From NCBI GenBank assembly GCA_036362985.1, contig JAYGXS010000002.1:87991272-88055271 (forward strand): 64,000 bases of DNA. Direction: 5' to 3'. How positions within the stretch are numbered: the first letter of the stretch is position 1; the number at the start of each line of letters is the position of its first letter. The notes beneath the pieces are model-generated. The model was not told the origin of the DNA, ran no database searches, and saw only the letters and a program-made list of their open reading frames with translations. The position numbers were made by a program, and so were the translations under genes. This document shows, piece by piece, positions 1 through 64,000 of the stretch. Origin of the DNA: Ligula intestinalis. Taxonomy: Eukaryota; Platyhelminthes; Cestoda; Diphyllobothriidea; Diphyllobothriidae.

Positions 1-620
1 CGATGGCTTGACGCTTCGTTTTTGAGCCATTTATAGTCGTGATTTCGTTGTCCATGTCGGATGATGGCTTGCTAATTGTGGGACAATTATGATCGCTGTC
101 CTCGGAGTTGATGCTCGGCTCGGCCCTTCCCACGTGACTGATTCTCCTGCTCAGACAATGTCTCAGTACGCAGCATAGGGACGGCAAATCGTTAGGCTTG
201 TTGATTGACTATAGACCTGAGAACCATGACTTGAGTAACTGGCGGCTCATGCAATTGTCTCCTCTTGCAAGGATTTCGGCCTCGTTTAACTGGAAAATAT
301 GGTGGAGTCCTTTGACTGAGCTGCAACCTGGGAGTTGGCGTCTTTTCTCTTCACCGCCACTGCGTGTTCGGCCATTCACGTCCAGAATAATTTCCCGGTT
401 TCTCCGACGTAGCTGGTTTGTTCACAACTACACGGGATCCACTAAACGACTTCAGCCGTCTCCTGTCCAGTTTCATGACCCGGCACTTGATTGTTGCTTT
501 TCTGGCCTGTACGCAACTCCAATTGCAAGTGGAATGAGCGGGTGGCTGACAGCTTTCAATGCATTTTTCACGTACGGAAGTGCTCGCCAAACAGTTGGGC
601 ATCTATCGGCTGGTCGAATT
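1..620 (-). mobile_element. Penelope-like element, GIY-YIG endonuclease end (degraded)
   Basis: Reading the minus strand, three frames together give the C-terminal part of a Penelope-like retroelement: a segment with GVAYRPEK near 480-540, then a GIY-YIG-type core TSYVGETGKLF at about 390-415, then MAEHAVAVKRKDANSQVAAQ, and finally SRQLLKSWFSGL and SINKPNDLP near 190-240. The order and spacing match Penelope-like GIY-YIG domains, whose role is to nick target DNA for retrotransposition. Frameshifts and in-frame stops (one just after the YVGETG motif) show it is dead. The frame stays open to the window start, so the end lies outside. This is family knowledge plus direct reading; which Penelope clade it belongs to is not settled. 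Confidence 0.72.
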
Positions 621-763
621 GGTTTCAAACAAATAAGTCAATCGATATACCCCACAATAACCTTGAAATGATTTGGCGCACGTTCAATTTCATGCCTATG
701 CCAACTGAGTAACAGCCTTTTCTGACCTATAATCATCTGCTAGTTTGCGATTATTGTACGGAG

Positions 764-910
764 TTGTTGATGTGGGCAAAAGAACTAAGAACTAAATGGG
801 AGGTAGTAAAGAGTGATATTGGCACAAGGTTTTATGGAAGAAGACGACTAGATTGCTGGGAAAATACTTTTATTCGCCTGAGGTTTCGATATCCGCCGCA
901 GATTCATCAT
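764..910 (+). mobile_element. Penelope-like N-terminal fragment
   Basis: The plus-strand frame holds RRRLDCWENTFIRL at about 838-880. This resembles LDHWDNTFIRL in the longer fragment at 42614-43027, which looks like the region before the reverse transcriptase of Penelope-like elements. Similarity stops soon after, so only a short remnant is present. It lies close to the oppositely oriented element end at 1-620. The assignment rests on that single internal match. Confidence 0.4.
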
Positions 911-1557
911 CAGAGACATAAGCAGAGAGCAGTAGTAGATACGGGTTGTGTATCATCCGCAGCTGCAAGTGGTTTCCATGTGATGAATACTACAGACACA
1001 TACAGACCCGAGTTACTCTATTGGTGTCAAGTAGTCTGGCTACAGTAGATGCTTAGTGCCGGAAATTTCTCGGTTTCCCCAGGACTTTAAAAAATACTGT
1101 GCAAAGACCAGATCAGCTGTCCGCACAGAGGTGACACGGCTATGCGTCCTCCTCCTCTTAGCACATCAGCTAGACAGATGTTCTTCCGTAATTCAGACTC
1201 TCAGTCTGTTTGTTAGCAATTATAACACGATAGTCCGTCCTGAAAACCAGAATAGTTGCAGATATTCTGAATTTAAAGGAATTTCACCTTTTCCTTGTTC
1301 GAAGATAACAAAAGAAAGATTAAAAATTTTGTCATCTGAGTTTTCGATCTTAAATAAAACCTTATTGAACAATTTTATTCTGACCAGGTACAAATAATTG
1401 TCTTTCCATCGCTATGGCTTGGTTCCTAGATCCACTTTTAAATTAACCTGATGTAATTGAAATACAAATGCATCTCGCACGTGGGGTCATGTAGATTCTG
1501 CAGGATCAAAAGATATTTTTTTGCTTTTTATAAAAACAAACTCCTCAATGATAATAT
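911..1557. other. No supported gene
   Basis: An open frame of 113 codons runs on the plus strand from 1056 but shows no recognisable motif or codon bias. I see no gene here. The stretch lies downstream of the PF20 polyadenylation signal. Confidence 0.5.
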
Positions 1558-1563
1558 TTTATT
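1558..1563 (-). promoter_or_regulatory. Polyadenylation signal AATAAA of the PF20 gene
   Basis: The minus strand reads AATAAA here, 37 bases past the stop codon at 1600-1602. That is a typical place for a cleavage and polyadenylation signal and supports this being the true last exon. Confidence 0.6.
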
Positions 1564-1599
1564 TTGCAGACAAGAATTCTTCAGGTAGGCTTAGTGATG

Positions 1600-1710
1600 C
1601 TAAGCCCATATGCACACGGCTCCATCCTTTGATGCGGAGAATAAGTCACCTGACGTTCGGTTGAATTCGATTGCGGTTACAGACTCTTTGTGTCCAGAGA
1701 GCTTCAGAAA
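1600..1710 (-). CDS. SPAG16: PF20 exon 8 (last): seventh WD repeat and stop
   Basis: The exon opens after ...TTTCGCAAG and encodes FLKLSGHKESVTAIEF then DLFSASKDGAVCIWA and TAG. This matches the end of SPAG16, where a KLMGH motif starts the last repeat and the protein stops right after a W-x dipeptide. The phase-0 join to the exon at 6924-7202 keeps the spacing to the preceding blade the same as in the human protein. It was not found as an isolated long open frame because it has only 36 codons. Confidence 0.88.
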   Translation of the reverse strand, partial: FLKLSGHKESVTAIEFNRTSGDLFSASKDGAVCIWA

Positions 1711-4700
1711 CTTGCGAAATAAAACAGTGGTTGAATAAACAAAATTAAAAGGATGAAAGAGCAGCTGTTTTCTATTTAAAAGTCACTTCTGCCCACTTTA
1801 GAGTTATTAAACGCTTAAACCTGCTTATATCCTTCTTCATTATGACAACGTAGTATATAGTCACAGGAAAATTATGCAACGTCTGAATTAACGATCTATT
1901 CATATAATCCTCTAATTATTCAAAATTTGCCTATTAAGTGCAGTGTTTGTCCTAAAATGATGAAAAATCCTTGGTAACTCTTAGTCATTGTATTCATAAT
2001 AAGGTTTTTCTAGAGTGACTTATAGAAAAGAACCGGTAATTAGTTATTCATCTTACTAATTTTTAATGTATGAGCTGCTGGGATGAACCTTAACTTATTT
2101 TGATAATTTGAAGTTGCCGTATTTATTCTTAAATAATATGTTATGTTTGGTACGTGCAAGACGGACATAGCTCTACGAATCGCATATGAAACTGACTAAG
2201 AGCAATCCAGATAATCTTGAATTCTTCAGGTCTACATAACTTGTTTAAGTAAGCCTCACACAATCATTGAAAAACTTTGATAGGGAAATATTTGGCGGTT
2301 ATTTTTTTTCTAATAATTGCGATACTTGAGCTTTTTGTTAATGCATTCTATATATCTGTAAACTTTACTTGATAGACACAGCAAACAGACCAGCGAAGAC
2401 CGACCTAGCCAGTTCTGGCTAATTCGGCGTGATAAACAATCCATTCACCAATTAAAATCCTGACTGATTTGAAGTTGCACTCCAATCTGGTGCACAGTGA
2501 GCAGTTTTCAGTGAAAAGCGTTTAACAAAATACCCAGCAATGTTTACTTATTCAGATACAGCCCAGAGGAGGTGAGCAGGTATATTTTACTGGTCAGAAT
2601 AAACTATGACTAGTCAACTTAAATTCACCTCTCAGTTATTCCAGGTCTGACTGTTTCATGTCATCATATGGGGACGATGACTTGCTTATGCAACAATATT
2701 TTATTTATCCAAAAACATTTTGGCTATTCAGTACCAGTTGCCATGTGAACGCCTGAGCTGAGAGTAACCTAAACCCTTAGAATGAGATGAAAAGGCCGAA
2801 TGGATCAATAAACACCAATCTCATCTAACCTTAACAGTGTACATGCCTGCTAGAAAACTGGAAGTTAATCAGTTATTTTTGTAGGAAGTAGGACTTATAT
2901 ATAGCCAAATGTTATTATGTGCAAATATTCGAGGTCCAGATATAATATTGCTTTTATCCAACCCAGAAGAGGAAGAAGAAGATGGGACAGCTCCTGAAAC
3001 CAAATTATTTTGATGCCAACATTTAAAAAACATTCTCGCTTTCATCGTCAGAGCGTACGTCTATGGTTCTGCTGGCATCGAATGAGTGTTTCTTGCCGCT
3101 AGCCTCATGCAATAGCTGTGCCTGATACCCGCGCGTTGATCGATTGATGGCAGCTGTTTGAATTGTTCACGTTCTAGCGGGCCCCTCCTTAAAACAGCCA
3201 ACAGCAATTGATCGATGCAATCGATCGGCGCGTGGGCATCACGCCCGGCTATTGCACGAGGCTAGTGGCAAGACACACTCATTCGACGCCAACAAAAGAA
3301 TAGACGTACGCTCTGGAAATGAAAGTGAGAATGTTTTCGAAATGTCAGCACAAATATAATTTGGTCTCTGGAATTGCCCCATCTTCTTCGTCCTCTTCCG
3401 GGAATTATGGAAGCAATAGCCAGATGTCAATGTGTGACGCTTCGTGAGTTTGATTTGGTTACTGTTTCACAGTAATATGTGCATTTTATTTAGCTGACCT
3501 ACGTTAGTCAATTACTTTTTCTACACGCATGTCTAGGCCTTTTGGTCTTTGGCTTTACAAATCGGCTTAACACAGCAATAAAAGCATGAGTTTTACAAGC
3601 AACTTCTACAAAATTGTTGTTTGTTAGTATTGCACAAATAAAAATGTTTGTGTTCGCACATATAATTAGTCTGAAACCGCGCATTATTACAGGTTATCAA
3701 TTAAGTCTGTGTGTTAAGCCAATGAATGCTTGGATTTTGGACATTTTGGGTGTCGCACATGGCACTGTAAATGACTTCAGATTTACCTCCTGCATACCAT
3801 CGCAGCCTTAAGGCCGCTGTAGCATTTGCTAGGCATAGTGGACACTTTAAATTTCGATGAAAACCACCTTACACTATTGTTCACCAAAAATGCTCTGACC
3901 GAATCTTGGAGGTTAAGTGAGGAGGCGTCTTTTAGCAGAGTATACTTACATATACAGCCCTAAGTAATTAAGACCGTCATTTTACATCCCCACAGCCAAC
4001 GGGAGTGTTTCTGATGACATCACTTATGTGTAACTTTTTGTTTTGAGAAAAATCCTTCAGAGGCAAGTAAGCAGTTTTTAATGAGCTACGACAGTCGATC
4101 GAAATGGTAATGGTTATCAGTAACAGTATACGACTCTTTTTACGTGCGGAGATTAAAAAATAAATGTTGCGTTTGCGCCAAATGGCGATGCAAGCACGTG
4201 ATGGAAAATTTTGCAACGTTATGCATGGAAGTATTGGTGCAATGAGCGTTTTAGTTAGGATCGTTTTTCCTTAACAATACTGGTGTAACCAAATAAGTGA
4301 CTATGGTAAATACATCTGTTATTTCTCAACTTATAAAACTATAAATATTGTACATCGTTCTATGATATGCGTCATTTATCTTTACAAAAACCTTAGGGGC
4401 GGGTACCACCAAGAACCTTCATGCTGGGTCCTCAGTCAAAAATATGCCTTTTTTACATTTTACCGTAAAAGAGCGAATCCAGTATCGCCATTTCTGCCTC
4501 ATTAGGCATCATCGGCTGGATATACGCTACTCAACTGTAGTAGCGGAAATTGCTGCCACCCTCGAGTTTCGAACCCGCGTCTCTCCAGTCAGAGGCAAAC
4601 GCCCTACCCAAAGACACTGGACATCAAAAACCAGGGTGGGTTTACTCTGGATCTGATCGGGGTACGCCTATGTACTAAGGTATAATCCCGATCAACAACC

Positions 4701-7700
4701 GTCAAGGCTTCGGGTCCGCTAGCTCGATGATTAGGGCGTTCGCCTCTGACCGGAGAGACACGGGTTCAAAGCTCTAGGATGCGGCAATTTTCGCTGTTAC
4801 ACTTGAGTAGAGTATATTCAGCTGACGACGACTAATGTGGCAGAAATGGCCATTCAGGATTCTCTGTCTTGCGGTAAACTGTCCAAAAAATAACAAATAT
4901 GTTACCACAACTTAGTTAGTAACATTATAATTAGCCATGTGCAAGGTTCGGGGGTTCCCAAAGACACTGGATATCAAAAATCAGGGTGAGTATGCTTTAA
5001 ATCTGATCAGTGTACGCATATATGTCATTCTGCTCATACAATATTGCTCAAAATATACCTAAAGTTTTCCCTAATTTAAAAGATATTTCTCTTAATGAAC
5101 CACCAGATGGTCGTAATTTTGTTAATAAAATTTTATAGGCCATTTATGTTGTCACCTCAGAAAAAGATATTCCGTTCCGGCTTTCACTAGGAATATGAAG
5201 TCTACTGTTGATAGCCTATTTTACATATAATACAAAAAGTTTAAAGGTTTCAAACTGCCGCATGCCTGTGCAGGTGATTTTCAGCATAAGAATACTATGG
5301 GACATAATTATATCGCATTTATCTCAAAAAATGTTTTCGATATTTTAAAAAAAATGTATCAAGCATTGGAATTTAGTATAATTTAGTGCAAAACAACATA
5401 AAAGCATTTTCTGTTTGCATTTTTTTATAACATAAATCGTTGGTGGGAAGTGTCTTTTTGTAAGTTTAGAACAAATAAATGGGTTTTGTTTGGTCCAATT
5501 ATATTGAAGACCTTCCTAAAATTCTGAGACATTGGAATTTAATTTATAAAATGCCTTCCATATGGCAGACGAGTGTCCAATGTGGGCATTTGGTTCGCAG
5601 TCATGATTTGCAGGTGGCTGAGGCGATATCTGATAAACAGGAGACGCATTTCTGCAGGTGCTGGCATTTACCCCCCAAAACGTGGGAAAGGTCGCCATAT
5701 TTATAAAAGCAAGGCACAGCTACACATGTGGCTTTCAACAAAAAGCATTCTAAGAGAGATAGAGAGCAGATAGGTTAAAAAAAGTATTTTATTCGCCTAG
5801 TCGTTTTGATTCGCACTCAAGCTAAATCCTGGAATGCGTCTTTTACCTTACGCCGGAAAAATGGTTTGAGTTATCCCCGAGGTAATTCTGTTATTCTGAT
5901 TGCTAGTTCTTACTATAATTTCCCCTGCAGAAAAAAACAGCTATGGGATTAATACAAGAACGGACAGGAGATTTATGTGTAGGCTTGTCATCCTTTGAAA
6001 TGTTGCATAAGTACTTGATTTATCCGCTAAGGTGCTGATCACTGTTAGTGCGTTGCTAAAGTCATTGAAGAGGTTGGTCGTAAGTACAGATTCAAAATCT
6101 TACAAGGATGAACGTTCAGGTTACTCTGTTAATTTGTTTCTTATAATCTGCCAAAAGAACATGAAGATGGCAGAGCGGTGATTTTAAAATACCTTGGAAT
6201 TGCCTCTGTCATTAAGGTTTCTACGTACGTTTGAAATTATTTTTGTAAACTTCATTTTCATAAAAGTTTAAATTGAAAAGAACCACAAGCATCTTAAATG
6301 AGAAAGTTGAAATGGATTTCAGGGGCCTCCAACCTCTATTCATTAGGACTGACCCTGAGCTTCCAGCTGAATTTTGTACTGCCATTTAAAGTTTCCGAAT
6401 TCCTTTAACAAACTAGTATGTGTTTGTGAGATGTTGGGGTCTGGGCAAAATGCTAAAAAACAGATTCCTTTTGAAGATTTCCGCCGAAATTCGTCGGTAA
6501 TTACTTTCTTTGCAATCATTTTATGATGAATTTACAAACAGCTTGCGGTCAGACAACAGAATTCTTTCATCTATTTGTTTAAATTGTTTGTGGGCCTTTG
6601 GTCTTCAAATATTTAGAAAACTAGGCAGAAGTCCAGCTTTTAATCAGACCATAATTAATGCTGAATTCTCCCTGATTATACGATGCCTTTTTTAACGAAA
6701 GATTCTGTTTAAGTAAAACTGGAAATCGATAGCCTGTTTTCTTAGAATACTAAACTGGACTCCTCGCAGCTGGGTCAAGTAGTGACAGAATACGGGCAAA
6801 GCACGTGCCTAAGCCTATTAGCTAGTACCTGGGCTATTATTATGGTAAATAACAAAATCAATAAAATCGTTTTATTCCTCCTACTTTGGCAAAGCGACAG
6901 AAAATGCTATCGTAGGTACTTACATTAAAACTTTCGCACTCAATGACAATCAGATCTCCATTCGAGTTTGCTGTAACAATCGACCGATTTGTGGGATCAA
7001 ATTGAACCTGGTTTGTTACAACTCCACGATTTAGGGGCACTGGTATAGGCGTTGACGGGCAGTTGTCCTTGCTGGCTTGCCGAAGGTCCCAAATGTAGAC
7101 GCAGCCGCTAGAATCACATGAAACGATCCTTGTGCAGTCACTAGCAAAACTTGCGTGGTTTACGGCTGCCTTGTAGTGGTCCAGTCGCCTTTCGCACAGA
7201 GCCTTTGAATATGCAGGAACTGAGTGTTATAATGAGCATATTGGATCAAGAAAAGCTGACCTAAACAAATCCGAAAATTAGAAGTCCTTCCGACTTCAAA
7301 AAGTTCTATCTGTTTTTCTATATTTCAGTTGGCAAGGGCTGGCATGTCAAACTTAAATGGCATTTATTAATAAGCTACATTTAATGGGAGATAAGATATA
7401 TTAAGTTTGCCTCTCCCTCTCAAGGTAATGCCTTTCAAATTGAGGCGCCGAATTAAACCAAAGGCAGTTATCTTTCTCGGCTGAGCTTCTGAAAATAGTA
7501 CAAAACGCACCACTTACGATAAAGAAGGGAACTTCACAGATGTTTGAAGTTTGTATTTTCCTACGACCCGTCAGCAGCAAAGATTCCTTACTGAAAGCCA
7601 ACATGCTTGTAAAAGCATACTCTGTAGAGAGCAGGTGGAAGTTCCCGGGTTACGAAGCCACCCTCCACGGTCAAAATTTTCAGACTGTCTTAAGTTAGCT

Positions 7701-10700
7701 TTTTGACCGGCTGCTACAGTTATCTGTGTGCTCTATAAGTAAAAGTTGGTTTTTTTCCACAGAGTGTGCAAACGCCGACTTGGAACGCTCGGTCATCCCT
7801 TCAAAACCCTGCTCGAAGTTTCCTTACCTGGTTTTTGTGCAGCTTCGGTTATTTCAGTTTAAATACGGGTGCCGTATGAAATTTGACAGACTACAGTAAA
7901 CTGCTCACCTGTGTCCAGTTGGCCCCTCGACCGCCTGAATTTGTCCCGATTGCCGCTTGCCTTGAGCAAGACAAAAACTCAAAGTCATGCCTTGTTCGCT
8001 ACGTACGGATAGGTGCACCAAGTGGTAATTAATTAAACTAGGTTTACTTTACTCATGATCATTGAGAGAGCTCTTTGAAGTGACATATTGCTTTGCCGCC
8101 CTCATTTCTTAGACATATTTGTCAGTCAAGAACGCACACTGTCGGCGAGCTATGAGAGACTTCAAATTCCCTAACTGTGTAAATATCTCCTCTTTATCGA
8201 CTCAATCGTAGGACCAGGAGCTCAGCTGAACAGGATTTTATTTTGGCGTTTAAATCATTTTCTCCGCTTACAATAATCGGCAGTCGCATGTTAACCACAA
8301 GGAAGTTCCATAGAAAGTTAATTAAGTACCTCATTAAACATGGATATGTGCGACAGTACGATCAGTAATTACGGAGGAAATTTGAAATATTACTATTTGT
8401 AGATGTTTCCCTGTGTAAATTATAAATTCTGGAAGAAAGGTGTAATATTATAATCGGCAACACGCATCTCTAGAGATGTGTTGCAGATAATTGAAGGTGG
8501 ATCCATCCATTTAACTGATTAGTGAGACAAATATCCTAAGCTCCCAGAATGGGTTATTTTGGAACATAATATTTTAGTGGTATGCATCTGTCATACTCTG
8601 CTTCTCAGCGTTACAAAATATTCTGTCAATTGGGATAATGGGGATGTCAGGCATATCTAGCTTGTTAAGCACAAGTTGACAGCAGAGAGGCGGTCAGTTT
8701 CTTACACGTTCAGGTTTCTGGTAAATCACCTCGTAGTGTTCGAAGTCACATTAATGTCCTTCTAAATGACATCCGGCTTGACTGACGACCCTGCCAGAAA
8801 ACTGCATAAGACCAATTATACCTGCAAGGACTGTTCGCGGTGGACCTCATGTTATAAAATTGGTGAGAAATGTTCATCTGTCGTCCATATTTAGATCACC
8901 AAGCGATGCAAACATTCGAGGAAAGAAAGGTTAGTCCTTTGTCCGCTTTCATACTTATAAGTGTCCAAACGACATTTGACATTTGACTTCTTCGCCTGTG
9001 TCTGTGCAGAGTTCCTAGCAAGTAAATTTGCACTCCCCGCACAGAGGCAACTTGCTCGCCAAAACCACTGATAGGGCAGGCGAAAAGGAGGACGGCTGTA
9101 AAGTCATATTTCCATATGCTCCACTTAGTGCAAAATATTAGAGGCTAGTCCTCTCACTCAGATATGGTTGCAGTGTAGGAAACACCGTCTTTCTGTGCTT
9201 AGTTTATTCCAGGGTAAGCTGAGCCCGTATTAGGCAGAAGAGATCTGGAATGGTAGGAGGCCTGAGCATTTGCGTTTGTCCTACATCAACTGTCTAGGGA
9301 CTGCCCATAACGTGTAGAGGGCCTAAGTAGTATGTTTAAAACAGCTGTAACTGTTGAAACCATGGCAATTTATGGTATCACCGTCAAATCCTGTCCTTTG
9401 GGATCCTCAAGGAGGAACACAGTGAGAAGGGCGTAACTTTAGAGTCCATCCGGAGTAGGGTTTTATTGTGTGCAAAGCCTGGAGGTAGCAGTTGCCGATG
9501 GTTGATCAGGCTAGACCCTGACTGTAACACCATCACGCTGAGTCGATGCGATATCTAGGGTTGGAGGAAGGAGTCTAGGGGTCTAATCGGACACACCCGC
9601 TCACCTACAAAATAGTTAGCCACTGGCCACTCCCAAACTAACCATAGCGCTCGGCCGGCAATGGCCGTCAAGAATTCGCTGACAGTCAGCCAAAGGCTGC
9701 TCCCTCGTGTTAACTGCACAACCACCATCATAAGGGCCAATCTGCACGCATCTACTGGTCAGCACTCCCCCGCACAGGGGGCAATGTACTCGCCAAAACT
9801 ACTGAAACGGCAAACCCCGGTGTCTTACACGCTCACCTCAGGCGATAAATAAAAATGGTAGTAAACTCATATTCCCATATACTCGGATTTTTGCTTTGTC
9901 CTCGGCTACACTCACAGTTGTAGCATATAGCAATGTTAGTTGATTATGGAGCAGATTGCTCTCCTGTAAGACAGAAGGCGTCGCCTAAAACCTCAAGCTA
10001 GAGTTAGATAATGCAGTAGGCCAAAAGGCAGCCTGAAATTGGCAAATGGCACCATGTGGTCTAGTAGAACTTCAGTTATTACTTAATGATGTTTTGTTGA
10101 CCGACAAGATGACACACTCTGGTGGATAGAGTTGAGAGGGAGCAAACCAACTAAAGCCCTGATGTACTCCGGACCTCAAGCACGTAGTTACTTGGAATAA
10201 CATCAACCCAGGTTCAACCTCCCTGCAGGGATCGAGAGGATATGAGTAGACGTTCTGTAAAGTCCAAGCTAGAGCTAAATACTGTAGTAAGCCTATAGGT
10301 AGTGCACAGATGGTGAAACTCGAGGTGATTGGTGGGATTTTAACCCGCGTAGTAGAGAAGGCCTTTACTGGAAGCCAACCCTCTAGCCACTAAGCTGCAA
10401 ACACCCCACTTCATGCCCTGCATTTAATCACACTTGTGTCGATATTACCTGTCCAACTTTACCGCTCGTATGAAATCCACCAATACGGAACAGGAAGCTG
10501 ACTACCCACGCAGGATTTCCTAAGCAATCATCTAGAATGCACCAAAATGACTACTAGGTTGACTTAATTATTAGGAGGTTTGGCATATTTGCTTTATTTG
10601 AGCTGACCCAATTGTGAAAAACTCGAGGCCATTATTTAACAATCCTTTATTTAATTCATAAGCTAATTGTTTTACCTCATATAGATTAGGACTGAATGTT

Positions 10701-13700
10701 GTGTGCCGATTTGTTAAAAAGCATGCATAGGTCATACTACAAATTTACTACTACTGGGCTTAGTAAGCATAATTACTAGCATTAGCACTTTAGCATAGGC
10801 AGGTATTCCTAGCGGCAGTATCATTGTCCTTGTAGTCCGAGCATAGTATAAACGGACACAACCTAATAAATATAGTTGAAAGGGCGAAAACCAAGGCAAG
10901 TTCTGTTGTGTTCAGAGCTCAATATACGTAATAACTTGGAATAGTTAAAACTCACCTTCACTCTCCTGTTAAAATCAAGGTGGTAGGAGCCCCAATGTTG
11001 GCTTTACTCAGCGTCACCACTGAAAAATGTTAGCTTCAGTGTTAGTTACGGTACTACCAACGCGCAGCTACATTACTAGCTTGTAGTGGTAGAAATAGGA
11101 TGAGTCGTATCTTTTTTGGCCTCCTTGAGCCCGTCTTGGCGCTTACTGAAAGTGAGTGAGGGAAGATAGTACGGTAGTACCCGCGCAAAGTCAACTGTCA
11201 CTTAAGACTAAGTTAGGCGGTTTTTCTGGTTTGCATTCGAGAAAGCGGACAATTCTAGATCTCATCTGGTCTTCTTGACCCATGGTGAATGTTAAGAGTG
11301 CAGTAGGCGCTAACCACGTTCTATAGCACTTTAAACTATCCCCTGTACGCAGTTACTATTACTGTACAAACCTGTTGGTGCATATGGTGGACTAAATCGA
11401 AACCGATGGTCAAATAATCAGCAAGCTCGAGCACACTTTGAATGAGCGTGTGCCTGCAAGAATACGGCTCATCCATAATAAGTCCATTTACGACAGAACC
11501 ATATATTAGCGTGTTGGGAAATTGCTACTTGACAGGTTTGGTTGGACTGCAAGCATTGTTACCAGGATTCCTCAACAGGACCTGATGGGAAATGCCTCAA
11601 ATGGCATATGCAAGTAACTCAAGACTCTTTGTTATCCTCTCACCATGAAAGCTGGTGTTGCGTACGTGTTTGTGTGGAGACCACCACTATTGGTCATTTG
11701 CGGCTTTCGAGAGAATCTCAGGTTGGCAAAGAGTAAATGACAAAGGCTACCTGAAATTGCATATTTCAAAAGCTACCTACTGATAATTTGATAGTAGGTC
11801 GGATTGCTTTTAATCAACCCATTCATGTACTCACGGATCGAATGTCCGTCTGCCATATAATTCTGATGAGGGAGAAGGTCACAGTCAAATGTGCCATAAA
11901 ATCAGTAATGCCTAATCCACGCATACGGTCCATTTTGTAAACTTATTAATCGATCCAATTTATATTTTAAAAAACGTAAATTGAGCATGCAATCGTCCGC
12001 AGATAAAGGGATTTCACCATTCTTTCTTCTAAAATGACAATATTTATTTCAAAATATGAATATGCGTATTATGTAATTACCGTTCTCGTGTCCCACAGAC
12101 CAATTGATTTATCAGCGGATGCCGTCACCAGTATGCGACCATCGGGTACAAAACGAGCCGAATTTACTGAGGCCGTGTGGCCCCGGAGGACCATTTGACA
12201 GGCCGATTTGTGTACTTCCGCTGACGTAGTGGACGCCGACATACGCTCTGGATCACAGAGACGAACCAAGTGGTCGAGACCAGCAGTTACGAAGCAGTTG
12301 CCAGCCCAGTGCCAATCAATGCTCCACACGGCTCCGCTGTGCTCTTGACTCAGTGACTGTATTCGCGTCTCGGGGTTCACTTCAGCGTTTGTGCACAAGG
12401 ACCAAAACTGCAATGATAAAGCAGAAAGGCAGCAAGAAGCCACAATCAGAAGTCTGCCAGCCAAAACTGGTATGCTTTTTTCTCAGATAGCAGCGGTTAG
12501 CTAGCGTAGGTAAGTCTTCCTTTTGGAGAAAGTAATCCATAGATTGTTCCAAGAAAAAGTTTTGTTACTTGTGTAAGCACACACATACTGAGGCCTTTCT
12601 ACCTGGATGAACCTGGCAGTAAAATTCCCGGTCTTTTCATACTTTGAAACACTGTGAATACAAAATGGATTCATATCAACGTTTAAAGTGGGACGGCATT
12701 AATATTCCTTAGTTTGGCTTGGAAGTAACTAAAGCAGTTTATAAATTTTCTTTGCTTAACGGATTATTTTCCAGGAGTTGGAAATGGATGCAAATAATTT
12801 CTACCACTTATGATTACAGATGTGCACTTACCCACTCGAAGCAACTTGCTCGGATCACTGGCTATTAATCAATCTTAAGGAAATTGTTCCTTAAGAAATA
12901 GCTTCACCTCCATATGACTTATTGAATTCTACTATGTATTTGATAGCTTTTGGTTCTCCAACGGGAAAACATGATGGTAAATTAACCGACGTTTTTACCA
13001 CAGTCACTGACAGTATATACACCAGTTGGGAATTGACATGAGACGATAAGAAATTTGAAGATAATTGTAAGACGATGAACGCATGATTCAAGTATCCATT
13101 AATTTGCATGTATTGCATGGGTTTGATCACCGAACGTCGAAAATCTGGCTGACTGATGACGGATAAGAAACCAGAAATTTTCGGTTAAGTCTGCCTAGTT
13201 TGCAGGCTGCCGAGTCTTCTGCTCTTACAGAATGACGATCATCTACAAGGAGCTAGTATTTAATAACGCTGGGTTCCAGAAGATCCCTTAGCGAGCATAC
13301 GCCTGCTTTCAATAAATTCTCGGGGGCATTCCCATTTTCACTAACGATAAGAAATTTCTTCAATATCTTTTGACCCTCTGTGGGCTTAGAGAAGGAATTA
13401 ACAATAAATGGATTTTGGGTTCTCATATTTTGGAGTACGAGGATGAAAATGATCCATTTTGCGAGGTCACGGGCTGCCATAGCAACCTTAGTAAACGAAA
13501 GCACCTTAAAATGGGGCTGGCAAGAGCAAACATATGAAAATTTATTTGGAGTGCAAGGTCTATGTCAATTTCTGAGTGTGAGACATTTGGTTTATGTGAA
13601 CGTATATCACATAAGGGCGTTCCGACAAACAAGACACTTTAAATTGGTTTATATCTTGCAAAGTTCTGAAACACTAAACTTCCAAGAATGCTGGACACTT

Positions 13701-16700
13701 GACTACGACTTTAAAGACGTTCTGCGTTGCAAATGTTTGCTCATGCGAATTAAATCCATTTGCCAGGTTATGAATGGCAATTGGGATGTTCTACTATGCA
13801 ATGCTTTTTAAAAATTATTTCCTGACCTCCAACTCATCTCATCAAATTGAGCTATGAAAAACTGTCAAACGGAGATTAAGAGAACATCAAGAGTATTCGA
13901 ATAATTGTAAGGATAATTCCTAGGTGATCATGTTAGTTGGGGAGATAATATTATATTGGCTTATGCTTCGTTGGTTTCTTTTATTTTGTGAAACATCTTT
14001 TCCCACGAAGAAATTTGAAGCAAGCAAATATGGCAGAATTTATTCGATCAAATAAATTTCGTGACGGCTCGTCAGCTGCGACCCGTCTTTGCATGAATGA
14101 ATAACACAGCACAATTTGAATATCAACAAAATCGATAAAAGCAAGGTCAAATTTACGCGTAAGCGAACATTCATATTGTCAACTTAACTCGGGAAAGGAC
14201 GGAAATTTGGGGGGGAAACAACACAAAAACAAACAAAAGGTGACTAAATGTAGGCCTATGGACCCCAAGGCAGCTGTAGGTTAGCCACATGTTCTAATTG
14301 CTTACATAGGTCGGGTTTCTCCCGCCGTATGTAGGCTGCTTCCATGTAGCGTAATGTCCGGTTTGTTCGTGCTCGAACAAGAACTCGGAAAGATTTTTTC
14401 GGATCGACAGAGTGACCACTGTCCAATAGATGTTTTGTAATAGAGAACTGAGGTACTTTGTTTTCCTGTTTAAAAAGCCAAGAGGGTAAATGTTAAGCTG
14501 CCCTGGTCGCCAATTGCCTTTGCGTTCGCCCGATGTACTTGCATCCGCAAGTGCATGTAAATTCATAGACGCAGTTTGGAGTGGCGTGCAAAGGCAAGGC
14601 ATCTTTTGTCCCGTTAACGGGAAGGGTTTTTAATAGGGCTGAGGAACACCAATGCAGCTGCATTGTACGTTCTCTCTATGGTGCATCGCAAACGTCGTTT
14701 GCTTGTATTTGATACATTGTCACCTTTGAAGGGTAGAGATATAAAAACAGGCTTTTTTGGAACAAACTGTTCCGTAATTTTCAGCCGTAAAGGTTTACTG
14801 TATTTCTGAATGAAGCGTGAAGGATATCCACGTTTAAGTAGGGCGTCTTTGATGCTGGAAATTTCTGTTGGTAATATTTAATTGCTGCAAATTTTCTCAG
14901 CTCGCTAGAAGAGCGTAAGTACCAAGTTTCGTTTCCACTGGATTGGCACAAAACTAGTAAAGTGTAGGTACTGGCCCTTCCAGGTAGCCTTGTGATAAAC
15001 ACTTCGCCTTATTGAACCATCAGCCTCTCTAAACAGGAGGACGTCAAGAACAGGCAACTTTTGTTTTGCTCCATTTCCATCGTGAACTTTATTTTTGGAT
15101 GCAATTTATTCATGAATCGATTTGAACTACTTCTGAAGTAGACCTCAGTCTTATGTTTGTCCCCTTTTCTATCCTCCCGCTAATTACTCCAAGATTAACA
15201 AGCTTGGATCAGTAGTTTATACAAAATGTCAAGCGGGCAATTTTAATGCATAGAAAACACATGAGTATGGCTTCATATGATACTGTTCTCTCATGACCAG
15301 CTCAGTGTGTAAAAGTTAATCTGCTAACATTCATAGACTGGTTTTGGTATGCGTATTGCAGCCCCAGTGCTAGATTCCCGTTTTATATGGGAAAAACACG
15401 TTGTCAAGACACAAGTACGTACTCCCGGATCGCGATTTAAAATGAGACTCCAAACCAACGTCCACATTTCTCACCTTTTTAACATTTGCCTCCTCAGCTA
15501 GACGTGGCTAATTGTATTTTATGTATTACTTGGGCATATTCTCTTTGGTGTAAGTGTAAAAAGACTAACCTAAGTAAAGCACTCTTCAATACTTATTCAG
15601 CTTTTGTTTTATTTCACACCTTTTAACACTGCACCTACACGCTTCTCCGATTTTCAGCCCTTTTCAGACTGATTGCAAGCACCAAATTGGCCTCAGAAAA
15701 TTAATCCTTCACCTAATTGGTTAGTAGCCGTTCGAGCTGGATGAGTTTAGGAAGAGAGTGGATTCGTCGTCAGTAGCAATATAGGTTCTTCCATTTCTTT
15801 TCACGTATAAGAATTGTGAAAACATGATTGTATAACTTAGAAACTCTGAGAGATAGTTACTTTATTAGAATATAGACTGCTCGCTCACCTGAAGAATACC
15901 ATCGGCAGTAGCAGTGAGGAAGCCTTCACCGTTTGGATGGAAGGCTACACTGGAAAGCCAAGTTTTCTGCTTTGGTCCGCTATCAAGCACAATTCCCTGA
16001 TCGGCGGCAATTAATGTCCACTTAGCCTTTTCGCCGACACAGCAGACAATAGGCAGTTTTTGGTTGACTGAAATCCTAGGTAATACCGGGAAAATCTGTA
16101 GTTGTGAGCTTAAGTCGTGAAAATGAAAGGGCTCAGCAATATGAAGCAATAAATATGCACTTGTTGTTGTTTCAACTCAGGTCGAAGTAATAAAACTGAT
16201 TATCTGACTGGAAGGGCTGCTCAATTCGCCAAATATATTTTTATTACAAGCTAATTGTGCAGATGTTTAGAGTTTCTGACACTAAAAATGTCATGTAGTG
16301 TAAATAAAAATCCTTCTGTTGACATGATCACTAAATATCTACCTTTTTTGCAGTCATTCTGAGGATGGTTGTTGGAAATGAAATAAATCATTCCTTGTTT
16401 ACCTTTTTGTATCGAAAATAGGGCTGTAGGTATAAGGAATGTTACCCGGGTATTCTGCACTTATAATGTGTACTGAGTCACAAGATTTATGCATCTTCTC
16501 TGTTGTATTCAATTGTGCCCTTAAACGCAAAGTGCCATCAGTGATTTCAGGTAGAGGCATACTTAACAGCCGTGTAATGTTTTATCCTCCATATCACCAA
16601 CAGAATCGATATCTTTCGATTCTTCCGTATGTATTTTTTGCGACATTTTACCTTTATCTTCCTTTTAAACTGTAAAACTAGGACTTTTGAACTCTTAGTT

Positions 16701-19700
16701 TAATATTTTTCACTCTGGCATTAGCAGGTTGCATATTGATTTATTCTGATGTCTTTAACTGCTACAGTCAGGTGAATACTCAGTGTAGCAATTTGTCCAT
16801 AGCACTTTCTTGCAATTTTCCTTTTAGTATTTTTAGATCAGGTGCTTACATATTTTATGACAAAGAGAGCACAGCTATGACCTTGAATATCACAGAGAGA
16901 AGGGACTTAAACTACAACTTAATTTACATTTGATAATGTTCCCATTTGCCTGAAACTTATCCGTGGCGGAAGTCATTAAAACATCATTTGCTAGTTGAAA
17001 CTCACACTCCATTTTCTACATGTACTTATTTGAAATTAAGTTCAAAATAACAATACAGGAGCGTTTTAACAAGCGGAGTGTCGATTAAAAATGAATTATT
17101 GGGGCCTCAATCTCAATGATGTCTGTGTAGAAAGAGTTGGTGGCTTATCTATTTTGAGCATTTGAAACATAAAGGTGAAGGACTTATTTTCTGTTGAATT
17201 TTTTTATCCTTTAGAAACATTTTTCTCAGTAAATATATAAGACCTGGTCTCTTACCCATATAAACTTCCACTGTGAGTTTTAACCTCATAGGCCATGGTA
17301 TATCCGCTTGGTCGTCCTTTGAGAAATTCATTTTTTGGCTTTCTTTGTGATTCCGGCATTTCAGGTAAGATTTCTCTAGGAACTTTCTGTTGCTGTGACA
17401 ATAAAATGTGTGCTTAGTATATTTATCACTCGTGTTGCAGCTATCAACTACTTATGAATGATAAGAAGCTATGTTAGTTCCAGGAAGGGCGACACATTTT
17501 AACTTCTTATTGAACTGAGCATAATATCCAGTTGAGGATGTTTATGCAAAGTGTTGTGATGAAATGTCTAATTAACAGTGTCGTTAGAAAGCATTTATAT
17601 AGTGAAAATATGAATATGGTTACACATTTTTTTTACTTTTTTAATGTTTTATTGGGTTCTGAGTATACTATTGTATTTTCTTAAGTTTCTTGTTCATGGG
17701 ACTTTGAAGAGCGAGTTTTGTTAAACATTCACGGAGTCGCCTGTGAAATTGAACATGGTTTCATATTTCACATTCGATAGAAAACATAAACTGTGCTGGT
17801 GATTAAATTAAAAAAAGCGTAGAATACTATTGGCAGAACCATAGATACTTAAAAGGTCAACATGGAATAAAAGCACGTTATCACTTTTGGCGTGTATGCA
17901 GACTATTTCTTCAAATGTAAGAAATATGCAGTTTTGTTTTGACCTTGCACAGGTTACGGTGGCTATACATACACTTTCAGAGAGAATTGCAAGTATTCAA
18001 GTAGTTTATAAACAAAATTTTGATTTAAATGTTCAAGGGCTTTTATTGATGCAATATAATATTCCTCCACTCTAATAACTGTCAGTTACTTACTCACTAT
18101 CTACCTAAAGTAGAAAATAGGAGTGGCCTCGCTGTACACTAGCCCCGACTTTGACAGTTTTACCCTTACAGTTGATAAATTTGCTATGTGCCATATGGAG
18201 TTTAAGTACCGTCAAGGACGTATTCGTGAATCAGTTTATTGTAAGATGGAGTTGCAAAGCATTTTACGCACGCACTTCTCCATACTCCATCACGCCTTGC
18301 TAACGATGTTATGTCAAGGCAACCTGGGGTGGGCTTTGACAAATAAAAATGGCTTGTCTAACCCACTTTTCAGTGTGTTTTACAGTTTCCTTTAAAATAA
18401 CTCGCAGTTTAGTATCGTGCGAGAGCCAGACAGACCATATTTGATAAAAGCCATTGGATTTCAGTCACGCATATTGCCACAAATGAGGACTAGGTTATCT
18501 GAACAGCTAGCAATTTAGAAGTCAGACCTGTAGTGTTCTCTGATGCATTTATTCTAGTTAGACATTTTGGCGTTAGTAAAAGGGCAAGTGTCCCAGTCCA
18601 AGCCTTACTTTATATTCCATATGAGAGGGCTGTTCAAGTATTTCAATTTGTTGTCTTAAGTATAGCAGGATTTTTGTAAAAAAGGGCTGTCTTCTTATTG
18701 TAAAAAAATTTTGTAAAAGTTGCGCGAAAAAATATAAAACGAATCGTAGGCGAAGTGTTGTTATACCTGATTGACAGAATCTGGCGATAATTTCTGGGAA
18801 TTAACTTCGGCTGAAGATTGTTTTTTTTCATCCATGGCATTCATTGCAGTTCTCAAATGTTCGCAGTAAGTTATGGCTCTATACCGCTGTATCTTGCAGA
18901 ACACGGCTTCCTTTACAGCTGCTTTATATCTGTTCTGTGCATCTCTAAGTAGTTTTGGAAAGGCTGCGGTGTGTTCTCGTAGTCTAAAGATTTAAACGAC
19001 ATCATGAGGGTTATGGATGTACAACAATCTTTACATTCAGTCTTTTATTTGAAAATCGAACTTTTCTGTTTCTTATAGGTCTGATTTTATCCAAAAATGC
19101 CGGATCCCGAAATATCCAGTTCATGAATATCATGCGTGAATAAAATTGAAAACAGATAAATGCCGTCTGTTTAAGTATAGAATTGTTTTTAATAGAGTAT
19201 CCTATGCACGTATTAGGCATGCATCTTAAATTTTATTCCAGCACAGAGTTTAAACTGAAGTGCTCATTATATTTCGAAAACGTCAGTTCATTTGACAGAG
19301 CTGACTTATATCTCTATTTGATTTTTGGCCTCCCACCGAAAACACATGCAGAAGACTGTCAATCTCATAAAATGTCGAGATCGAAATATGAGTGCGTGGT
19401 TTAACGCATAATTGAGGTTGTTAATTTTGTTCGTTGAATTGACTTGAGGCACAAAATGCTGTTAATTAGGAAAAAGTCTAGTTTAAATCAATATACTAAA
19501 GAGCAAAGTGGTACAATGAGACCAAATCCAAACGAATGTACTTATTTATTTAAAGAAAATTCGGTCAAGTGTCTTCAGCATTGATGAGTATATTTTTCAT
19601 CAACAGAGTTACAAGTTACGAAGACCAGTAGTGAGAGCAGTGTGAATGTATTCTATTAATAAATTACACTCGATAGTTCAATTCTTATCAAATGATTTAT

Positions 19701-20734
19701 ATGGTGCCCTAAATTTCGCTTTCACAAGTGGAGTGGTTTCCTCGGTTCGTTTAATTCACTTCTCAACAATCGAATATAACCTTCCCTAAGGACACAATGT
19801 GTGATGCAATCCAGGAAAATACGCTTAAAATCATGAATTCTGTGTAACCGTTCTGTCATTAAAACGCCTTGTGATGCATATGATATTTGCTTTGATCCCT
19901 ATTTATAAATACTGAATAAAAAATTACTAAATAAATTTTGCATTTATTCTTTTCGCCACCAGTTGCTTCAAATATATGTTTGTGCTATGTTTCTTTAAAA
20001 TAAATCCACTAAGCAAATAATATCACTAAAATTGCAAGTAACGTTTTAGTCCACCTGTTTTTAGTCGTTGGTGCATTACCTTCTAGAGAGTAGTTTACAC
20101 TAAGTTTCAACGCATAGCCATATACAGGCAAAGTTTCCAATTGGTACGGTCCTGTTAGCACAGTGGTATGAAATTTAGCTCTACTATACCGAACTTAAAG
20201 AGTCTTTAGTCAGATGTGTTTAAAACTCGTGTGAAAATGTTAACTTGAGTACTTTAAAGCAATTAAAGTTCCACCAATTGTTTTGTTATGGCAAACCTCT
20301 CTAGTTCCTGTTTGATCTTCGCTTTCTCTTGCAAGGATAAGTAATGTTCGCGCTTATGTACATCTAACATTTTCTTGAGTTTCTCATTTTCTAATCGAAG
20401 ATGTCTGAAAATAATACTTTATATATGTGGTAAACTTCAAATTTTCTTTCAGGGCGTAATTTTCAACTTCCAGGCTGTGCAGTGTTTCGCTGTTGTTCAT
20501 TGAAACACTACTACATCCTTGAGTGCTTGAAAGTTCTTGTCCGGGTTTGACAAATTTCTTTTGGGAGGACAAGCGTTTTTCCTCATTTTCCTCGACTTTT
20601 GACATAGCCGTGCTCTTTTCTCGCGTTTGTGTTCCTTGCAAAGGCTGGCTACTTGAAAATTCAGCAATTTCTTCTTGCGTATAATTCCCTATCTTAATGT
20701 TTAACTGTGTTTTATTATCGTTGTGTTTACTTCT
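1600..20734 (-). CDS. SPAG16: SPAG16/PF20-like axonemal WD40 protein, eight exons, 5' end missing
   Basis: Eight minus-strand exons were rebuilt from GT-AG borders and protein similarity: 20436-20734, 20297-20404, 18767-18983, 17256-17392, 15889-16075, 12081-12407, 6924-7202 and 1600-1710. They total 1665 bases, and every intron phase agrees, giving 554 residues and a stop. The order is a polar N-terminal stretch, a coiled coil, a linker and seven WD repeats, as in SPAG16/PF20. Known members are central-pair microtubule proteins of motile axonemes needed for ciliary and sperm motility. Mammalian SPAG16L is about 630 residues, so roughly 75 N-terminal residues (the LisH part) are missing and must lie upstream. 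Introns hold SINEs, a foldback element and a Penelope-like copy. Family assignment is strong; the exact 5' borders of the first listed exon are less so. Confidence 0.88.
2944..3424. mobile_element. Foldback element with long imperfect inverted arms
   Basis: Bases from about 2944 to 3165 and the reverse complement of about 3205 to 3424 align almost end to end. Shared blocks include AGAGCGTACGTCTAT, TCGAATGAGTGT and AGCCTCRTGCAATAGC. A short spacer with ATCGAT-rich sequence sits between the arms. No transposase frame spans it. It therefore looks like a foldback or MITE-like element in the last intron of the PF20 gene; its ends and target duplication are not sharply defined. Confidence 0.68.
4470..4672 (-). 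mobile_element. tRNA-derived SINE with hammerhead motif (copy 1)
   Basis: On the minus strand a body segment (4610-4672) is followed by a tRNA-like head with a box B (GGGTTCGAAACT, near 4565-4580) and then a hammerhead-like fold at 4477-4521. A second copy lies in opposite orientation at 4700-4900, so the two form an inverted pair. The layout resembles Sm-alpha of Schistosoma, a tRNA-like promoter followed by a type I hammerhead; that comparison is from memory. Confidence 0.65.
4477..4521 (-). ncRNA. Hammerhead ribozyme-like motif
   Basis: Minus strand, 5' to 3': stem I ATCCAG (4516-4521), core CCGATGA (consensus CUGANGA with one U-to-C change at position 4), stem II TGCCT-AATG-AGGCA (five perfect pairs), GAAA (4491-4494), a short stem III segment TGGCGAT ending in U16.1, cleavage-site base A, then CTGGAT, which pairs perfectly with stem I. 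The core change would be expected to impair cleavage. Its geometry is shared with the copies at 4816, 13147 and 52452. Confidence 0.6.
4700..4900 (+). mobile_element. tRNA-derived SINE with hammerhead motif (copy 2)
   Basis: A tRNA-like head starts near 4716 with a box A-like TAGCTCGATGATTAGGGCG and a box B-like GGGTTCAAAGC at about 4763. The ribozyme-like fold follows at 4816-4860. The sequence matches the minus-strand copy at 4470-4672 through the head and ribozyme. The internal promoter suggests RNA polymerase III transcription, an inference from the boxes. Confidence 0.62.
4816..4860 (+). ncRNA. Hammerhead ribozyme-like motif
   Basis: Stem I ATTCAG, an intact core CTGACGA (position 7 is free to vary), a 14-base stem II region (weakened), GAAA, palindromic TGGCCAT, then T and CAGGAT as the other stem I strand with one A-A mismatch and one G-U pair. 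Spacing is identical to the copy at 4477-4521. Core and GAAA are both intact here, but the stems have decayed. Confidence 0.55.
4955..5020 (-). repeat. SINE body fragment, second copy
   Basis: The stretch CCCAAAGACACTGGAYATC and what follows to about 5020 repeats 4610-4672 in the same orientation with scattered changes. It is the body part of the same SINE family, here without its tRNA head. Confidence 0.6.
5021..6754. other. Intron sequence, no supported feature
   Basis: AT-rich sequence within the last PF20 intron. Overlapping open frames of 60-75 codons occur near 5479-5773, but they run on both strands and show no motif I recognise. Confidence 0.5.
6755..6870. repeat. Dispersed repeat (copies at 54205 and 63640)
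   Basis: A block around CTCGCAGCTGGGTCAAG and TAGTACCTGGGCTATTATTA recurs near 54205-54330. A shorter version occurs near 63640-63705 (CTAGTACCTGGGTTACAAGA). It lies just downstream of a PF20 exon. No coding or tRNA-like part is visible; its class is unknown. Confidence 0.55.
6924..7202 (-). CDS. SPAG16: PF20 exon 7: WD repeats five and six
   Basis: The exon starts after TATTCAAAG with ALCERRLDHYKAAVNHASF. This continues WDTRT of the upstream exon in phase 0, just as WDARTGICEQSLYGH does in human SPAG16. It goes on through CDSSGCVYIWDLR and NQVQFDPTNRSIVTANSNGD and ends at ECESFN before GTAAGTACC. Both borders have good splice consensus. Length is 279 bases, 93 whole codons. Confidence 0.9.
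7203..9004. other. Intron, little visible content
   Basis: Part of the large intron between PF20 exons 6 and 7. The only clear structure is a palindrome at about 8457-8485, a GCAACAC...GTGTTGC hairpin with a central TCTCTAGAGA. No open frame carries a recognised domain. Confidence 0.5.
9005..9130 (+). repeat. Dispersed repeat, copy 1 of a local pair
   Basis: The block with CCCCGCACAGAGGCAACTTG, CTCGCCAAAACCACTGA and TCATATTTCCATATGCTC is repeated at 9750-9890 with about one change in five. Both copies have the same orientation and are about 750 bases apart. Class unknown. Confidence 0.6.
9750..9890 (+). repeat. Dispersed repeat, copy 2 of a local pair
   Basis: Contains CCCCGCACAGGGGGCAATG, CTCGCCAAAACTACTGA and TCATATTCCCATATACTC, matching 9005-9130. 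An open frame of 63 codons covers it, but the match to the other copy shows repeat rather than gene. Confidence 0.6.
10310..10640 (-). mobile_element. tRNA-derived SINE, family A (body plus tRNA head)
   Basis: Minus strand: a tRNA tail (TTTTTCACAATTGGGTCAG), a body with TTCTAGATGATTGCTTAGG and ATTGGTGGATTTCATACGAG, then a degraded tRNA-like head ending near 10325. Body and head recur at 34600, 39690, 41670, 45735 and 46021. The tRNA-like part stands on both sides of the body, suggesting dimeric or tandem units. It lies in a PF20 intron. Confidence 0.6.
10645..12080. other. Intron, no supported feature
   Basis: Part of the PF20 intron between exons 6 and 7. A 64-codon frame at 11542-11736 has no recognised motif. 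Nothing else stands out. Confidence 0.5.
12081..12407 (-). CDS. SPAG16: PF20 exon 6: WD repeats three and four
   Basis: After a good acceptor (TTTATCATTGCAG) the exon reads FWSLCTNAEV, then EHSGAVWSIDWHWAG, LRGHTASVNSARF and TASADKSIGLWDTRT before GTAATT. In SPAG16 the same blades read GHSRAVWSCTWH and GHTDSVNSIEF, with SADKTLSIWDART. This is the strongest single match in the gene. Length is 327 bases with phase 0 at both ends. An open frame reading upstream of the acceptor is intronic and should not be included. Confidence 0.92.
13100..13191 (+). mobile_element. Degraded SINE with hammerhead motif (copy 3)
   Basis: A worn tRNA-like segment (GGGTTTGATCACC near 13118) is followed by stem I GGCTGA (13147-13152), intact core CTGATGA (13153-13159), a 14-base stem II region CGGATAAGAAACCA, GAAA (13174-13177), seven bases, T, and TAAGTC, which pairs with stem I at five of six positions. 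It is colinear with the copy at 52452-52496. The tRNA part is weak. Confidence 0.5.
14045..14087 (-). ncRNA. Possible hammerhead core in the Penelope-like 3' flank
   Basis: The minus strand reads CTGACGA, an eight-base stem II region GCCGTCAC, then GAAA, just past the Penelope-like stop codon. Core and GAAA fit the consensus, but I cannot find a good stem I partner. This is only a candidate. Confidence 0.3.
14256..15150 (-). mobile_element. Penelope-like element, RT end and GIY-YIG domain
   Basis: Minus strand: KQKLPVLDVLLFREADGS and VYHKATWKGQYLHFTS (end of reverse transcriptase), then FISLPFKGDNVSNTSKRRL, then the nuclease NCVYEFTCTCGCKYIGRT at about 14521-14575, ITKHLLDSGHSVD and RREKPDLCKQL, ending NLQLPWGP and a TAG at 14256-14258. 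The motif order is that of Penelope-like elements with a CxCG-YIGRT endonuclease. At least two stops or frameshifts break it, and the 5' part is absent. It sits inside the PF20 intron between exons 5 and 6, on the same strand as the gene. Confidence 0.82.
15889..16075 (-). CDS. SPAG16: PF20 exon 5: first and second WD repeats
   Basis: Opening after ACCTAG, the exon gives ISVNQKLPIVCCVGEKAKW, TLIAADQGIVLDSG and TWLSSVAFHPNGEGF, ending GILQ at GTGAGC. Human SPAG16 has a GED-x-x-W and TDWLSDCCFHPSGDKL at these places. Two other AG sites (16068 and 16096) are possible acceptors. I chose 16075 because it alone fits the phase left by the exon at 17256-17392 and aligns without gaps. Confidence 0.82.
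16250..17255. other. Intron, no supported feature
   Basis: AT-rich PF20 intron. Plus-strand frames of 65-78 codons near 16439-16933 are low-complexity and carry no motif. Confidence 0.5.
17256..17392 (-). CDS. SPAG16: PF20 exon 4: linker into the WD domain
   Basis: After TTTATTGTCACAG the exon encodes QQKVPREILPEMPESQ, then SGYTMAYEVKTHSGSLYG before GTAAGAG. It is phase 0 at its start and leaves two bases at its end, which fits exon 5. In SPAG16 this linker runs from a proline-rich stretch to an H-x-x-P motif opening the first blade. A second open frame here starting MNFSKDD is a shadow. Confidence 0.75.
18767..18983 (-). CDS. SPAG16: PF20 exon 3: second part of the coiled coil
   Basis: The exon follows TCTTTAG and reads LREHTAAFPKLLRDAQNRY, KAAVKEAVFCKIQRYRA and EHLRTAMNAMDEKK, ending DSVNQ at GTATAAC. 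It aligns without gaps to the SPAG16 segment with LHYASYEP and LLKEKML. The start takes one base to finish an Arg codon from exon 2. Heptad spacing continues from the previous exon. Confidence 0.78.
20297..20404 (-). CDS. SPAG16: PF20 exon 2: coiled coil core
   Basis: Encodes HLRLENEKLKKMLDVHKREH then YLSLQEKAKIKQELE. The QEK-x-K motif after a D-x-H-x-x-x-H pattern matches DFHRMHHKRVVQEKNKL in SPAG16. The donor is AG|GTTTGC at 20296. Reading straight on would add a few residues and a stop. The exon is preceded by an intron of only 31 bases. Confidence 0.78.
20405..20435 (-). other. SPAG16: Very short intron (31 bases)
   Basis: GTTTAC...TTTTCAG separates LKENLK from HLRLENEK. Removing it joins two heptad runs and restores frame, while reading through gives a stop soon after. 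Flatworm genes are known to have some introns of about 30-35 bases. Confidence 0.7.
20436..20734 (-). CDS. SPAG16: PF20 exon 1 of those found: polar N-terminal region
   Basis: The frame is open from about 20734 (acceptor CAATATTAG) to AA|GTTTAC and reads YTQEEIAEF, VEENEEKRLSSQKKF, then SLEVENYALKENLK, where the coiled coil starts. The Ser/Gln/Glu-rich part is poorly conserved. The acceptor is weaker than the others, so this end could shift. The start codon, and the LisH segment expected before it, were not found in the next few kilobases upstream. Confidence 0.65.
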
Positions 20735-20739
20735 CTAAT

Positions 20740-21990
20740 ATTGGCGTCAGCTGGCATAATTTCCATATTGGTCAAAAAATTTATTAAATTTCGCAAGGTT
20801 GTGCTTACATCAAGGTCAACAAACACAAGGGCACCGTATCCAAGCTACTAAAGTTAGCACGGGCCTGTATATTCAATGAACTGAGCATCCCAATGCATTT
20901 TACGGAAGAATTTCTGTAAACAGTAATCAATTAAGCCTATTAGGAAGACACTAGCATTCGGAGAAGTGGCAGAATACGGCAAATACATAATGAAATTATG
21001 CAAATGAAAATGGTGAAAGGCTAAGCAACGTAGGCAAAGTGAGCAAAAGTCTATTTAAGGCCGACTGCCTAGCATATGGCAACAGTGCATCGTAGAAAAA
21101 ACATTCATTAAAATCTCTAAATCTTAAACAAATAAACATACTCTTAACTATATAAGTTGATTTCAGCAGATCTTAGCTGTTGTTTTATCTGGAGTATCGC
21201 TTCCAAATGCTCCCTCAACAGCAGCTGTCACCAAAGTACTCATGGGAGAACGGTGAAAATTCAGAAAGCCGTAGTACCAATAATAGTTTTATCATATTTG
21301 ATTCCTTTTGTGATTCAGTATATTAGGTGGAAACTAGTCGGCGCCTTTTAATTCGTTATTTGTTACAGCAATGGAAAGAAACGTCAACAATATCAGGTGT
21401 ATTAAGACTTATTTCCATATATGTTCATTTGGTTTTTAAGTTAAACGGCCGCATAGTCCGCTTGTTACTACATCATTTTTAGGGCAAAGCGATGTTTGAA
21501 TGTCTGCATAGACTGAGGCATTTTAATCAGCTCGAGTAGTTTCTTACATCGTTCCATTACATCGGTAAATAATGCTTTTCATTCAAACTACCCCGGGGCA
21601 CATGTAATTTGAATGGATGACCCAGTGGTAAATTCTGGGGGAGGCTTGGAAATATTCCTTACACAGTAGGGCATTTTGAAACTATGGAGGTCAGGAAAAT
21701 TAGTACCAAATCTTCGCATAAATTTCTATAACTCAGAGGATACAGTGGAAGATATTTATACCGATTTCGCGTGATGGTGCAACTTGACACCTTAGTAATA
21801 TTGTCCCTAGTAGTTGCACTTCTTTTAGTAGTTTAAAACTCTGCTACGTCTGGGGTCTCCATACTTAGATATCATATCCAAGATGTGGCCCTAAAATGTA
21901 CCGAAGAGTTTATGCAAGCAGCCTTCGTCGAGAATTGCAAATGTCTGCTTGTTAGCGTACAGTACGGAAGTTTGTACTAAAAATGCCGTA
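20740..21990. other. Upstream intron or 5' region, nothing firm
   Basis: I searched the minus strand here for a LisH exon and found none that convinces. A 40-codon frame near 21170-21290 has no splice borders. A TGTTACAG at 21361 resembles the possible LTR start at 24478, but I cannot define an LTR. Confidence 0.4.
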
Positions 21991-22019
21991 AATCCATAAT
22001 ACAAAAGTTCGGTCTGCCT

Positions 22020-24240
22020 TTTCCTGATCTAGGATGCTCTGAGAAACAATGCAGTTCTGTGGACGCCATTGCTGCATGTCTCACGGAGTTTACTTACGAC
22101 CCCTATGACGATGTGATGGTCAACGCTTGTTTTAAACGTTGGGGACATATTTTCTCCATGTTATTTTCAAAATTCGATCATGCGTGGAAGGTTTGCCTAT
22201 TATTACGCAAATTATAGACCAAAGAGCACGAGCGATACACTGATATGCTCCTCCCGAAGAACCCCGTGACTTTACTTTCAGTGAAACCGTTAAACAGCAG
22301 TCAGAGAGGTTTGGGGAAATGCCATTACTGTATACTACTTGATACCAGTGCCTCAAGCCAATGAAGAATGCGACAGATGACCCGCTAATGCAAAAAAGCT
22401 CAAGATGCGCACGGTCATATAAGATCTCTCCAAGTGACTCGTCCTTTTGTGCGCTTTCCACTCACTTTGCGATGCTAAAATCAAGACACGTATGTTCAGA
22501 AAAATTGAGCAGAACCCCAACTCAACCGTACGGACACTCACGGCCAAACGTGATTGGCTTAAGAATAAAAGTATGATTCTGCCGTCCTCGAGCAACCTGG
22601 TTCTTCAATTACCGCCACCAGCATTCATGATTTGATTCACACAAAGTCCATGTCCCAATACAGGCTCCAAGTCTCAATTTCCAGAAAACCGCCAACAGTA
22701 TGCTGGCAGTGCAGTGAATGACATTTCGTTTCCGTTGGTCCATTCAAGAAACACTTTTGTACGAAATGCCAAAAAATGCAAAAACAAAGAAAATCCTTGC
22801 AATAGGAATTCGAGGCGTCCGAAACCTCTCCAGCTCATTTCATTCCAAAGTCTCAATGCATAATAGCCACATTTAACACTGAAGTTAAGGTACGGGGGAA
22901 GTATTTTACAGTAATTATCAATGGTAAAAGTCTCCACCTCGGCCCAGCCTTATACATCAGCCTTATTTTCAAGCGCACTTCGCAGATAAATGGACGGCAT
23001 CCGATGATCGCATTGAACACAAAGGCTATGGATTTTTTGGAGCATTTCTCCCCTTCTCATGGGTGAGCATGGGTGTAACATTCCTTCTGGTTGCATTCAA
23101 TTCAAATGTACATGCCACCTCACCAACTATCCGAATCTTAACTTATTTCGCCTTGACTGGATCGCGGAATTTGGTCTTCTGGTATTGCTACTTATTGGTG
23201 TTTGCATCAGTGTGCCGTTAGCTTGGCCGACCTGCGTCAAGTCTTAGCATCTCCCTGCAAAGCTGGTGTCGATTCTCCAAAGGAAATTCGCTTCAGATTT
23301 TTAAGGCAGTTTTGGCTGCTGTAACAAACCGAATGCAAATCTTGACTTCAGACGGAAAGGACCAGTTCCTTATGCTGCACTTACTATCGTTGACTAGGAA
23401 CTTGAATGTCTTCAGCTAGATTGCGTCATTCAACTTGTTGATTATTCTGCATAAACCACACCGTTTGTGGACTTCAAGAAAGCTACCGGTTATGTTTGAA
23501 CTATGCTGATTTCTCTTCAGGTGTCAATTCTGCCTCAATATCCACTGTCCGTTCCAGAGGATTTTTTTGCTAAGCTGGATGGTGGAACTTGTTTCGCAAA
23601 TTTAGATTTATCTAATGCGTACTTCTAAATAACTCGGGAGCTTCTAATCATTAACATTCATCGTGATCTGTTCCGATTCACTCACCTGTCTATTGGATCA
23701 TGTTTGCTCCCATCGCCTCTTAGCAAATTATGGATATTGTTTTGAAGGGCACCGAAGGAACCGCAGCATATTTGGATGATATCATCATCACTAGCTTTAA
23801 TCCAGATTAATTGTTGCTACGCCTGAAGACTGTGCTCAGCCGGATTCAGGACTATAGTCTCTATCTACGTCTGGAGAAGAGTACTTTTTGCAGGCCACCT
23901 GTGAATTATCTTGGTTGTGCAATCCACAAAAATGGTCGTCGTCCAGATTCAGATAACGTAAATGCAATCAAATATATGCTTCCGCCAAATGACATAAACT
24001 TCTTACCTGGTTTATTAAATCACTACGGCTGGTTCCTTTCGGGAACGCACCACCTTCTTCATCTGACGAATGAATTGCTCAAGAAAGATGTCGAATGGAT
24101 CTATCCGCGAGGGTGCCAGCAAGCGTTTGAAGAAGTGAAAACAATGCTGAGTTCCCTCTCACTGTCCACACGCTTCAACCCTGATCGGCAGCTTAGAGTT
24201 GCAACAGAAGCCTGCAGCCATTGAATTGGCGGAATTTTTT
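22020..24240 (+). mobile_element. Ty3/gypsy LTR retrotransposon, gag-protease-RT remnant
   Basis: Plus-strand pieces in several frames follow gypsy order. Gag: VDAIAACLTEFTYDP and HAWKVCLLLRKL near 22050-22220, then a zinc-knuckle region CWQCSE...GPFKKHFCTKCQ near 22690-22770 with a stop inside. Protease-like: FTVIINGKSLHLG near 22900. Then LNLFRLDWIAEFGL near 23130. RT: VPYAALTIVD, LDGGTCFANLDLSNAY near 23570-23620 and AAYLDDIIIT near 23765-23795, the YLDD catalytic site. RT connection: VNYLGCAIHKNGR and WFLSGTHHLLHLTNELLKK near 24000-24090. Many stops and shifts make it inactive. RNase H is cut short and integrase was not seen. It resembles CsRn1-type flatworm elements. Confidence 0.8.
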
Positions 24241-24477
24241 ACACATTTTTCCAACAACACAGACAGCACTATGACGATGGGCTTCGCGGACTATAGTCAT
24301 GCTTATGGCGGTTCTGCTTTTTTTCGCCAGCTCGTCGTTGGACTCCGCAGTCCATCAGGTCACAGCTCGGTGATGAGCACGTGACTTCTACCGTTCCCTC
24401 GTCCTTTCGACCCAGTTGTTCGCGCTGAATTGCTCCTGCCTCACGTCCCTGATGGTTGATCATGAAGCCAGTCGGGC

Positions 24478-25338
24478 GGTGTTACGGTGGCGAACGACAG
24501 CCTCTGCTCCTATATGATTTCTCCAACGACAAGAAACGTTTCCAACCCTCATACGTTCTCATCAACAGTCCTATCTCATTGCACTGCAACAATCCTATCA
24601 ACCAACCTCTTTAATTTTGTAGAAGAAGTTTTTTCTCCTACGTTCTGTTTTTTTAAAGTGGGAGTACGCTGAACTCCCCCCCCCCCGCTTTAATGTTAGA
24701 ATTTTTTTACTGCTTCCTTCTGTGTTCACCTTACATTTCAGAGGATGTTGTCTATTATTTTAAAATGATGATAAGTTGGCGGATATGAATATATCTCCTC
24801 ACCATATTAAACACTCCCGCTGCCTAGGTTGTTGCTCGCAAGAGCAGCATTTACCAACTTTGTATTTATTCTTCCACAGCATTAAGTTTGCAATGACGAG
24901 GCCCTTCAAACCTAAAATATAAAAATTTATTTACTGATGCAGCAAGATCACTGACGCTTGCTAAAATCAATTAGTGATGGATCGAAAAATAGACCCTGAC
25001 CATTAGCTTCTCTGTGAAAAACGTTTCGCAAGATGTTTTAAGGCCGTTATTTTGAAGTGGCCCAAATCTGCGTGCAGCCGTTGCCTATAACGGCTGCTAA
25101 CAAGTGCACTCGCATCAGTGCCTGCCTACATCACTCCGTTCTGGTCAATCATTATCAAGGCTGATTCTCGCAGGACCTCACTGTACCGACTACTGCGCTC
25201 TCACACTTTGGACACCAGCCCCTCGCGAGTGGTTATACACTCGTCAACTTGTCAACGCCTTTCAACCTATTCTCCGCTAACTCCGCCTAGAATAAAGTAT
25301 ACCTTGAACTTAGCGTCTTAATTCTTCTCTCCTCACAG
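24478..25338 (+). repeat. Possible 3' LTR of the gypsy element
   Basis: The stretch starts TGTTACGG, holds an AATAAAG polyadenylation-like signal near 25291 and could end at CTCACA (25338). No second copy could be matched and there is no clear polypurine tract before it, so this is tentative. It includes a poly-C run near 24677-24688. Confidence 0.3.
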
Positions 25339-25739
25339 GGAACTGGACCTAGAGATCGCAGCAGAATGCGTTTTATCTATTAGCTAAAGCCGCTGCGATA
25401 ACTTCACCCTTCCCATGGTTTTTAGATTTTCGGCCCGATAATTAACAAGTCTAACGACATGAGTATTCGTTCCTAAAATACACTGAATTGAGCAAGTGCG
25501 ACAATGCGACATTTTGTGAATTAATGTCATGTGGTTGGTTTTATAGTCCATGGGAAGAATAATCCTATCTAAATATTTCTGGCAGTAATCGGATAGTGGC
25601 ATAGCCAGTTATAAGGCGAGGTAACTTAGCAGTTCTGTTTGTACCTCATCCACACTAAAAGATTTATATTTCTTCATTTTTCATTTTTTTAAACCACTCT
25701 TATGAATTTGGCAGATTTGAATAATTTATTCAACTCTTT

Positions 25740-25790
25740 TGTGAAAAATTCGGCGGCCTCACTGGGATCCAAGCCTACGCCAACGGAATC
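25740..25790 (-). repeat. SINE family A fragment
   Basis: GTGAAAAATTCGGCGGCCTCACTGGGATCC reads as the reverse complement of the tRNA 3' end and tail of the family A SINE. Only this end is left. Confidence 0.5.
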
Positions 25791-26197
25791 CTTTTAATAA
25801 TTAAAGCCCCCACGCCGTCCCAACTAAGTGTAATGAAAACCGCTTCTCTTTTGATCAGGGACCGAAGAAACTGAGCATAATTCTCAGCTTCGTTTGTACT
25901 ATCCGATATCACGAGACCATCATCACTCCTTATAAAATGAATCAGTTTCGATTCAGTTTAGGGTGTTTAACGACAGCAGAAAAGCAAATTGCCCCCGAAA
26001 GCCTATCGTCTTTTGAAAGTCAATCACTGTTCCTACGGATGTTGTGTACTTTAGAGGCCACACATTCGACTTTTTCACAAGGCTTTTCCCATGGCCTTCC
26101 TTTATTTTTCAGCTATTTCTTAACTTCCATGATAGCCACTAGGCCGGCTGTCTTTGCTGTGTATTGGTGAGGCACAATGACAATTCAGTAGGTGTAA

Positions 26198-26200
26198 ATA

Positions 26201-26257
<57 letters not shown>
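26198..26257. repeat. (TAA)n microsatellite, tail of the CR1-like element
   Basis: About 20 clean TAA units. It abuts the 3' end of the minus-strand CR1-like element, so on the element's strand it is a (TTA)n tail. CR1-type elements commonly end in short tandem repeats. Confidence 0.85.
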
Positions 26258-28503
26258 TTGTATATTTAAGGCCCAAGGGGCCCTGTCGTTACAAACTTAG
26301 TGCTATCGTGAAAATAAAAATAATAATGATAAGCAGTGAACTCTTATAAAATAATTGTCATCGGCGGTAAAAAAACTCCTAGATCGGTGGATGAGTTCAG
26401 CGGGCCACCGAGTTCAAAAAAACTTTAGGAGAAAAAACTGCCTTAATAGGTAAAAGGGTTTGATGTGGTTAGTTTGGGACCTGATGTTGAGGGTTCGGGA
26501 CGTTTATGGTCATGGGAAAAAATAATAGATCGTTGAGTTAGGAAGGGGTCATCCGGAAGGCAGGAGAAGGCAGTAGAAGTCAAGGCAACATCATCGAGTT
26601 GCGACCCACCAGATTCCAGAGCCAATCGCGAAGACCACAGCGAAGGTTGCAAAAACGGAGAAGAATTCGCAGCCCTTGGAAGTGATGCTTGACTCTGCAG
26701 AGGGAAATGCTAACATATTTAGAAACAATTTTAGTATCCTGGGAAGAGCTTCAAATGCCAGGAGGACCCTTTTAAAAATCTACACCTTGCGTGTTTGGAA
26801 AGGAAACAGACAGTAACGACTTTATTTCCTCTAAATTTAAATACTTATATAATTTGCCTATAAAAATCGACAGTGTAGAAGACAGTCTAATATCGAGAGG
26901 AAGGTTGTTCCAAATAAAAGCATATTTGGAGGTAAAAAAGCGAGAACGGTTAGATGTGGAGCTACGGGGTGGTAAAATTATCATGGAAGAGTTACGAGTG
27001 GCGTGAGGTCGGTCAACTGGAAGGAGAGCGTTAATTTGTGGGAGATTAGGACTATTGTTAACGCGAAACAGAAAGCATAGACCAGCTTCGAGTCTTCTTA
27101 TCCAAAGAAATTTAATGTTTGCTAATTGACATCTATCTGTATAACACATACCAGACCCAGAAACAGAAAATATTTTACGAGTGAAAACTCGCTGAACCTT
27201 TTCAATCTTACTACGGTCATGCTGGGTCATGAGGCCAAAAAGCGGGCAGCAGTATTCTAGTATAGGAAGAACAAACATGCGGTATAGTTTTAACTTCATT
27301 TCTGGAAGGAAAAAGTTATGCGATATAAACCCACATATCTGTGCGGCCTTGGCAGAAATTCGATTTGCATGAGGTGATAATGCAAGCTTATTCGTGTAAG
27401 TAAGACCCAAATCCTTTATCGTAGATCTTTCTAACAGTGGACTATTTTGGGAGATAATGGGTCCAGGAAGCCTTGCGGGACCAAAACTCAAGAAACTACA
27501 TTTTGATGGAGAAAACTCCATCTGCCATGTTGCGCTCCAACTTGAGAGAGTACGCAAGTCTGCGTTAACTTTATCAACACAAGTACTGGCCGTGTCCTTA
27601 GAAAATGAGTAAATACACTTAAGGTCATCAGCATAAATGAAATTTTCCGAATTATTTAGCACTGTTGAAATTTCATGTATGTAAAGAATGAAAAGGAGGG
27701 GACCTAAAACAGTGCCTTGTAATACACCACTCGTGATCGGCTGAGGCATCGAGTAGCTTTTGCCTACTAAGACCTTCTGGCTGAGGTTAGACAGGTAGGA
27801 GGCAATGAAATCGAGGAGGGGAGGCCTGATGCCTAGGGCTTCCAGTTTCACTAAAAGGCGCCTATGAGGCACCTTGTCAAAAGCTTTACTAAGGTCAAAG
27901 TAAATCACGATGACTGATTGCTGTTCATTACGAAGTGAAGTAACCAGGTTAAGGAATGCTAAGTGGCAGGTTTCGCATGATCTTCCAGGTATAAATCCAT
28001 GCTGTGAGGCACTTAATAGTTTATTTTCTACACAAAAATCGAGAATTTGATTAAAAATGATCTTTTCCAGAAGTTTGGCTAGGGCCGGGGTTTTATGAAC
28101 ACCTCGGTAGTTATTTACGTCCGAACGAGATCCTGACTTGAAGACTGGAAGAATAATAGATGTCTTCCATGAGTCAGGAAAGAAACCGTTTAGAAGATAA
28201 GCTGAGAATAGATAACTTAGCAATCGGGGGAAGCTGAATACTCTCTTGATAAGTGAATTTGGAAGGCCGTCAGTTCCCGAGGAGTGCGAGTTTTTTAGAT
28301 GGATAATGTGCTTACGAGTTACTTCTATGGAGAAATCTATGGTACTGATAGTATTGACTGAGCATGGCTGAAACGACGGGACCGGTTCAGATTCCGTCGT
28401 AAGGTGTTTTGCAAAGAACGCATTGAACAGTTCAGCCTTCTCAGACTCATCTTGCACAAAGTTTTTATTTTCATTCAGTAAGGGGGGATTTCGTGCCTTG
28501 AAT
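26258..28503 (-). mobile_element. CR1-like non-LTR retrotransposon, 5'-truncated, young
   Basis: The element runs from about 28503 down to the (TTA)n tail. It contains an uninterrupted reverse transcriptase frame and a 514-base 3' UTR, and lacks an endonuclease. Truncation at the 5' end with an intact remainder is the usual mark of a recent insertion by target-primed reverse transcription. No target duplication could be named with confidence. Confidence 0.8.
26772..28500 (-). CDS. Reverse transcriptase of the CR1-like element (C-terminal 570 codons)
   Basis: An open frame with all RT blocks in order: HSSGTDGLPNSLIKR, SDVNNYRGV, SASQHGFIPGRSC, VIYFDLSKAFDKVPH, SGVLQGTVLGPLLF and the catalytic FIYADDLK, then the thumb WQMEFSPSKCSFLSFG and a C-terminal region. 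No frameshift or stop is seen, unlike every other element here. The frame enters from NPPLLNENKNFV upstream, so the nominal start is not a real start codon. It would copy element RNA at the insertion site. Without its own endonuclease domain this copy cannot move by itself. The family label CR1/jockey is by motif style. Confidence 0.85.
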
Positions 28504-29339
28504 TAATTCAATTACCCACTGATGATCCCAGATAAGTGAAAATCCAAGGCTATTCGTGTTTTCTTAGCTCAAATTGGCAAGGTCTTTTTGCTACCTATTT
28601 AGTCTTATTTCGTTTATGGTATACAGCACAAAATATATACTATGCTCCTGGAAGGGAATACCTAATAACTTCGAGTGAGTAGATAAAGGTTGCATAGCTC
28701 GTCTACACTGTTCAATGTTTTAACTTGTATCTAATGAGAAACATGTTAATAATGAAGGGTGCTAGGCATTCATAGTGAGGGAAGGCAGGAATAATTATCA
28801 CAATAACTACTTGAAAATGTTCAGTAGGTCTAATTCCTGCCTGCACAAACAGCTATTTGACTATTTGGTCTGCAGGCTATCTTTTTAGTCTTCTTGTCCT
28901 TTGCGTAACCTTTTTGTCTACGTTTTTAGTTTAATAAAACACTTACAAAGCGACTTTAACTTATTTCCTGCCATGTACTTATCGCATATTAACAACACAT
29001 TGATCAAGCATTAAGCCTTTAACCACGAATCCCATAAGACACCTTGGCTGGGAGACTTCTGCAATCGGGCGGCCTTACGATGAAGCACTATTAATAAAGT
29101 TTATTCGTATAGTACCCTTTTGGCGTTGTCAGGATCCTTTGCATTATGCCTGCGTGTTGCTTGCATCAAAATGCGGACAAAATACTACCACACTCAAGTT
29201 AAAATCGTTGACATGGAGACAAATGAGCTTGGTAGTCATACGCACGCCGATCGCTTCACAGGAAGTTCTTGTACCGCTGGGCCTGAGAACTTTCTCTTTC
29301 CCCTTCTCGAGTCTCAACGGTCACCCCATAGCACCTAAA

Positions 29340-29490
29340 ACTCGCAGGAAACGACCTCGTCGAGCAATAATTAGAGCGTTAAACTTCTAAACAACAGGTT
29401 GTTAGTTCGATCCTTAAGTGTTGCAAAACTATGGGGTTGGATATCGCAGGCCAATCATGCCTTATATGCCAGAGCTTATCACTTCCTCCT
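29340..29490 (+). mobile_element. Degraded SINE with decayed hammerhead region (copy 4)
   Basis: A tRNA-like head (GAGCAATAATTAGAGCG, box B-like GTTAGTTCGATCC near 29400-29413) resembles the one at 52378. Where the ribozyme should be, the 14-base stem II block TGCCTTATATGCCA at 29458-29471 is recognisable, while the core has become CCAATCA and GAAA has become GAGC. The copy is inactive. Confidence 0.45.
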
Positions 29491-29499
29491 GCGTTGACT

Positions 29500-30770
29500 T
29501 TGTCGATAAAATCATTTTGACAAATAACCTCCTTGCCAATGACAATATTTGTTCTTTGTTTGTGTTAGAAAGCATTTCCTTTTGGCTTTCTTGTTTTTTG
29601 TATAGATCCTCTGTCGGTGGTCGTTTGTGGAGTGTAGAATGACCAAATTTATCTTGCAGTAAAATATCTGAATAATGTACATCTTTTTATCAGAGTGCGT
29701 ATGAGTATCTCACCGAGAATAAGCAGATAAGACGTCAAATAAATGGAAAAAGAATATGAGTGAAGGAAAAATATCGCACGCGCAAATGACAGTGTGGGGT
29801 TTGTTAAAAGCATTCAACAAAAATCAACAGGAAATATTTTGAGGAAGGTCTAAATATGGCAGAACGAAAAGGTGAGAAATGAAAATCTAAACTGAACTGA
29901 ACACTTTTTAACAATGAAGAAAATATACAGACAGTGAGGACAAGGTTTAACAAGGCAGATTATGGCATAGCCAACTGTTAATTCTAGGCATCGATAAATG
30001 AAGGTGACAAACAGATTAGACCACCGTTATCCCATTAAGAAACTGTAAAGCGAATTATTTAGTCCGCAAATCCTAGGAGGCACGTTGCTTGGTATAAAAG
30101 CTTTCGGTAGGGGTTCCTTATAAACAACACCGTAGTTTTCTATAACGTATCTAACTAAACTACACTAAACTAAGTTAAGGAAACTAGGTACTTGCAGGAT
30201 GAGTAGTGGCTTTTTTGAAAGAACAACTAAAATATCTACTATATTTCTTTCAGTAGGCTGTTTATACCTATTCATTTAATTCGGCGGAGTAGTAGCTGCG
30301 GACAGCGTCCTGCTTCTTCAACGTGTCTTGGCAAACCTGCAACTATATCGCCGTCCACCCTTCACTTTCCTCGTCTACCCAACTCTGACATTACATCGCC
30401 ACCACTTCCATTTTAAAAGAAGTAATAGTTCCACTTTCAATTACCACACATTCCTTAGCTAAAGGAGTTAGAATTTATAGACGGGTTCGTTAACCCTGCC
30501 TACCGTTCCCATTCCTCGTCTACCCAGCCTTGCCATTACGTTGCAACGACTTATTTCGCTAGAAAAGAAGCAATAGTTGTACGTACCCATAACTCATCAA
30601 CATAACTACTCATGCCTCAATTCAACCCATCAAGTCAATTTTGGTACAATCAAAAGCAAACAAATTGTGACTAAATGTGAACTCCCTGGCGTATAGAATT
30701 AAAATTATCATTTCGAATACGAGTATGTGAAAAATGCATCATCAAATTTACAATTCGGAGCTATTTTGCG
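29500..30770. other. No supported gene
   Basis: AT-rich, with T/A runs. Two blocks near 30340-30370 and 30500-30560 share TCGTCTACCCA and TTACRTYGC, hinting at an old internal duplication. No coding motif. Confidence 0.45.
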
Positions 30771-30774
30771 AGCT

Positions 30775-30960
30775 GTTAGTTCAGATCCTGGATAAACCTT
30801 GACTTTTTTGACAGCACGCACGAACTACAAGAAAACCTAGATGAACTGGCTTTCTGGGCCAGCAAGTGGATTTGACATTTAATTTACCCAAATGTGTAGT
30901 CTCAAGTTTGGTATCTGAATGTAGGCTTTTCCGCAAATACTAGTACTGTATGATGGAGAC
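30775..30960 (+). mobile_element. Non-LTR reverse transcriptase fragment
   Basis: The frame ELQENLDELAFWASKWI near 30826-30875 fits the RT thumb region where a helix is followed by a W-x-M-x-F strand. It is preceded by a worn LTFLTA and followed by stops. Too short for family assignment. Confidence 0.5.
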
Positions 30961-31296
30961 CATACTAAAAGATGTGGACTTGCACAAAGACCTAGGTAGC
31001 TGGCCCCCCGAACCCGCCAAAAAGATCTGTCCAAAAGTCAACGAGCATCATGCACTGGATCGGGCGTGCTTTCATGATTTTTTCACCCTTCCAGTACATT
31101 CTTTAGACCACATTTAGAGTAGGGAATGCATTAATGGATGTCTCGGGGCTAGCATCTGGTGGTGGAGGGGCTACTAGAGTCGCTCCAAAGTCTGCTGGTA
31201 AAACCCGCTGTCAGAAAACTAACTATGGCCTATAGACGCAAAAACACGTGTTCGGAAAGCGACCGCCTCCGATCCCGACCCAAGAACTGCCAGGAT

Positions 31297-31490
31297 GTCA
31301 CTTTTCACTCTGGAAACCTTTAAATTTGGTTCCCCTGTATTCTTTCCAATTGCAAACCATCCAGGAAATCGAGAAACTCTGGTTGCTCAGACACTGGCCC
31401 ATCACAAACTGGACATTACTGCTCTTTGAGAGACCACCTTCCCTAAATACGAATATCCGGAGGAGATGGGCGTACAGAAAACAGAATGCT
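31297..31490 (+). mobile_element. RTE-like endonuclease fragment
   Basis: A frame from ATG reads NHPGNRETLVAQTLAHHKLD then ITAL, a stop, and ETTFPKYEYPEEM. This is the start of an AP-type endonuclease of RTE-like elements, where a TL-x-x-x-x-D-I-x-x-L-x-E-T pattern is usual. It is cut off at about 31490 by another element. Confidence 0.55.
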
Positions 31491-31494
31491 GAAG

Positions 31495-32090
31495 GCCGAA
31501 GTTGCTTTTGTCACTAGGAGTGACTTTTGGTGGACCTGTTTGCAACGAAGACATCCTAGTCGCCACCGTTGCCAGGCTTCTGGACCCAGCCGCAGCGTTT
31601 GGCCGTCTAGTAGGGCTCTGTTAGAGCTGTCGCCACGTGTCTCCTGGATCTACCCGTTGATGGTTCTGTCATCATGACAGGCTTCCAGCGTCTTCACTAG
31701 AGAACCGTTGTTTTAGTAAAACTAATAAAGCATCCCACGATCCTTTTGGGTGGCTATCCACCTCCGATTGCGGCCACGGAACGACACCTCCCAATGGCCA
31801 CTCGATGTACCTTGGCTCAACTATGCAGTGGCTACTCAATGCACCTCTGTCAGTACCAACACCGGCTCGGCCAGTCCACATCTGACAGCTGTCTTGATTG
31901 CGACGTCTCTCCGCATGACTGTCAGCATCTTTTTGCCTGCATTTCCCGGCCACGCACCCAACTCACCTTCGTGGATCTCTGCCTCAAGTCGGTTGAGGTC
32001 TCGGCTTCTCTCTGTCTTCCAACTACAACCAGCTTGGACCCTGGTGGGGACTATTGATCCAACAAGAGCTACGACACACACTTCATGAGG
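31495..32090 (+). mobile_element. CR1-like element, 3' end only
   Basis: Frames read GGYPPPIAATERHLPMATR, CLDCDVSPHDCQHLFACIS and LCLPTTTSLDPGGDY, then ACGACACACAC. They match the C-terminus of the element at 35220-38140 (GGYPPPIAASERHLPRVTR and CPDCGVSPHDCRHLFACSS), including a CxxC-H-H zinc-like motif and a CA-rich end. Frameshifted and 5'-truncated; inserted between two parts of the RTE-like copy. Confidence 0.78.
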
Positions 32091-32199
32091 CGGCTGTTTT
32101 GTCCACCGTAAGCCGTCAACGGTCGCCTTTTGGCAATGGATTTGCTTCTTTGCGAGGACAAACCCATCAGCTCATACGAGCGGAAGTGCGAGTCCCAGA

Positions 32200-33330
32200 A
32201 AGCAACTGAGAAAAATTAGATGCGATCGCTGGGACAATCATTTTATTTGCCAGATAATTACGCTCTAAACACCACAACGGATGAGTACATGCGGTGGAGT
32301 GTGGGCCTTTTCGCCACCCTGTACTCTAACTTTGGACTGATCATCATCAGAGAGAAAACAGTGCTTTTAAAGCAATCGGTGCAGATGATGGCTTCAACCA
32401 ACCCCGTATCAATGCCAATAAATCTCGTCTCACATCATTGCACATGGTTGCGTACCTTCGGAGTATGATTCTAAGAAACAGTATTATTGATGACCACAAG
32501 GCACATTTGCTAACCAAAGCCTGCAGCTTTTGAGTCGGTTACAGCACTCCATATGGACCCATCGCGACATCTTATTCAACAAAAAAACTGAGGATATGGG
32601 ACCTAATGAACTGACAAAGCTCCTATACGAGACGGAAACGTGAACGGTCTACGGAAAACCAGCAAAAATGCCCGGCCATTTTCCTCTCAGCTACCTCCGG
32701 TGAAGTGGAAGGGGCGGGAAGGATCCCCTGCACTAAGATCCCAGACAGAACAGGTGGCCTCAGTATCCACGTCATACTAAGACAGGTTCAATCGCGATAT
32801 ACTGACCACATCGTGATTATGGGCGACCAACGCCTCCTTAAGTGGCTATTTTATGACAGTGCCGCTATTGGTGCGAGCAGGTAAGCTGCAACCCAGCCTC
32901 GTTATAAGGACACCTTTACGACTTCTCTCAATTGCCTGCATATTAACTCTGAGCGCCAAAAGATCTCATTCAAGGTCACCAGTCTTGGCGTATTGCCATA
33001 ACAACTGAAGCAGTCACCTTTGAAGCCAACTCAATAGCCCCTGTAAAGGTCAAGAGGGAGGTCCATAAGACTCAAGCGCTGCAGACCAATGGCGCAAGCA
33101 TCTAAATCCTGCTATCGTGTTCATTTTTTCAACGGACATTCCCGACATGGATAAGCCTCGTTGGGCCCAGCGAAATGCTAACATAGCTAGCCAATCTCTC
33201 ATCCTGCAACACACAACCCATATTGACACTATCAGCAACACCAATTAGGGTGCTCTGTCCGACCTTGAAAACGTTACCACTACTGAACCTATTACCAACA
33301 ATATAAACCCAATTCGGACCTGTCCGCGCT
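32200..33330 (+). mobile_element. RTE-like reverse transcriptase remnant
   Basis: Pieces in plus frames: NYALNTTTDEYMRWSVGLF and NFGLIIIREKTVLL (32240-32370), worn palm/thumb, then DRTGGLSIHVILRQVQ, HIVIMGDQRLLKWLFYDSA and RYKDTFTTSLNCLHIN (32740-32950). This is the RT C-terminal half of the animal RTE/endonuclease-RT type. Several stops show it is old. It may continue the endonuclease fragment at 31297 with the CR1-like 3' end nested between. Confidence 0.72.
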
Positions 33331-33611
33331 GAAACTGCATTTTTTTCCACAGGCTTAGGCTAAGTCAGTTAACTTAGTCAACCAACCCATTTGGCAGCAC
33401 ATTGGAGTTGGAGCGTGTGGAGGCTACCTTCTTCTGGCTTTGCACCAAGGACCTTTACAAATGAACTTTGAAACTGTCAAGCCTGACTCACCCTAGCAAG
33501 ATGTACTAATAGTGACTGCATTTACCTAATCAAAACCAGGAAGAAAGCTGGGGATACGTTATAAGGCCGATCAACACACGATTTATTTGAAAATAGGCAT
33601 CCCAAGAAATA

Positions 33612-33757
33612 TTGTTTGATAGAAAATATTTTTTGGGAAACAGGAACAAACTTTATTTCAAATGTTTGACGCTGGCACACCAGGTCGTCTTCGGACGTAA
33701 GGGGAATGTGTGAAGAGCCGTGCGCATTTTTAACGGGCCAAAAATTCGATAATGATT
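33612..33757 (+). repeat. Inverted terminal repeat, left
   Basis: Pairs with 34085-34234 in reverse complement over about 145 bases, with roughly one difference in five. Confidence 0.75.
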
Positions 33758-34084
33758 CATCATCAGTGGTCGGTGGTTGGCGCTTTTTTCAAGTTTTTTT
33801 TCAGATTGATATGCATTGACTCCAAATCAACGTGCCTGTTGATGCATGATTCGTCAGAATTAATGGCCTCAAAAAATTCTAAGCTTTTCTTATATGGGCA
33901 GGAACCTACTATAAGGGTTTGGTCCCATGCAAACTTGTGCTTACTTTCAAGTGAATGCATGGCGACTTCGGACAGCTGGTCGCGCCTCTTTACTGCTAAT
34001 TGATGTTCATGTATACGTGTAGATGCGGACCTTCCTGTTTGTCCGCAGTAAATTGCATCGCATTCGCCGCAAGGTTGACGAATT

Positions 34085-34234
34085 ATTAGCGATTTTTGGG
34101 TCGTTTAAAAATGCGCACTGCTCTCCACACATTTCCCTCATGCCCGAAGACGACCTTGTGAGTCAACGCCGAAAATTTACAATAAAGTTTGCTCCCGTTT
34201 CCCAAAGAATCTTTTCTATCAATCACGATTAATT
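34085..34234 (-). repeat. Inverted terminal repeat, right
   Basis: Reverse complement of 33612-33757. The overlapping plus-strand frame of 69 codons is a shadow of the repeat. Confidence 0.75.
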
Positions 34235-34599
34235 GCTTCAGCCCATTCATCTAAAAAGGCTCTGGCTCCAGCATTTCGGCTTCACTTATCTGAACAAACA
34301 AAAACTAGATCTTGATACGGCGGCACAAGAATTGGTGAGTGCGAATGGCATAAATCCTACCATCAATTCTGATCCTAACCGCCAGCCGTGACCCGAATAA
34401 GAAAGAACAGATACTCTGTAAATGACCTCTAATTAGTCTGTTTACTTACCATATATTTCCATTCACAGGTCTCAGCCATTGTTCGGGCCAGATTGTCTGG
34501 TGCAGGGAACAGGAATAGTGACTGTCTTACCGAATGGTCGCGTCTGCGCATGCCATATACACGACTTGTGCTTAGTCCCTACTCGATACACTAATTTAA

Positions 34600-34735
34600 A
34601 TCGATTGACCCAATTGTGAAAAATTCGCGGCCTCGGTGGGACTCGAACCCACACAGTAAGGAAGGCTTTTGCGCAGCCAACGCTCTACCATTGGCCTACG
34701 AGGCTCACCGTGCAATATGAATTTAACCACACTTT
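34600..34735 (-). mobile_element. tRNA-derived SINE, family A (5'-truncated)
   Basis: Minus strand: GATTKAAATTCA-like spacer, then the tRNA-like head GCCTCGTAGGCCAATGGTAG with box B GGTTCGAGTCCCACC, then CGCGAATTTTTCACAATTGG. The anticodon-loop region GGCT-GCGCAAA-AGCC would put GCA in the anticodon. The SINE joins directly to an endonuclease fragment at about 34736. Confidence 0.7.
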
Positions 34736-35200
34736 AGATCAAATCATTGAAAACTGCCGAACCAGCAATGGAGGTGGTGAAACCAGAGGGACAACTGGGA
34801 GTTGGAGGGATGTAGATATTCATGACGGTTAACGGCACCGGGCCAATATCGAGGGAAATTGCCAATATCTCCGTAGGGTTGGCACCGTGCATGGGGAGCT
34901 GATGGTGGGCAATGGATTTGTCCACTAAGAAGGCCAAGCCTGCGCCTTCGTTGCAACCGTGGTCGCGGCGGACGATCGTATAGCCGGCACAGGAGGGGAC
35001 CTTGGTGGAGTTAGTCCACTTTGTCTCCTGAACAGCCGCTACGGCTATGCTGTGCGAACGCATGAAGGCGAGGAGTTGGTCAAGCTTGCCGAATAGGCCG
35101 TTGGCGTTGAACTGAAGGATCTTTAGACCAGGTTGTGTGGCAATTTGGAGACTTGAGGAAGGATTGGGTTGAGGGCAGGGTGGGCGGGTTGGGGGCGTGT
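34736..35200 (-). mobile_element. CR1-like endonuclease N-terminal fragment
   Basis: Minus strand: LKILQFNANGLFGKLDQLLA, AVAAVQETKW (the catalytic Q-E-T), YTIVRRDHG, GAGLAFLVDKSIAHHQLP and ILAISLDIG then MNIYIPPTP. This is the first half of an AP-type endonuclease. It is exactly the part missing from the neighbouring element at 35220-38140, apart from about 20 residues, yet lies beyond that element's 3' end. No stop is seen inside. Confidence 0.75.
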
Positions 35201-35219
35201 GTGTGTGTGTGTGTCGTAG
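35201..35219. repeat. (GT)n tract, CA-type tail of the CR1-like element
   Basis: A GT run on the plus strand. On the element's strand it is (CA)n directly after CTACGA, as in the copy ending near 32080. Confidence 0.7.
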
Positions 35220-35231
35220 CCCATAGTTGGG

Positions 35232-36524
35232 TCAGGAATCCCCGCCGGAATCCAAACTGGGAGTAGTTGGGAGACGGAGAAAAGCCGCGACCTCGACCGG
35301 CTTGAGCCACAGGTCCGTGGGAGTGAGGAGGGTGCCTGGCCGAGAACTGCAGGCGAACAGATGACGGCAGTCATGCGGCGAGACGCCGCAGTCGGGACAG
35401 CAGTCGGGTATGGATGGGTCGAGCCGGTGCTGGTACTGCCGAAGGAGCATACAGTAACCACTGCGTAGCTGCGCCAGAGTACAGCGAGTAACCCTCGGGA
35501 GATGTCGTTCCGAGGCCGCGATCGGAGGCGGATAGCCACCCAAAAGGACCGGGGGACGGTAACCTCGTTTCTCCTCGACAACGACTCTCTGGTGGAGACG
35601 CTGGAAGCCTGTCTTGGTGGCAGAGCTATCAACAGGTAGATCCGCGAGAGACGAGGCAACAGCTTCCTTGTGGAGTGCTCGAATAGACGGCCGGACGTTG
35701 CGGCAGGGCTCGAAAGCGGTGCAACGGTGATGATTGGGATGGCCGGGTTGCGAACAACTCCACCAGAACTGCTGGCTAAGGAGAGTGTTGTGATTGGCGA
35801 CCGGTAGAACAGAAGCCTCCGCATGAAGATGATCTATAGGCGACATTTTATAGCAACCCGTGATCGTGCGGAGGGCAGCGTTTTGGGCTGACTGGAGGCG
35901 GCGGAGGCTGGAAGAGCTCATCGTAGGAGACCAGATTGATGCCGCATAAGTGAGGTGCGGCTTGGCCAGCGCCTTGAAAGCAGTCGACAGAGTCTCTTTC
36001 GCACAGCCCCAGGATGTGCCTGCTAGAGCCTTGAGGACCTTGGTGCAGCGGCTTACTTTGCTTGCGGTCTCCCTGGCATGGTCTGCGAACGTGAAGAGCG
36101 GATCAAAACGCACACCAAGGAGTTTGGGCTTGCGGACGAGCGGTAAGGACGCCCCATTGACGGTGATGACCGGGTGACGATTGAACTCCTTCGGATCAAG
36201 CGTAAAGACAGTTACGGACGACTTGGCTGCCGAGATCGTCATTCCGCGCTGGGTGAGGAAGTTTTCGACAACAGGCATGAACTCCGTGAGGAGCTGTGCA
36301 GCCTGATCGATGTCATGGTGCCGGCAGAAGAACGTAATATCGTCCGCATAGGATACCACTTGCACAGGTGCCCGGGGGAGTGGGAGCTCTCGCATGTAGA
36401 TGTTAAAGAGCGTCGGGCTGAGCACAGAGCCTTGAGGGACGCTACAGGACTGCTTACGGGGCTTGGAGAGAGCGCCCGGAAGAGGACACGATCGTGACGG
36501 CCACGGATGTAAGCCGCCAACCAT
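35232..36524 (-). pseudogene. RT C-terminal half (YADD onward) and zinc motif
   Basis: A frame of 430 codons: SVPQGSVLSPTLFNIYMREL, catalytic SYADDITFF, SAAKSSVTVFTLDP, LLGVRFDPLFTFADHA, then TGCYKMSPIDHLHAEASVLP and PDCGVSPHDCRHLFAC. It is the direct continuation of the frame at 36470-37860, but a one-base-type frameshift near 36470-36500 splits the two. The start codon is artificial. The zinc-like CxxC-H-H near the C-terminus recurs in the copy at 31495-32090. Confidence 0.75.
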
Positions 36525-37860
36525 CGGACCAGGCCAGTCGGGACGTTCAACGAGACCAAGTCCTGCAGGAGCTGATCGTGGCGGACGCAGTCAAAGGCTC
36601 GTGACAGGTCAATTGAGACTGCCACGGTCCGCGAAGCGGGCTTCTGTTGATTGAAGCCCTCGAGGATAGCGTCGCTGAGCTCGAAAAGCGCCGTTGTAGT
36701 TCCACGACCCGATCGGAAACCATGTTGGTGGCAAGATAGTTCCGCCACAGACGTCAGAATTGGGTGGATGAGCCGTTCCAGGATCTTCGCCAATGGACTG
36801 AGGAGGGCAATTGGACGATAAGAGGTCGCTAGGCAGGGGTCCTTACCCGCTTTGACCAGAGGGATGATGATCGACTGGCGCCAGCAATCAGGGATGATTG
36901 AAGTTCCCAGTGAAAGGTTGAAGAGGGCGGCAAGGTAGGCAGCCACCTTCGGGCCGATGTGGCGCACATGGATAGGCGCCAGACCATCTGGTCCTAAGGC
37001 TTTCGAAGCTCTCATTTTCTTGACGGCGGTGAGGATGGCATCAGCCGAAAAGGAAATATCTGGGGGCGGGGCTTTATGGAGGAGGCGAAGAAGGGGGCGT
37101 TGGCTTTTGGGACTGGGCGCCGAGCGGGGTGAGAACAGCTTGTTCATCTTCGCGGCGATCTTACCGTTGTTGGAAATGAACTTACCGTCCCCAAAGCTAA
37201 TAGACTGGTTTGATGTATCAGCCCGGGGTTTGGTCAGGTTGCGTAAAAGCTTCCAAGTGGCAGCTGAGTTGCCGCTGAAATTACAATCTGAAACTAGTTC
37301 ATGCCAGCGTTGGCGTTTGCCATCGTTGATAGTCTTAGTGATTAAGCCATTCAGTTCGCCAACGCGCGGGTCACTGGCATCACGCGCTCGTATTTCGTCT
37401 CTCTCTCGTTCCAGGCGGGAGGCTTCGGGCGGATAGTTTGGACGAAGAAAGGGAATGCGGCCGTTAGGGATGTGGTGACTTGCTGCTGCCAGGAGTAGTC
37501 GACGAAGGGCTCGCTCCGCCATGTGGACACAGGTGGGAGGCGGTAAGCCATCGATCTCGGCTTCGCATTCGGTCGTGAACGCTGCCCAATTGGCTTTCTT
37601 GAAATTAATGAAGTGCCGGTTGGGGGCCTTGATACGCTCGGCGGCGGTGGCCAATTCGAGCACAATGGGGAGGTGGTCGCTACCCAGGCTGATTTCCGTC
37701 TTCCACATGGTGGAGGCTACCAGACTGAGACTGGCGAGGGAAACATCGGGCGAGCTGGAGGCGCCGTTGGTCGGGAGCCGCGTTTGGCTGTTCTCGTTGA
37801 GAACGGCAAAGGGGGCGTGTTCTATTTCATCAGCCAGAGCTTCTCCACGGGGGCGTAGAA
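36470..37860 (-). pseudogene. Endonuclease C-terminus and RT N-terminal half
   Basis: Reads EALADEIEHAPFAVLNENSQ, LGSDHLPIVLELATA (the S-D-H motif closing the AP endonuclease), a linker, then RT blocks RASKALGPDGLAPIHVRHIG, CLATSYRPIALLSPLAKILE, CHQHGFRSGRGTTTALFEL and AVSIDLSRAFDCVRHDQLL. The frame then drifts into out-of-frame sequence past 36500. Upstream of the endonuclease C-terminus the first half of the domain is missing. Confidence 0.75.
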
Positions 37861-38135
37861 ACACCTGGCGGCACGGGACAGCTGGGACATGCGAAGTCGG
37901 GCGACCAATCGGCAGTTTTGGCGAGGCCACTTCAGCGGAGATGGCAGCAGCCATTGCAGGAGCCGCAACGTGCAGACCAGTCGCAGCGGCCCAGGCGGAC
38001 TCGGCAGAACGAGCAGTACCAGAAAGGTCCGGGGTTGGCCTCAATTCCGGCAGTGAGGAGGAGGAGTCGGAGCAGCGTGGCCGGGAGTGACGGAGACGCG
38101 TTTGCCGTGGTTCCCTGCAAATGTGGTATACACAC
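37830..38135 (-). pseudogene. N-terminus: 2A-like motif and PHD-like zinc finger
   Basis: LRLLLLTAGIEANPGP (about 38026-38070) resembles the 2A-like sequences known at the N-terminus of some animal non-LTR elements. The consensus has D where G stands before I-E. Then WYCSFC, RCDWSARCGSCNGCCHLR, a stop at about 37932 where a Cys is expected, and SGLAKTADWSPDFACPSC. Cys/His spacing suggests a PHD-type finger with one ligand codon lost. Confidence 0.6.
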
Positions 38136-38159
38136 ACTAGTTGGTATTCTTTGTCCACA

Positions 38160-39680
38160 ATTTTTCCAGATTTATTGTGTTTTCCCTGTTAAGACTGAAG
38201 CAAAGGCAATTATTGAAATCAATATACGAGGATTCTTGAAATTCCATGCCGATGTAGGCATCGGTTTGCTTATTACTGTGCGTAAAGTATTCGTATGCTC
38301 ATTTTGTCTCTTTTCCGCATGTGGTTGCCAATGCCACCTTGCTTATCTTCCTTTGTCGTTGCCGATGAAAAAGCGCTCTAAACGTGATATGTGTGTTAAT
38401 ATTCTGACCAAAAATATGCAGGGTAATTGCCTCTATTCAAACAACTGGATTAATTTGCTACATTTTAACTCAACCCATCCGATATCCATTAAATAATATG
38501 AAAATCATTGAACGTCACTAATCCAATCAGCCGCTATTTTCGTGAACTGTCTTAAAAATTTTCGGTACAGACGGATATCCAATAGCTGCTCGGATTTTTA
38601 TTTGAAATTTTCACCCAGAGCTCACTGGCTCAGAAATTAACCAAAAGACAGCACTAACAAGAGAAGTCATTTAAGTGCCTTTACTGACAGTCATGTTAAA
38701 GTGCGTTTTCGGGCTCTGATATAATTTATTTGACTTTTGGAGTACCAGGACTCAGCCTTCACGACTTGTTTGGGCCTTCAGTCAGCCGTAGCCACGATGG
38801 TTAACCAGCAAGTAGACTAATAGGCAAGTTCACTGACGCCGAGAATTTATCATACTTCTATTTCAATAGTGTTAGTGGTCATACTGTGTTATCTTAACCT
38901 AGTCATTTGTATCTGATCTCCTCGCTCTTCATGCCAACTGTATCGACTGCTAAGCTACTACGTTCTTCTCAATAAAACTGTGCCTTACGGAATATGTGCA
39001 AAGCCAATGTTTGCTCTGCCTCCTATACACTGTACGAACTTTAATGATCGTGTTTGCAGTCGCCTCTACCGCATCTATGGTCCTAGGCTACGCGGCCTTA
39101 TCACGTTCTTCGTCATATCGACCTGAAATCCGACTGCTGACGACTGTTGTGGGTTCCTCTGTTTTTGTCACAGGAAGGGCACATCATTGTCGTATCTTCG
39201 GTTCTTGGGGATGTTCTCGTAACTCCGCGATCGCCTCCTCGTGTGGCCCTTCGGATAAAGATATAATTCTGGATAGCCCCCTGGCTTGCCACCAACATTC
39301 ACAGTAGTATGCTGGTCCTATTTCCCACGAGCAACAGTTTTTCTCCTAAAAAACCACAAATGACACTCCATTTTTTTAATTGTGAGCCATGCCTTAGGAA
39401 TTTTTTCCACTGCCTGCTCTTTTTGCTCAGTTACATCTGCTGGCTCGTGTTAACTGACATCACCACATGTGATTGTATTGCTTGGAACAAGTGAGTCGTT
39501 GCCTACAATTAAGTCAACGACCTTCTTTGAAATGTTTGGCTGTGCCGATTCATTTCCTAACTACTGTGTACCAATAGGGAGTTCAAAGGCGTTTGCCCAT
39601 ATTTCCTCAATAAACTTGACTTGGCATATGTCAACTCCTAACAACCAAGGTTAGCCTAGTAGTCCGTCAGGTGAATGCTA
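38160..39680. other. No supported gene
   Basis: AT-rich region after the CR1-like element. Several frames of 60-100 codons (for example 38996-39307) have no motif. The frame at 37918-38496 is partly a shadow of the element. Confidence 0.5.
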
Positions 39681-39689
39681 CATGATTAC

Positions 39690-39930
39690 TCGGGAAATCC
39701 TGCCTGGCAGTCAGTTTACTGCGTCCGTATTGGTGGATTCCATATGAGCGGTACGTTGGGCGGGTAAACTCGATCCAAGTGTGATTAAATTCACGGCGCA
39801 CGGTGAGCATCGTAGCTCAATGCTAGAACATTGGCTGCGCCTAAGCCTTCCCTGTTGTGTAGGTTCAATTCCCACCAAGGCCGCAAATTTTTCACAATTG
39901 GGTCAGTCGAATTACTGAAATCCTTCAAAC
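39690..39930 (+). mobile_element. tRNA-derived SINE, family A
   Basis: Body TCGGGAAATCCTGC and TTGGTGGATTCCATATGAGC, spacer AAGTGTGATTAAATTCACGG, then a tRNA-like head with CGTAGCTCAATGCTAGAACA and box B GGTTCAATTCCCACC, then AATTTTTCACAATTGGGTCA. The head lies 3' of the body. Confidence 0.7.
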
Positions 39931-40757
39931 CCCTAACAGCTAAATTAACTTTTAGAAAAGTGTCCAAACTCCTCTGACGTAGTTCGCTCGACCCAACTCT
40001 TCGGGTGGAGAGGCGGAGGAGACCCAGCGTTAAAATGCTTGGATTTGCTCTGACCTCAGCAGAAACTTCAGCAGGTATGAAAACCTGTTCACGGTCACGC
40101 CGTTGGATTCCACATCGCGAAGTCAATTAACTACCCTTCAGTACCTTCAAGATCGGTCACTACATGGTAAAATAATTAAGGAGCTCGGTGACCAAGGCGA
40201 CCTTTTATTGCCTCCCCCGGGCCACACCAGAAATGTATCTCCCCCCCTCCCCCCCCCCTCTCCGCACCCGGCCGGTTGGCTCCCTCTTCAGTAAACAAAC
40301 CCTCCAGCCGCTCTGACCACACTGTTTATACCTTGTCTAAAGCCACGATGATGAGGACGACACCACGATTACCAGGACTCCCTTTCCCACCTGATCACCG
40401 CAACGATTAAGGAGATGCAACATCATCGTCAGGTCACCGTGGTAACGGGTAACGAAATTATTGCGGGGTCGGAACGAGGGAGAACCAGTAGAGGAACCGC
40501 GAGAAGGGAGGGGGACAAGCACACTGAAGCTGCGGTGACGGGGTGGTGCGCTTACCGAACATTACTGTGTACGATGACCCGCGAGAGTTCAAAACTTTTG
40601 ACTCTCAACTGACTTGAGACCAGTGTAGAAAAAGACGCAGAAGCAAGTAGGCAGTAAAACGCTACGGTGCGCACTAAATTAAATGTCTTAAATTTCGCCA
40701 CCCTTGGGGTTACCGCAACTAAAAATAATGATACGCTGCAGTGGATCGGCAACAGTA

Positions 40758-41298
40758 GCTTATGTCGGCCCCCTCATTAATCCCTACTCCCTGCATGTTT
40801 TCCTACGAAAACGGTGGTTATAGGGTTTATGGGTCGGGAATTAGGACACGCAGTGGAATATACTTTTATAAATGCTAAATGCATTTCTATTTTACTGTAC
40901 ACAGAAATGTTGTTCATTTATATCTGTAGATTTTTCTAATCTGTATTATCTTTTAACTTAATGCAAAAAAACCCGATTATCAAATTACAGGTTTCTTGAA
41001 TTTCTCAAAAAGTTGAAATAATGGTTAGCAGGTTGTCTACTTCAACTTACCGTTCTGGAGTTAGATTAGTATAGTACGCGGCGTGAAGCGCTGCACACAC
41101 CTCCACTTTACATGCGGAACAACTTACTTCCCACGGTCGCGGGAAGCAACTTCGACTACGCTTTTTTTTTACTTAACACTTACTTCTAAAAATTTCTTTT
41201 TCTGCCCATCCTATTTCCCCACACCCAAAACTCTATAACCGCCGTTTTTGCGGGGCAAAATGCTGGGACTAGGGGTATATGAGTGGGCCTGCATAAGC
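40758..41298 (+). mobile_element. 541-base terminal-inverted-repeat element, copy 1
   Basis: Left and right ends are inverted repeats of about 70-80 bases (GCTTATGYAGG, CCTAYTCCC and a GGTTATAG core). It is colinear with 49147-49687 across its whole length and has the same 541-base size. No open frame codes for a transposase, so it is non-autonomous. The small hairpin region GCGGCGTGAAGCGCTGC is kept. Confidence 0.75.
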
Positions 41299-41669
41299 AA
41301 CTTATGCCCACTGGATCAACTGAATGAAGTTGATATTTATTAATCTTGTTTAGTGAATAAAATTAATTTTGGACTCTGTTTGCAGAAGAATGGAACGCGA
41401 AGCAAAGTAAAGAAGTTGTCGTCAGCAGTTTCTGACCGATTTGACCTACTTGCGTCAAAGTATCCTGATAACGGCAGGGAAACAGGCATTTCAGTTCAGT
41501 TGTGTATGTAGATGCAAGCAGTAGCATGGCAACTAGCAGTCAAAACAAGGGGAGGTCGCATTAACAGAGGTGGAGACGTTGTCTTGTGGGCTCACGCCAT
41601 GAAGACTGATATAGGGGAGATGTGCGGTCAGATACGTATCTTGGGGCTCGGATATCGCCAGCTAACAAA

Positions 41670-41880
41670 TGGTAATGGTGGATTCCATATAATCATTAGG
41701 TTGGGCGGGTAAAATCGATCCAAGTGTGATTAAATTCACGGCTGGTGGTGAGCCTCGTAGCTCAATGGTAGAGCGTTGGCTGCGCAAAAGCCTTCCCTAC
41801 TGTGTGGATTCGATTCCCACCGAGACCGCGATTTTCTCACGATTGGGTCAACTGAATTGAGCAAATTTGCCAAACTATTC
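41670..41880 (+). mobile_element. tRNA-derived SINE, family A (best-preserved head)
   Basis: The head reads GCCTCGTAGCTCAATGGTAG (box A) and GATTCGATTCCCACCGAG (box B). Both RNA polymerase III boxes look intact, with an anticodon arm GGCT-GCGCAAA-AGCC. The acceptor arm GCCTCG pairs with CGAGAC imperfectly, so I call it tRNA-like rather than a functional tRNA. Confidence 0.72.
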
Positions 41881-42613
41881 CCCGCTAACCAGAAGGAGAG
41901 GAGTGGTCATTTCGGTACCACTGTAATTTTTCAGCTAAACTTACTAAACACATTTTAACCGACATGAAGCTCTCATTGTGTTGGGCGGAACAGAAGTTTA
42001 ACTAGGCGGTTCGAACGCTTAAGTGTAAAATAAATAAAAAGCTTATCACGTGTACCACGGTTGGCAACGTTTAGGACCTTATTCCTCAATAAAATAGACC
42101 AGGGTTGAAAATTTGAGCGTACTGCATATTCTCCTTCAATAAGATATGGACGAATAAAGATCACTCACAGTAACGCTTCAGATTAATAACCTGAAACAAT
42201 ATATGCTGAATCTGCCAAATTGCCTTCATTCATATGCCAGGGTCTCTTGATGCATAGCTGGATTAAAAAATGTATGGTTGGAGTAAAGAGATTATCTGGT
42301 TTTCTTTTGTTCCAAGACCCAACGATGTAGGCATGACTTAAAATATTATAATGCAATCAATGGGGCGTGCTCCAAAATCCTTTTACTGTGAATTACAAAG
42401 GTACTTCAATGAGTAATATATATATAATCCAGGAGATCGAATTTCTTATTGCTCCTTTCAGAATGGCTGAAGCTATTCGCCTCTCAGTCTTTGGAAGCTA
42501 ATTTTAGGAAGAACCAAAAGTACAGTTGCAGTTATCCCTGCTCCAACTTTTTGTGAACGTACCGGGTGGGGCTAAGTGTAAATACTTAATGAAGTCCAGC
42601 TGTTCGAATTTTG

Positions 42614-43027
42614 CTAAAAGCGGTGTACAACAGACGTGGAGTGCTCCAGTGCCGCTTCATGAATGGCTTGTTTGTTGCGGACTCCTTCATGCACTCTCTG
42701 CTGAAGCAGTTTTGTGCTGTCCTCACCCATGAGTTCACAGCATTTGGTCTTCTCACGGTCAATTATCTGGCAATATTTGCGTAGCCTCGCGTGGCAATCT
42801 TGAATGAACAGACGGACCATTCTCTTGCCAGTTTGAAACATTACGCGTCTCGCCACCTCCGTGTTCAGTGCCGGCTTGTATCTCACACTCCTCGGCAACA
42901 CGTTATTGTCAAGACATCTGTGCAGAAACCGTCTGCGCAGCAACGTCAGGCGAATAAACGTATTGTCCCAGTGATCGAGTCCTCTTCTGCTCAGAAGTGG
43001 AGTGCGTTGTTGCAGCAGTTGCTGCAT
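42614..43027 (-). mobile_element. Penelope-like N-terminal region fragment
   Basis: An open frame of 137 codons reads LDHWDNTFIRLTLLRRRFLH, RCLDNNVLPRSVRYKP, RLFIQDCHARLRKYCQII. A run of paired Leu/Arg with CL-x-x-x-V-x-P-R is typical of the part before the RT in Penelope-like elements. The match to 838-880 supports a repeat family. No RT follows. A family other than Penelope is possible. Confidence 0.5.
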
Positions 43028-43099
43028 GGATCTGATTTAGGTCTCAAGTTTATTCATTCGACAATTAGGAGCTATTTTTAACCCTCTTAACGCAGGTCA

Positions 43100-44750
43100 T
43101 CTTACTGTCGATTTAATAATGTGCAGTTGCAGATCATATTTGATGCAGTTCCTGCAAGGAACGATGATTGGGTGTCTAGGCCTTACAGCAGGGCTGCAAC
43201 CCCTCTTTATTTTCTGCCTTCCCTCAATTTTCGCACCCCTACAAGCTAATTTAACATTCTCAAACTTGTGGAAAAGAACCCTACTAGCCAATATTTTGGT
43301 TGATTTTGCTTTATAATGCATTTTACTGAAAGTTTGGTGGCGAATTCATCCTACCCGAAAGTAACCGAGTAACCGGATCTATCGAATAAAAACCTAAATT
43401 TAACGGACATTCTCTCTTGGTGATTAGGAATTAGTTGATGGTTGCATTGTATATTTTCAACTATGCATTGAAACTAAGTAACGTTTATTTTTCAGTATGG
43501 GTGAAAGAGGTATATGGGCGGTACAGTTTTCACTATCCTTCACATTCTAACTAGGGTTCTGTCATCCCAATGCGACAAAGATCATTAGTTCGAAGATAGA
43601 ATAGGAGGGAATAATGTGTGCATGAAGTTTCTGAAAGATGAACAAGTCCGCATATCCATGAGGGCAGTCTATTTTGCCTGTATGTTATGGCAAGCCTCTC
43701 GTACTTATTTGATAGAAAATTACGCCTGCTTTACATTTTATTCTTAAAAAAAGGGTTGCCTTCGGTTTTAAAAAAAATTTCTAAATTGCCGAATGATTTC
43801 TAAAGTTACTGATTGCTAGAACTGAATCCAAGTTTTAAAAAATGATTGCCGTGTTCATCCTGTTTAAAGAAAGGTACATTCTTGCCTATGGTTTGAGGAA
43901 GTGGTTGCACAGCTCTCATAGAATTTCACACAAGACATGGATCATACTGTATCTATCAGTGGAAGCATTAATAAATTTACGGATACGACGTATTATAAAC
44001 GAACACCACACAGTCGTAAAAAACTCAAAATTAGACACTTTTTCAAACCGAAGGAAACCCTTCTTTTAAGAATAAAATTTAAAGAAGACGTAATTTGCTA
44101 TCAATTATTACAAGAGAGGATTTTTTGTGCGTGCTTTCTATAAAATATATATGAATTTATAAAGGCTGTCAAAATCAATTATAAAAATGCATGCTATTTA
44201 AGTAGACATTTTTTACAGAATAAACCTTCTTTCAGCGGTCAAAAAGAAGCTCACCACAAAGTTAGCATCCTAGCGTGACTGAAAATAATTGCAATTTGAC
44301 TGCATGATTAACAGCATTGCAGCCCTTCTCAATGTTGGCTTACGAGTGATTACCGGTCTTTTTTCAAATTGCGGATTGTTTCATGCAGCACTCGCCATAC
44401 TGACGTCCATTATATGATAGGTAAAGCCTTCATGATTCTAACTTTAAGAACTATGTGATATTTACGCATTGGTAGGATCTACATTTTGTGCCCGATCTAC
44501 GTTCTCTATTCTTCTAAGGGGAAGCCACCTTTACATTCGAACAAACATCGTAACTGTAGGAGCTACTGTGCCCGCTTTGGGGAAATAGATCGGTAAGGAC
44601 GCCTTGCATGACTAGGCTAGGGAAACAGGATCCGCACACACTACACATGGCTTTGCACCAAATTCCAGAGAAAGTAAGGGTAGGAATAAAATGAGCGTTA
44701 GGCTGGGGTTAAATTCGGAATGCGGGTTAGGGTAAGGATTCTGTTAGGGT
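43100..44750. other. No supported gene
   Basis: Mostly AT-rich. GTTAGGG-like words near 44695-44755 are irregular. Open frames of 65-75 codons lack motifs. Confidence 0.5.
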
Positions 44751-44756
44751 TGAAAA

Positions 44757-45665
44757 TTCGTATTGGCAAACAATTGTTTTCGGTCATTCATCATCAGGCC
44801 GGTACATGATATGGGGGTAAAAATTGTCAGTTAATTGCAGCGTTTATATAATCGTCAGGTTGGGGGAGGGGGGAGAAAAGGACATTAGTAGGTAGGTGAG
44901 GGTAATTAAACAGCTGGGGGTTCCCTCGTCTTCTGAATGCGGGCGCCTGCGCGGTTAGGACGTTGGTTGCGATGCGCAGAGAAAACAGGGGGGAATATTC
45001 CGACGGTCATCGGGCTGAGGTCTGTATGTCAGTCGCGTAGCTTGCGCTTAAATATTCTCCGTAGATTCATTTTTCTTGTTTTCGGACGATGTGGCTTCAG
45101 TAGGCGTGGGATTTTCGCGTGCAGTCGGCCAAGGGAGGCAGATTGCTTGTACCAGGGTATTTTGACAGCATAAACTGGGTTTTGCTAACCTGATTGCCAC
45201 TGCCTCTGCTGTGGCTAACACCCGTTTGCGCAGGCCTTTGGAGTAAGGTGTCGGCGTGTGGTATATGACCCGAAGGGCTTCTCTCGCGTCCACTTGGTGG
45301 TTCTTATCAATTAGGCGGGCGAGGATTGAGCTTGAGATCGGTCTTTTTTCTCCTTTGCTGAGCCAAGCCGGTACGTGCTCGCGTATTCTCTTCTCTAGGC
45401 GTCACGTTGTTCGGCCAATATATCCCGATCCACAGGAACAGGCGAAAGAATTGATGCATATCGATGTGGCCTGAAACGGTAGTCTTTACGTCCCATTCGT
45501 AGGAAGGGAGTGTTAGTAAAGAGCACGCGCAAGTTTGCTGTCGGGAAGGAATTCATGACTGCTGTCCTCAGGCGTCCTCTTACCAGTTCACTCGTTGCGT
45601 CTCCCATAAACGGCAGTCTTATGAATGATTAATGACCGAAAACAGTTGTTTGCCAATACGACTTT
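44757..45665 (-). mobile_element. Penelope-like copy with inverted flanks
   Basis: Minus strand: RGRLRTAVMNSFPTANLRVL and FTNTPFLRMGRKDYRF, then after a shift the nuclease FACSCGSGYIGRTT at about 45410-45445, one stop, RLEKRIREHVPAWLSKGEKR, ILARLIDKNHQVDAREALR and AIRLAKPSLCCQNTLVQ, LPWPT. The order is that of the CxCG-YIGRT Penelope-like nuclease, as at 14256-15150. Inverted repeats of about 35 bases lie outside it (44759-44792 and 45622-45660). The RT is absent. Confidence 0.78.
44761..44802 (-). ncRNA. Hammerhead ribozyme-like motif in Penelope-like flank
   Basis: Minus strand: GGC (stem I), CTGATGA, a nine-base stem II region TGAATGACC, GAAA, palindrome ACAATTGTT (stem III, closing A-U), T, then GCC pairing with GGC. 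All core bases are present. Stem II is imperfect and stem I is short as read. Penelope-like elements are known to carry minimal hammerheads of this kind. A worn second copy lies in the other flank near 45617-45655. Confidence 0.45.
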
Positions 45666-45734
45666 TTAATCGTAAAATGGGAATTTTCGCAGAACTACGA
45701 CGATTCTGTGAATGGTTAATGTTTAGGTTCCTCC

Positions 45735-46020
45735 AGTTGACCCAATTGTGAAAAATTCGCGGCCTCGCTGGCAGACGAACTCTCATGACAGAAGGGACTT
45801 TTGCGCAGCCAACACTCTACAATTGAGTTACGGTGCTCAGTGTGCGCCGTGAATTTAATCGCACTTGGACCGATTATATTCGCCCCAACTTCCTGCCTAC
45901 ATGGAATCCACCATTATGGAACAGCAAGTTGATTGCCCCAAGCAGGATTTACTAAGCACTCATCTAGAATCCCCCAGAATGACTACTTGACTCACTTTCT
46001 TGTTAGAGGGGTTTGACAGA
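45735..46020 (-). mobile_element. tRNA-derived SINE, family A (left half of inverted pair)
   Basis: Minus strand: GGCAAATCTGTCAAACCCC, the body with TTCTAGATGAGTGCTTAG and AATGGTGGATTCCATG, then the tRNA-like head with box B worn to AGTTCGTCTGCC. It abuts an oppositely oriented copy at 46021. Confidence 0.68.
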
Positions 46021-46290
46021 TTTGCCTAGTACTCATTCTGGTGGATTCTCGATGATGGCTCAGGAAATCCTGCTGTTTTCTAATGGTGGAGTCCATACGG
46101 GCAGTAATTTGGTTGGGTGAAATCGATCCAAAATCGGATTAAATTCACAGCGCACGATGAGCCTCGCAGCTCAACGGTAGAGCGTTGGCTGCGCAAAAGC
46201 CTTCGCTGCTCTGTGTGGGTTCGACTCCGCGAGTTTTTTTCACAAATGGGTCAAGCAAATCTGCCAAACCCCCTAACAATTTAGGTTCGT
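46021..46290 (+). mobile_element. tRNA-derived SINE, family A (right half of inverted pair)
   Basis: Plus strand: TCTCGATGATGGCTCAGG, AATGGTGGAGTCCATACGG, spacer, head CGCAGCTCAACGGTAGAGCG with box B GGTTCGACTCC, then TTTTTTTCACAAATGGGTCA and AGCAAATCTGCCAAACCCC. With the preceding copy it makes a long head-to-head palindrome. Confidence 0.68.
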
Positions 46291-46529
46291 GTTAACTGTG
46301 CACTGCATGTTTACGATAGGACTAGAGTTATCGGTGAGGCTATAGTTCAGGTTAATGTTAGGCTTAAGGAACGGGAACATTGGCAATTACGGAAGTGTAC
46401 CATAATTCCATCTATTTTAATTGGGCGAAACGCTTCCATTCCTATGTCCTATGTCCCTCCTTCAGGTATAAATTTTGAAGTACTTACGACAGAGAATATT
46501 TTTGCGTACTGTTTCAAAAAAACTGTACT

Positions 46530-46715
46530 TTTATTTATAAGCATCTCAAAATGAAGAAGCAGTAGTAGTGTTCGCTTATTGAATTCCAAAGTCGGAATCT
46601 CCGCATGTCTGAAATACTCGACGATTATGCCGTATTGCAGTTAATATCACAAGCCCACTTAATTTATCCTTCCTACTCGGAAACACATTTCCAAATTGTG
46701 GCTTATAATTCATGA
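46530..46715 (+). repeat. Dispersed repeat, copy 1 (copy at 50245)
   Basis: Shares GAAGCAGTAG, ATTCCAAAG, CGATTATGCCGTATTG and TCATGAGMTCGGTCACTG with 50245-50450 in the same order. Class unknown. Confidence 0.6.
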
Positions 46716-47269
46716 GATCGGTCACTGACACCTATTTTTCACTCTTTTACTACTGCCTATCAGTAATCGCCGATTCATAAAGTGTAATTCATCAAACTGC
46801 ACTGCCTACATTCCCTTACATCGAGGGTTCTGTTGACAGAAAGGATGCTGACGTGTTCACTACTCTAGAGTAAACTACGATCTCCCACACAAAGGAAGGA
46901 TCGCATAATTATGAAAAATTTGCTCTCTTATTGAGATGTAAAAACACTTCTCTACAGGAAGCCGTTGACTGTAGACTGACTTCCCATTCCGAGATCACAT
47001 ACTATTATTTACTAGCCAAGCCTTGCTGTTCCTCTATATGTCCAATTTCGAACTCCAGTCATCAGTATAGCACCATGAAATACATTTTTTTTGTGATTAT
47101 ATGGCTGAAAAACTTATCATTCAGCATAGCTTTACCCTAGTGGAGTGTTTCAAGCCTTACATGATATTATGCCTGCTAATTTTCGCTGATTTGTCGGACT
47201 GGAATGTAAGCCTTCCTGACCTCGCCCACCAGTATTTGTAGCCGCGTAAATTCCGGGGGAAAACTTGGT

Positions 47270-48900
47270 TTTAAGGTAGGACGTCCTCTCCCTCCATCAC
47301 CCTCCCCCTCCCCACATACTCCCGCCTGCGCTCTGATTCCCTCGGCTGTCTGTTGCACGCATGTTGCTTGTGGTCGAGGGCGTACTTTCACACCGGTGAG
47401 ATGGAGGAGAGGGGAGGGGGCAGAGTCCCGTCAGCAGAAGCAGCGTAAACGCCTCTTATCGAAAACTGTGATGAAACGCGAATCTGGAGACTCGTGGGGG
47501 TGGAGGAGTGGGGAAATGTGTGGGCAAGTGTAGCGACAGGGAAGATGGGTTTGCGTGCCTGTCGCGATGCCCGAGAATGCAATTATATGCCCGTCGCCCT
47601 TTCCCCCCACCGCACACCCGCCAGTTTACCTGCCTGTCCAGAACCTCCTCCTACTAATCGCCTAAGCACACGGTCTAACCCGGCTGAGCACACCCAATCA
47701 ATCAGTTTGTCGCCAACCCCCTCTCCCCCCCGCCCCCGCACTTGTGCGTTCGGCTGCTGTGACCGCGTTGAACAATGTTCGCGTGCGCCAGCAATAATCT
47801 CCCAGTGTTCATCTCTTCCGCGTGCACACGCGCGTTTGTTTGGCTGTATGTAAATAGTACACCCGCGGAGGCTGATTCGACATTGCGGACAGTTGCCTTA
47901 CGCGACTACTCAGAACGTCTGTTGCGTGCACTGGTATTTAAGTAATTGGGTCCGAGAGGGAGGGAGACTGCCGATAATTTGTACGCGTGCCCCCCCCCCC
48001 CCCCCCCCCCCACCCGCCGACCAGGCACGTGTAGACCGAGGCACACACAACCGTCACCGGCGGGACAACAGCAGCTGATCGGTGCGAGTGATAGGCTACG
48101 TGATGACGCTGGTCGCAGCAACCACAGGCTCGAGCATGAGCCGAAGGGGTGGAGGGAAGGGGTAGAGAAAGAGGATCCTTCCGGTGGCATTGCCCCATCC
48201 CCCCGGCTCTTGCTGCAACTGCTGCTGTCGCCAATAGTGCGATGCACGCAAGATACTCTTTCAGGTGTGAATGCACTGCGAGTGTAGCTAGGAGTGAAAA
48301 AACCTAAACGATGGGGCGCGAGGACGTAAGACGTTCACTTTTGCCCTCACTCTTCCTTTCATCCCTCCTTTTTCTTACTCGACCTCCGCTTCTGCCTGCC
48401 TGTCTCCTCCCCACTGCCATCTGTCCCCCCCCCCCCTNNNNNNNNNNNNNNNNNNNNNNNNNNNNNNNNNNNNNNNNNNNNNNNNNNNNNNNNNNNNNNN
48501 NNNNNNNNNNNNNNNNNNNNNNNNNNNNNNNNNNNNNTTTACAATTGATGCGCGATTCGGCGCCTGATAACAACGCACTTTCGTCCCCTCTTCAACTGCC
48601 TCTGCTGTGCGTGTGAGCCTGTATGAATACAAAGCCGACGTCTGTGTTTTGTTCTGCTAGGGTTGCTGCGGCCGCAGCCGCGACTGTGGCTGCTACTACG
48701 ACTACCGCTCTGTTGAATGCAGTGATACGTGTCCGGGGTCGGAAGAGCCGGACTTTGCTGACAGGTGGGTTGGCGCGACCGGGGTAGGGCGATTAAAGGA
48801 TCCTGCGCGACTGGCGACTCTCTGAAAGCACAGTGGAGGTAGTAACGCGCAAACGAGCGAGAATGTGGACTTCCAAACGGGATATTGTTGTGGTATGAAC
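47270..48900. other. GC-rich stretch with poly-C runs and assembly gap
   Basis: G+C is well above the flanks, with CpG-containing words, purine/pyrimidine-rich blocks and poly-C runs at about 47990-48011 and 48425-48436. Frames of up to 123 codons occur on both strands but reflect composition. It could be a promoter region or 5' UTR of a gene disrupted by the gap; no splice or start signal decides this. Confidence 0.4.
48438..48537. other. Assembly gap (100 N)
   Basis: Exactly 100 undetermined bases right after a poly-C run. A round-number gap is usually a placeholder, so the true length is unknown. Confidence 0.98.
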
Positions 48901-49146
48901 AACTGGGCAAGTAGACTCAGGTGTTAATTTGGCCCGGTTTACTTGTACACTAGAGGATAGAGACCACTCCGAGGCGCCGCAAATTGCTGCACAATCAAGT
49001 TAAAACATTGCATCGAATGCTAGAAAAGTCCCAAGTCTATTTCTACATAGGATCTTTGGAGGAAAGTGTATTCGGCTATACAGTTGGTTCTATGAAAAGT
49101 GCTTGATTCGAAATATTAGGAAAGATAAAACTTGAAAACAGTAGTT

Positions 49147-49687
49147 TAAGTAGTGCACCTCATATACCCCTAGTTCCAGCAGGTTGTCCTACAGAAACGG
49201 GGTTATGGGGGTTTTATAGGTGGGGAACGAGGACAGGCAGTGGAATATACTTTAATAGGTGTTATATGTATTTTTTATTTTATAGTATTTGGAGATGTTG
49301 CTGATTTATATCTGTAGATTTTCCTAATTTGTATTATCGTTTAACTTATTGCAGAAAAAGCCAATTATCAAATTACAGGTTTCTTGTATTTCCCAAAAAA
49401 ATTGAAATGGTGGTTAGGAGGTCGTCTACTTCAACTTACCTGAGGTCCAACTTACCGTTCTAGAGTTAGATTAGTGTATTCCGCGGCGCGAAGCGCCGCG
49501 CACACGTTTAATTTACATGCGCAACAAATGCCGTGAGAAACAACTTTAACAACATTTTCCCACTTTGCACTTTCTTCTACAAATTTCTTTCACCGCTTTT
49601 CCTATTTCCCCACTCCCAAACCGCTATAACCACCATTTCCGTAGGATAGAATGCTGAGACTAGGGGATATATGAAGTGCACTACTTA
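49147..49687 (+). mobile_element. 541-base terminal-inverted-repeat element, copy 2
   Basis: Ends TAAGTAGTGCACCTCATATA and, inverted, TAAGTAGTGCACTTCATATA. The inverted match runs about 80 bases through CCCCTAG and GGTTATRG. The interior is colinear with 40758-41298 (for example ATTATCAAATTACAGGTTTC). It carries GCGGCGCGAAGCGCCGC, a perfect hairpin. Better preserved than copy 1. No transposase. Confidence 0.78.
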
Positions 49688-50244
49688 GACTACCTTTGCC
49701 GATGACTTGTATGGTCGCATAAAGAACATAGGGGAATAGGGACACCCCGCTAACCTACAATAAGTAGCCCTGTGATGAAGTTCGGGAAGAGAAAATATTC
49801 CTGCCTCTTAGGCGAATATACAAGTTATCCTTACCGAAGTTTCTAGTGGTGACAACTTTTAAGATTAAAATAACATACTATCTGTAGGTTAAGTAGTGCT
49901 CCTGAGTAAGTACACAACAAAGCCTATATCCATTGGAAATTTTTATGAAAACTACATAGTACTTATGAAGTCAAGTTTTGCGAGCGTACGCTTTCGATTT
50001 TTCATGACCAGTCCTTTAAAGTAAGGTACGAAAGGGTAGAGTAACAAAATTGTAAACATAAATTCAATGGTATATGAGAAAGTATGATTGTGCTTAAACT
50101 AAAGGCCTACAACTTGTAGATTTAAAAGCTCACACACAATTGTAACGCTTTGAAAGCCTAAGTTTACTTTTCCTTCCAGTATCCACTTTTGAGGAGACGT
50201 AATGGGCAACCAAATGCGTACGAGAGATAAATGTTTGCCTAATT

Positions 50245-50450
50245 TTTCTAAAAAATATGCTTGAATTTATAAGGACCTCGAAAAGAAGCAGTAGCACTAA
50301 TTCATTATCGAGTGTGACTTTACCGGTGATTGAGCACCTATGTATTCCAAAGCTGGAATCTTGGCATGCCTAATATATCTTGCGATTATGCCGTATTGTA
50401 GTTAATATTACAAGCTCACTTAAATATTCCTTCCATTCATGAGCTCGGTC
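50245..50450 (+). repeat. Dispersed repeat, copy 2 (copy at 46530)
   Basis: Matches 46530-46715 in order and orientation with small insertions. Confidence 0.6.
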
Positions 50451-52355
50451 ACTGGCTGTAACTATAACAGTGTTGAGTGCAAGCACAGTAAGCTACTTTC
50501 AGCCAGCTTAAAGTTGTCCGTTCTCCATTTTGCTGTTGTGAGCACTCCATAATTAACTGTACTTCACTGGGGAAGCTCATTACTCTGAAACTCAAGAAGT
50601 GTGTTGGCCATTCGCGGAGAATTTAATTCTTTTTTAATATGAAGTTATACCAGAGGTGATGTAGCGTCATCGCAAGTGCCGCATGGATTCCTGGCGCCAG
50701 GGAGGGGTAAATTATTCCCGAGCCTGCTCGGCTTGAAACCGAAACTCTGCAGTTTTAGTCATAGATGATCCATGTTCTTGGGGGTATTCTAAAGGATCGT
50801 TAGCTTAGTGCAGACTTAAGACTGACAGGAACCCGATAAAAGCATATTTCACCAACCGATGTTCCAAATCAGCTTCTTTCCAATCAACAACTGCTTGCCT
50901 CGCCCTGGTGGACGCATAACAGAGACTGGCGCCTGCACTCGTTTGTAATAAGGCAGCGATACGCAACACTTACCACATTCACTCACCTTAATAGCAACAA
51001 AATGGCAATACTAAGGGAGGTGAAATCGGGCGTAGTTACTGAACGTTAAGCAGACTGGCAAGACATGCCCCACACACGCGATCTGATCCACGCAGCAGTT
51101 GCAAAGTATTCATGAGGGTAGCTCGGATCCACATTCTGCATTATTATCTTCCCAGGTTCTAGGGTCAAGATAAAACTGCCTGAGTGATACGCGGAGATAA
51201 AATGCCAGCCACCAGATATAGTTGCAAGTGACTTCAACAGGTTTCTATTATCTTTTAACCGAAAGCATTACCTTGAACTTTTTGTTTAATTTTACGATCA
51301 AACCCCTGCATAACGGAATCAACCACTCAAATCCAAGAAACAGATAACTGTAGAACGTAAGCTAATAGACTGGGGATGGTTTCTCAACTATACTTCGTCT
51401 TTGTACGGTGCTGTTTCTACCTTGAAGATTCTGCTAACGTTTAGTTTTCAAGAAGTTTTATTGTTTCATAAAGCAAGTGCCGTAGCACCACGAGCAACGC
51501 ATGCTAAGATTTGAGTAAAAAGTACTGATATGCGTTTAATGAACTGTGTGGCACAGAACATGTTCCAGCAAAAAAAGCATGTGGGCTTTAATATGGAATA
51601 TTTCCGATGAGATATTTTTGGTACGTAAAAAGATATATCAAAGCAATAACATTTCGCATTTTGTTGGATTATCTAAAAGATCCTTATAAATTCGGTCGCA
51701 CAACATGCTATTTTTTGCAGAATACTGGATCACCATGAATTATAGTGGTAAAACGTTTATGGTTGTTTACGAAATTTTTACAACAATTCGGTGTGTAGGC
51801 TCTATATAAACGCACCTATGAATATATTTGTATTACTTTTACAGCTATTTTTCACCAAGCGGTGCACCTTAAGAGACGGCTTATAAACATGTAACAATTA
51901 AATAACGCATGCATTCCTGCAAAGATCTGACAAAGTTATACAGCTTATGTTTCTAAAACCGAACCTATTCCCCGACTATCAAGAAAATCCACTTTCGAAG
52001 ATAAAAAGCCTGAGGAATGAACCCTTGGCGCACTTTTTCCGGTGCAACTAGTCGTTTTTTTTAAAACTCCAGATTTTGTCAAAATATGAGAGTTTTATCA
52101 AAACAAAAAGTCCCTACATTTTAAAATAAAGAACTAATATAATGTCGTGAGATGAAACTCCGTGCTTAACTGTTTTGCAGTCCTACTTTAGTAATTGTTT
52201 CGCGTCTAACGCATGTTTTACGAATTCGGTCGCTGCTGTGTAGGTCTTTATGTCTACCCCATAACCTTAGAGGTAGTGCTTATGTAGTGATATACCATTA
52301 GTAAGAATAAGCCCGGTTTCTTGAGGACCTTACACAAGGCTCCTTATGGATAAGT
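50451..52355. other. No supported gene
   Basis: AT-rich. A possible worn tRNA-like block near 50690-50830 is too weak to call. No coding motif. Confidence 0.45.
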
Positions 52356-52359
52356 CAAC

Positions 52360-52510
52360 GAGCCCATGATACAGTAGTTACAACGACAGACTTCTAACCA
52401 ACAAGGTCGCGAGTTTGAGCCCCGGGAGTCGCTACTCGCGGAATTGGGTATGGCTGGCTGATGACGGCTCATAAGCCAGAAATGGCCCATCCAGTCTCCC
52501 TTTGTCTAAA
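52360..52510 (+). mobile_element. tRNA-derived SINE with hammerhead motif (copy 5, best preserved)
   Basis: The tRNA-like head (GTTACAACGACAGACTTC, box B-like GCGAGTTTGAGCCCC near 52407-52422) is followed by a spacer and the ribozyme-like fold at 52452-52496. Head and fold match the copies at 13100 and 29340 and, more distantly, 4470 and 4700. Confidence 0.62.
52452..52496 (+). ncRNA. Hammerhead ribozyme-like motif
   Basis: Stem I GGCTGG, core CTGATGA (52458-52464), stem II C-GGCT-CATA-AGCC-A, GAAA (52479-52482), TGGCCCA, T, then CCAGTC, which pairs with GGCTGG at all six positions (one G-U). Stem I here differs from ATCCAG/CTGGAT in the copy at 4477 yet still pairs: a compensatory pattern. 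The base at 16.1 is A instead of U, so this copy may be inactive. Confidence 0.58.
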
Positions 52511-53339
52511 TTTCCAAATGTTTAAAATTGCAAAAACTTAGTAGAACTAGTGAAGTTTTGTGGCGAAATGAAGGACTCTTGCGTACGCATGCAGGCTAGC
52601 TTTTCAGGAGACCTCTGTAGGTGTCATTTTTAACTATCAAAGCATTTCAATATTTAAAACCCGAAGATTCGAGGCAAATTGAGTTGAGTTCTTCTAAATT
52701 GTAGGTTGGAACTTTTGGCAAAATTTAAGTTTATCGCCAAAAGTTAGAAACCCCAAGCCTCCGAATTCTGTCTTACGGGGTTGATGCTATTAGTTTATTT
52801 TGGTTTATTATTTAGTTTATAAGTTCCAGTTTCGTTAGTTATGTTTGTTTTAGCTTAACTTTGTTAGTGCAGTTTATTATCGAATAGTTATTTGAGTACA
52901 TTTATCTAGTGTTGGCAATCTTTAACTAAACTGAAATCTAAACTAAACTGAACTAAAAACAACCATAGGACTAGGGGTAGTGATAGGCGAACGACTTGAC
53001 TTTTACTGAATTTATAAATTTAATATAATTTAATTTACCATTTGAGAAGCAATACTGCTTATCCATACGATGGCAGACAGGGATTTTGATAGATAATTAA
53101 ACAGTTCATTTGAAAAAAAACCGTAAGGCATCATTTAGGATCTTCAGTTAACTTTAATTAAAGCAATGGGTGCGAAAACTTTTCGGATATGCTACATGCA
53201 TCCTCTCAGTTCTTGCAAACTAAATCATGTCATTACATTTCTCTTATGCCCTTTACTCAATAGCAAAACAGGTTTTAATTGTTGGTTCACCTACAGGTTT
53301 CCTTTAAAGCCCCCATGAAAAAACGATTTTGTCATAATT

Positions 53340-53780
53340 CATAACTAATTCTCGTCCACCCAGCGACCGGCCGCGCTTAATCACGCTCTGCGCGTTCGTT
53401 TCGGACAGATCCATTCCCGCGACACACACACACACCCACACACTCCTGTCCAGATGCAACTGACAGCCCGGCTTTGTAAACTGTGTCAGTTTCTGCATTT
53501 AATTTGCAGCAAAATAGGGGAGACGGGGACTGGATAATCGCGGGCGGAAAGGCCACCCGCCCCGGACTGCCCACAAAACCTCACAGTGAATTGGATTGCG
53601 CGTCGTGTCACTCACTCACTCGGCCACTACGCGCGTCTCGGTGATCAGTGCTCATTCGCGCGACCGTTCGGATGCCCAATTCCGCGGAACGGCGAGAGGC
53701 GCTGTGTACGCTTCAGTGGTTAGTTGTTTCACGCGCTCGCCAACAAAGAGGCAGGGGGGATAATTTAATTTGTTATGCGG
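53340..53780. other. GC-rich, CpG-containing block
   Basis: Includes a short CA run near 53421-53446 and many CG dinucleotides in an otherwise AT-rich area. No start codon with splice context is evident. It could be a promoter. Confidence 0.35.
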
Positions 53781-53921
53781 GTGTTGCTAGCGCCCCTGAG
53801 AAGCGTGGTGGCTGACTGCATAAGGACAGCTTAGTAGGACTGCACTGACCGATTGTCCTCACATAACGGTTAACTGGAGTCTGCCACGTGAGCTGGAGGA
53901 TTGCAATTAGAGCAGAGTGTG

Positions 53922-55414
53922 GGCGATTATCGGAACACCTCCCGTGGATATGATGGAAGATTTACCAAAAAAAGCAGTGCACAGTCTCCGCGAGTAAGTG
54001 TTACAGTAATGTCTGCGCATTTTGGCAGAAAGTGGATATTTCGTAGTGGTTGGCGGGTTTTAACCCAAACATACACTTACGCCTATAGACCTTAAATATA
54101 CTGATTTATACCGCGAACAGAAATTAATTTCTCAAGAGATAAAAATGCTGAACATTCAAAACCAGTATATCTACCAGAAATCAGACAGGGGAAGCTGGTG
54201 GACCCACTGATCAGCCGGACCCTTCGCAGCTGTGTCAAGCAGCGGCAGAATACCAGCGAAACACGTGTCTAGGCCTTTTAGTTAGTACCTAGGCTGTTAG
54301 TATGGTAAGTGACAACATCAATTTATGCGACCAAAGTCGGTCGGTCGGTAGGAACTGGATATTTTGCAGTGGTTGACGGGTTTCTACGATTATCTGTGAT
54401 TAAGGATTCTCGACAGAATCTGAAACGTCAGGAAAATAAAACTCTTGTTCCAGTGGTCACTTCTTCTTCTGAACTGCTTCCTGGAACTCGCATACTCGCA
54501 TATTTTGGTTACGGTAAGGGTTGCCGCCCGCTAAAAGTGCACTGATACCACCAAAATAGACATTATAGAGAAAATGCGGATTTTCACGCATTTGTCTAGA
54601 AGGCCGTGCAAATGACTTGTGGAGCCAACATTATGAAGTTTAGCTCCTAAACCTTTGGCAGATCTGAATAGACCAACGCTTGATGATATACTAAGTAAGC
54701 AGCCCCGCGAGTCATTTTTGGGGACAAAGTGAAGGAGTTTCAATATTCCTCGATAAACTTTCACCTCTAAAGACTTGGTAGAAGCAGCCTTTCAAAAGAT
54801 GGCAGCTACAAACGCCAAATCAAAACAAGATAAATGTTCCCCGGAAAGCTGATGCGTTTATGCTTTCTTCCACCTGTTTTGATAATGGAACGATCAGAGC
54901 ATTTTGGAATTGAGCACTTTCGTGTTTCCCTAAATACCGCAACATCAGTTTAAATCTTCAGGAAATATGGGCGTTATTAATAGGGGAATTCAGCATCTTG
55001 TTACTGGAATGTATTCAGCCTGCTCCCCTCCCTCCGATCAGTATATTAAAGGATATAACTATCAGGGTGCTTAAAAGGCGGCTTATCCATCCTTTTAACA
55101 GGAAGAGCCAGTTTTAGTGCACACTGTGAGAATCCCCGTTTAAGCACCTGCCATCTTGCAACCATTGTAGTTACCGGCACGCAGAGGAGAGACCTCTAAA
55201 CAGTTCTTACGAGTACAACAGCACAATACTCCGCACTACAAGACGTTTCCACTAAAAGTAGGGAGTAAGGGTAATTTACGCCTATCGTATATGCGAATGT
55301 GACAGCCCGAAACTGATTATTTCGGCATAAATAAAAGTAGAAAAACGGAAAATTTGGTCAAAATGTACATTTAACAAGATAGTTCTCGAGTTCCTTGACT
55401 GGATTAAAAAGTAT
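53922..55414 (+). repeat. Tandem segmental duplication, unit 1
   Basis: Starts GGCGATTATCGGAACACCTC and ends ATTAAAAAGTATGGC. It is repeated directly by 55415-57790. Matching blocks include AGCAGTGCAC, TCTAGAAGGCCGTGCAAATG, CTAAATACCG and ACTATCAGGG. It has its own insertion near 54010-54440, with two copies of a TGGATATTT-GTGGTTG-CGGGTTT block around the dispersed repeat at 54205. Confidence 0.75.
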
Positions 55415-55828
55415 GGCGATTATCGGAACGCATCCCGTGGACAAGGTGGAAGATTAACCAAAAGCAGTGCACGGTCTCCGTAAATCAGTGTTACGGTAAT
55501 GCTTGTCGCCTGCCAAAAGCGCATTGATGTAACCGCAAGCGAAATTCTCTAGGGAATCATAACGTTTGTCTTCCAGATATTTGCATGGATGAGTAAGAAG
55601 GATGTTTGAGCACCGGATCGATTTGTTTATTGTCATGACCTTTTGGGCTCTTGCCGGATCATCAGGGATTTATCTAGAAGGCCGTGCAAATGACTTGCGG
55701 AGTCAACATTACGTAGTGTTGCTCCTAAACCTTCGGTATACCTGAATAGATCAAAGTAAAGAGCCCTACCAGTATTTTTTTCGGACAAATTTAAAAACGT
55801 CGTAGAAACAGCCTTTCAGAAGAGGGTA

Positions 55829-56306
55829 CTGTGGAGTCCGGTTAATGTGGACACCTCCGTTCCAGGCCAACTGTCCATATTAACCGGTTGTCCACATTAA
55901 GCGAACTGACCCCAAACCAGTCGTTTCTATGCATAAAAAACAGAATTTTGCATCTGAATGAAGTTTTATTGAAAGAACATGCTCAGTTTTGATTGCTTTG
56001 GTGGAAACTTTTCTCTTAAAGCTCCCCTAAAGTTTTCTATCATAGTGTCAAAATTCTCCACATCAAAACCTTGTTGTCGATGCCCCGTTTCGAGTACGGG
56101 AATTCCCCGCCGCGGGCGATTTGGACTGGATTTTTGACAAAATCTGTGGGTCGACCGACCGGTTGACAGCTTGGTGCTGTCCACATTAAGCGGTGGCTGT
56201 CCAGATTAAGCGGAGGATTTTACTATGGAGAAATTCCGTTCCTGGCCAACTGTCCACATTAAGCGGTTGTCCACATTAACCGTGTCCACATTAACCGGAA
56301 TCCACT
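55829..56306. mobile_element. pogo/Tigger-like miniature element
   Basis: Flanked by TA on both sides. The ends are inverted: CTGTGGAGTCCGGTTAATG and, reversed, AGTGGATTCCGGTTAATG. TGTCCACATTAAGCGG-type words repeat several times inside. On the minus strand 55966-56070 reads QQGFDVENFDTMIENFRGA and KFPPKQSKLSMFF before a stop, like the tail of pogo/Tigger transposases. It is 478 bases long, so an internal deletion derivative. The undisturbed site is seen in unit 1 of the duplication. Confidence 0.75.
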
Positions 56307-56508
56307 TAAAGGCCAATTTATAACGGAATGAATGTACTCCAAAAGTTGATGAGTTTACGCTTTCTTCTACCTGATCCTAAAACGGAATGCTCAGAATATT
56401 TCGGGATTGAGCATTTTGTGTGTGCCTAAATACCGTAACATTAGTTTACATTTCCATGAAATACGTGCGTTATTGTTAAGGAAGGAAGCCTTTTGCTATT
56501 GGAATTAT

Positions 56509-57355
56509 ATGTTTGTTGGCCATCCTCGCAAATGTCAGATACACCCCAAGTACTTGAGGATGGCCTGGACCACGTCTCAGCATGGTCGTCAGCAAATGGC
56601 CTTCTACTTAATGACCGGAAGTCAGTCAAGCGTGCTTTTCGACTGCGACCCCCTCCCGGTCATGAAACTATTGACATTCTACCCAACAAAGTATCCTCTT
56701 TCCGGTACCTTGGTGTTCCTCTAGCATCTAACCTCTCATTTACTTTTTATATAGAGGGCGTTTCTATTAAAATCCATGCACTGTTATAGTATGTCCGCAA
56801 GCCCTAATCTGGCAATTTATAGATGCTTGCATTCACTTCCTCCCCATTCTTTACTGCTATTCAGATGTTTTTTCAGCTTTACTGAAAAAGACCTGATCAT
56901 TTTTAAACGTATCCTTCGAATGCTCTCTTCAGCTGCCGTTGTTTCCTGTGTATTCTAGCCGACATTATAGAACAGCGACAATTTAAAATGATCAAGCAAT
57001 TTGCTGATCGCATCCTTAGTGAGGCTGCTCACCCTCTCCACTCTGAACTAATGGCTGCGAAGTCTTCCCAAACAATGCGCCAACGCTTCCGTCATATGTC
57101 TTGCCGTACATCGGCATATCAGCCCTCTATACTCCCATTCCTAGCACGCTATCTCACCTATGAAGAAACGGAAATGGAGAGATTGAAAACCGACCTGTCT
57201 CCATAACAGATGTGGATATCGTGTAAACCTTTCACATTGAGTATGCTATGACATTTTGTCTTAGATTTTACCTTGCCTTATCCCGTGCTCTCCGTAAATG
57301 AAGCCATCTTTGCTGAAAATTTTGGATATTACATTCAAAATAAAGCATTATCTCT
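56509..57355 (+). mobile_element. Non-LTR RT 3' fragment (flatworm type)
   Basis: Reads VLEDGLDHVSAWSSANGLLL, KVSSFRYLGVPLASNLSFT, then after stops QFKMIKQFADRILSEAAHPL, HSELMAAKSSQTMRQRF and LPFLARYLTYEETEMERLK, a stop, and an AATAAAG near 57335. It is the RT thumb and C-terminal region of a flatworm non-LTR family, inserted in unit 2 of the duplication. 5'-truncated and broken by several stops. Confidence 0.75.
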
Positions 57356-57799
57356 CACCCTGCCCCCTGGATATAATCTTCAAGCGTGTAACTATCAGGG
57401 CGCTCGAAAGGCGGCTTAGCCATCATCTTACCGGGAAGGGTCGGTTTTAGTGCAAACTGTGAGGATCCAATCATTGGTACAATTATAAAGTTTAAAAGAG
57501 AAGAGATTCAGATTTGCCAACTCCTCCTTTAAGCACCCTCGAACCATTGAAATTACCCGCACATAGAGGAGGGAAATCCTAAATAGTCCCTTATAAGTTC
57601 ACCAGCGCAATATTCCGCGCCAAAAGACATTCCTAGTAATACTAAAGAGTAAGGATACTTTATATATCTCGTAGATGTGAATGAGAGAGCCCGTAACTTT
57701 CTATTTCGGTATAAATACTAATCGAAAAATAAAATTTAGTAAAAATGCGCATTGTAAAAGATAGTTTCCAAGGTCTGCAAAAATTATGGCTAACATATA

Positions 57800-58700
57800 C
57801 AATACGGGGAAATTACGACACGTATAATATGTCACCACATAACAAAGTAAGATCAGTACGCTGTTCGAAATAAAAGAAGATTCGAAATAAAATATGAAGG
57901 TACGACTTTCGGAGTCCTAAATTCATCAGACTGCATCGAAATTTTCCGCGTAGCTGTAAATTAGTTATTCCTTAACCGTTACTGAACTGCGTTTTTGGAG
58001 TATGTGGTCCCTATATAGTACATTTTTCTACTAAAGCAAGAGCGTTATCTTGTGTGGCATAATCAAAGCATGTTGATGTCTAATTTTGGCAAAATTTTGA
58101 CACAAATGCTCACAAAGGACCAACGTCTAGACGCTGTCGCTGTCGCTCAGGCACTTCGAAACTCCGCGTCAGCACACTTTTGAGACCGCAGAGGTGGTGA
58201 CCATAAATTCAGCCACCCTCTTTCCATGTTCGAAAACTGTGCTCAATCTAGCCCTACAACCACGCTCGCCAGAGCTGAACCCCACGTATTTCTCTCCACA
58301 TTCCACCTTATTGCGTTATGTTTACTCCGTTGACCCACTTGGTTCGGTGATAGTTGTTGGGATAAACTTTGTGGGTTGTCATGTTTGTTCTGATCCACCA
58401 GAAAGAAGTCCACTTAACAACAATTCTACCCCATATATGCACACAAGGACAACAAAATGGTGTCCTGTTCTGATAAAATACTGAGAAGGAAATGTGTTAG
58501 AATGGCAAAAGTTGAAATGAATTTTACATTCATTTTGTCCTCGAAGCCCGAAAGCTTACTTTGACTTCTTATGTAAGTACAGTTAGAGACAAGGATGTAT
58601 ATAACATCCACAATGCATTTGCACTTTGGCGGTAGCCAAACGTATCTTGTGTTCATCTAATTAAATCTGCTTGACCTGGAGCCTCTAACCGAATAACACC
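57800..58700. other. No supported gene
   Basis: A frame near 58194-58484 includes LQPRSPELNPTYF, faintly like the last catalytic block of Tc1/mariner transposases, but nothing around it agrees. Otherwise AT-rich. Confidence 0.4.
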
Positions 58701-58759
58701 TTAGTTGGCCTGGAATGCGTAATGTTTCTGTGCGAAAAGGTGACACTATCCTCTGGACG

Positions 58760-58942
58760 CGCGTCCGCCTGCCGGGCGAACCAATCACAGAGAGGGAGGG
58801 GGAGGACGCGGCGCGACGTGCGAGAGGGAGAGGAGAGCTATTGCTGCATTTTTATTGGTTAACAATCACACAGACAGCGGCCTCCCCCTGTTCCGGTGAA
58901 AGTAATTGGCTATAAACCGTTGCTGCGACAAACTACAATATC
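58760..58942 (+). promoter_or_regulatory. CpG-rich promoter with three CCAAT boxes and TATA
   Basis: CCAAT at 58781-58785, inverted ATTGG at 58854-58858 and 58905-58909, and TATAAA at 58911-58916 lie in a GC- and CpG-rich block unlike its flanks. CCAAT boxes are bound by NF-Y in animals. Transcription would begin near 58940. The direction is set by TATA and by the donor at 59019. Confidence 0.45.
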
Positions 58943-59018
58943 AGACAGAAACAAGGATTCACTTTAATTTTTCCCTTCTCCTTGGCCCCTGCTCCCACTA
59001 TTGAAGTTAGCAAATCAT
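58940..59018 (+). other. Probable non-coding first exon
   Basis: Between the TATA box and a strong donor CAT|GTAAGTG at 59019. There is no sustained open frame. Pyrimidine-rich CCCTTCTCCTTGGCCCC lies inside. It would splice over about 3 kb to the acceptor before 62091. This is inference from signals only. Confidence 0.35.
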
Positions 59019-62000
59019 GTAAGTGTCCATTGAGGTGTGATTAACCATTCCTTTTCTTGTAACTATAAGTGTAAGCAAAGGAATTCTGTTATCCATTACT
59101 GCATGATTTGGAATGTAGAATGATCTGTTACATTACATACCATGGTGTTGACAAGCTATGTATCTCCGCGTTAACAAGAAGGTCCGTTTTTAATGTGAAC
59201 GTTATATTCATTAGGATATGAAAACTAAACTAAGATTTCCTTTCTATGCGTTTCCAGCTGCATATATTTATATAATAATTGTTAGGCGCAGCCCAGTTAA
59301 AGTCAAGTTCTAATATTTTCTCAACATTAGTTGGGTAGTATTTCCTCTAGAAAAAGAAGAACATTTCATGTTCCTTTTAATCAGATGTCTGCTCCAAGGC
59401 CTAAGCACTGTTGACCAGGATCCGTATAGATGCCTTTGCGGGAAAGTATATTTAATAGATCTTAGAAAACACCTTAAGCGTGAGACATAGTTAAAAGCCG
59501 ATGCCTAAATTATCCACCTGGGTCCTGTACTAGCTCATATAGTTATGACATGCGGTGGGTTTTCGAATGATCTGATATTTATGGTATATTGCTACCGGTT
59601 ACCAAAATTCAACTGCCTATTCCAGAGATAATTTGGAGAAAAGTTCATTTCAAGTAAACATTTTGACCGGAATGTAGTTTTGTATAGACAGGCTCTTCGA
59701 AAATACAAAATATGTTTTGCAATATTTCTAGAATTTATTTTATAGTTGCATATGTTCTCACATTTTTCTGACCGTGTGCTGTTCATACGTCCCAATTCAG
59801 CTCCATAATTGTTACTGGTTTCTTTTAAAATCTTCTGACAGGTCTCCTAATATAGCCCAATATGTGTGAATAAACTGACTTGTCTCCTATCAGGAACGAT
59901 TACAGCTGTATAGCTCGTAGTAAAATATGTGTGTGACGTTAGTTTACTTGCTAGAGTAACCGATTTTAAGTCTCATTGCATCGGAAATCCTGTAATAACG
60001 CGTAGCAAATGGCAGAAAAACAGACATTATAATCAATAGAGATGACAGGGTAATTGCTTAAGGTACTTTTCCGTTCAAAACTACAAGTTTTCTTTTCCTT
60101 GCATGTAGCAGGTTGCATGAAGATAGGATTTGCTGTCTAAAAACTGTGGTGGAAAAAATGTTTTTCGTGCGAAACTGACTGGGGACGATTTTTATAGTGA
60201 AAGGACAAAAATAGAGCGATGAACAGGCATACATGTGTCATGCTCTCTCAGGACAAATAACTATGTTCAAGGATACCTTGGCCTTTTAGCGTAAAATTAC
60301 TTTCATCAATTTCATTGGAGTTGGGGTCGCAATTGGCACTGAACATTATTTTGGCCTAATGCGTAAGCAGTCTTCTGGACTGGTTCGGCTGAACGAAAGA
60401 ACTTAGCAATTTGATAAAATTCAAACTATTTCGAAACTTATCTGACAACTAATGCTGTAATATAAATATTTTTGAAAACACTTTTGGCGTTTAGGTAAGT
60501 AGAAAGCAATAAATAGCCCCGTCGACAAGATATGGAAACAGGAACCATCCGTACGATTAATAGCCGTGTGCTTCTTTCCAGGCGAATTAGGATGAAAGAC
60601 AGGGTTAGGATCAGGGTCACAGTTAAGGGTCGAACTATTTTTAGAACACGAACCTATTTAATCTTTCCGTTGTTTAGGTCAAGTTAACCTGCGGTACGGC
60701 GTTCCTATTACCGTGTTATAGCGAGAAGAGGGGAAGCGCATAAGTAATTGCAACCGTCAAAAATATTTAAAGGGGTGCGCCAAAGGGTTCGCTCTACATC
60801 GGAATGGCTATTGCTCACGGCTCAAAATGCGTTCAGACGGGTAACCTTGCGGACGAAAAGCTTAAGGGGTTATGCGTGAAGACGGCTCAGTGTATTCCAA
60901 AAGTGCTTTCTCCGCGATTCCCTTAAACATTTCTTATAGCTCCAGCTCCAGAGCTAGGGCAACGAGTGAGATACTGGGAGCGGATCATTATTTATTTGGT
61001 GCTAGGAACGGCAAGCGAGGTAAAAAAACTCACAGACCACCGGTATTCCCACACCTTTAGGTATTTACTTACAAAAAATGCCTGTAATGTTCAAAGGACG
61101 CGTAAATTTGCCCAGTTTTCCAGGCTAATTTGGTTGATAATGCTTAATTAATAATCCCACGGGGAGTAAAAAGATGATGCAGATACCAACTGCTATATTC
61201 AAGCAGTAAGAAAGGTCCATGTGTTCGAAACGTCATTCAAGCTGAAGAAACGCCAATGGGTCCAGTAGCAGTGTGCTACTGTGTGAAGACAAGTCAATGT
61301 TTTAAGCAGCAAAGGCATGACCAGAAATTTTTGCGATGTTGTCGGTCCTCCAGGCAACTTTTTCATCTCCCTGAGGATGATTTGCCTGAGCTAGTCAGGA
61401 ATTGAACTGTGTACCCCGGGGATTACAGTTTTGATTGCGAGTGCCAAAGATCTCGTGACGAAAAAGCGACACGTTTCTAATCGAAGCCATAAGTTGAACA
61501 GTTACTTATGAGCGCCTTATTCCTATCCTGGTGGCGTATCTATTGAAATTAGAATAGCCTACCTTTACGCAGGATAGTACTTAGTGGTTGGCAATGTTCT
61601 TAGCAATGGTGATATTTTTCGTCTGAATGGCATTGAGATTTTAATTTCATTTTTTGCGCTGGCAAGCATATGTACGGTCACACGCATCCGCACACTAAAA
61701 TCGGTGGCTTTTAACGTAAAAAGGGACCAAGAAGCCTCACTGTGACACCTGATACTTGACTCTTAGCCCTAATTTGGTACATTCGAAGCAACGTAACCTG
61801 TGCATTCTCAGACTCCCTTGAGTTTTGAGTGTTACTGATGTGCATGTATGAGATGACTGTTAAAATATGTGGGGTTAGCTACCTACAGCGCCAGAATTAT
61901 GCCAACGATAGCAAAGAGCGCTGCGGTCTTGCGTTCTAGTGTGTGCCCTGCGATACCGCGAGACATACCCACCGTTCCGGCATGTTCTCTACTGCGTTGT

Positions 62001-62090
62001 GCAGGGAGATTTAAATGTAAACGAAGTACTTTATATTAAAAAGATGGTTGACAGTGAATATGCTTTAATGCTTATTTTAATTACTTGCAG
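59019..62090 (+). other. Putative first intron
   Basis: AT-rich with no motif-bearing frame. A worn tRNA-like block (box B CAGTTCAATTCCTGACTAG on the minus strand) sits near 61385-61450. It ends with AATTACTTGCAG at 62090, a good acceptor. Confidence 0.4.
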
Positions 62091-62976
62091 CAGCATGTCT
62101 CGCGCGAACGAAATTGAATTCTCCGTTACCGCACAACAATTCTCCCCATGTGTAAGTTTCGCGGAGAGCACCTCCCAGCCCGGTTCATCTGCTGCCCTTG
62201 ACTTCCTCCGAAATACCATCGCTTCTTCTACCGTCGCCGCCGCCACCGCCACAACTGTTGGACAGGCTGGTCTCGGACAGGCTGCTCTGTTGACGACCGG
62301 TCTCCCACCGCCGACTGCTGACTGGCTTGACTGGATGAAGAACCTCCAGGCCAGTGGAAAACTGTCCTTCCCTTTCGCAGCCTCCGCTGCCGTGACTTCG
62401 AAGCCTCCCGAAGCCCTGCTCTCAATAGTACAACAATGCACCTACCTAAAGCAGGCAGCAGCATACTTCCCTCCCGGTCTTATGATCCCCCCAACAATGA
62501 CAATGGATACGAACTCCGAGACTAACGAAGACGACTTCACCATGAACAGTCTGGTAAAGAATTCCCTGTTGAATATGCACCTACTTGCCGGACAACTGCC
62601 CTTCTGGAGCCTGCCACACACGTCACCACGACCGCCGCCGACAACACCACAGCAGCAGCAACAGCAGCTAGCTGCAGTCTCACGGACACTCCGCTGTGCC
62701 GAGACCATGTCGACAGCCGCAGCAACCGCTGAATGCATCACAGACGACATTCCCACTACACACGAAGAAGTGGGTTTCCTGTCAAAGTCACAACCAGCCA
62801 AACGTCTCTTTGGAGCGGGGGACGAGAAGACGGCGAGGTTGCTGAACTCTGGGGAGGTAACCATCCAGTCTGCTCTGGCGGGTAGATGTAAATCAACTGA
62901 CCTCTCCATCAGGGGCCTGGATCAGGAGAGGAGCCAGCTGTTGAACTCACTTGAAGTAAATTCGACTCAACTACAG
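62091..62976 (+). CDS. 294-codon coding exon, Ala/Ser/Pro/Gln-rich, unknown family
   Basis: After TTACTTGCAG the exon starts CAGC, and the ATG at 62095 opens a frame of exactly 294 codons to a perfect donor CAG|GTGAGT at 62976. The frame is also open upstream of the acceptor, but that part is intronic. The protein starts MSRANEIEFSVTAQQFSP. It has an Ala/Thr-rich stretch (SSTVAAATATTVGQAG), a Trp motif ADWLDWMKNLQASGKL, a Pro-rich PHTSPRPPPTTP followed by six Gln, and a charged end (AKRLFGAGDEKTARLL). There is no membrane segment and no DNA-binding domain in this exon. The style suggests the N-terminus of a nuclear regulator; I do not recognise the family. Higher G+C than flanks supports coding. 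Confidence 0.72.
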
Positions 62977-63950
62977 GTGAGTAAGGCCTTCGTAACCGTC
63001 AACGGGCTTGACAGATTCAAATCGTGGGCTGCTACGTGGACTACTTTTTAAGGGAAGAGTGAAGAGTAGAGGTATTAAACAACAAATATCTTGAACGCAG
63101 AGTAAGTATTAAAAAAAAGAAAGAACTTATTTTACTGGAGATCTAGGCAATGAAACTGCAAATATTTTCGGGTTGTTTTCATAGGCTTCAAAAGATTTAC
63201 TGTTATAGCAAGCGGACCAGAATCAAAAATCCACCACCTTGTATGAATAAGTGAACAGACCAGCTTGTTTTATATGGAGGTTTGTCCAGATTGTTGTAGG
63301 GCAGGCATCTGACCCTCACTTTAGCACCCTATAAGTCTGGCTAATAACACTTGTTCGGGCGCAGAATAGTCCCCATATCGTAAGTGACGGCGGATAAGTG
63401 GCATAGTTTGCAATTCATTCTGTCGAAAAATTAGCCAATTTATATTCATCTCTTTTCTTAACAACACGTGCTGCGATGTACAATCGGGAATGTCAGTCTG
63501 CTTTCATGTGGTCAGACCACTATCTGGTATTTACAGGAGTTTTGTTAGTTTCTAGTCGCCTGTTTGTGAGTTGCACGCTATCCGAGAACGAGGTCACAAT
63601 TACAGATAGCGGCGGCTGTTTCAGGTGTTGTGCACCTCCTTTGATTTAGCACGTGATTTATCTGATTTACCTAGTACCTGGGTTACAAGAATGGTAAATT
63701 GCTACATAAATAAAGCCCAGTCACATCTCGGAGTAAAATATTGAGAGTAAGTTGTCATAGCAGTGGTGGAGCAACTGAAAGGTTTTTTATACTCGACCCC
63801 ATGTACAGTAAACTTCCAGCTTGCAATGACTGTTTTTGACAGTAGATTGAGCATTCATCTGCTCGAAGAATGTACAGGTTAGAGGAGTTTGTGATCGATT
63901 ACAGTGTTTTAGGATGGAGGCATGGCGAGCGCCAACGTCCATCCTGAATG
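62977..63950. other. Downstream intron, dispersed repeat piece
   Basis: No further exon seen. Near 63640-63705 a block with TACCTAGTACCTGGGTTACA matches the repeats at 6755 and 54205. Confidence 0.45.
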
Positions 63951-63952
63951 TC

Positions 63953-64000
63953 GACAATATAAAACAATATAAAACAATATAAAACAATATAAAACAATAT
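63953..64000 (+). repeat. Tandem repeat of a 10-base unit
   Basis: The unit ACAATATAAA repeats at least four times and runs off the window end, so the array length is unknown. Confidence 0.9.

Follow-up and report, generated by a model that had tools for sequence, protein, structure and literature searches.

The window, i.e., a stretch of 64,000 nucleotides of the tapeworm Ligula intestinalis, contains decayed copies of a short repeat with a predicted hammerhead ribozyme. These copies, A to E, and their parts are arranged as follows.

4449–4890, minus and plus arms: head-to-head composite with copy A as its minus arm and copy B as its plus arm, from self-comparison and profile matches
4477–4521, minus strand: hammerhead A, ATCCAG CCGATGA TGCCTAATGAGGCA GAAA TGGCGA T A CTGGAT
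4560–4609, minus strand: head of A, where by eye GGTAGGGCGTTTGC and GGGTTCGAAACTC resemble A and B boxes
4720–4774, plus strand: head of B, box-like by eye, with TAGCTCGATGATTAGGGCG and GGGTTCAAAGCTC
4816–4860, plus strand: hammerhead B, ATTCAG CTGACGA CGACTAATGTGGCA GAAA TGGCCA T T CAGGAT
4957–5021, plus strand: truncated second tandem unit 3' of B, beginning only, from self-comparison
13147–13191, plus strand: hammerhead C, decayed (profile match 13146–13198, E 1.5e-6)
29347–29444, plus strand: copy E, which retains the family's head region (profile match, E 2.3e-4)
52341–52503, plus strand: copy D, head region and hammerhead (profile match, E 1.2e-29)
52452–52496, plus strand: hammerhead D, GGCTGG CTGATGA CGGCTCATAAGCCA GAAA TGGCCCAT CCAGTC

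Self-comparison of the window showed A and B as an inverted repeat of 71.7% identity, and 4957–5021 as a direct repeat of 4607–4671 (83%, period 350) that ends near the stop position of partial units in the best-preserved subfamily, F1. Hammerhead A is fully paired in stems I (6/6) and II (4/4) and has U4 of its core changed to C; hammerhead B has an intact core and damage in stems I and II. Apart from A, with this one core change, and E, which is not intact, the copies have the core CUGANGA/GAAA with stems I to III, open at stem I. Copy D is the best window representative of the abundant subfamily, F4, and at C nothing was recognisable beyond the hammerhead stretch. The decayed fifth copy that the first-pass annotation had placed at 29451–29475 was borne out by the head-like sequence of E just upstream, but its hammerhead core is broken.

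We scanned the window with a hammerhead descriptor that scored the core, GAAA, U16.1-H17 and stems I to III. A reached the window maximum of 21.5, B and D scored 20.0 each and C 17.5; A, B and D were thus three of the four top matches, and the unrelated place 24057 likewise scored 20.0. Since 40 first-order Markov windows gave a mean of 0.025 matches at ≥20 (top 20.0) and 24 at ≥17, A, B and D stand out, whereas C alone does not. Moreover, a profile made with 15 genome loci out of the 30 in the core-match set, with the window copies excluded, matched all five places, i.e., C, D and E at the E values given above, B at 1.1e-12 and A at 4.4e-5. We regard the shared layout proposed in the first-pass annotation as confirmed. 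Its statement that both forms of stem I pair applies fully to A (6/6) but less so to B (ATTCAG/CAGGAT) and C (GGCTGA/TAAGTC), with 4.5/6 each, and to D, which reaches 5.5/6 provided that position 16.1 is A rather than U. The inverted repeats at 2946–3418 and 45737–46254 were rejected as family members, as no place inside them reached a descriptor score of 18.5.

A tRNA-like head had been proposed upstream of each copy. Box-like letters were found by eye upstream of A and B and, weaker, at D, but were absent at C, and the Rfam tRNA model (RF00005, E ≤ 1) found no family head at A to E in the window or at the 16 genome loci, out of 75, to which it was applied. Two tRNA-like matches elsewhere in the window (34628–34705 and 41751–41828) were rejected as family heads; they are part of another repeat family in which no hammerhead was seen at descriptor 18.5.

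Collecting copies genome-wide, as the first-pass annotation had suggested, established the family. The core pattern CTGANGA-N12-CAGAAATGGC had 2064 + 2104 = 4168 exact matches in the 644-Mb genome, and the reversed control had 0 and 0; the pattern fixes 16 bases, for which our own arithmetic gives about 0.3 matches by chance. The F1 core matched exactly 49 times (control 0). A pattern with 13 free bases, i.e., variants one base longer than the window copies with 12, had 15 genome matches, and for the near pattern both stems were present in 5 of 15 matches here, compared with 0 of the 129 chance matches listed from prokaryote and viral contigs. The Rfam hammerhead models had no window match at E ≤ 1, and A to D gave none at E ≤ 10 on short stretches. 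In the genome, the type I model (RF00163, Hammerhead_1) had at least 31 matches, at least 22 of them over the cut-off, in the sister subfamilies F1 and F2; these figures cover 73 scored candidates out of 92,101, and the loci over the cut-off include the near-duplicates L133/L134 and L144/L145. RF00008 had no match in the genome. Because at least 22 genome matches exceed the cut-off, we do not take the silence of Rfam on the window as a refutation. Single matches such as C or the unrelated 24057 can arise by chance, but at the level of the family a chance look-alike is refuted by these genome counts, and we give that reading practically no credence.

Among 75 copies, stem I was fully paired (6/6, G-U counted) in 36, in 10 distinct versions, and its mean pairing of 4.93/6 compares with 3.40 ± 0.16 when the 3' strands were swapped across copies. 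Pairing in F1 is partly selected, because a structure-scoring model had picked the F1 loci, and inside F4 alone there was no excess over shuffles (526/2000). Hence the compensatory change that had been claimed for stem I stands between subfamilies, where the stem differs and still pairs, but not within F4. Several subfamilies differ in stems I and III. The core matches, the Rfam matches over the cut-off and the stem I variants that still pair support a SINE-like superfamily carrying a predicted type I hammerhead. We conclude that the hammerhead repeat is a new family of a sort already known, i.e., that of Sm-alpha-like SINEs and retrozymes.

Canonical hammerheads have a G-C pair at 10.1-11.1. 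This pair was found in 25/25 F1 and 2/2 F2 copies and in 0/29 of F4, where 20/29 copies have C.A instead. The abundant subfamily F4 may, judged from this mismatch beside the core, lack cleavage. Its stretch might then no longer be a ribozyme and be kept as a site where the reverse transcriptase lands or which it recognises, a reading that we regard as possible though not the likelier one; stem I is 6/6 in only 10/29 F4 copies, and Penelope insertion in vitro is independent of hammerhead cleavage (PMC11167929). Against it, F4 retains U16.1 (25/29) and a palindromic stem III (20/29) as well as the core and GAAA, which the search pattern imposed, and most F4 copies may merely be old.

A layout similar to that of the A/B composite was seen at loci L130, L136, L144 and L159. 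We counted neighbour pairs among matches of ≥40 bp within 200 bp of each other. For F1 (30 loci and the window) there were 15 head-to-head pairs, one of them the window pair, 18 tandem pairs and no tail-to-tail pair; for F4-type loci (45 and the window) the numbers were 18, 13 and 4. Among the tandem pairs, L137 is counted twice owing to overlapping matches. Direct repeats were sought at a length of ≥8 bp and no more than 20 bp from where the profile matches end. Repeats of 8–12 bp flanked 9/13 head-to-head composites (12 from F1 loci plus the pair in the window; 9/12 for F1 alone), compared with 0/4 tandem and 2/13 single insertions and a background of 1.85% in 866 swapped flanks. Some of the flanking repeats are A+T-rich. 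The absence of tail-to-tail F1 pairs, together with the direct repeats around 9/13 composites, indicates that a mirrored pair is likely one insertion event. This claim rests on the 12 F1 loci, because flanking repeats were found neither around F4-type head-to-head composites (0/13) nor, at ≥8 bp within 20 bp, around the window pair. The F4-type loci, with four tail-to-tail pairs and no flanked head-to-head pair, would fit separate insertions into a preferred spot of older copies; given the whole-composite repeats in 9/12 F1 loci, we consider this highly improbable for the dimers.

Units of the family are about 300–350 bp long, with tandem periods of 350, 325 and 308. Partial F1 units end at unit position 93–116 (16 matches, two from near-duplicate loci), and most of the remaining F1 3' ends lie at 322–336.

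SINEs are usually tied to LINEs, and the window contains LINE reverse transcriptase frames at 26772–28502, 36239–38188 and 35232–36590. If a LINE had copied an Sm-alpha-like SINE, the inverted pairs would be due to L1-like twin priming, which likewise yields head-to-head order, and the resemblance to Penelope insertions would be incidental. An L1-type inversion, however, consists of two neighbouring segments of a single RNA, whereas at L136, L144 and L159 both arms span the hammerhead and reach a 3' end. We regard copying by a LINE as unlikely.

The family could also be an ordinary metazoan retrozyme, whose tandem units are transcribed, cut, circularised and copied by any reverse transcriptase, with head-to-head pairs as a by-product. 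Tandem units with type I hammerheads were found here, and their 300–350 bp fit the 150–450-bp repeats described for metazoan non-LTR retrozymes, for which platyhelminths are named and Penelope elements proposed as movers (PMC7229834). No long tandem arrays were seen in the 3-kb loci, though, and the flanking repeats accompany head-to-head composites rather than tandem units. A polymerase-III-like head, moreover, is not among the retrozyme features described in the available part of that paper (PMC7229834). An ordinary retrozyme, known here from DNA alone, thus appears rather doubtful, and it leaves both the head and the mirrored-pair insertions as differences.

Penelope-like elements carry inverted pLTRs, mostly head-to-head, with partial tandems, an optional 31-bp tail, a minimal hammerhead and target site duplications of 8–10 bp in several copies (PMC3846280, PMC11167929), close to the 8–12 bp found here. 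The purified anole Penelope enzyme cuts and extends both target strands and has internal start sites (PMC11167929). That A and B form the arms of a single inverted composite suggests a Penelope-type insertion. We favour, with modest confidence, that the window holds decayed SINE-like copies with a predicted type I hammerhead that were spread by a Penelope reverse transcriptase as head-to-head pairs primed at both ends of a cut target. The box-like head would direct transcription by RNA polymerase III, and the hammerhead would cut the multimeric RNA to unit RNA, perhaps then circularised. A Penelope enzyme would bind the stretch 3' of the hammerhead and cut both target strands; copying would begin inside the template, at either of two favoured sites, leaving the 3' ends outward and the truncated 5' ends joined centrally.

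For rotifer Penelope elements, head-to-head pairs have been attributed to self-priming on an antisense template and not to priming from both target strands, and the authors read palindromic junctions in this way (PMC3846280). The same one-event route could have produced the pairs here. In several head-to-head pairs the two matches overlap by 20–85 bp, which blurs the junctions. Extension of both target strands by the purified enzyme speaks against self-priming, which we consider improbable.

In its described features, the tapeworm repeat resembles Sm-alpha and Sj-alpha of schistosomes as a short repeat of very high copy number with a type I hammerhead; hammerhead candidates number about 38,500 and 5,000 in two schistosomes, and Sm-alpha is linked to tRNA-Gln-like sequences (PMC2770079). 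Here, in contrast, the host is a tapeworm, the head was not recognised as a tRNA, several subfamilies differ in stems I and III, and the head-to-head composites with flanking repeats are features that the available part of PMC2770079 does not mention for Sm-alpha. The W-elements of S. mansoni likewise have minimal hammerheads with a very short stem III, and one is Sm-alpha-like; they are satellite-like, and mirrored-pair insertion is not mentioned in the part of their description available to us (PMC8490949). Among the matches listed from the open-licence literature, no title or abstract beginning named a tapeworm hammerhead SINE or a SINE moved by Penelope.

A second repeat in this genome has a hammerhead identical to that of F4 at 27/32 bases and is placed head-to-head in three loci. 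It reads M-K-A-N-K-P-E where F4 reads M-T-A-N-K-P-E, and the Penelope open reading frame begins at hammerhead stem II (PMC11167929). GIY-YIG-like frames were also seen by eye at L187. From this frame and layout we infer that the second repeat may be part of a Penelope element. The SINE-like repeat is not itself one, because units of 300–350 bp cannot hold a reverse transcriptase and a GIY-YIG endonuclease; its box-like head is a further difference, and no open reading frame of ≥110 amino acids overlaps 4449–5021 or 52341–52503. The SINE might have arisen when a polymerase III head was joined to the hammerhead and start-of-ORF stretch of a Penelope element. More tentatively, and with somewhat less than even confidence, we propose a class of SINEs that depend on Penelope and not on LINEs, with a polymerase III head, a Penelope hammerhead and ORF-start end, and thousands of copies inserted as mirrored dimers primed from both strands in one event. 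Penelope elements have been a strong candidate, without direct proof, for the mover of animal hammerhead repeats (PMC7229834). The thousands of copies, mirrored pairs, flanking repeats and recurring 3' ends add evidence on the mover from insertion structure. If the proposal is true, SINEs gain a Penelope-type partner in addition to LINEs.

A GIY-YIG-like relic had no Pfam match at E ≤ 0.001 and none relevant at E ≤ 10. It has two relatives, in Schistocephalus solidus and Dibothriocephalus latus, of which one is named GIY-YIG and the other DDE_Tnp_1_7. These relatives, and a WD40 exon with 92% identity to Dibothriocephalus latus, fit a tapeworm host.

The first-pass annotation had described five places in the window, four with a hammerhead-like layout and one decayed, and all of them are present:

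A: 4477–4521, minus strand, hammerhead layout, subfamily F3
B: 4816–4860, plus strand, hammerhead layout, subfamily F3
C: 13147–13191, plus strand, hammerhead layout
D: 52452–52496, plus strand, hammerhead layout, subfamily F4
E: 29451–29475, decayed copy (family head region 29347–29444)

With a descriptor combining the core letters and three stems, A had the top score of the whole window (21.5), B and D reached 20.0 each, and C, at 17.5, was background when taken alone. Hits of at least 20 averaged 0.025 per sequence in forty first-order Markov sequences matched to the window in composition; an unrelated place at 24057 also reached 20.0. Rfam 15 found no hammerhead at E up to 1 anywhere in the window, nor around A–D in short stretches at E up to 10, hence the finding would have failed on Rfam alone. 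A family profile was made from 15 of 30 loci of a genome core-pattern search, none of the 15 from the window, and found A, B, C, D and E with E from 1e-29 to 2e-4. Moreover, the window-type core CTGANGA-N12-CAGAAATGGC had 4168 exact genome matches vs. 0 for the reversed pattern. Because a profile without window loci finds A–E, and given these core counts, we conclude that the window copies are members of a real family; as they are decayed, they are probably old.

The Rfam type I model (Hammerhead_1), proposed as a check in the first-pass annotation, yielded at least 31 scored matches in the 644-Mb assembly containing the window (73 of 92,101 candidates scored), and 22 of these exceeded the gathering score. 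Hammerhead_3 had no match in the same assembly. Copies were double-counted through the near-identical loci L133/L134, L144/L145 and L151/L152, mostly on small contigs and perhaps uncollapsed haplotypes (L-numbers denote genome loci outside the window).

Four subfamilies were distinguished. F1 has the layout TTTCAC CTGATGA GGCCCAAATAGGCC GAAA AGCT T C GTGAAA, and its core gave 49 exact genome matches (control 0). F2 comprises L131 and L143, F3 A, B and L161, and F4 contains D and most of the 4168 core matches, judging from the 100 of these matches that were listed. For stem I we compared 75 copies, i.e., A–D and 71 of 75 loci; L134, L145, L152 and L197 were removed because each is a near-duplicate or shows a place already included. 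Stem I was fully paired (6/6, G-U counted) in 36 of them, as 10 different versions, and mean pairing was 4.93 of 6 vs. 3.40±0.16 after redealing the 3′ strands across copies. Within the 29 F4 loci alone, mean pairing was no higher than in shuffles (526/2000), as expected for copies decaying after insertion. In an F4-type alignment (34 rows, 32 distinct), both-side changes occupied 14 cells vs. 6.8±2.3 shuffled (2/500 shuffles reach 14), and the covariation score was high too (2/500); the 6 pairs with both-side changes were no more than shuffled (84/500), and further pair types were likewise not above shuffles (136/500). All 25 F1 copies had at least 5 stem I pairs, a figure partly due to selection, because the search model behind the F1 loci rewards pairing.

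The most frequent stem III sequence is palindromic in F1 (AAGCTT, 21/25), F2 (ATACGTAT, 2/2) and F4 (ATGGCCAT, 20/29). Weak-stem-III hammerheads of viroids and newts are described as functioning as dimers (PMC6155905). Position 10.1–11.1 of F4 is C·A in 20/29 and T-A in 6/29; judged by sequence, this abundant subfamily may be catalytically dead.

Of the SINE with tRNA-like head and hammerhead originally suggested, the family with its hammerhead layout stood, but a tRNA model recognised the head neither at the window copies nor in the 16 genome loci examined out of 75. Another repeat family, without visible hammerhead, lies at 10415–10592, 34605–34734, 39727–39913, 41672–41858 and 45737–46254; in two of these places its head is classed as tRNA-like, once as tRNA-Cys, and at 45737–46254 the family also stands as an inverted pair.

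Units of the hammerhead repeat are about 300–350 bp long: the period in the window is 350 (from 4607 to 4957), and two tandem pairs have periods of 325 and 308. Neighbouring profile hits (at least 40 bp, at most 200 bp apart) in 30 F1 loci and the window gave 15 head-to-head, i.e., mirrored with 3′ ends outward, 18 tandem and 0 tail-to-tail pairs; 45 F4-type loci and the window gave 18, 13 and 4. Overlapping hits enter L137 twice in the tandem count. Corrected for the near-duplicates L144/L145 and L151/L152 and for L196/L197, which are one place, head-to-head pairs number 13 (F1) and 17 (F4-type), the window pair A and B being included in both. In several such pairs both hits overlap one another. 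After the A/B pair, 4957–5021 is the beginning of a further unit and ends near unit position 93–116, where 16 F1 hits also end (two from near-duplicate loci). An imperfect palindrome without hammerhead (2946–3418, 473 bp, 75.8%) is perhaps a fold-back element.

We then looked for direct repeats, 8 bp or longer, within 20 bp of both outer ends (L134, L145, L152 and L160–L174 excluded for F1). In the F1 comparison they flanked 9 of 13 head-to-head composites, of which 12 were F1 loci and one the window pair (itself without such repeats), 0/4 tandem and 2/13 single elements; swapped flanks gave 1.85% of 866. Lengths were 12 bp in L159, 10 bp in L144, L146 and L154, and 9 bp in L135 and L142, and some repeats were A+T-rich. 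On these figures the two arms of an F1 composite probably arrived in a single insertion. With a narrower search span and F4 loci included, 7/35 elements had flanking repeats vs. 2.1%. F4-type elements gave 0/13 head-to-head, 0/6 tandem and 1/48 single (background 2.3%), a paucity that may be due to age.

The repeat matches printed descriptions of Penelope-like insertions (PMC3846280, PMC11167929). These elements are reported with inverted pLTRs, head-to-head being the commonest order, target site duplications of 8–10 bp in several copies with one insertion lacking them, and an optional 31-bp tail (PMC3846280). A purified Penelope enzyme cuts both strands of the target, extends each, and begins inside the template, at two internal start sites bounding the tail; counting against a role of the ribozyme in such insertion, the reaction in vitro did not require hammerhead cleavage (PMC11167929). 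For the head-to-head order, the authors of PMC3846280 proposed self-priming on an antisense template. We prefer priming from both target strands, because the purified enzyme does so.

A second, Penelope-like hammerhead repeat shares 27/32 hammerhead bases with F4 and occurs at

L176: 960 and 1184
L187: 1982 and 2085
L192: 2214 and 2700
L196: 1355

It is head-to-head in L176, L187 and L192, its stem I has 5–6 of 6 positions paired, and its stem III may be 4 bp long (ACAG-UU-CUGU). Its frame M-K-A-N-K-P-E corresponds to M-T-A-N-K-P-E in F4; in PMC11167929 the Penelope ORF is described as starting from stem II of its hammerhead. From these sequences we infer that the SINE may have borrowed a Penelope end which the Penelope enzyme would recognise. 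By eye, further frames in L187 resemble the first of two GIY-YIG-like frames in the window:

33763–34104, minus strand: GIY-YIG-like frame between inverted 150-bp repeats (81%), 33613–34225
45048–45401, minus strand: second GIY-YIG-like frame, judged by eye and bounded by short inverted repeats (88%), 44744–45675

Both stretches are likely relics of Penelope-like elements. The first frame was unrecognised by Pfam and has two relatives: a protein of Schistocephalus solidus, which one source names DDE_Tnp_1_7, and a protein of Dibothriocephalus latus that carries the name GIY-YIG. The inverted repeats of the second hold a hammerhead-like CTGATGA-TGAATGACC-GAAA at 44761–44803 (minus strand). LINE reverse transcriptase frames (RVT_1) lie at 26772–28502 and 35232–38188, one open over 576 residues, one split across overlapping frames.

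Hammerhead SINEs, i.e., Sm-alpha and Sj-alpha (PMC2770079), retrozymes, with mention of platyhelminth retrozyme-like repeats (PMC7229834), and Penelope hammerheads (PMC11167929, PMC7761336) are already known. Among the matches listed from the open-licence literature, we found neither a hammerhead-repeat family in a tapeworm nor a one-event mirrored-pair insertion linking a polymerase-III-like-headed hammerhead repeat to Penelope.

On the minus strand, a THOC3-like WD40 gene has exons at 6858–7226 and 12069–12482; the latter shares 92% identity with a protein of D. latus (83% of the query covered). We take the host to be a diphyllobothriid tapeworm or a near relative. L143:829–976 gave below-cut-off matches to many unrelated microRNA families on both strands and is probably one long hairpin.
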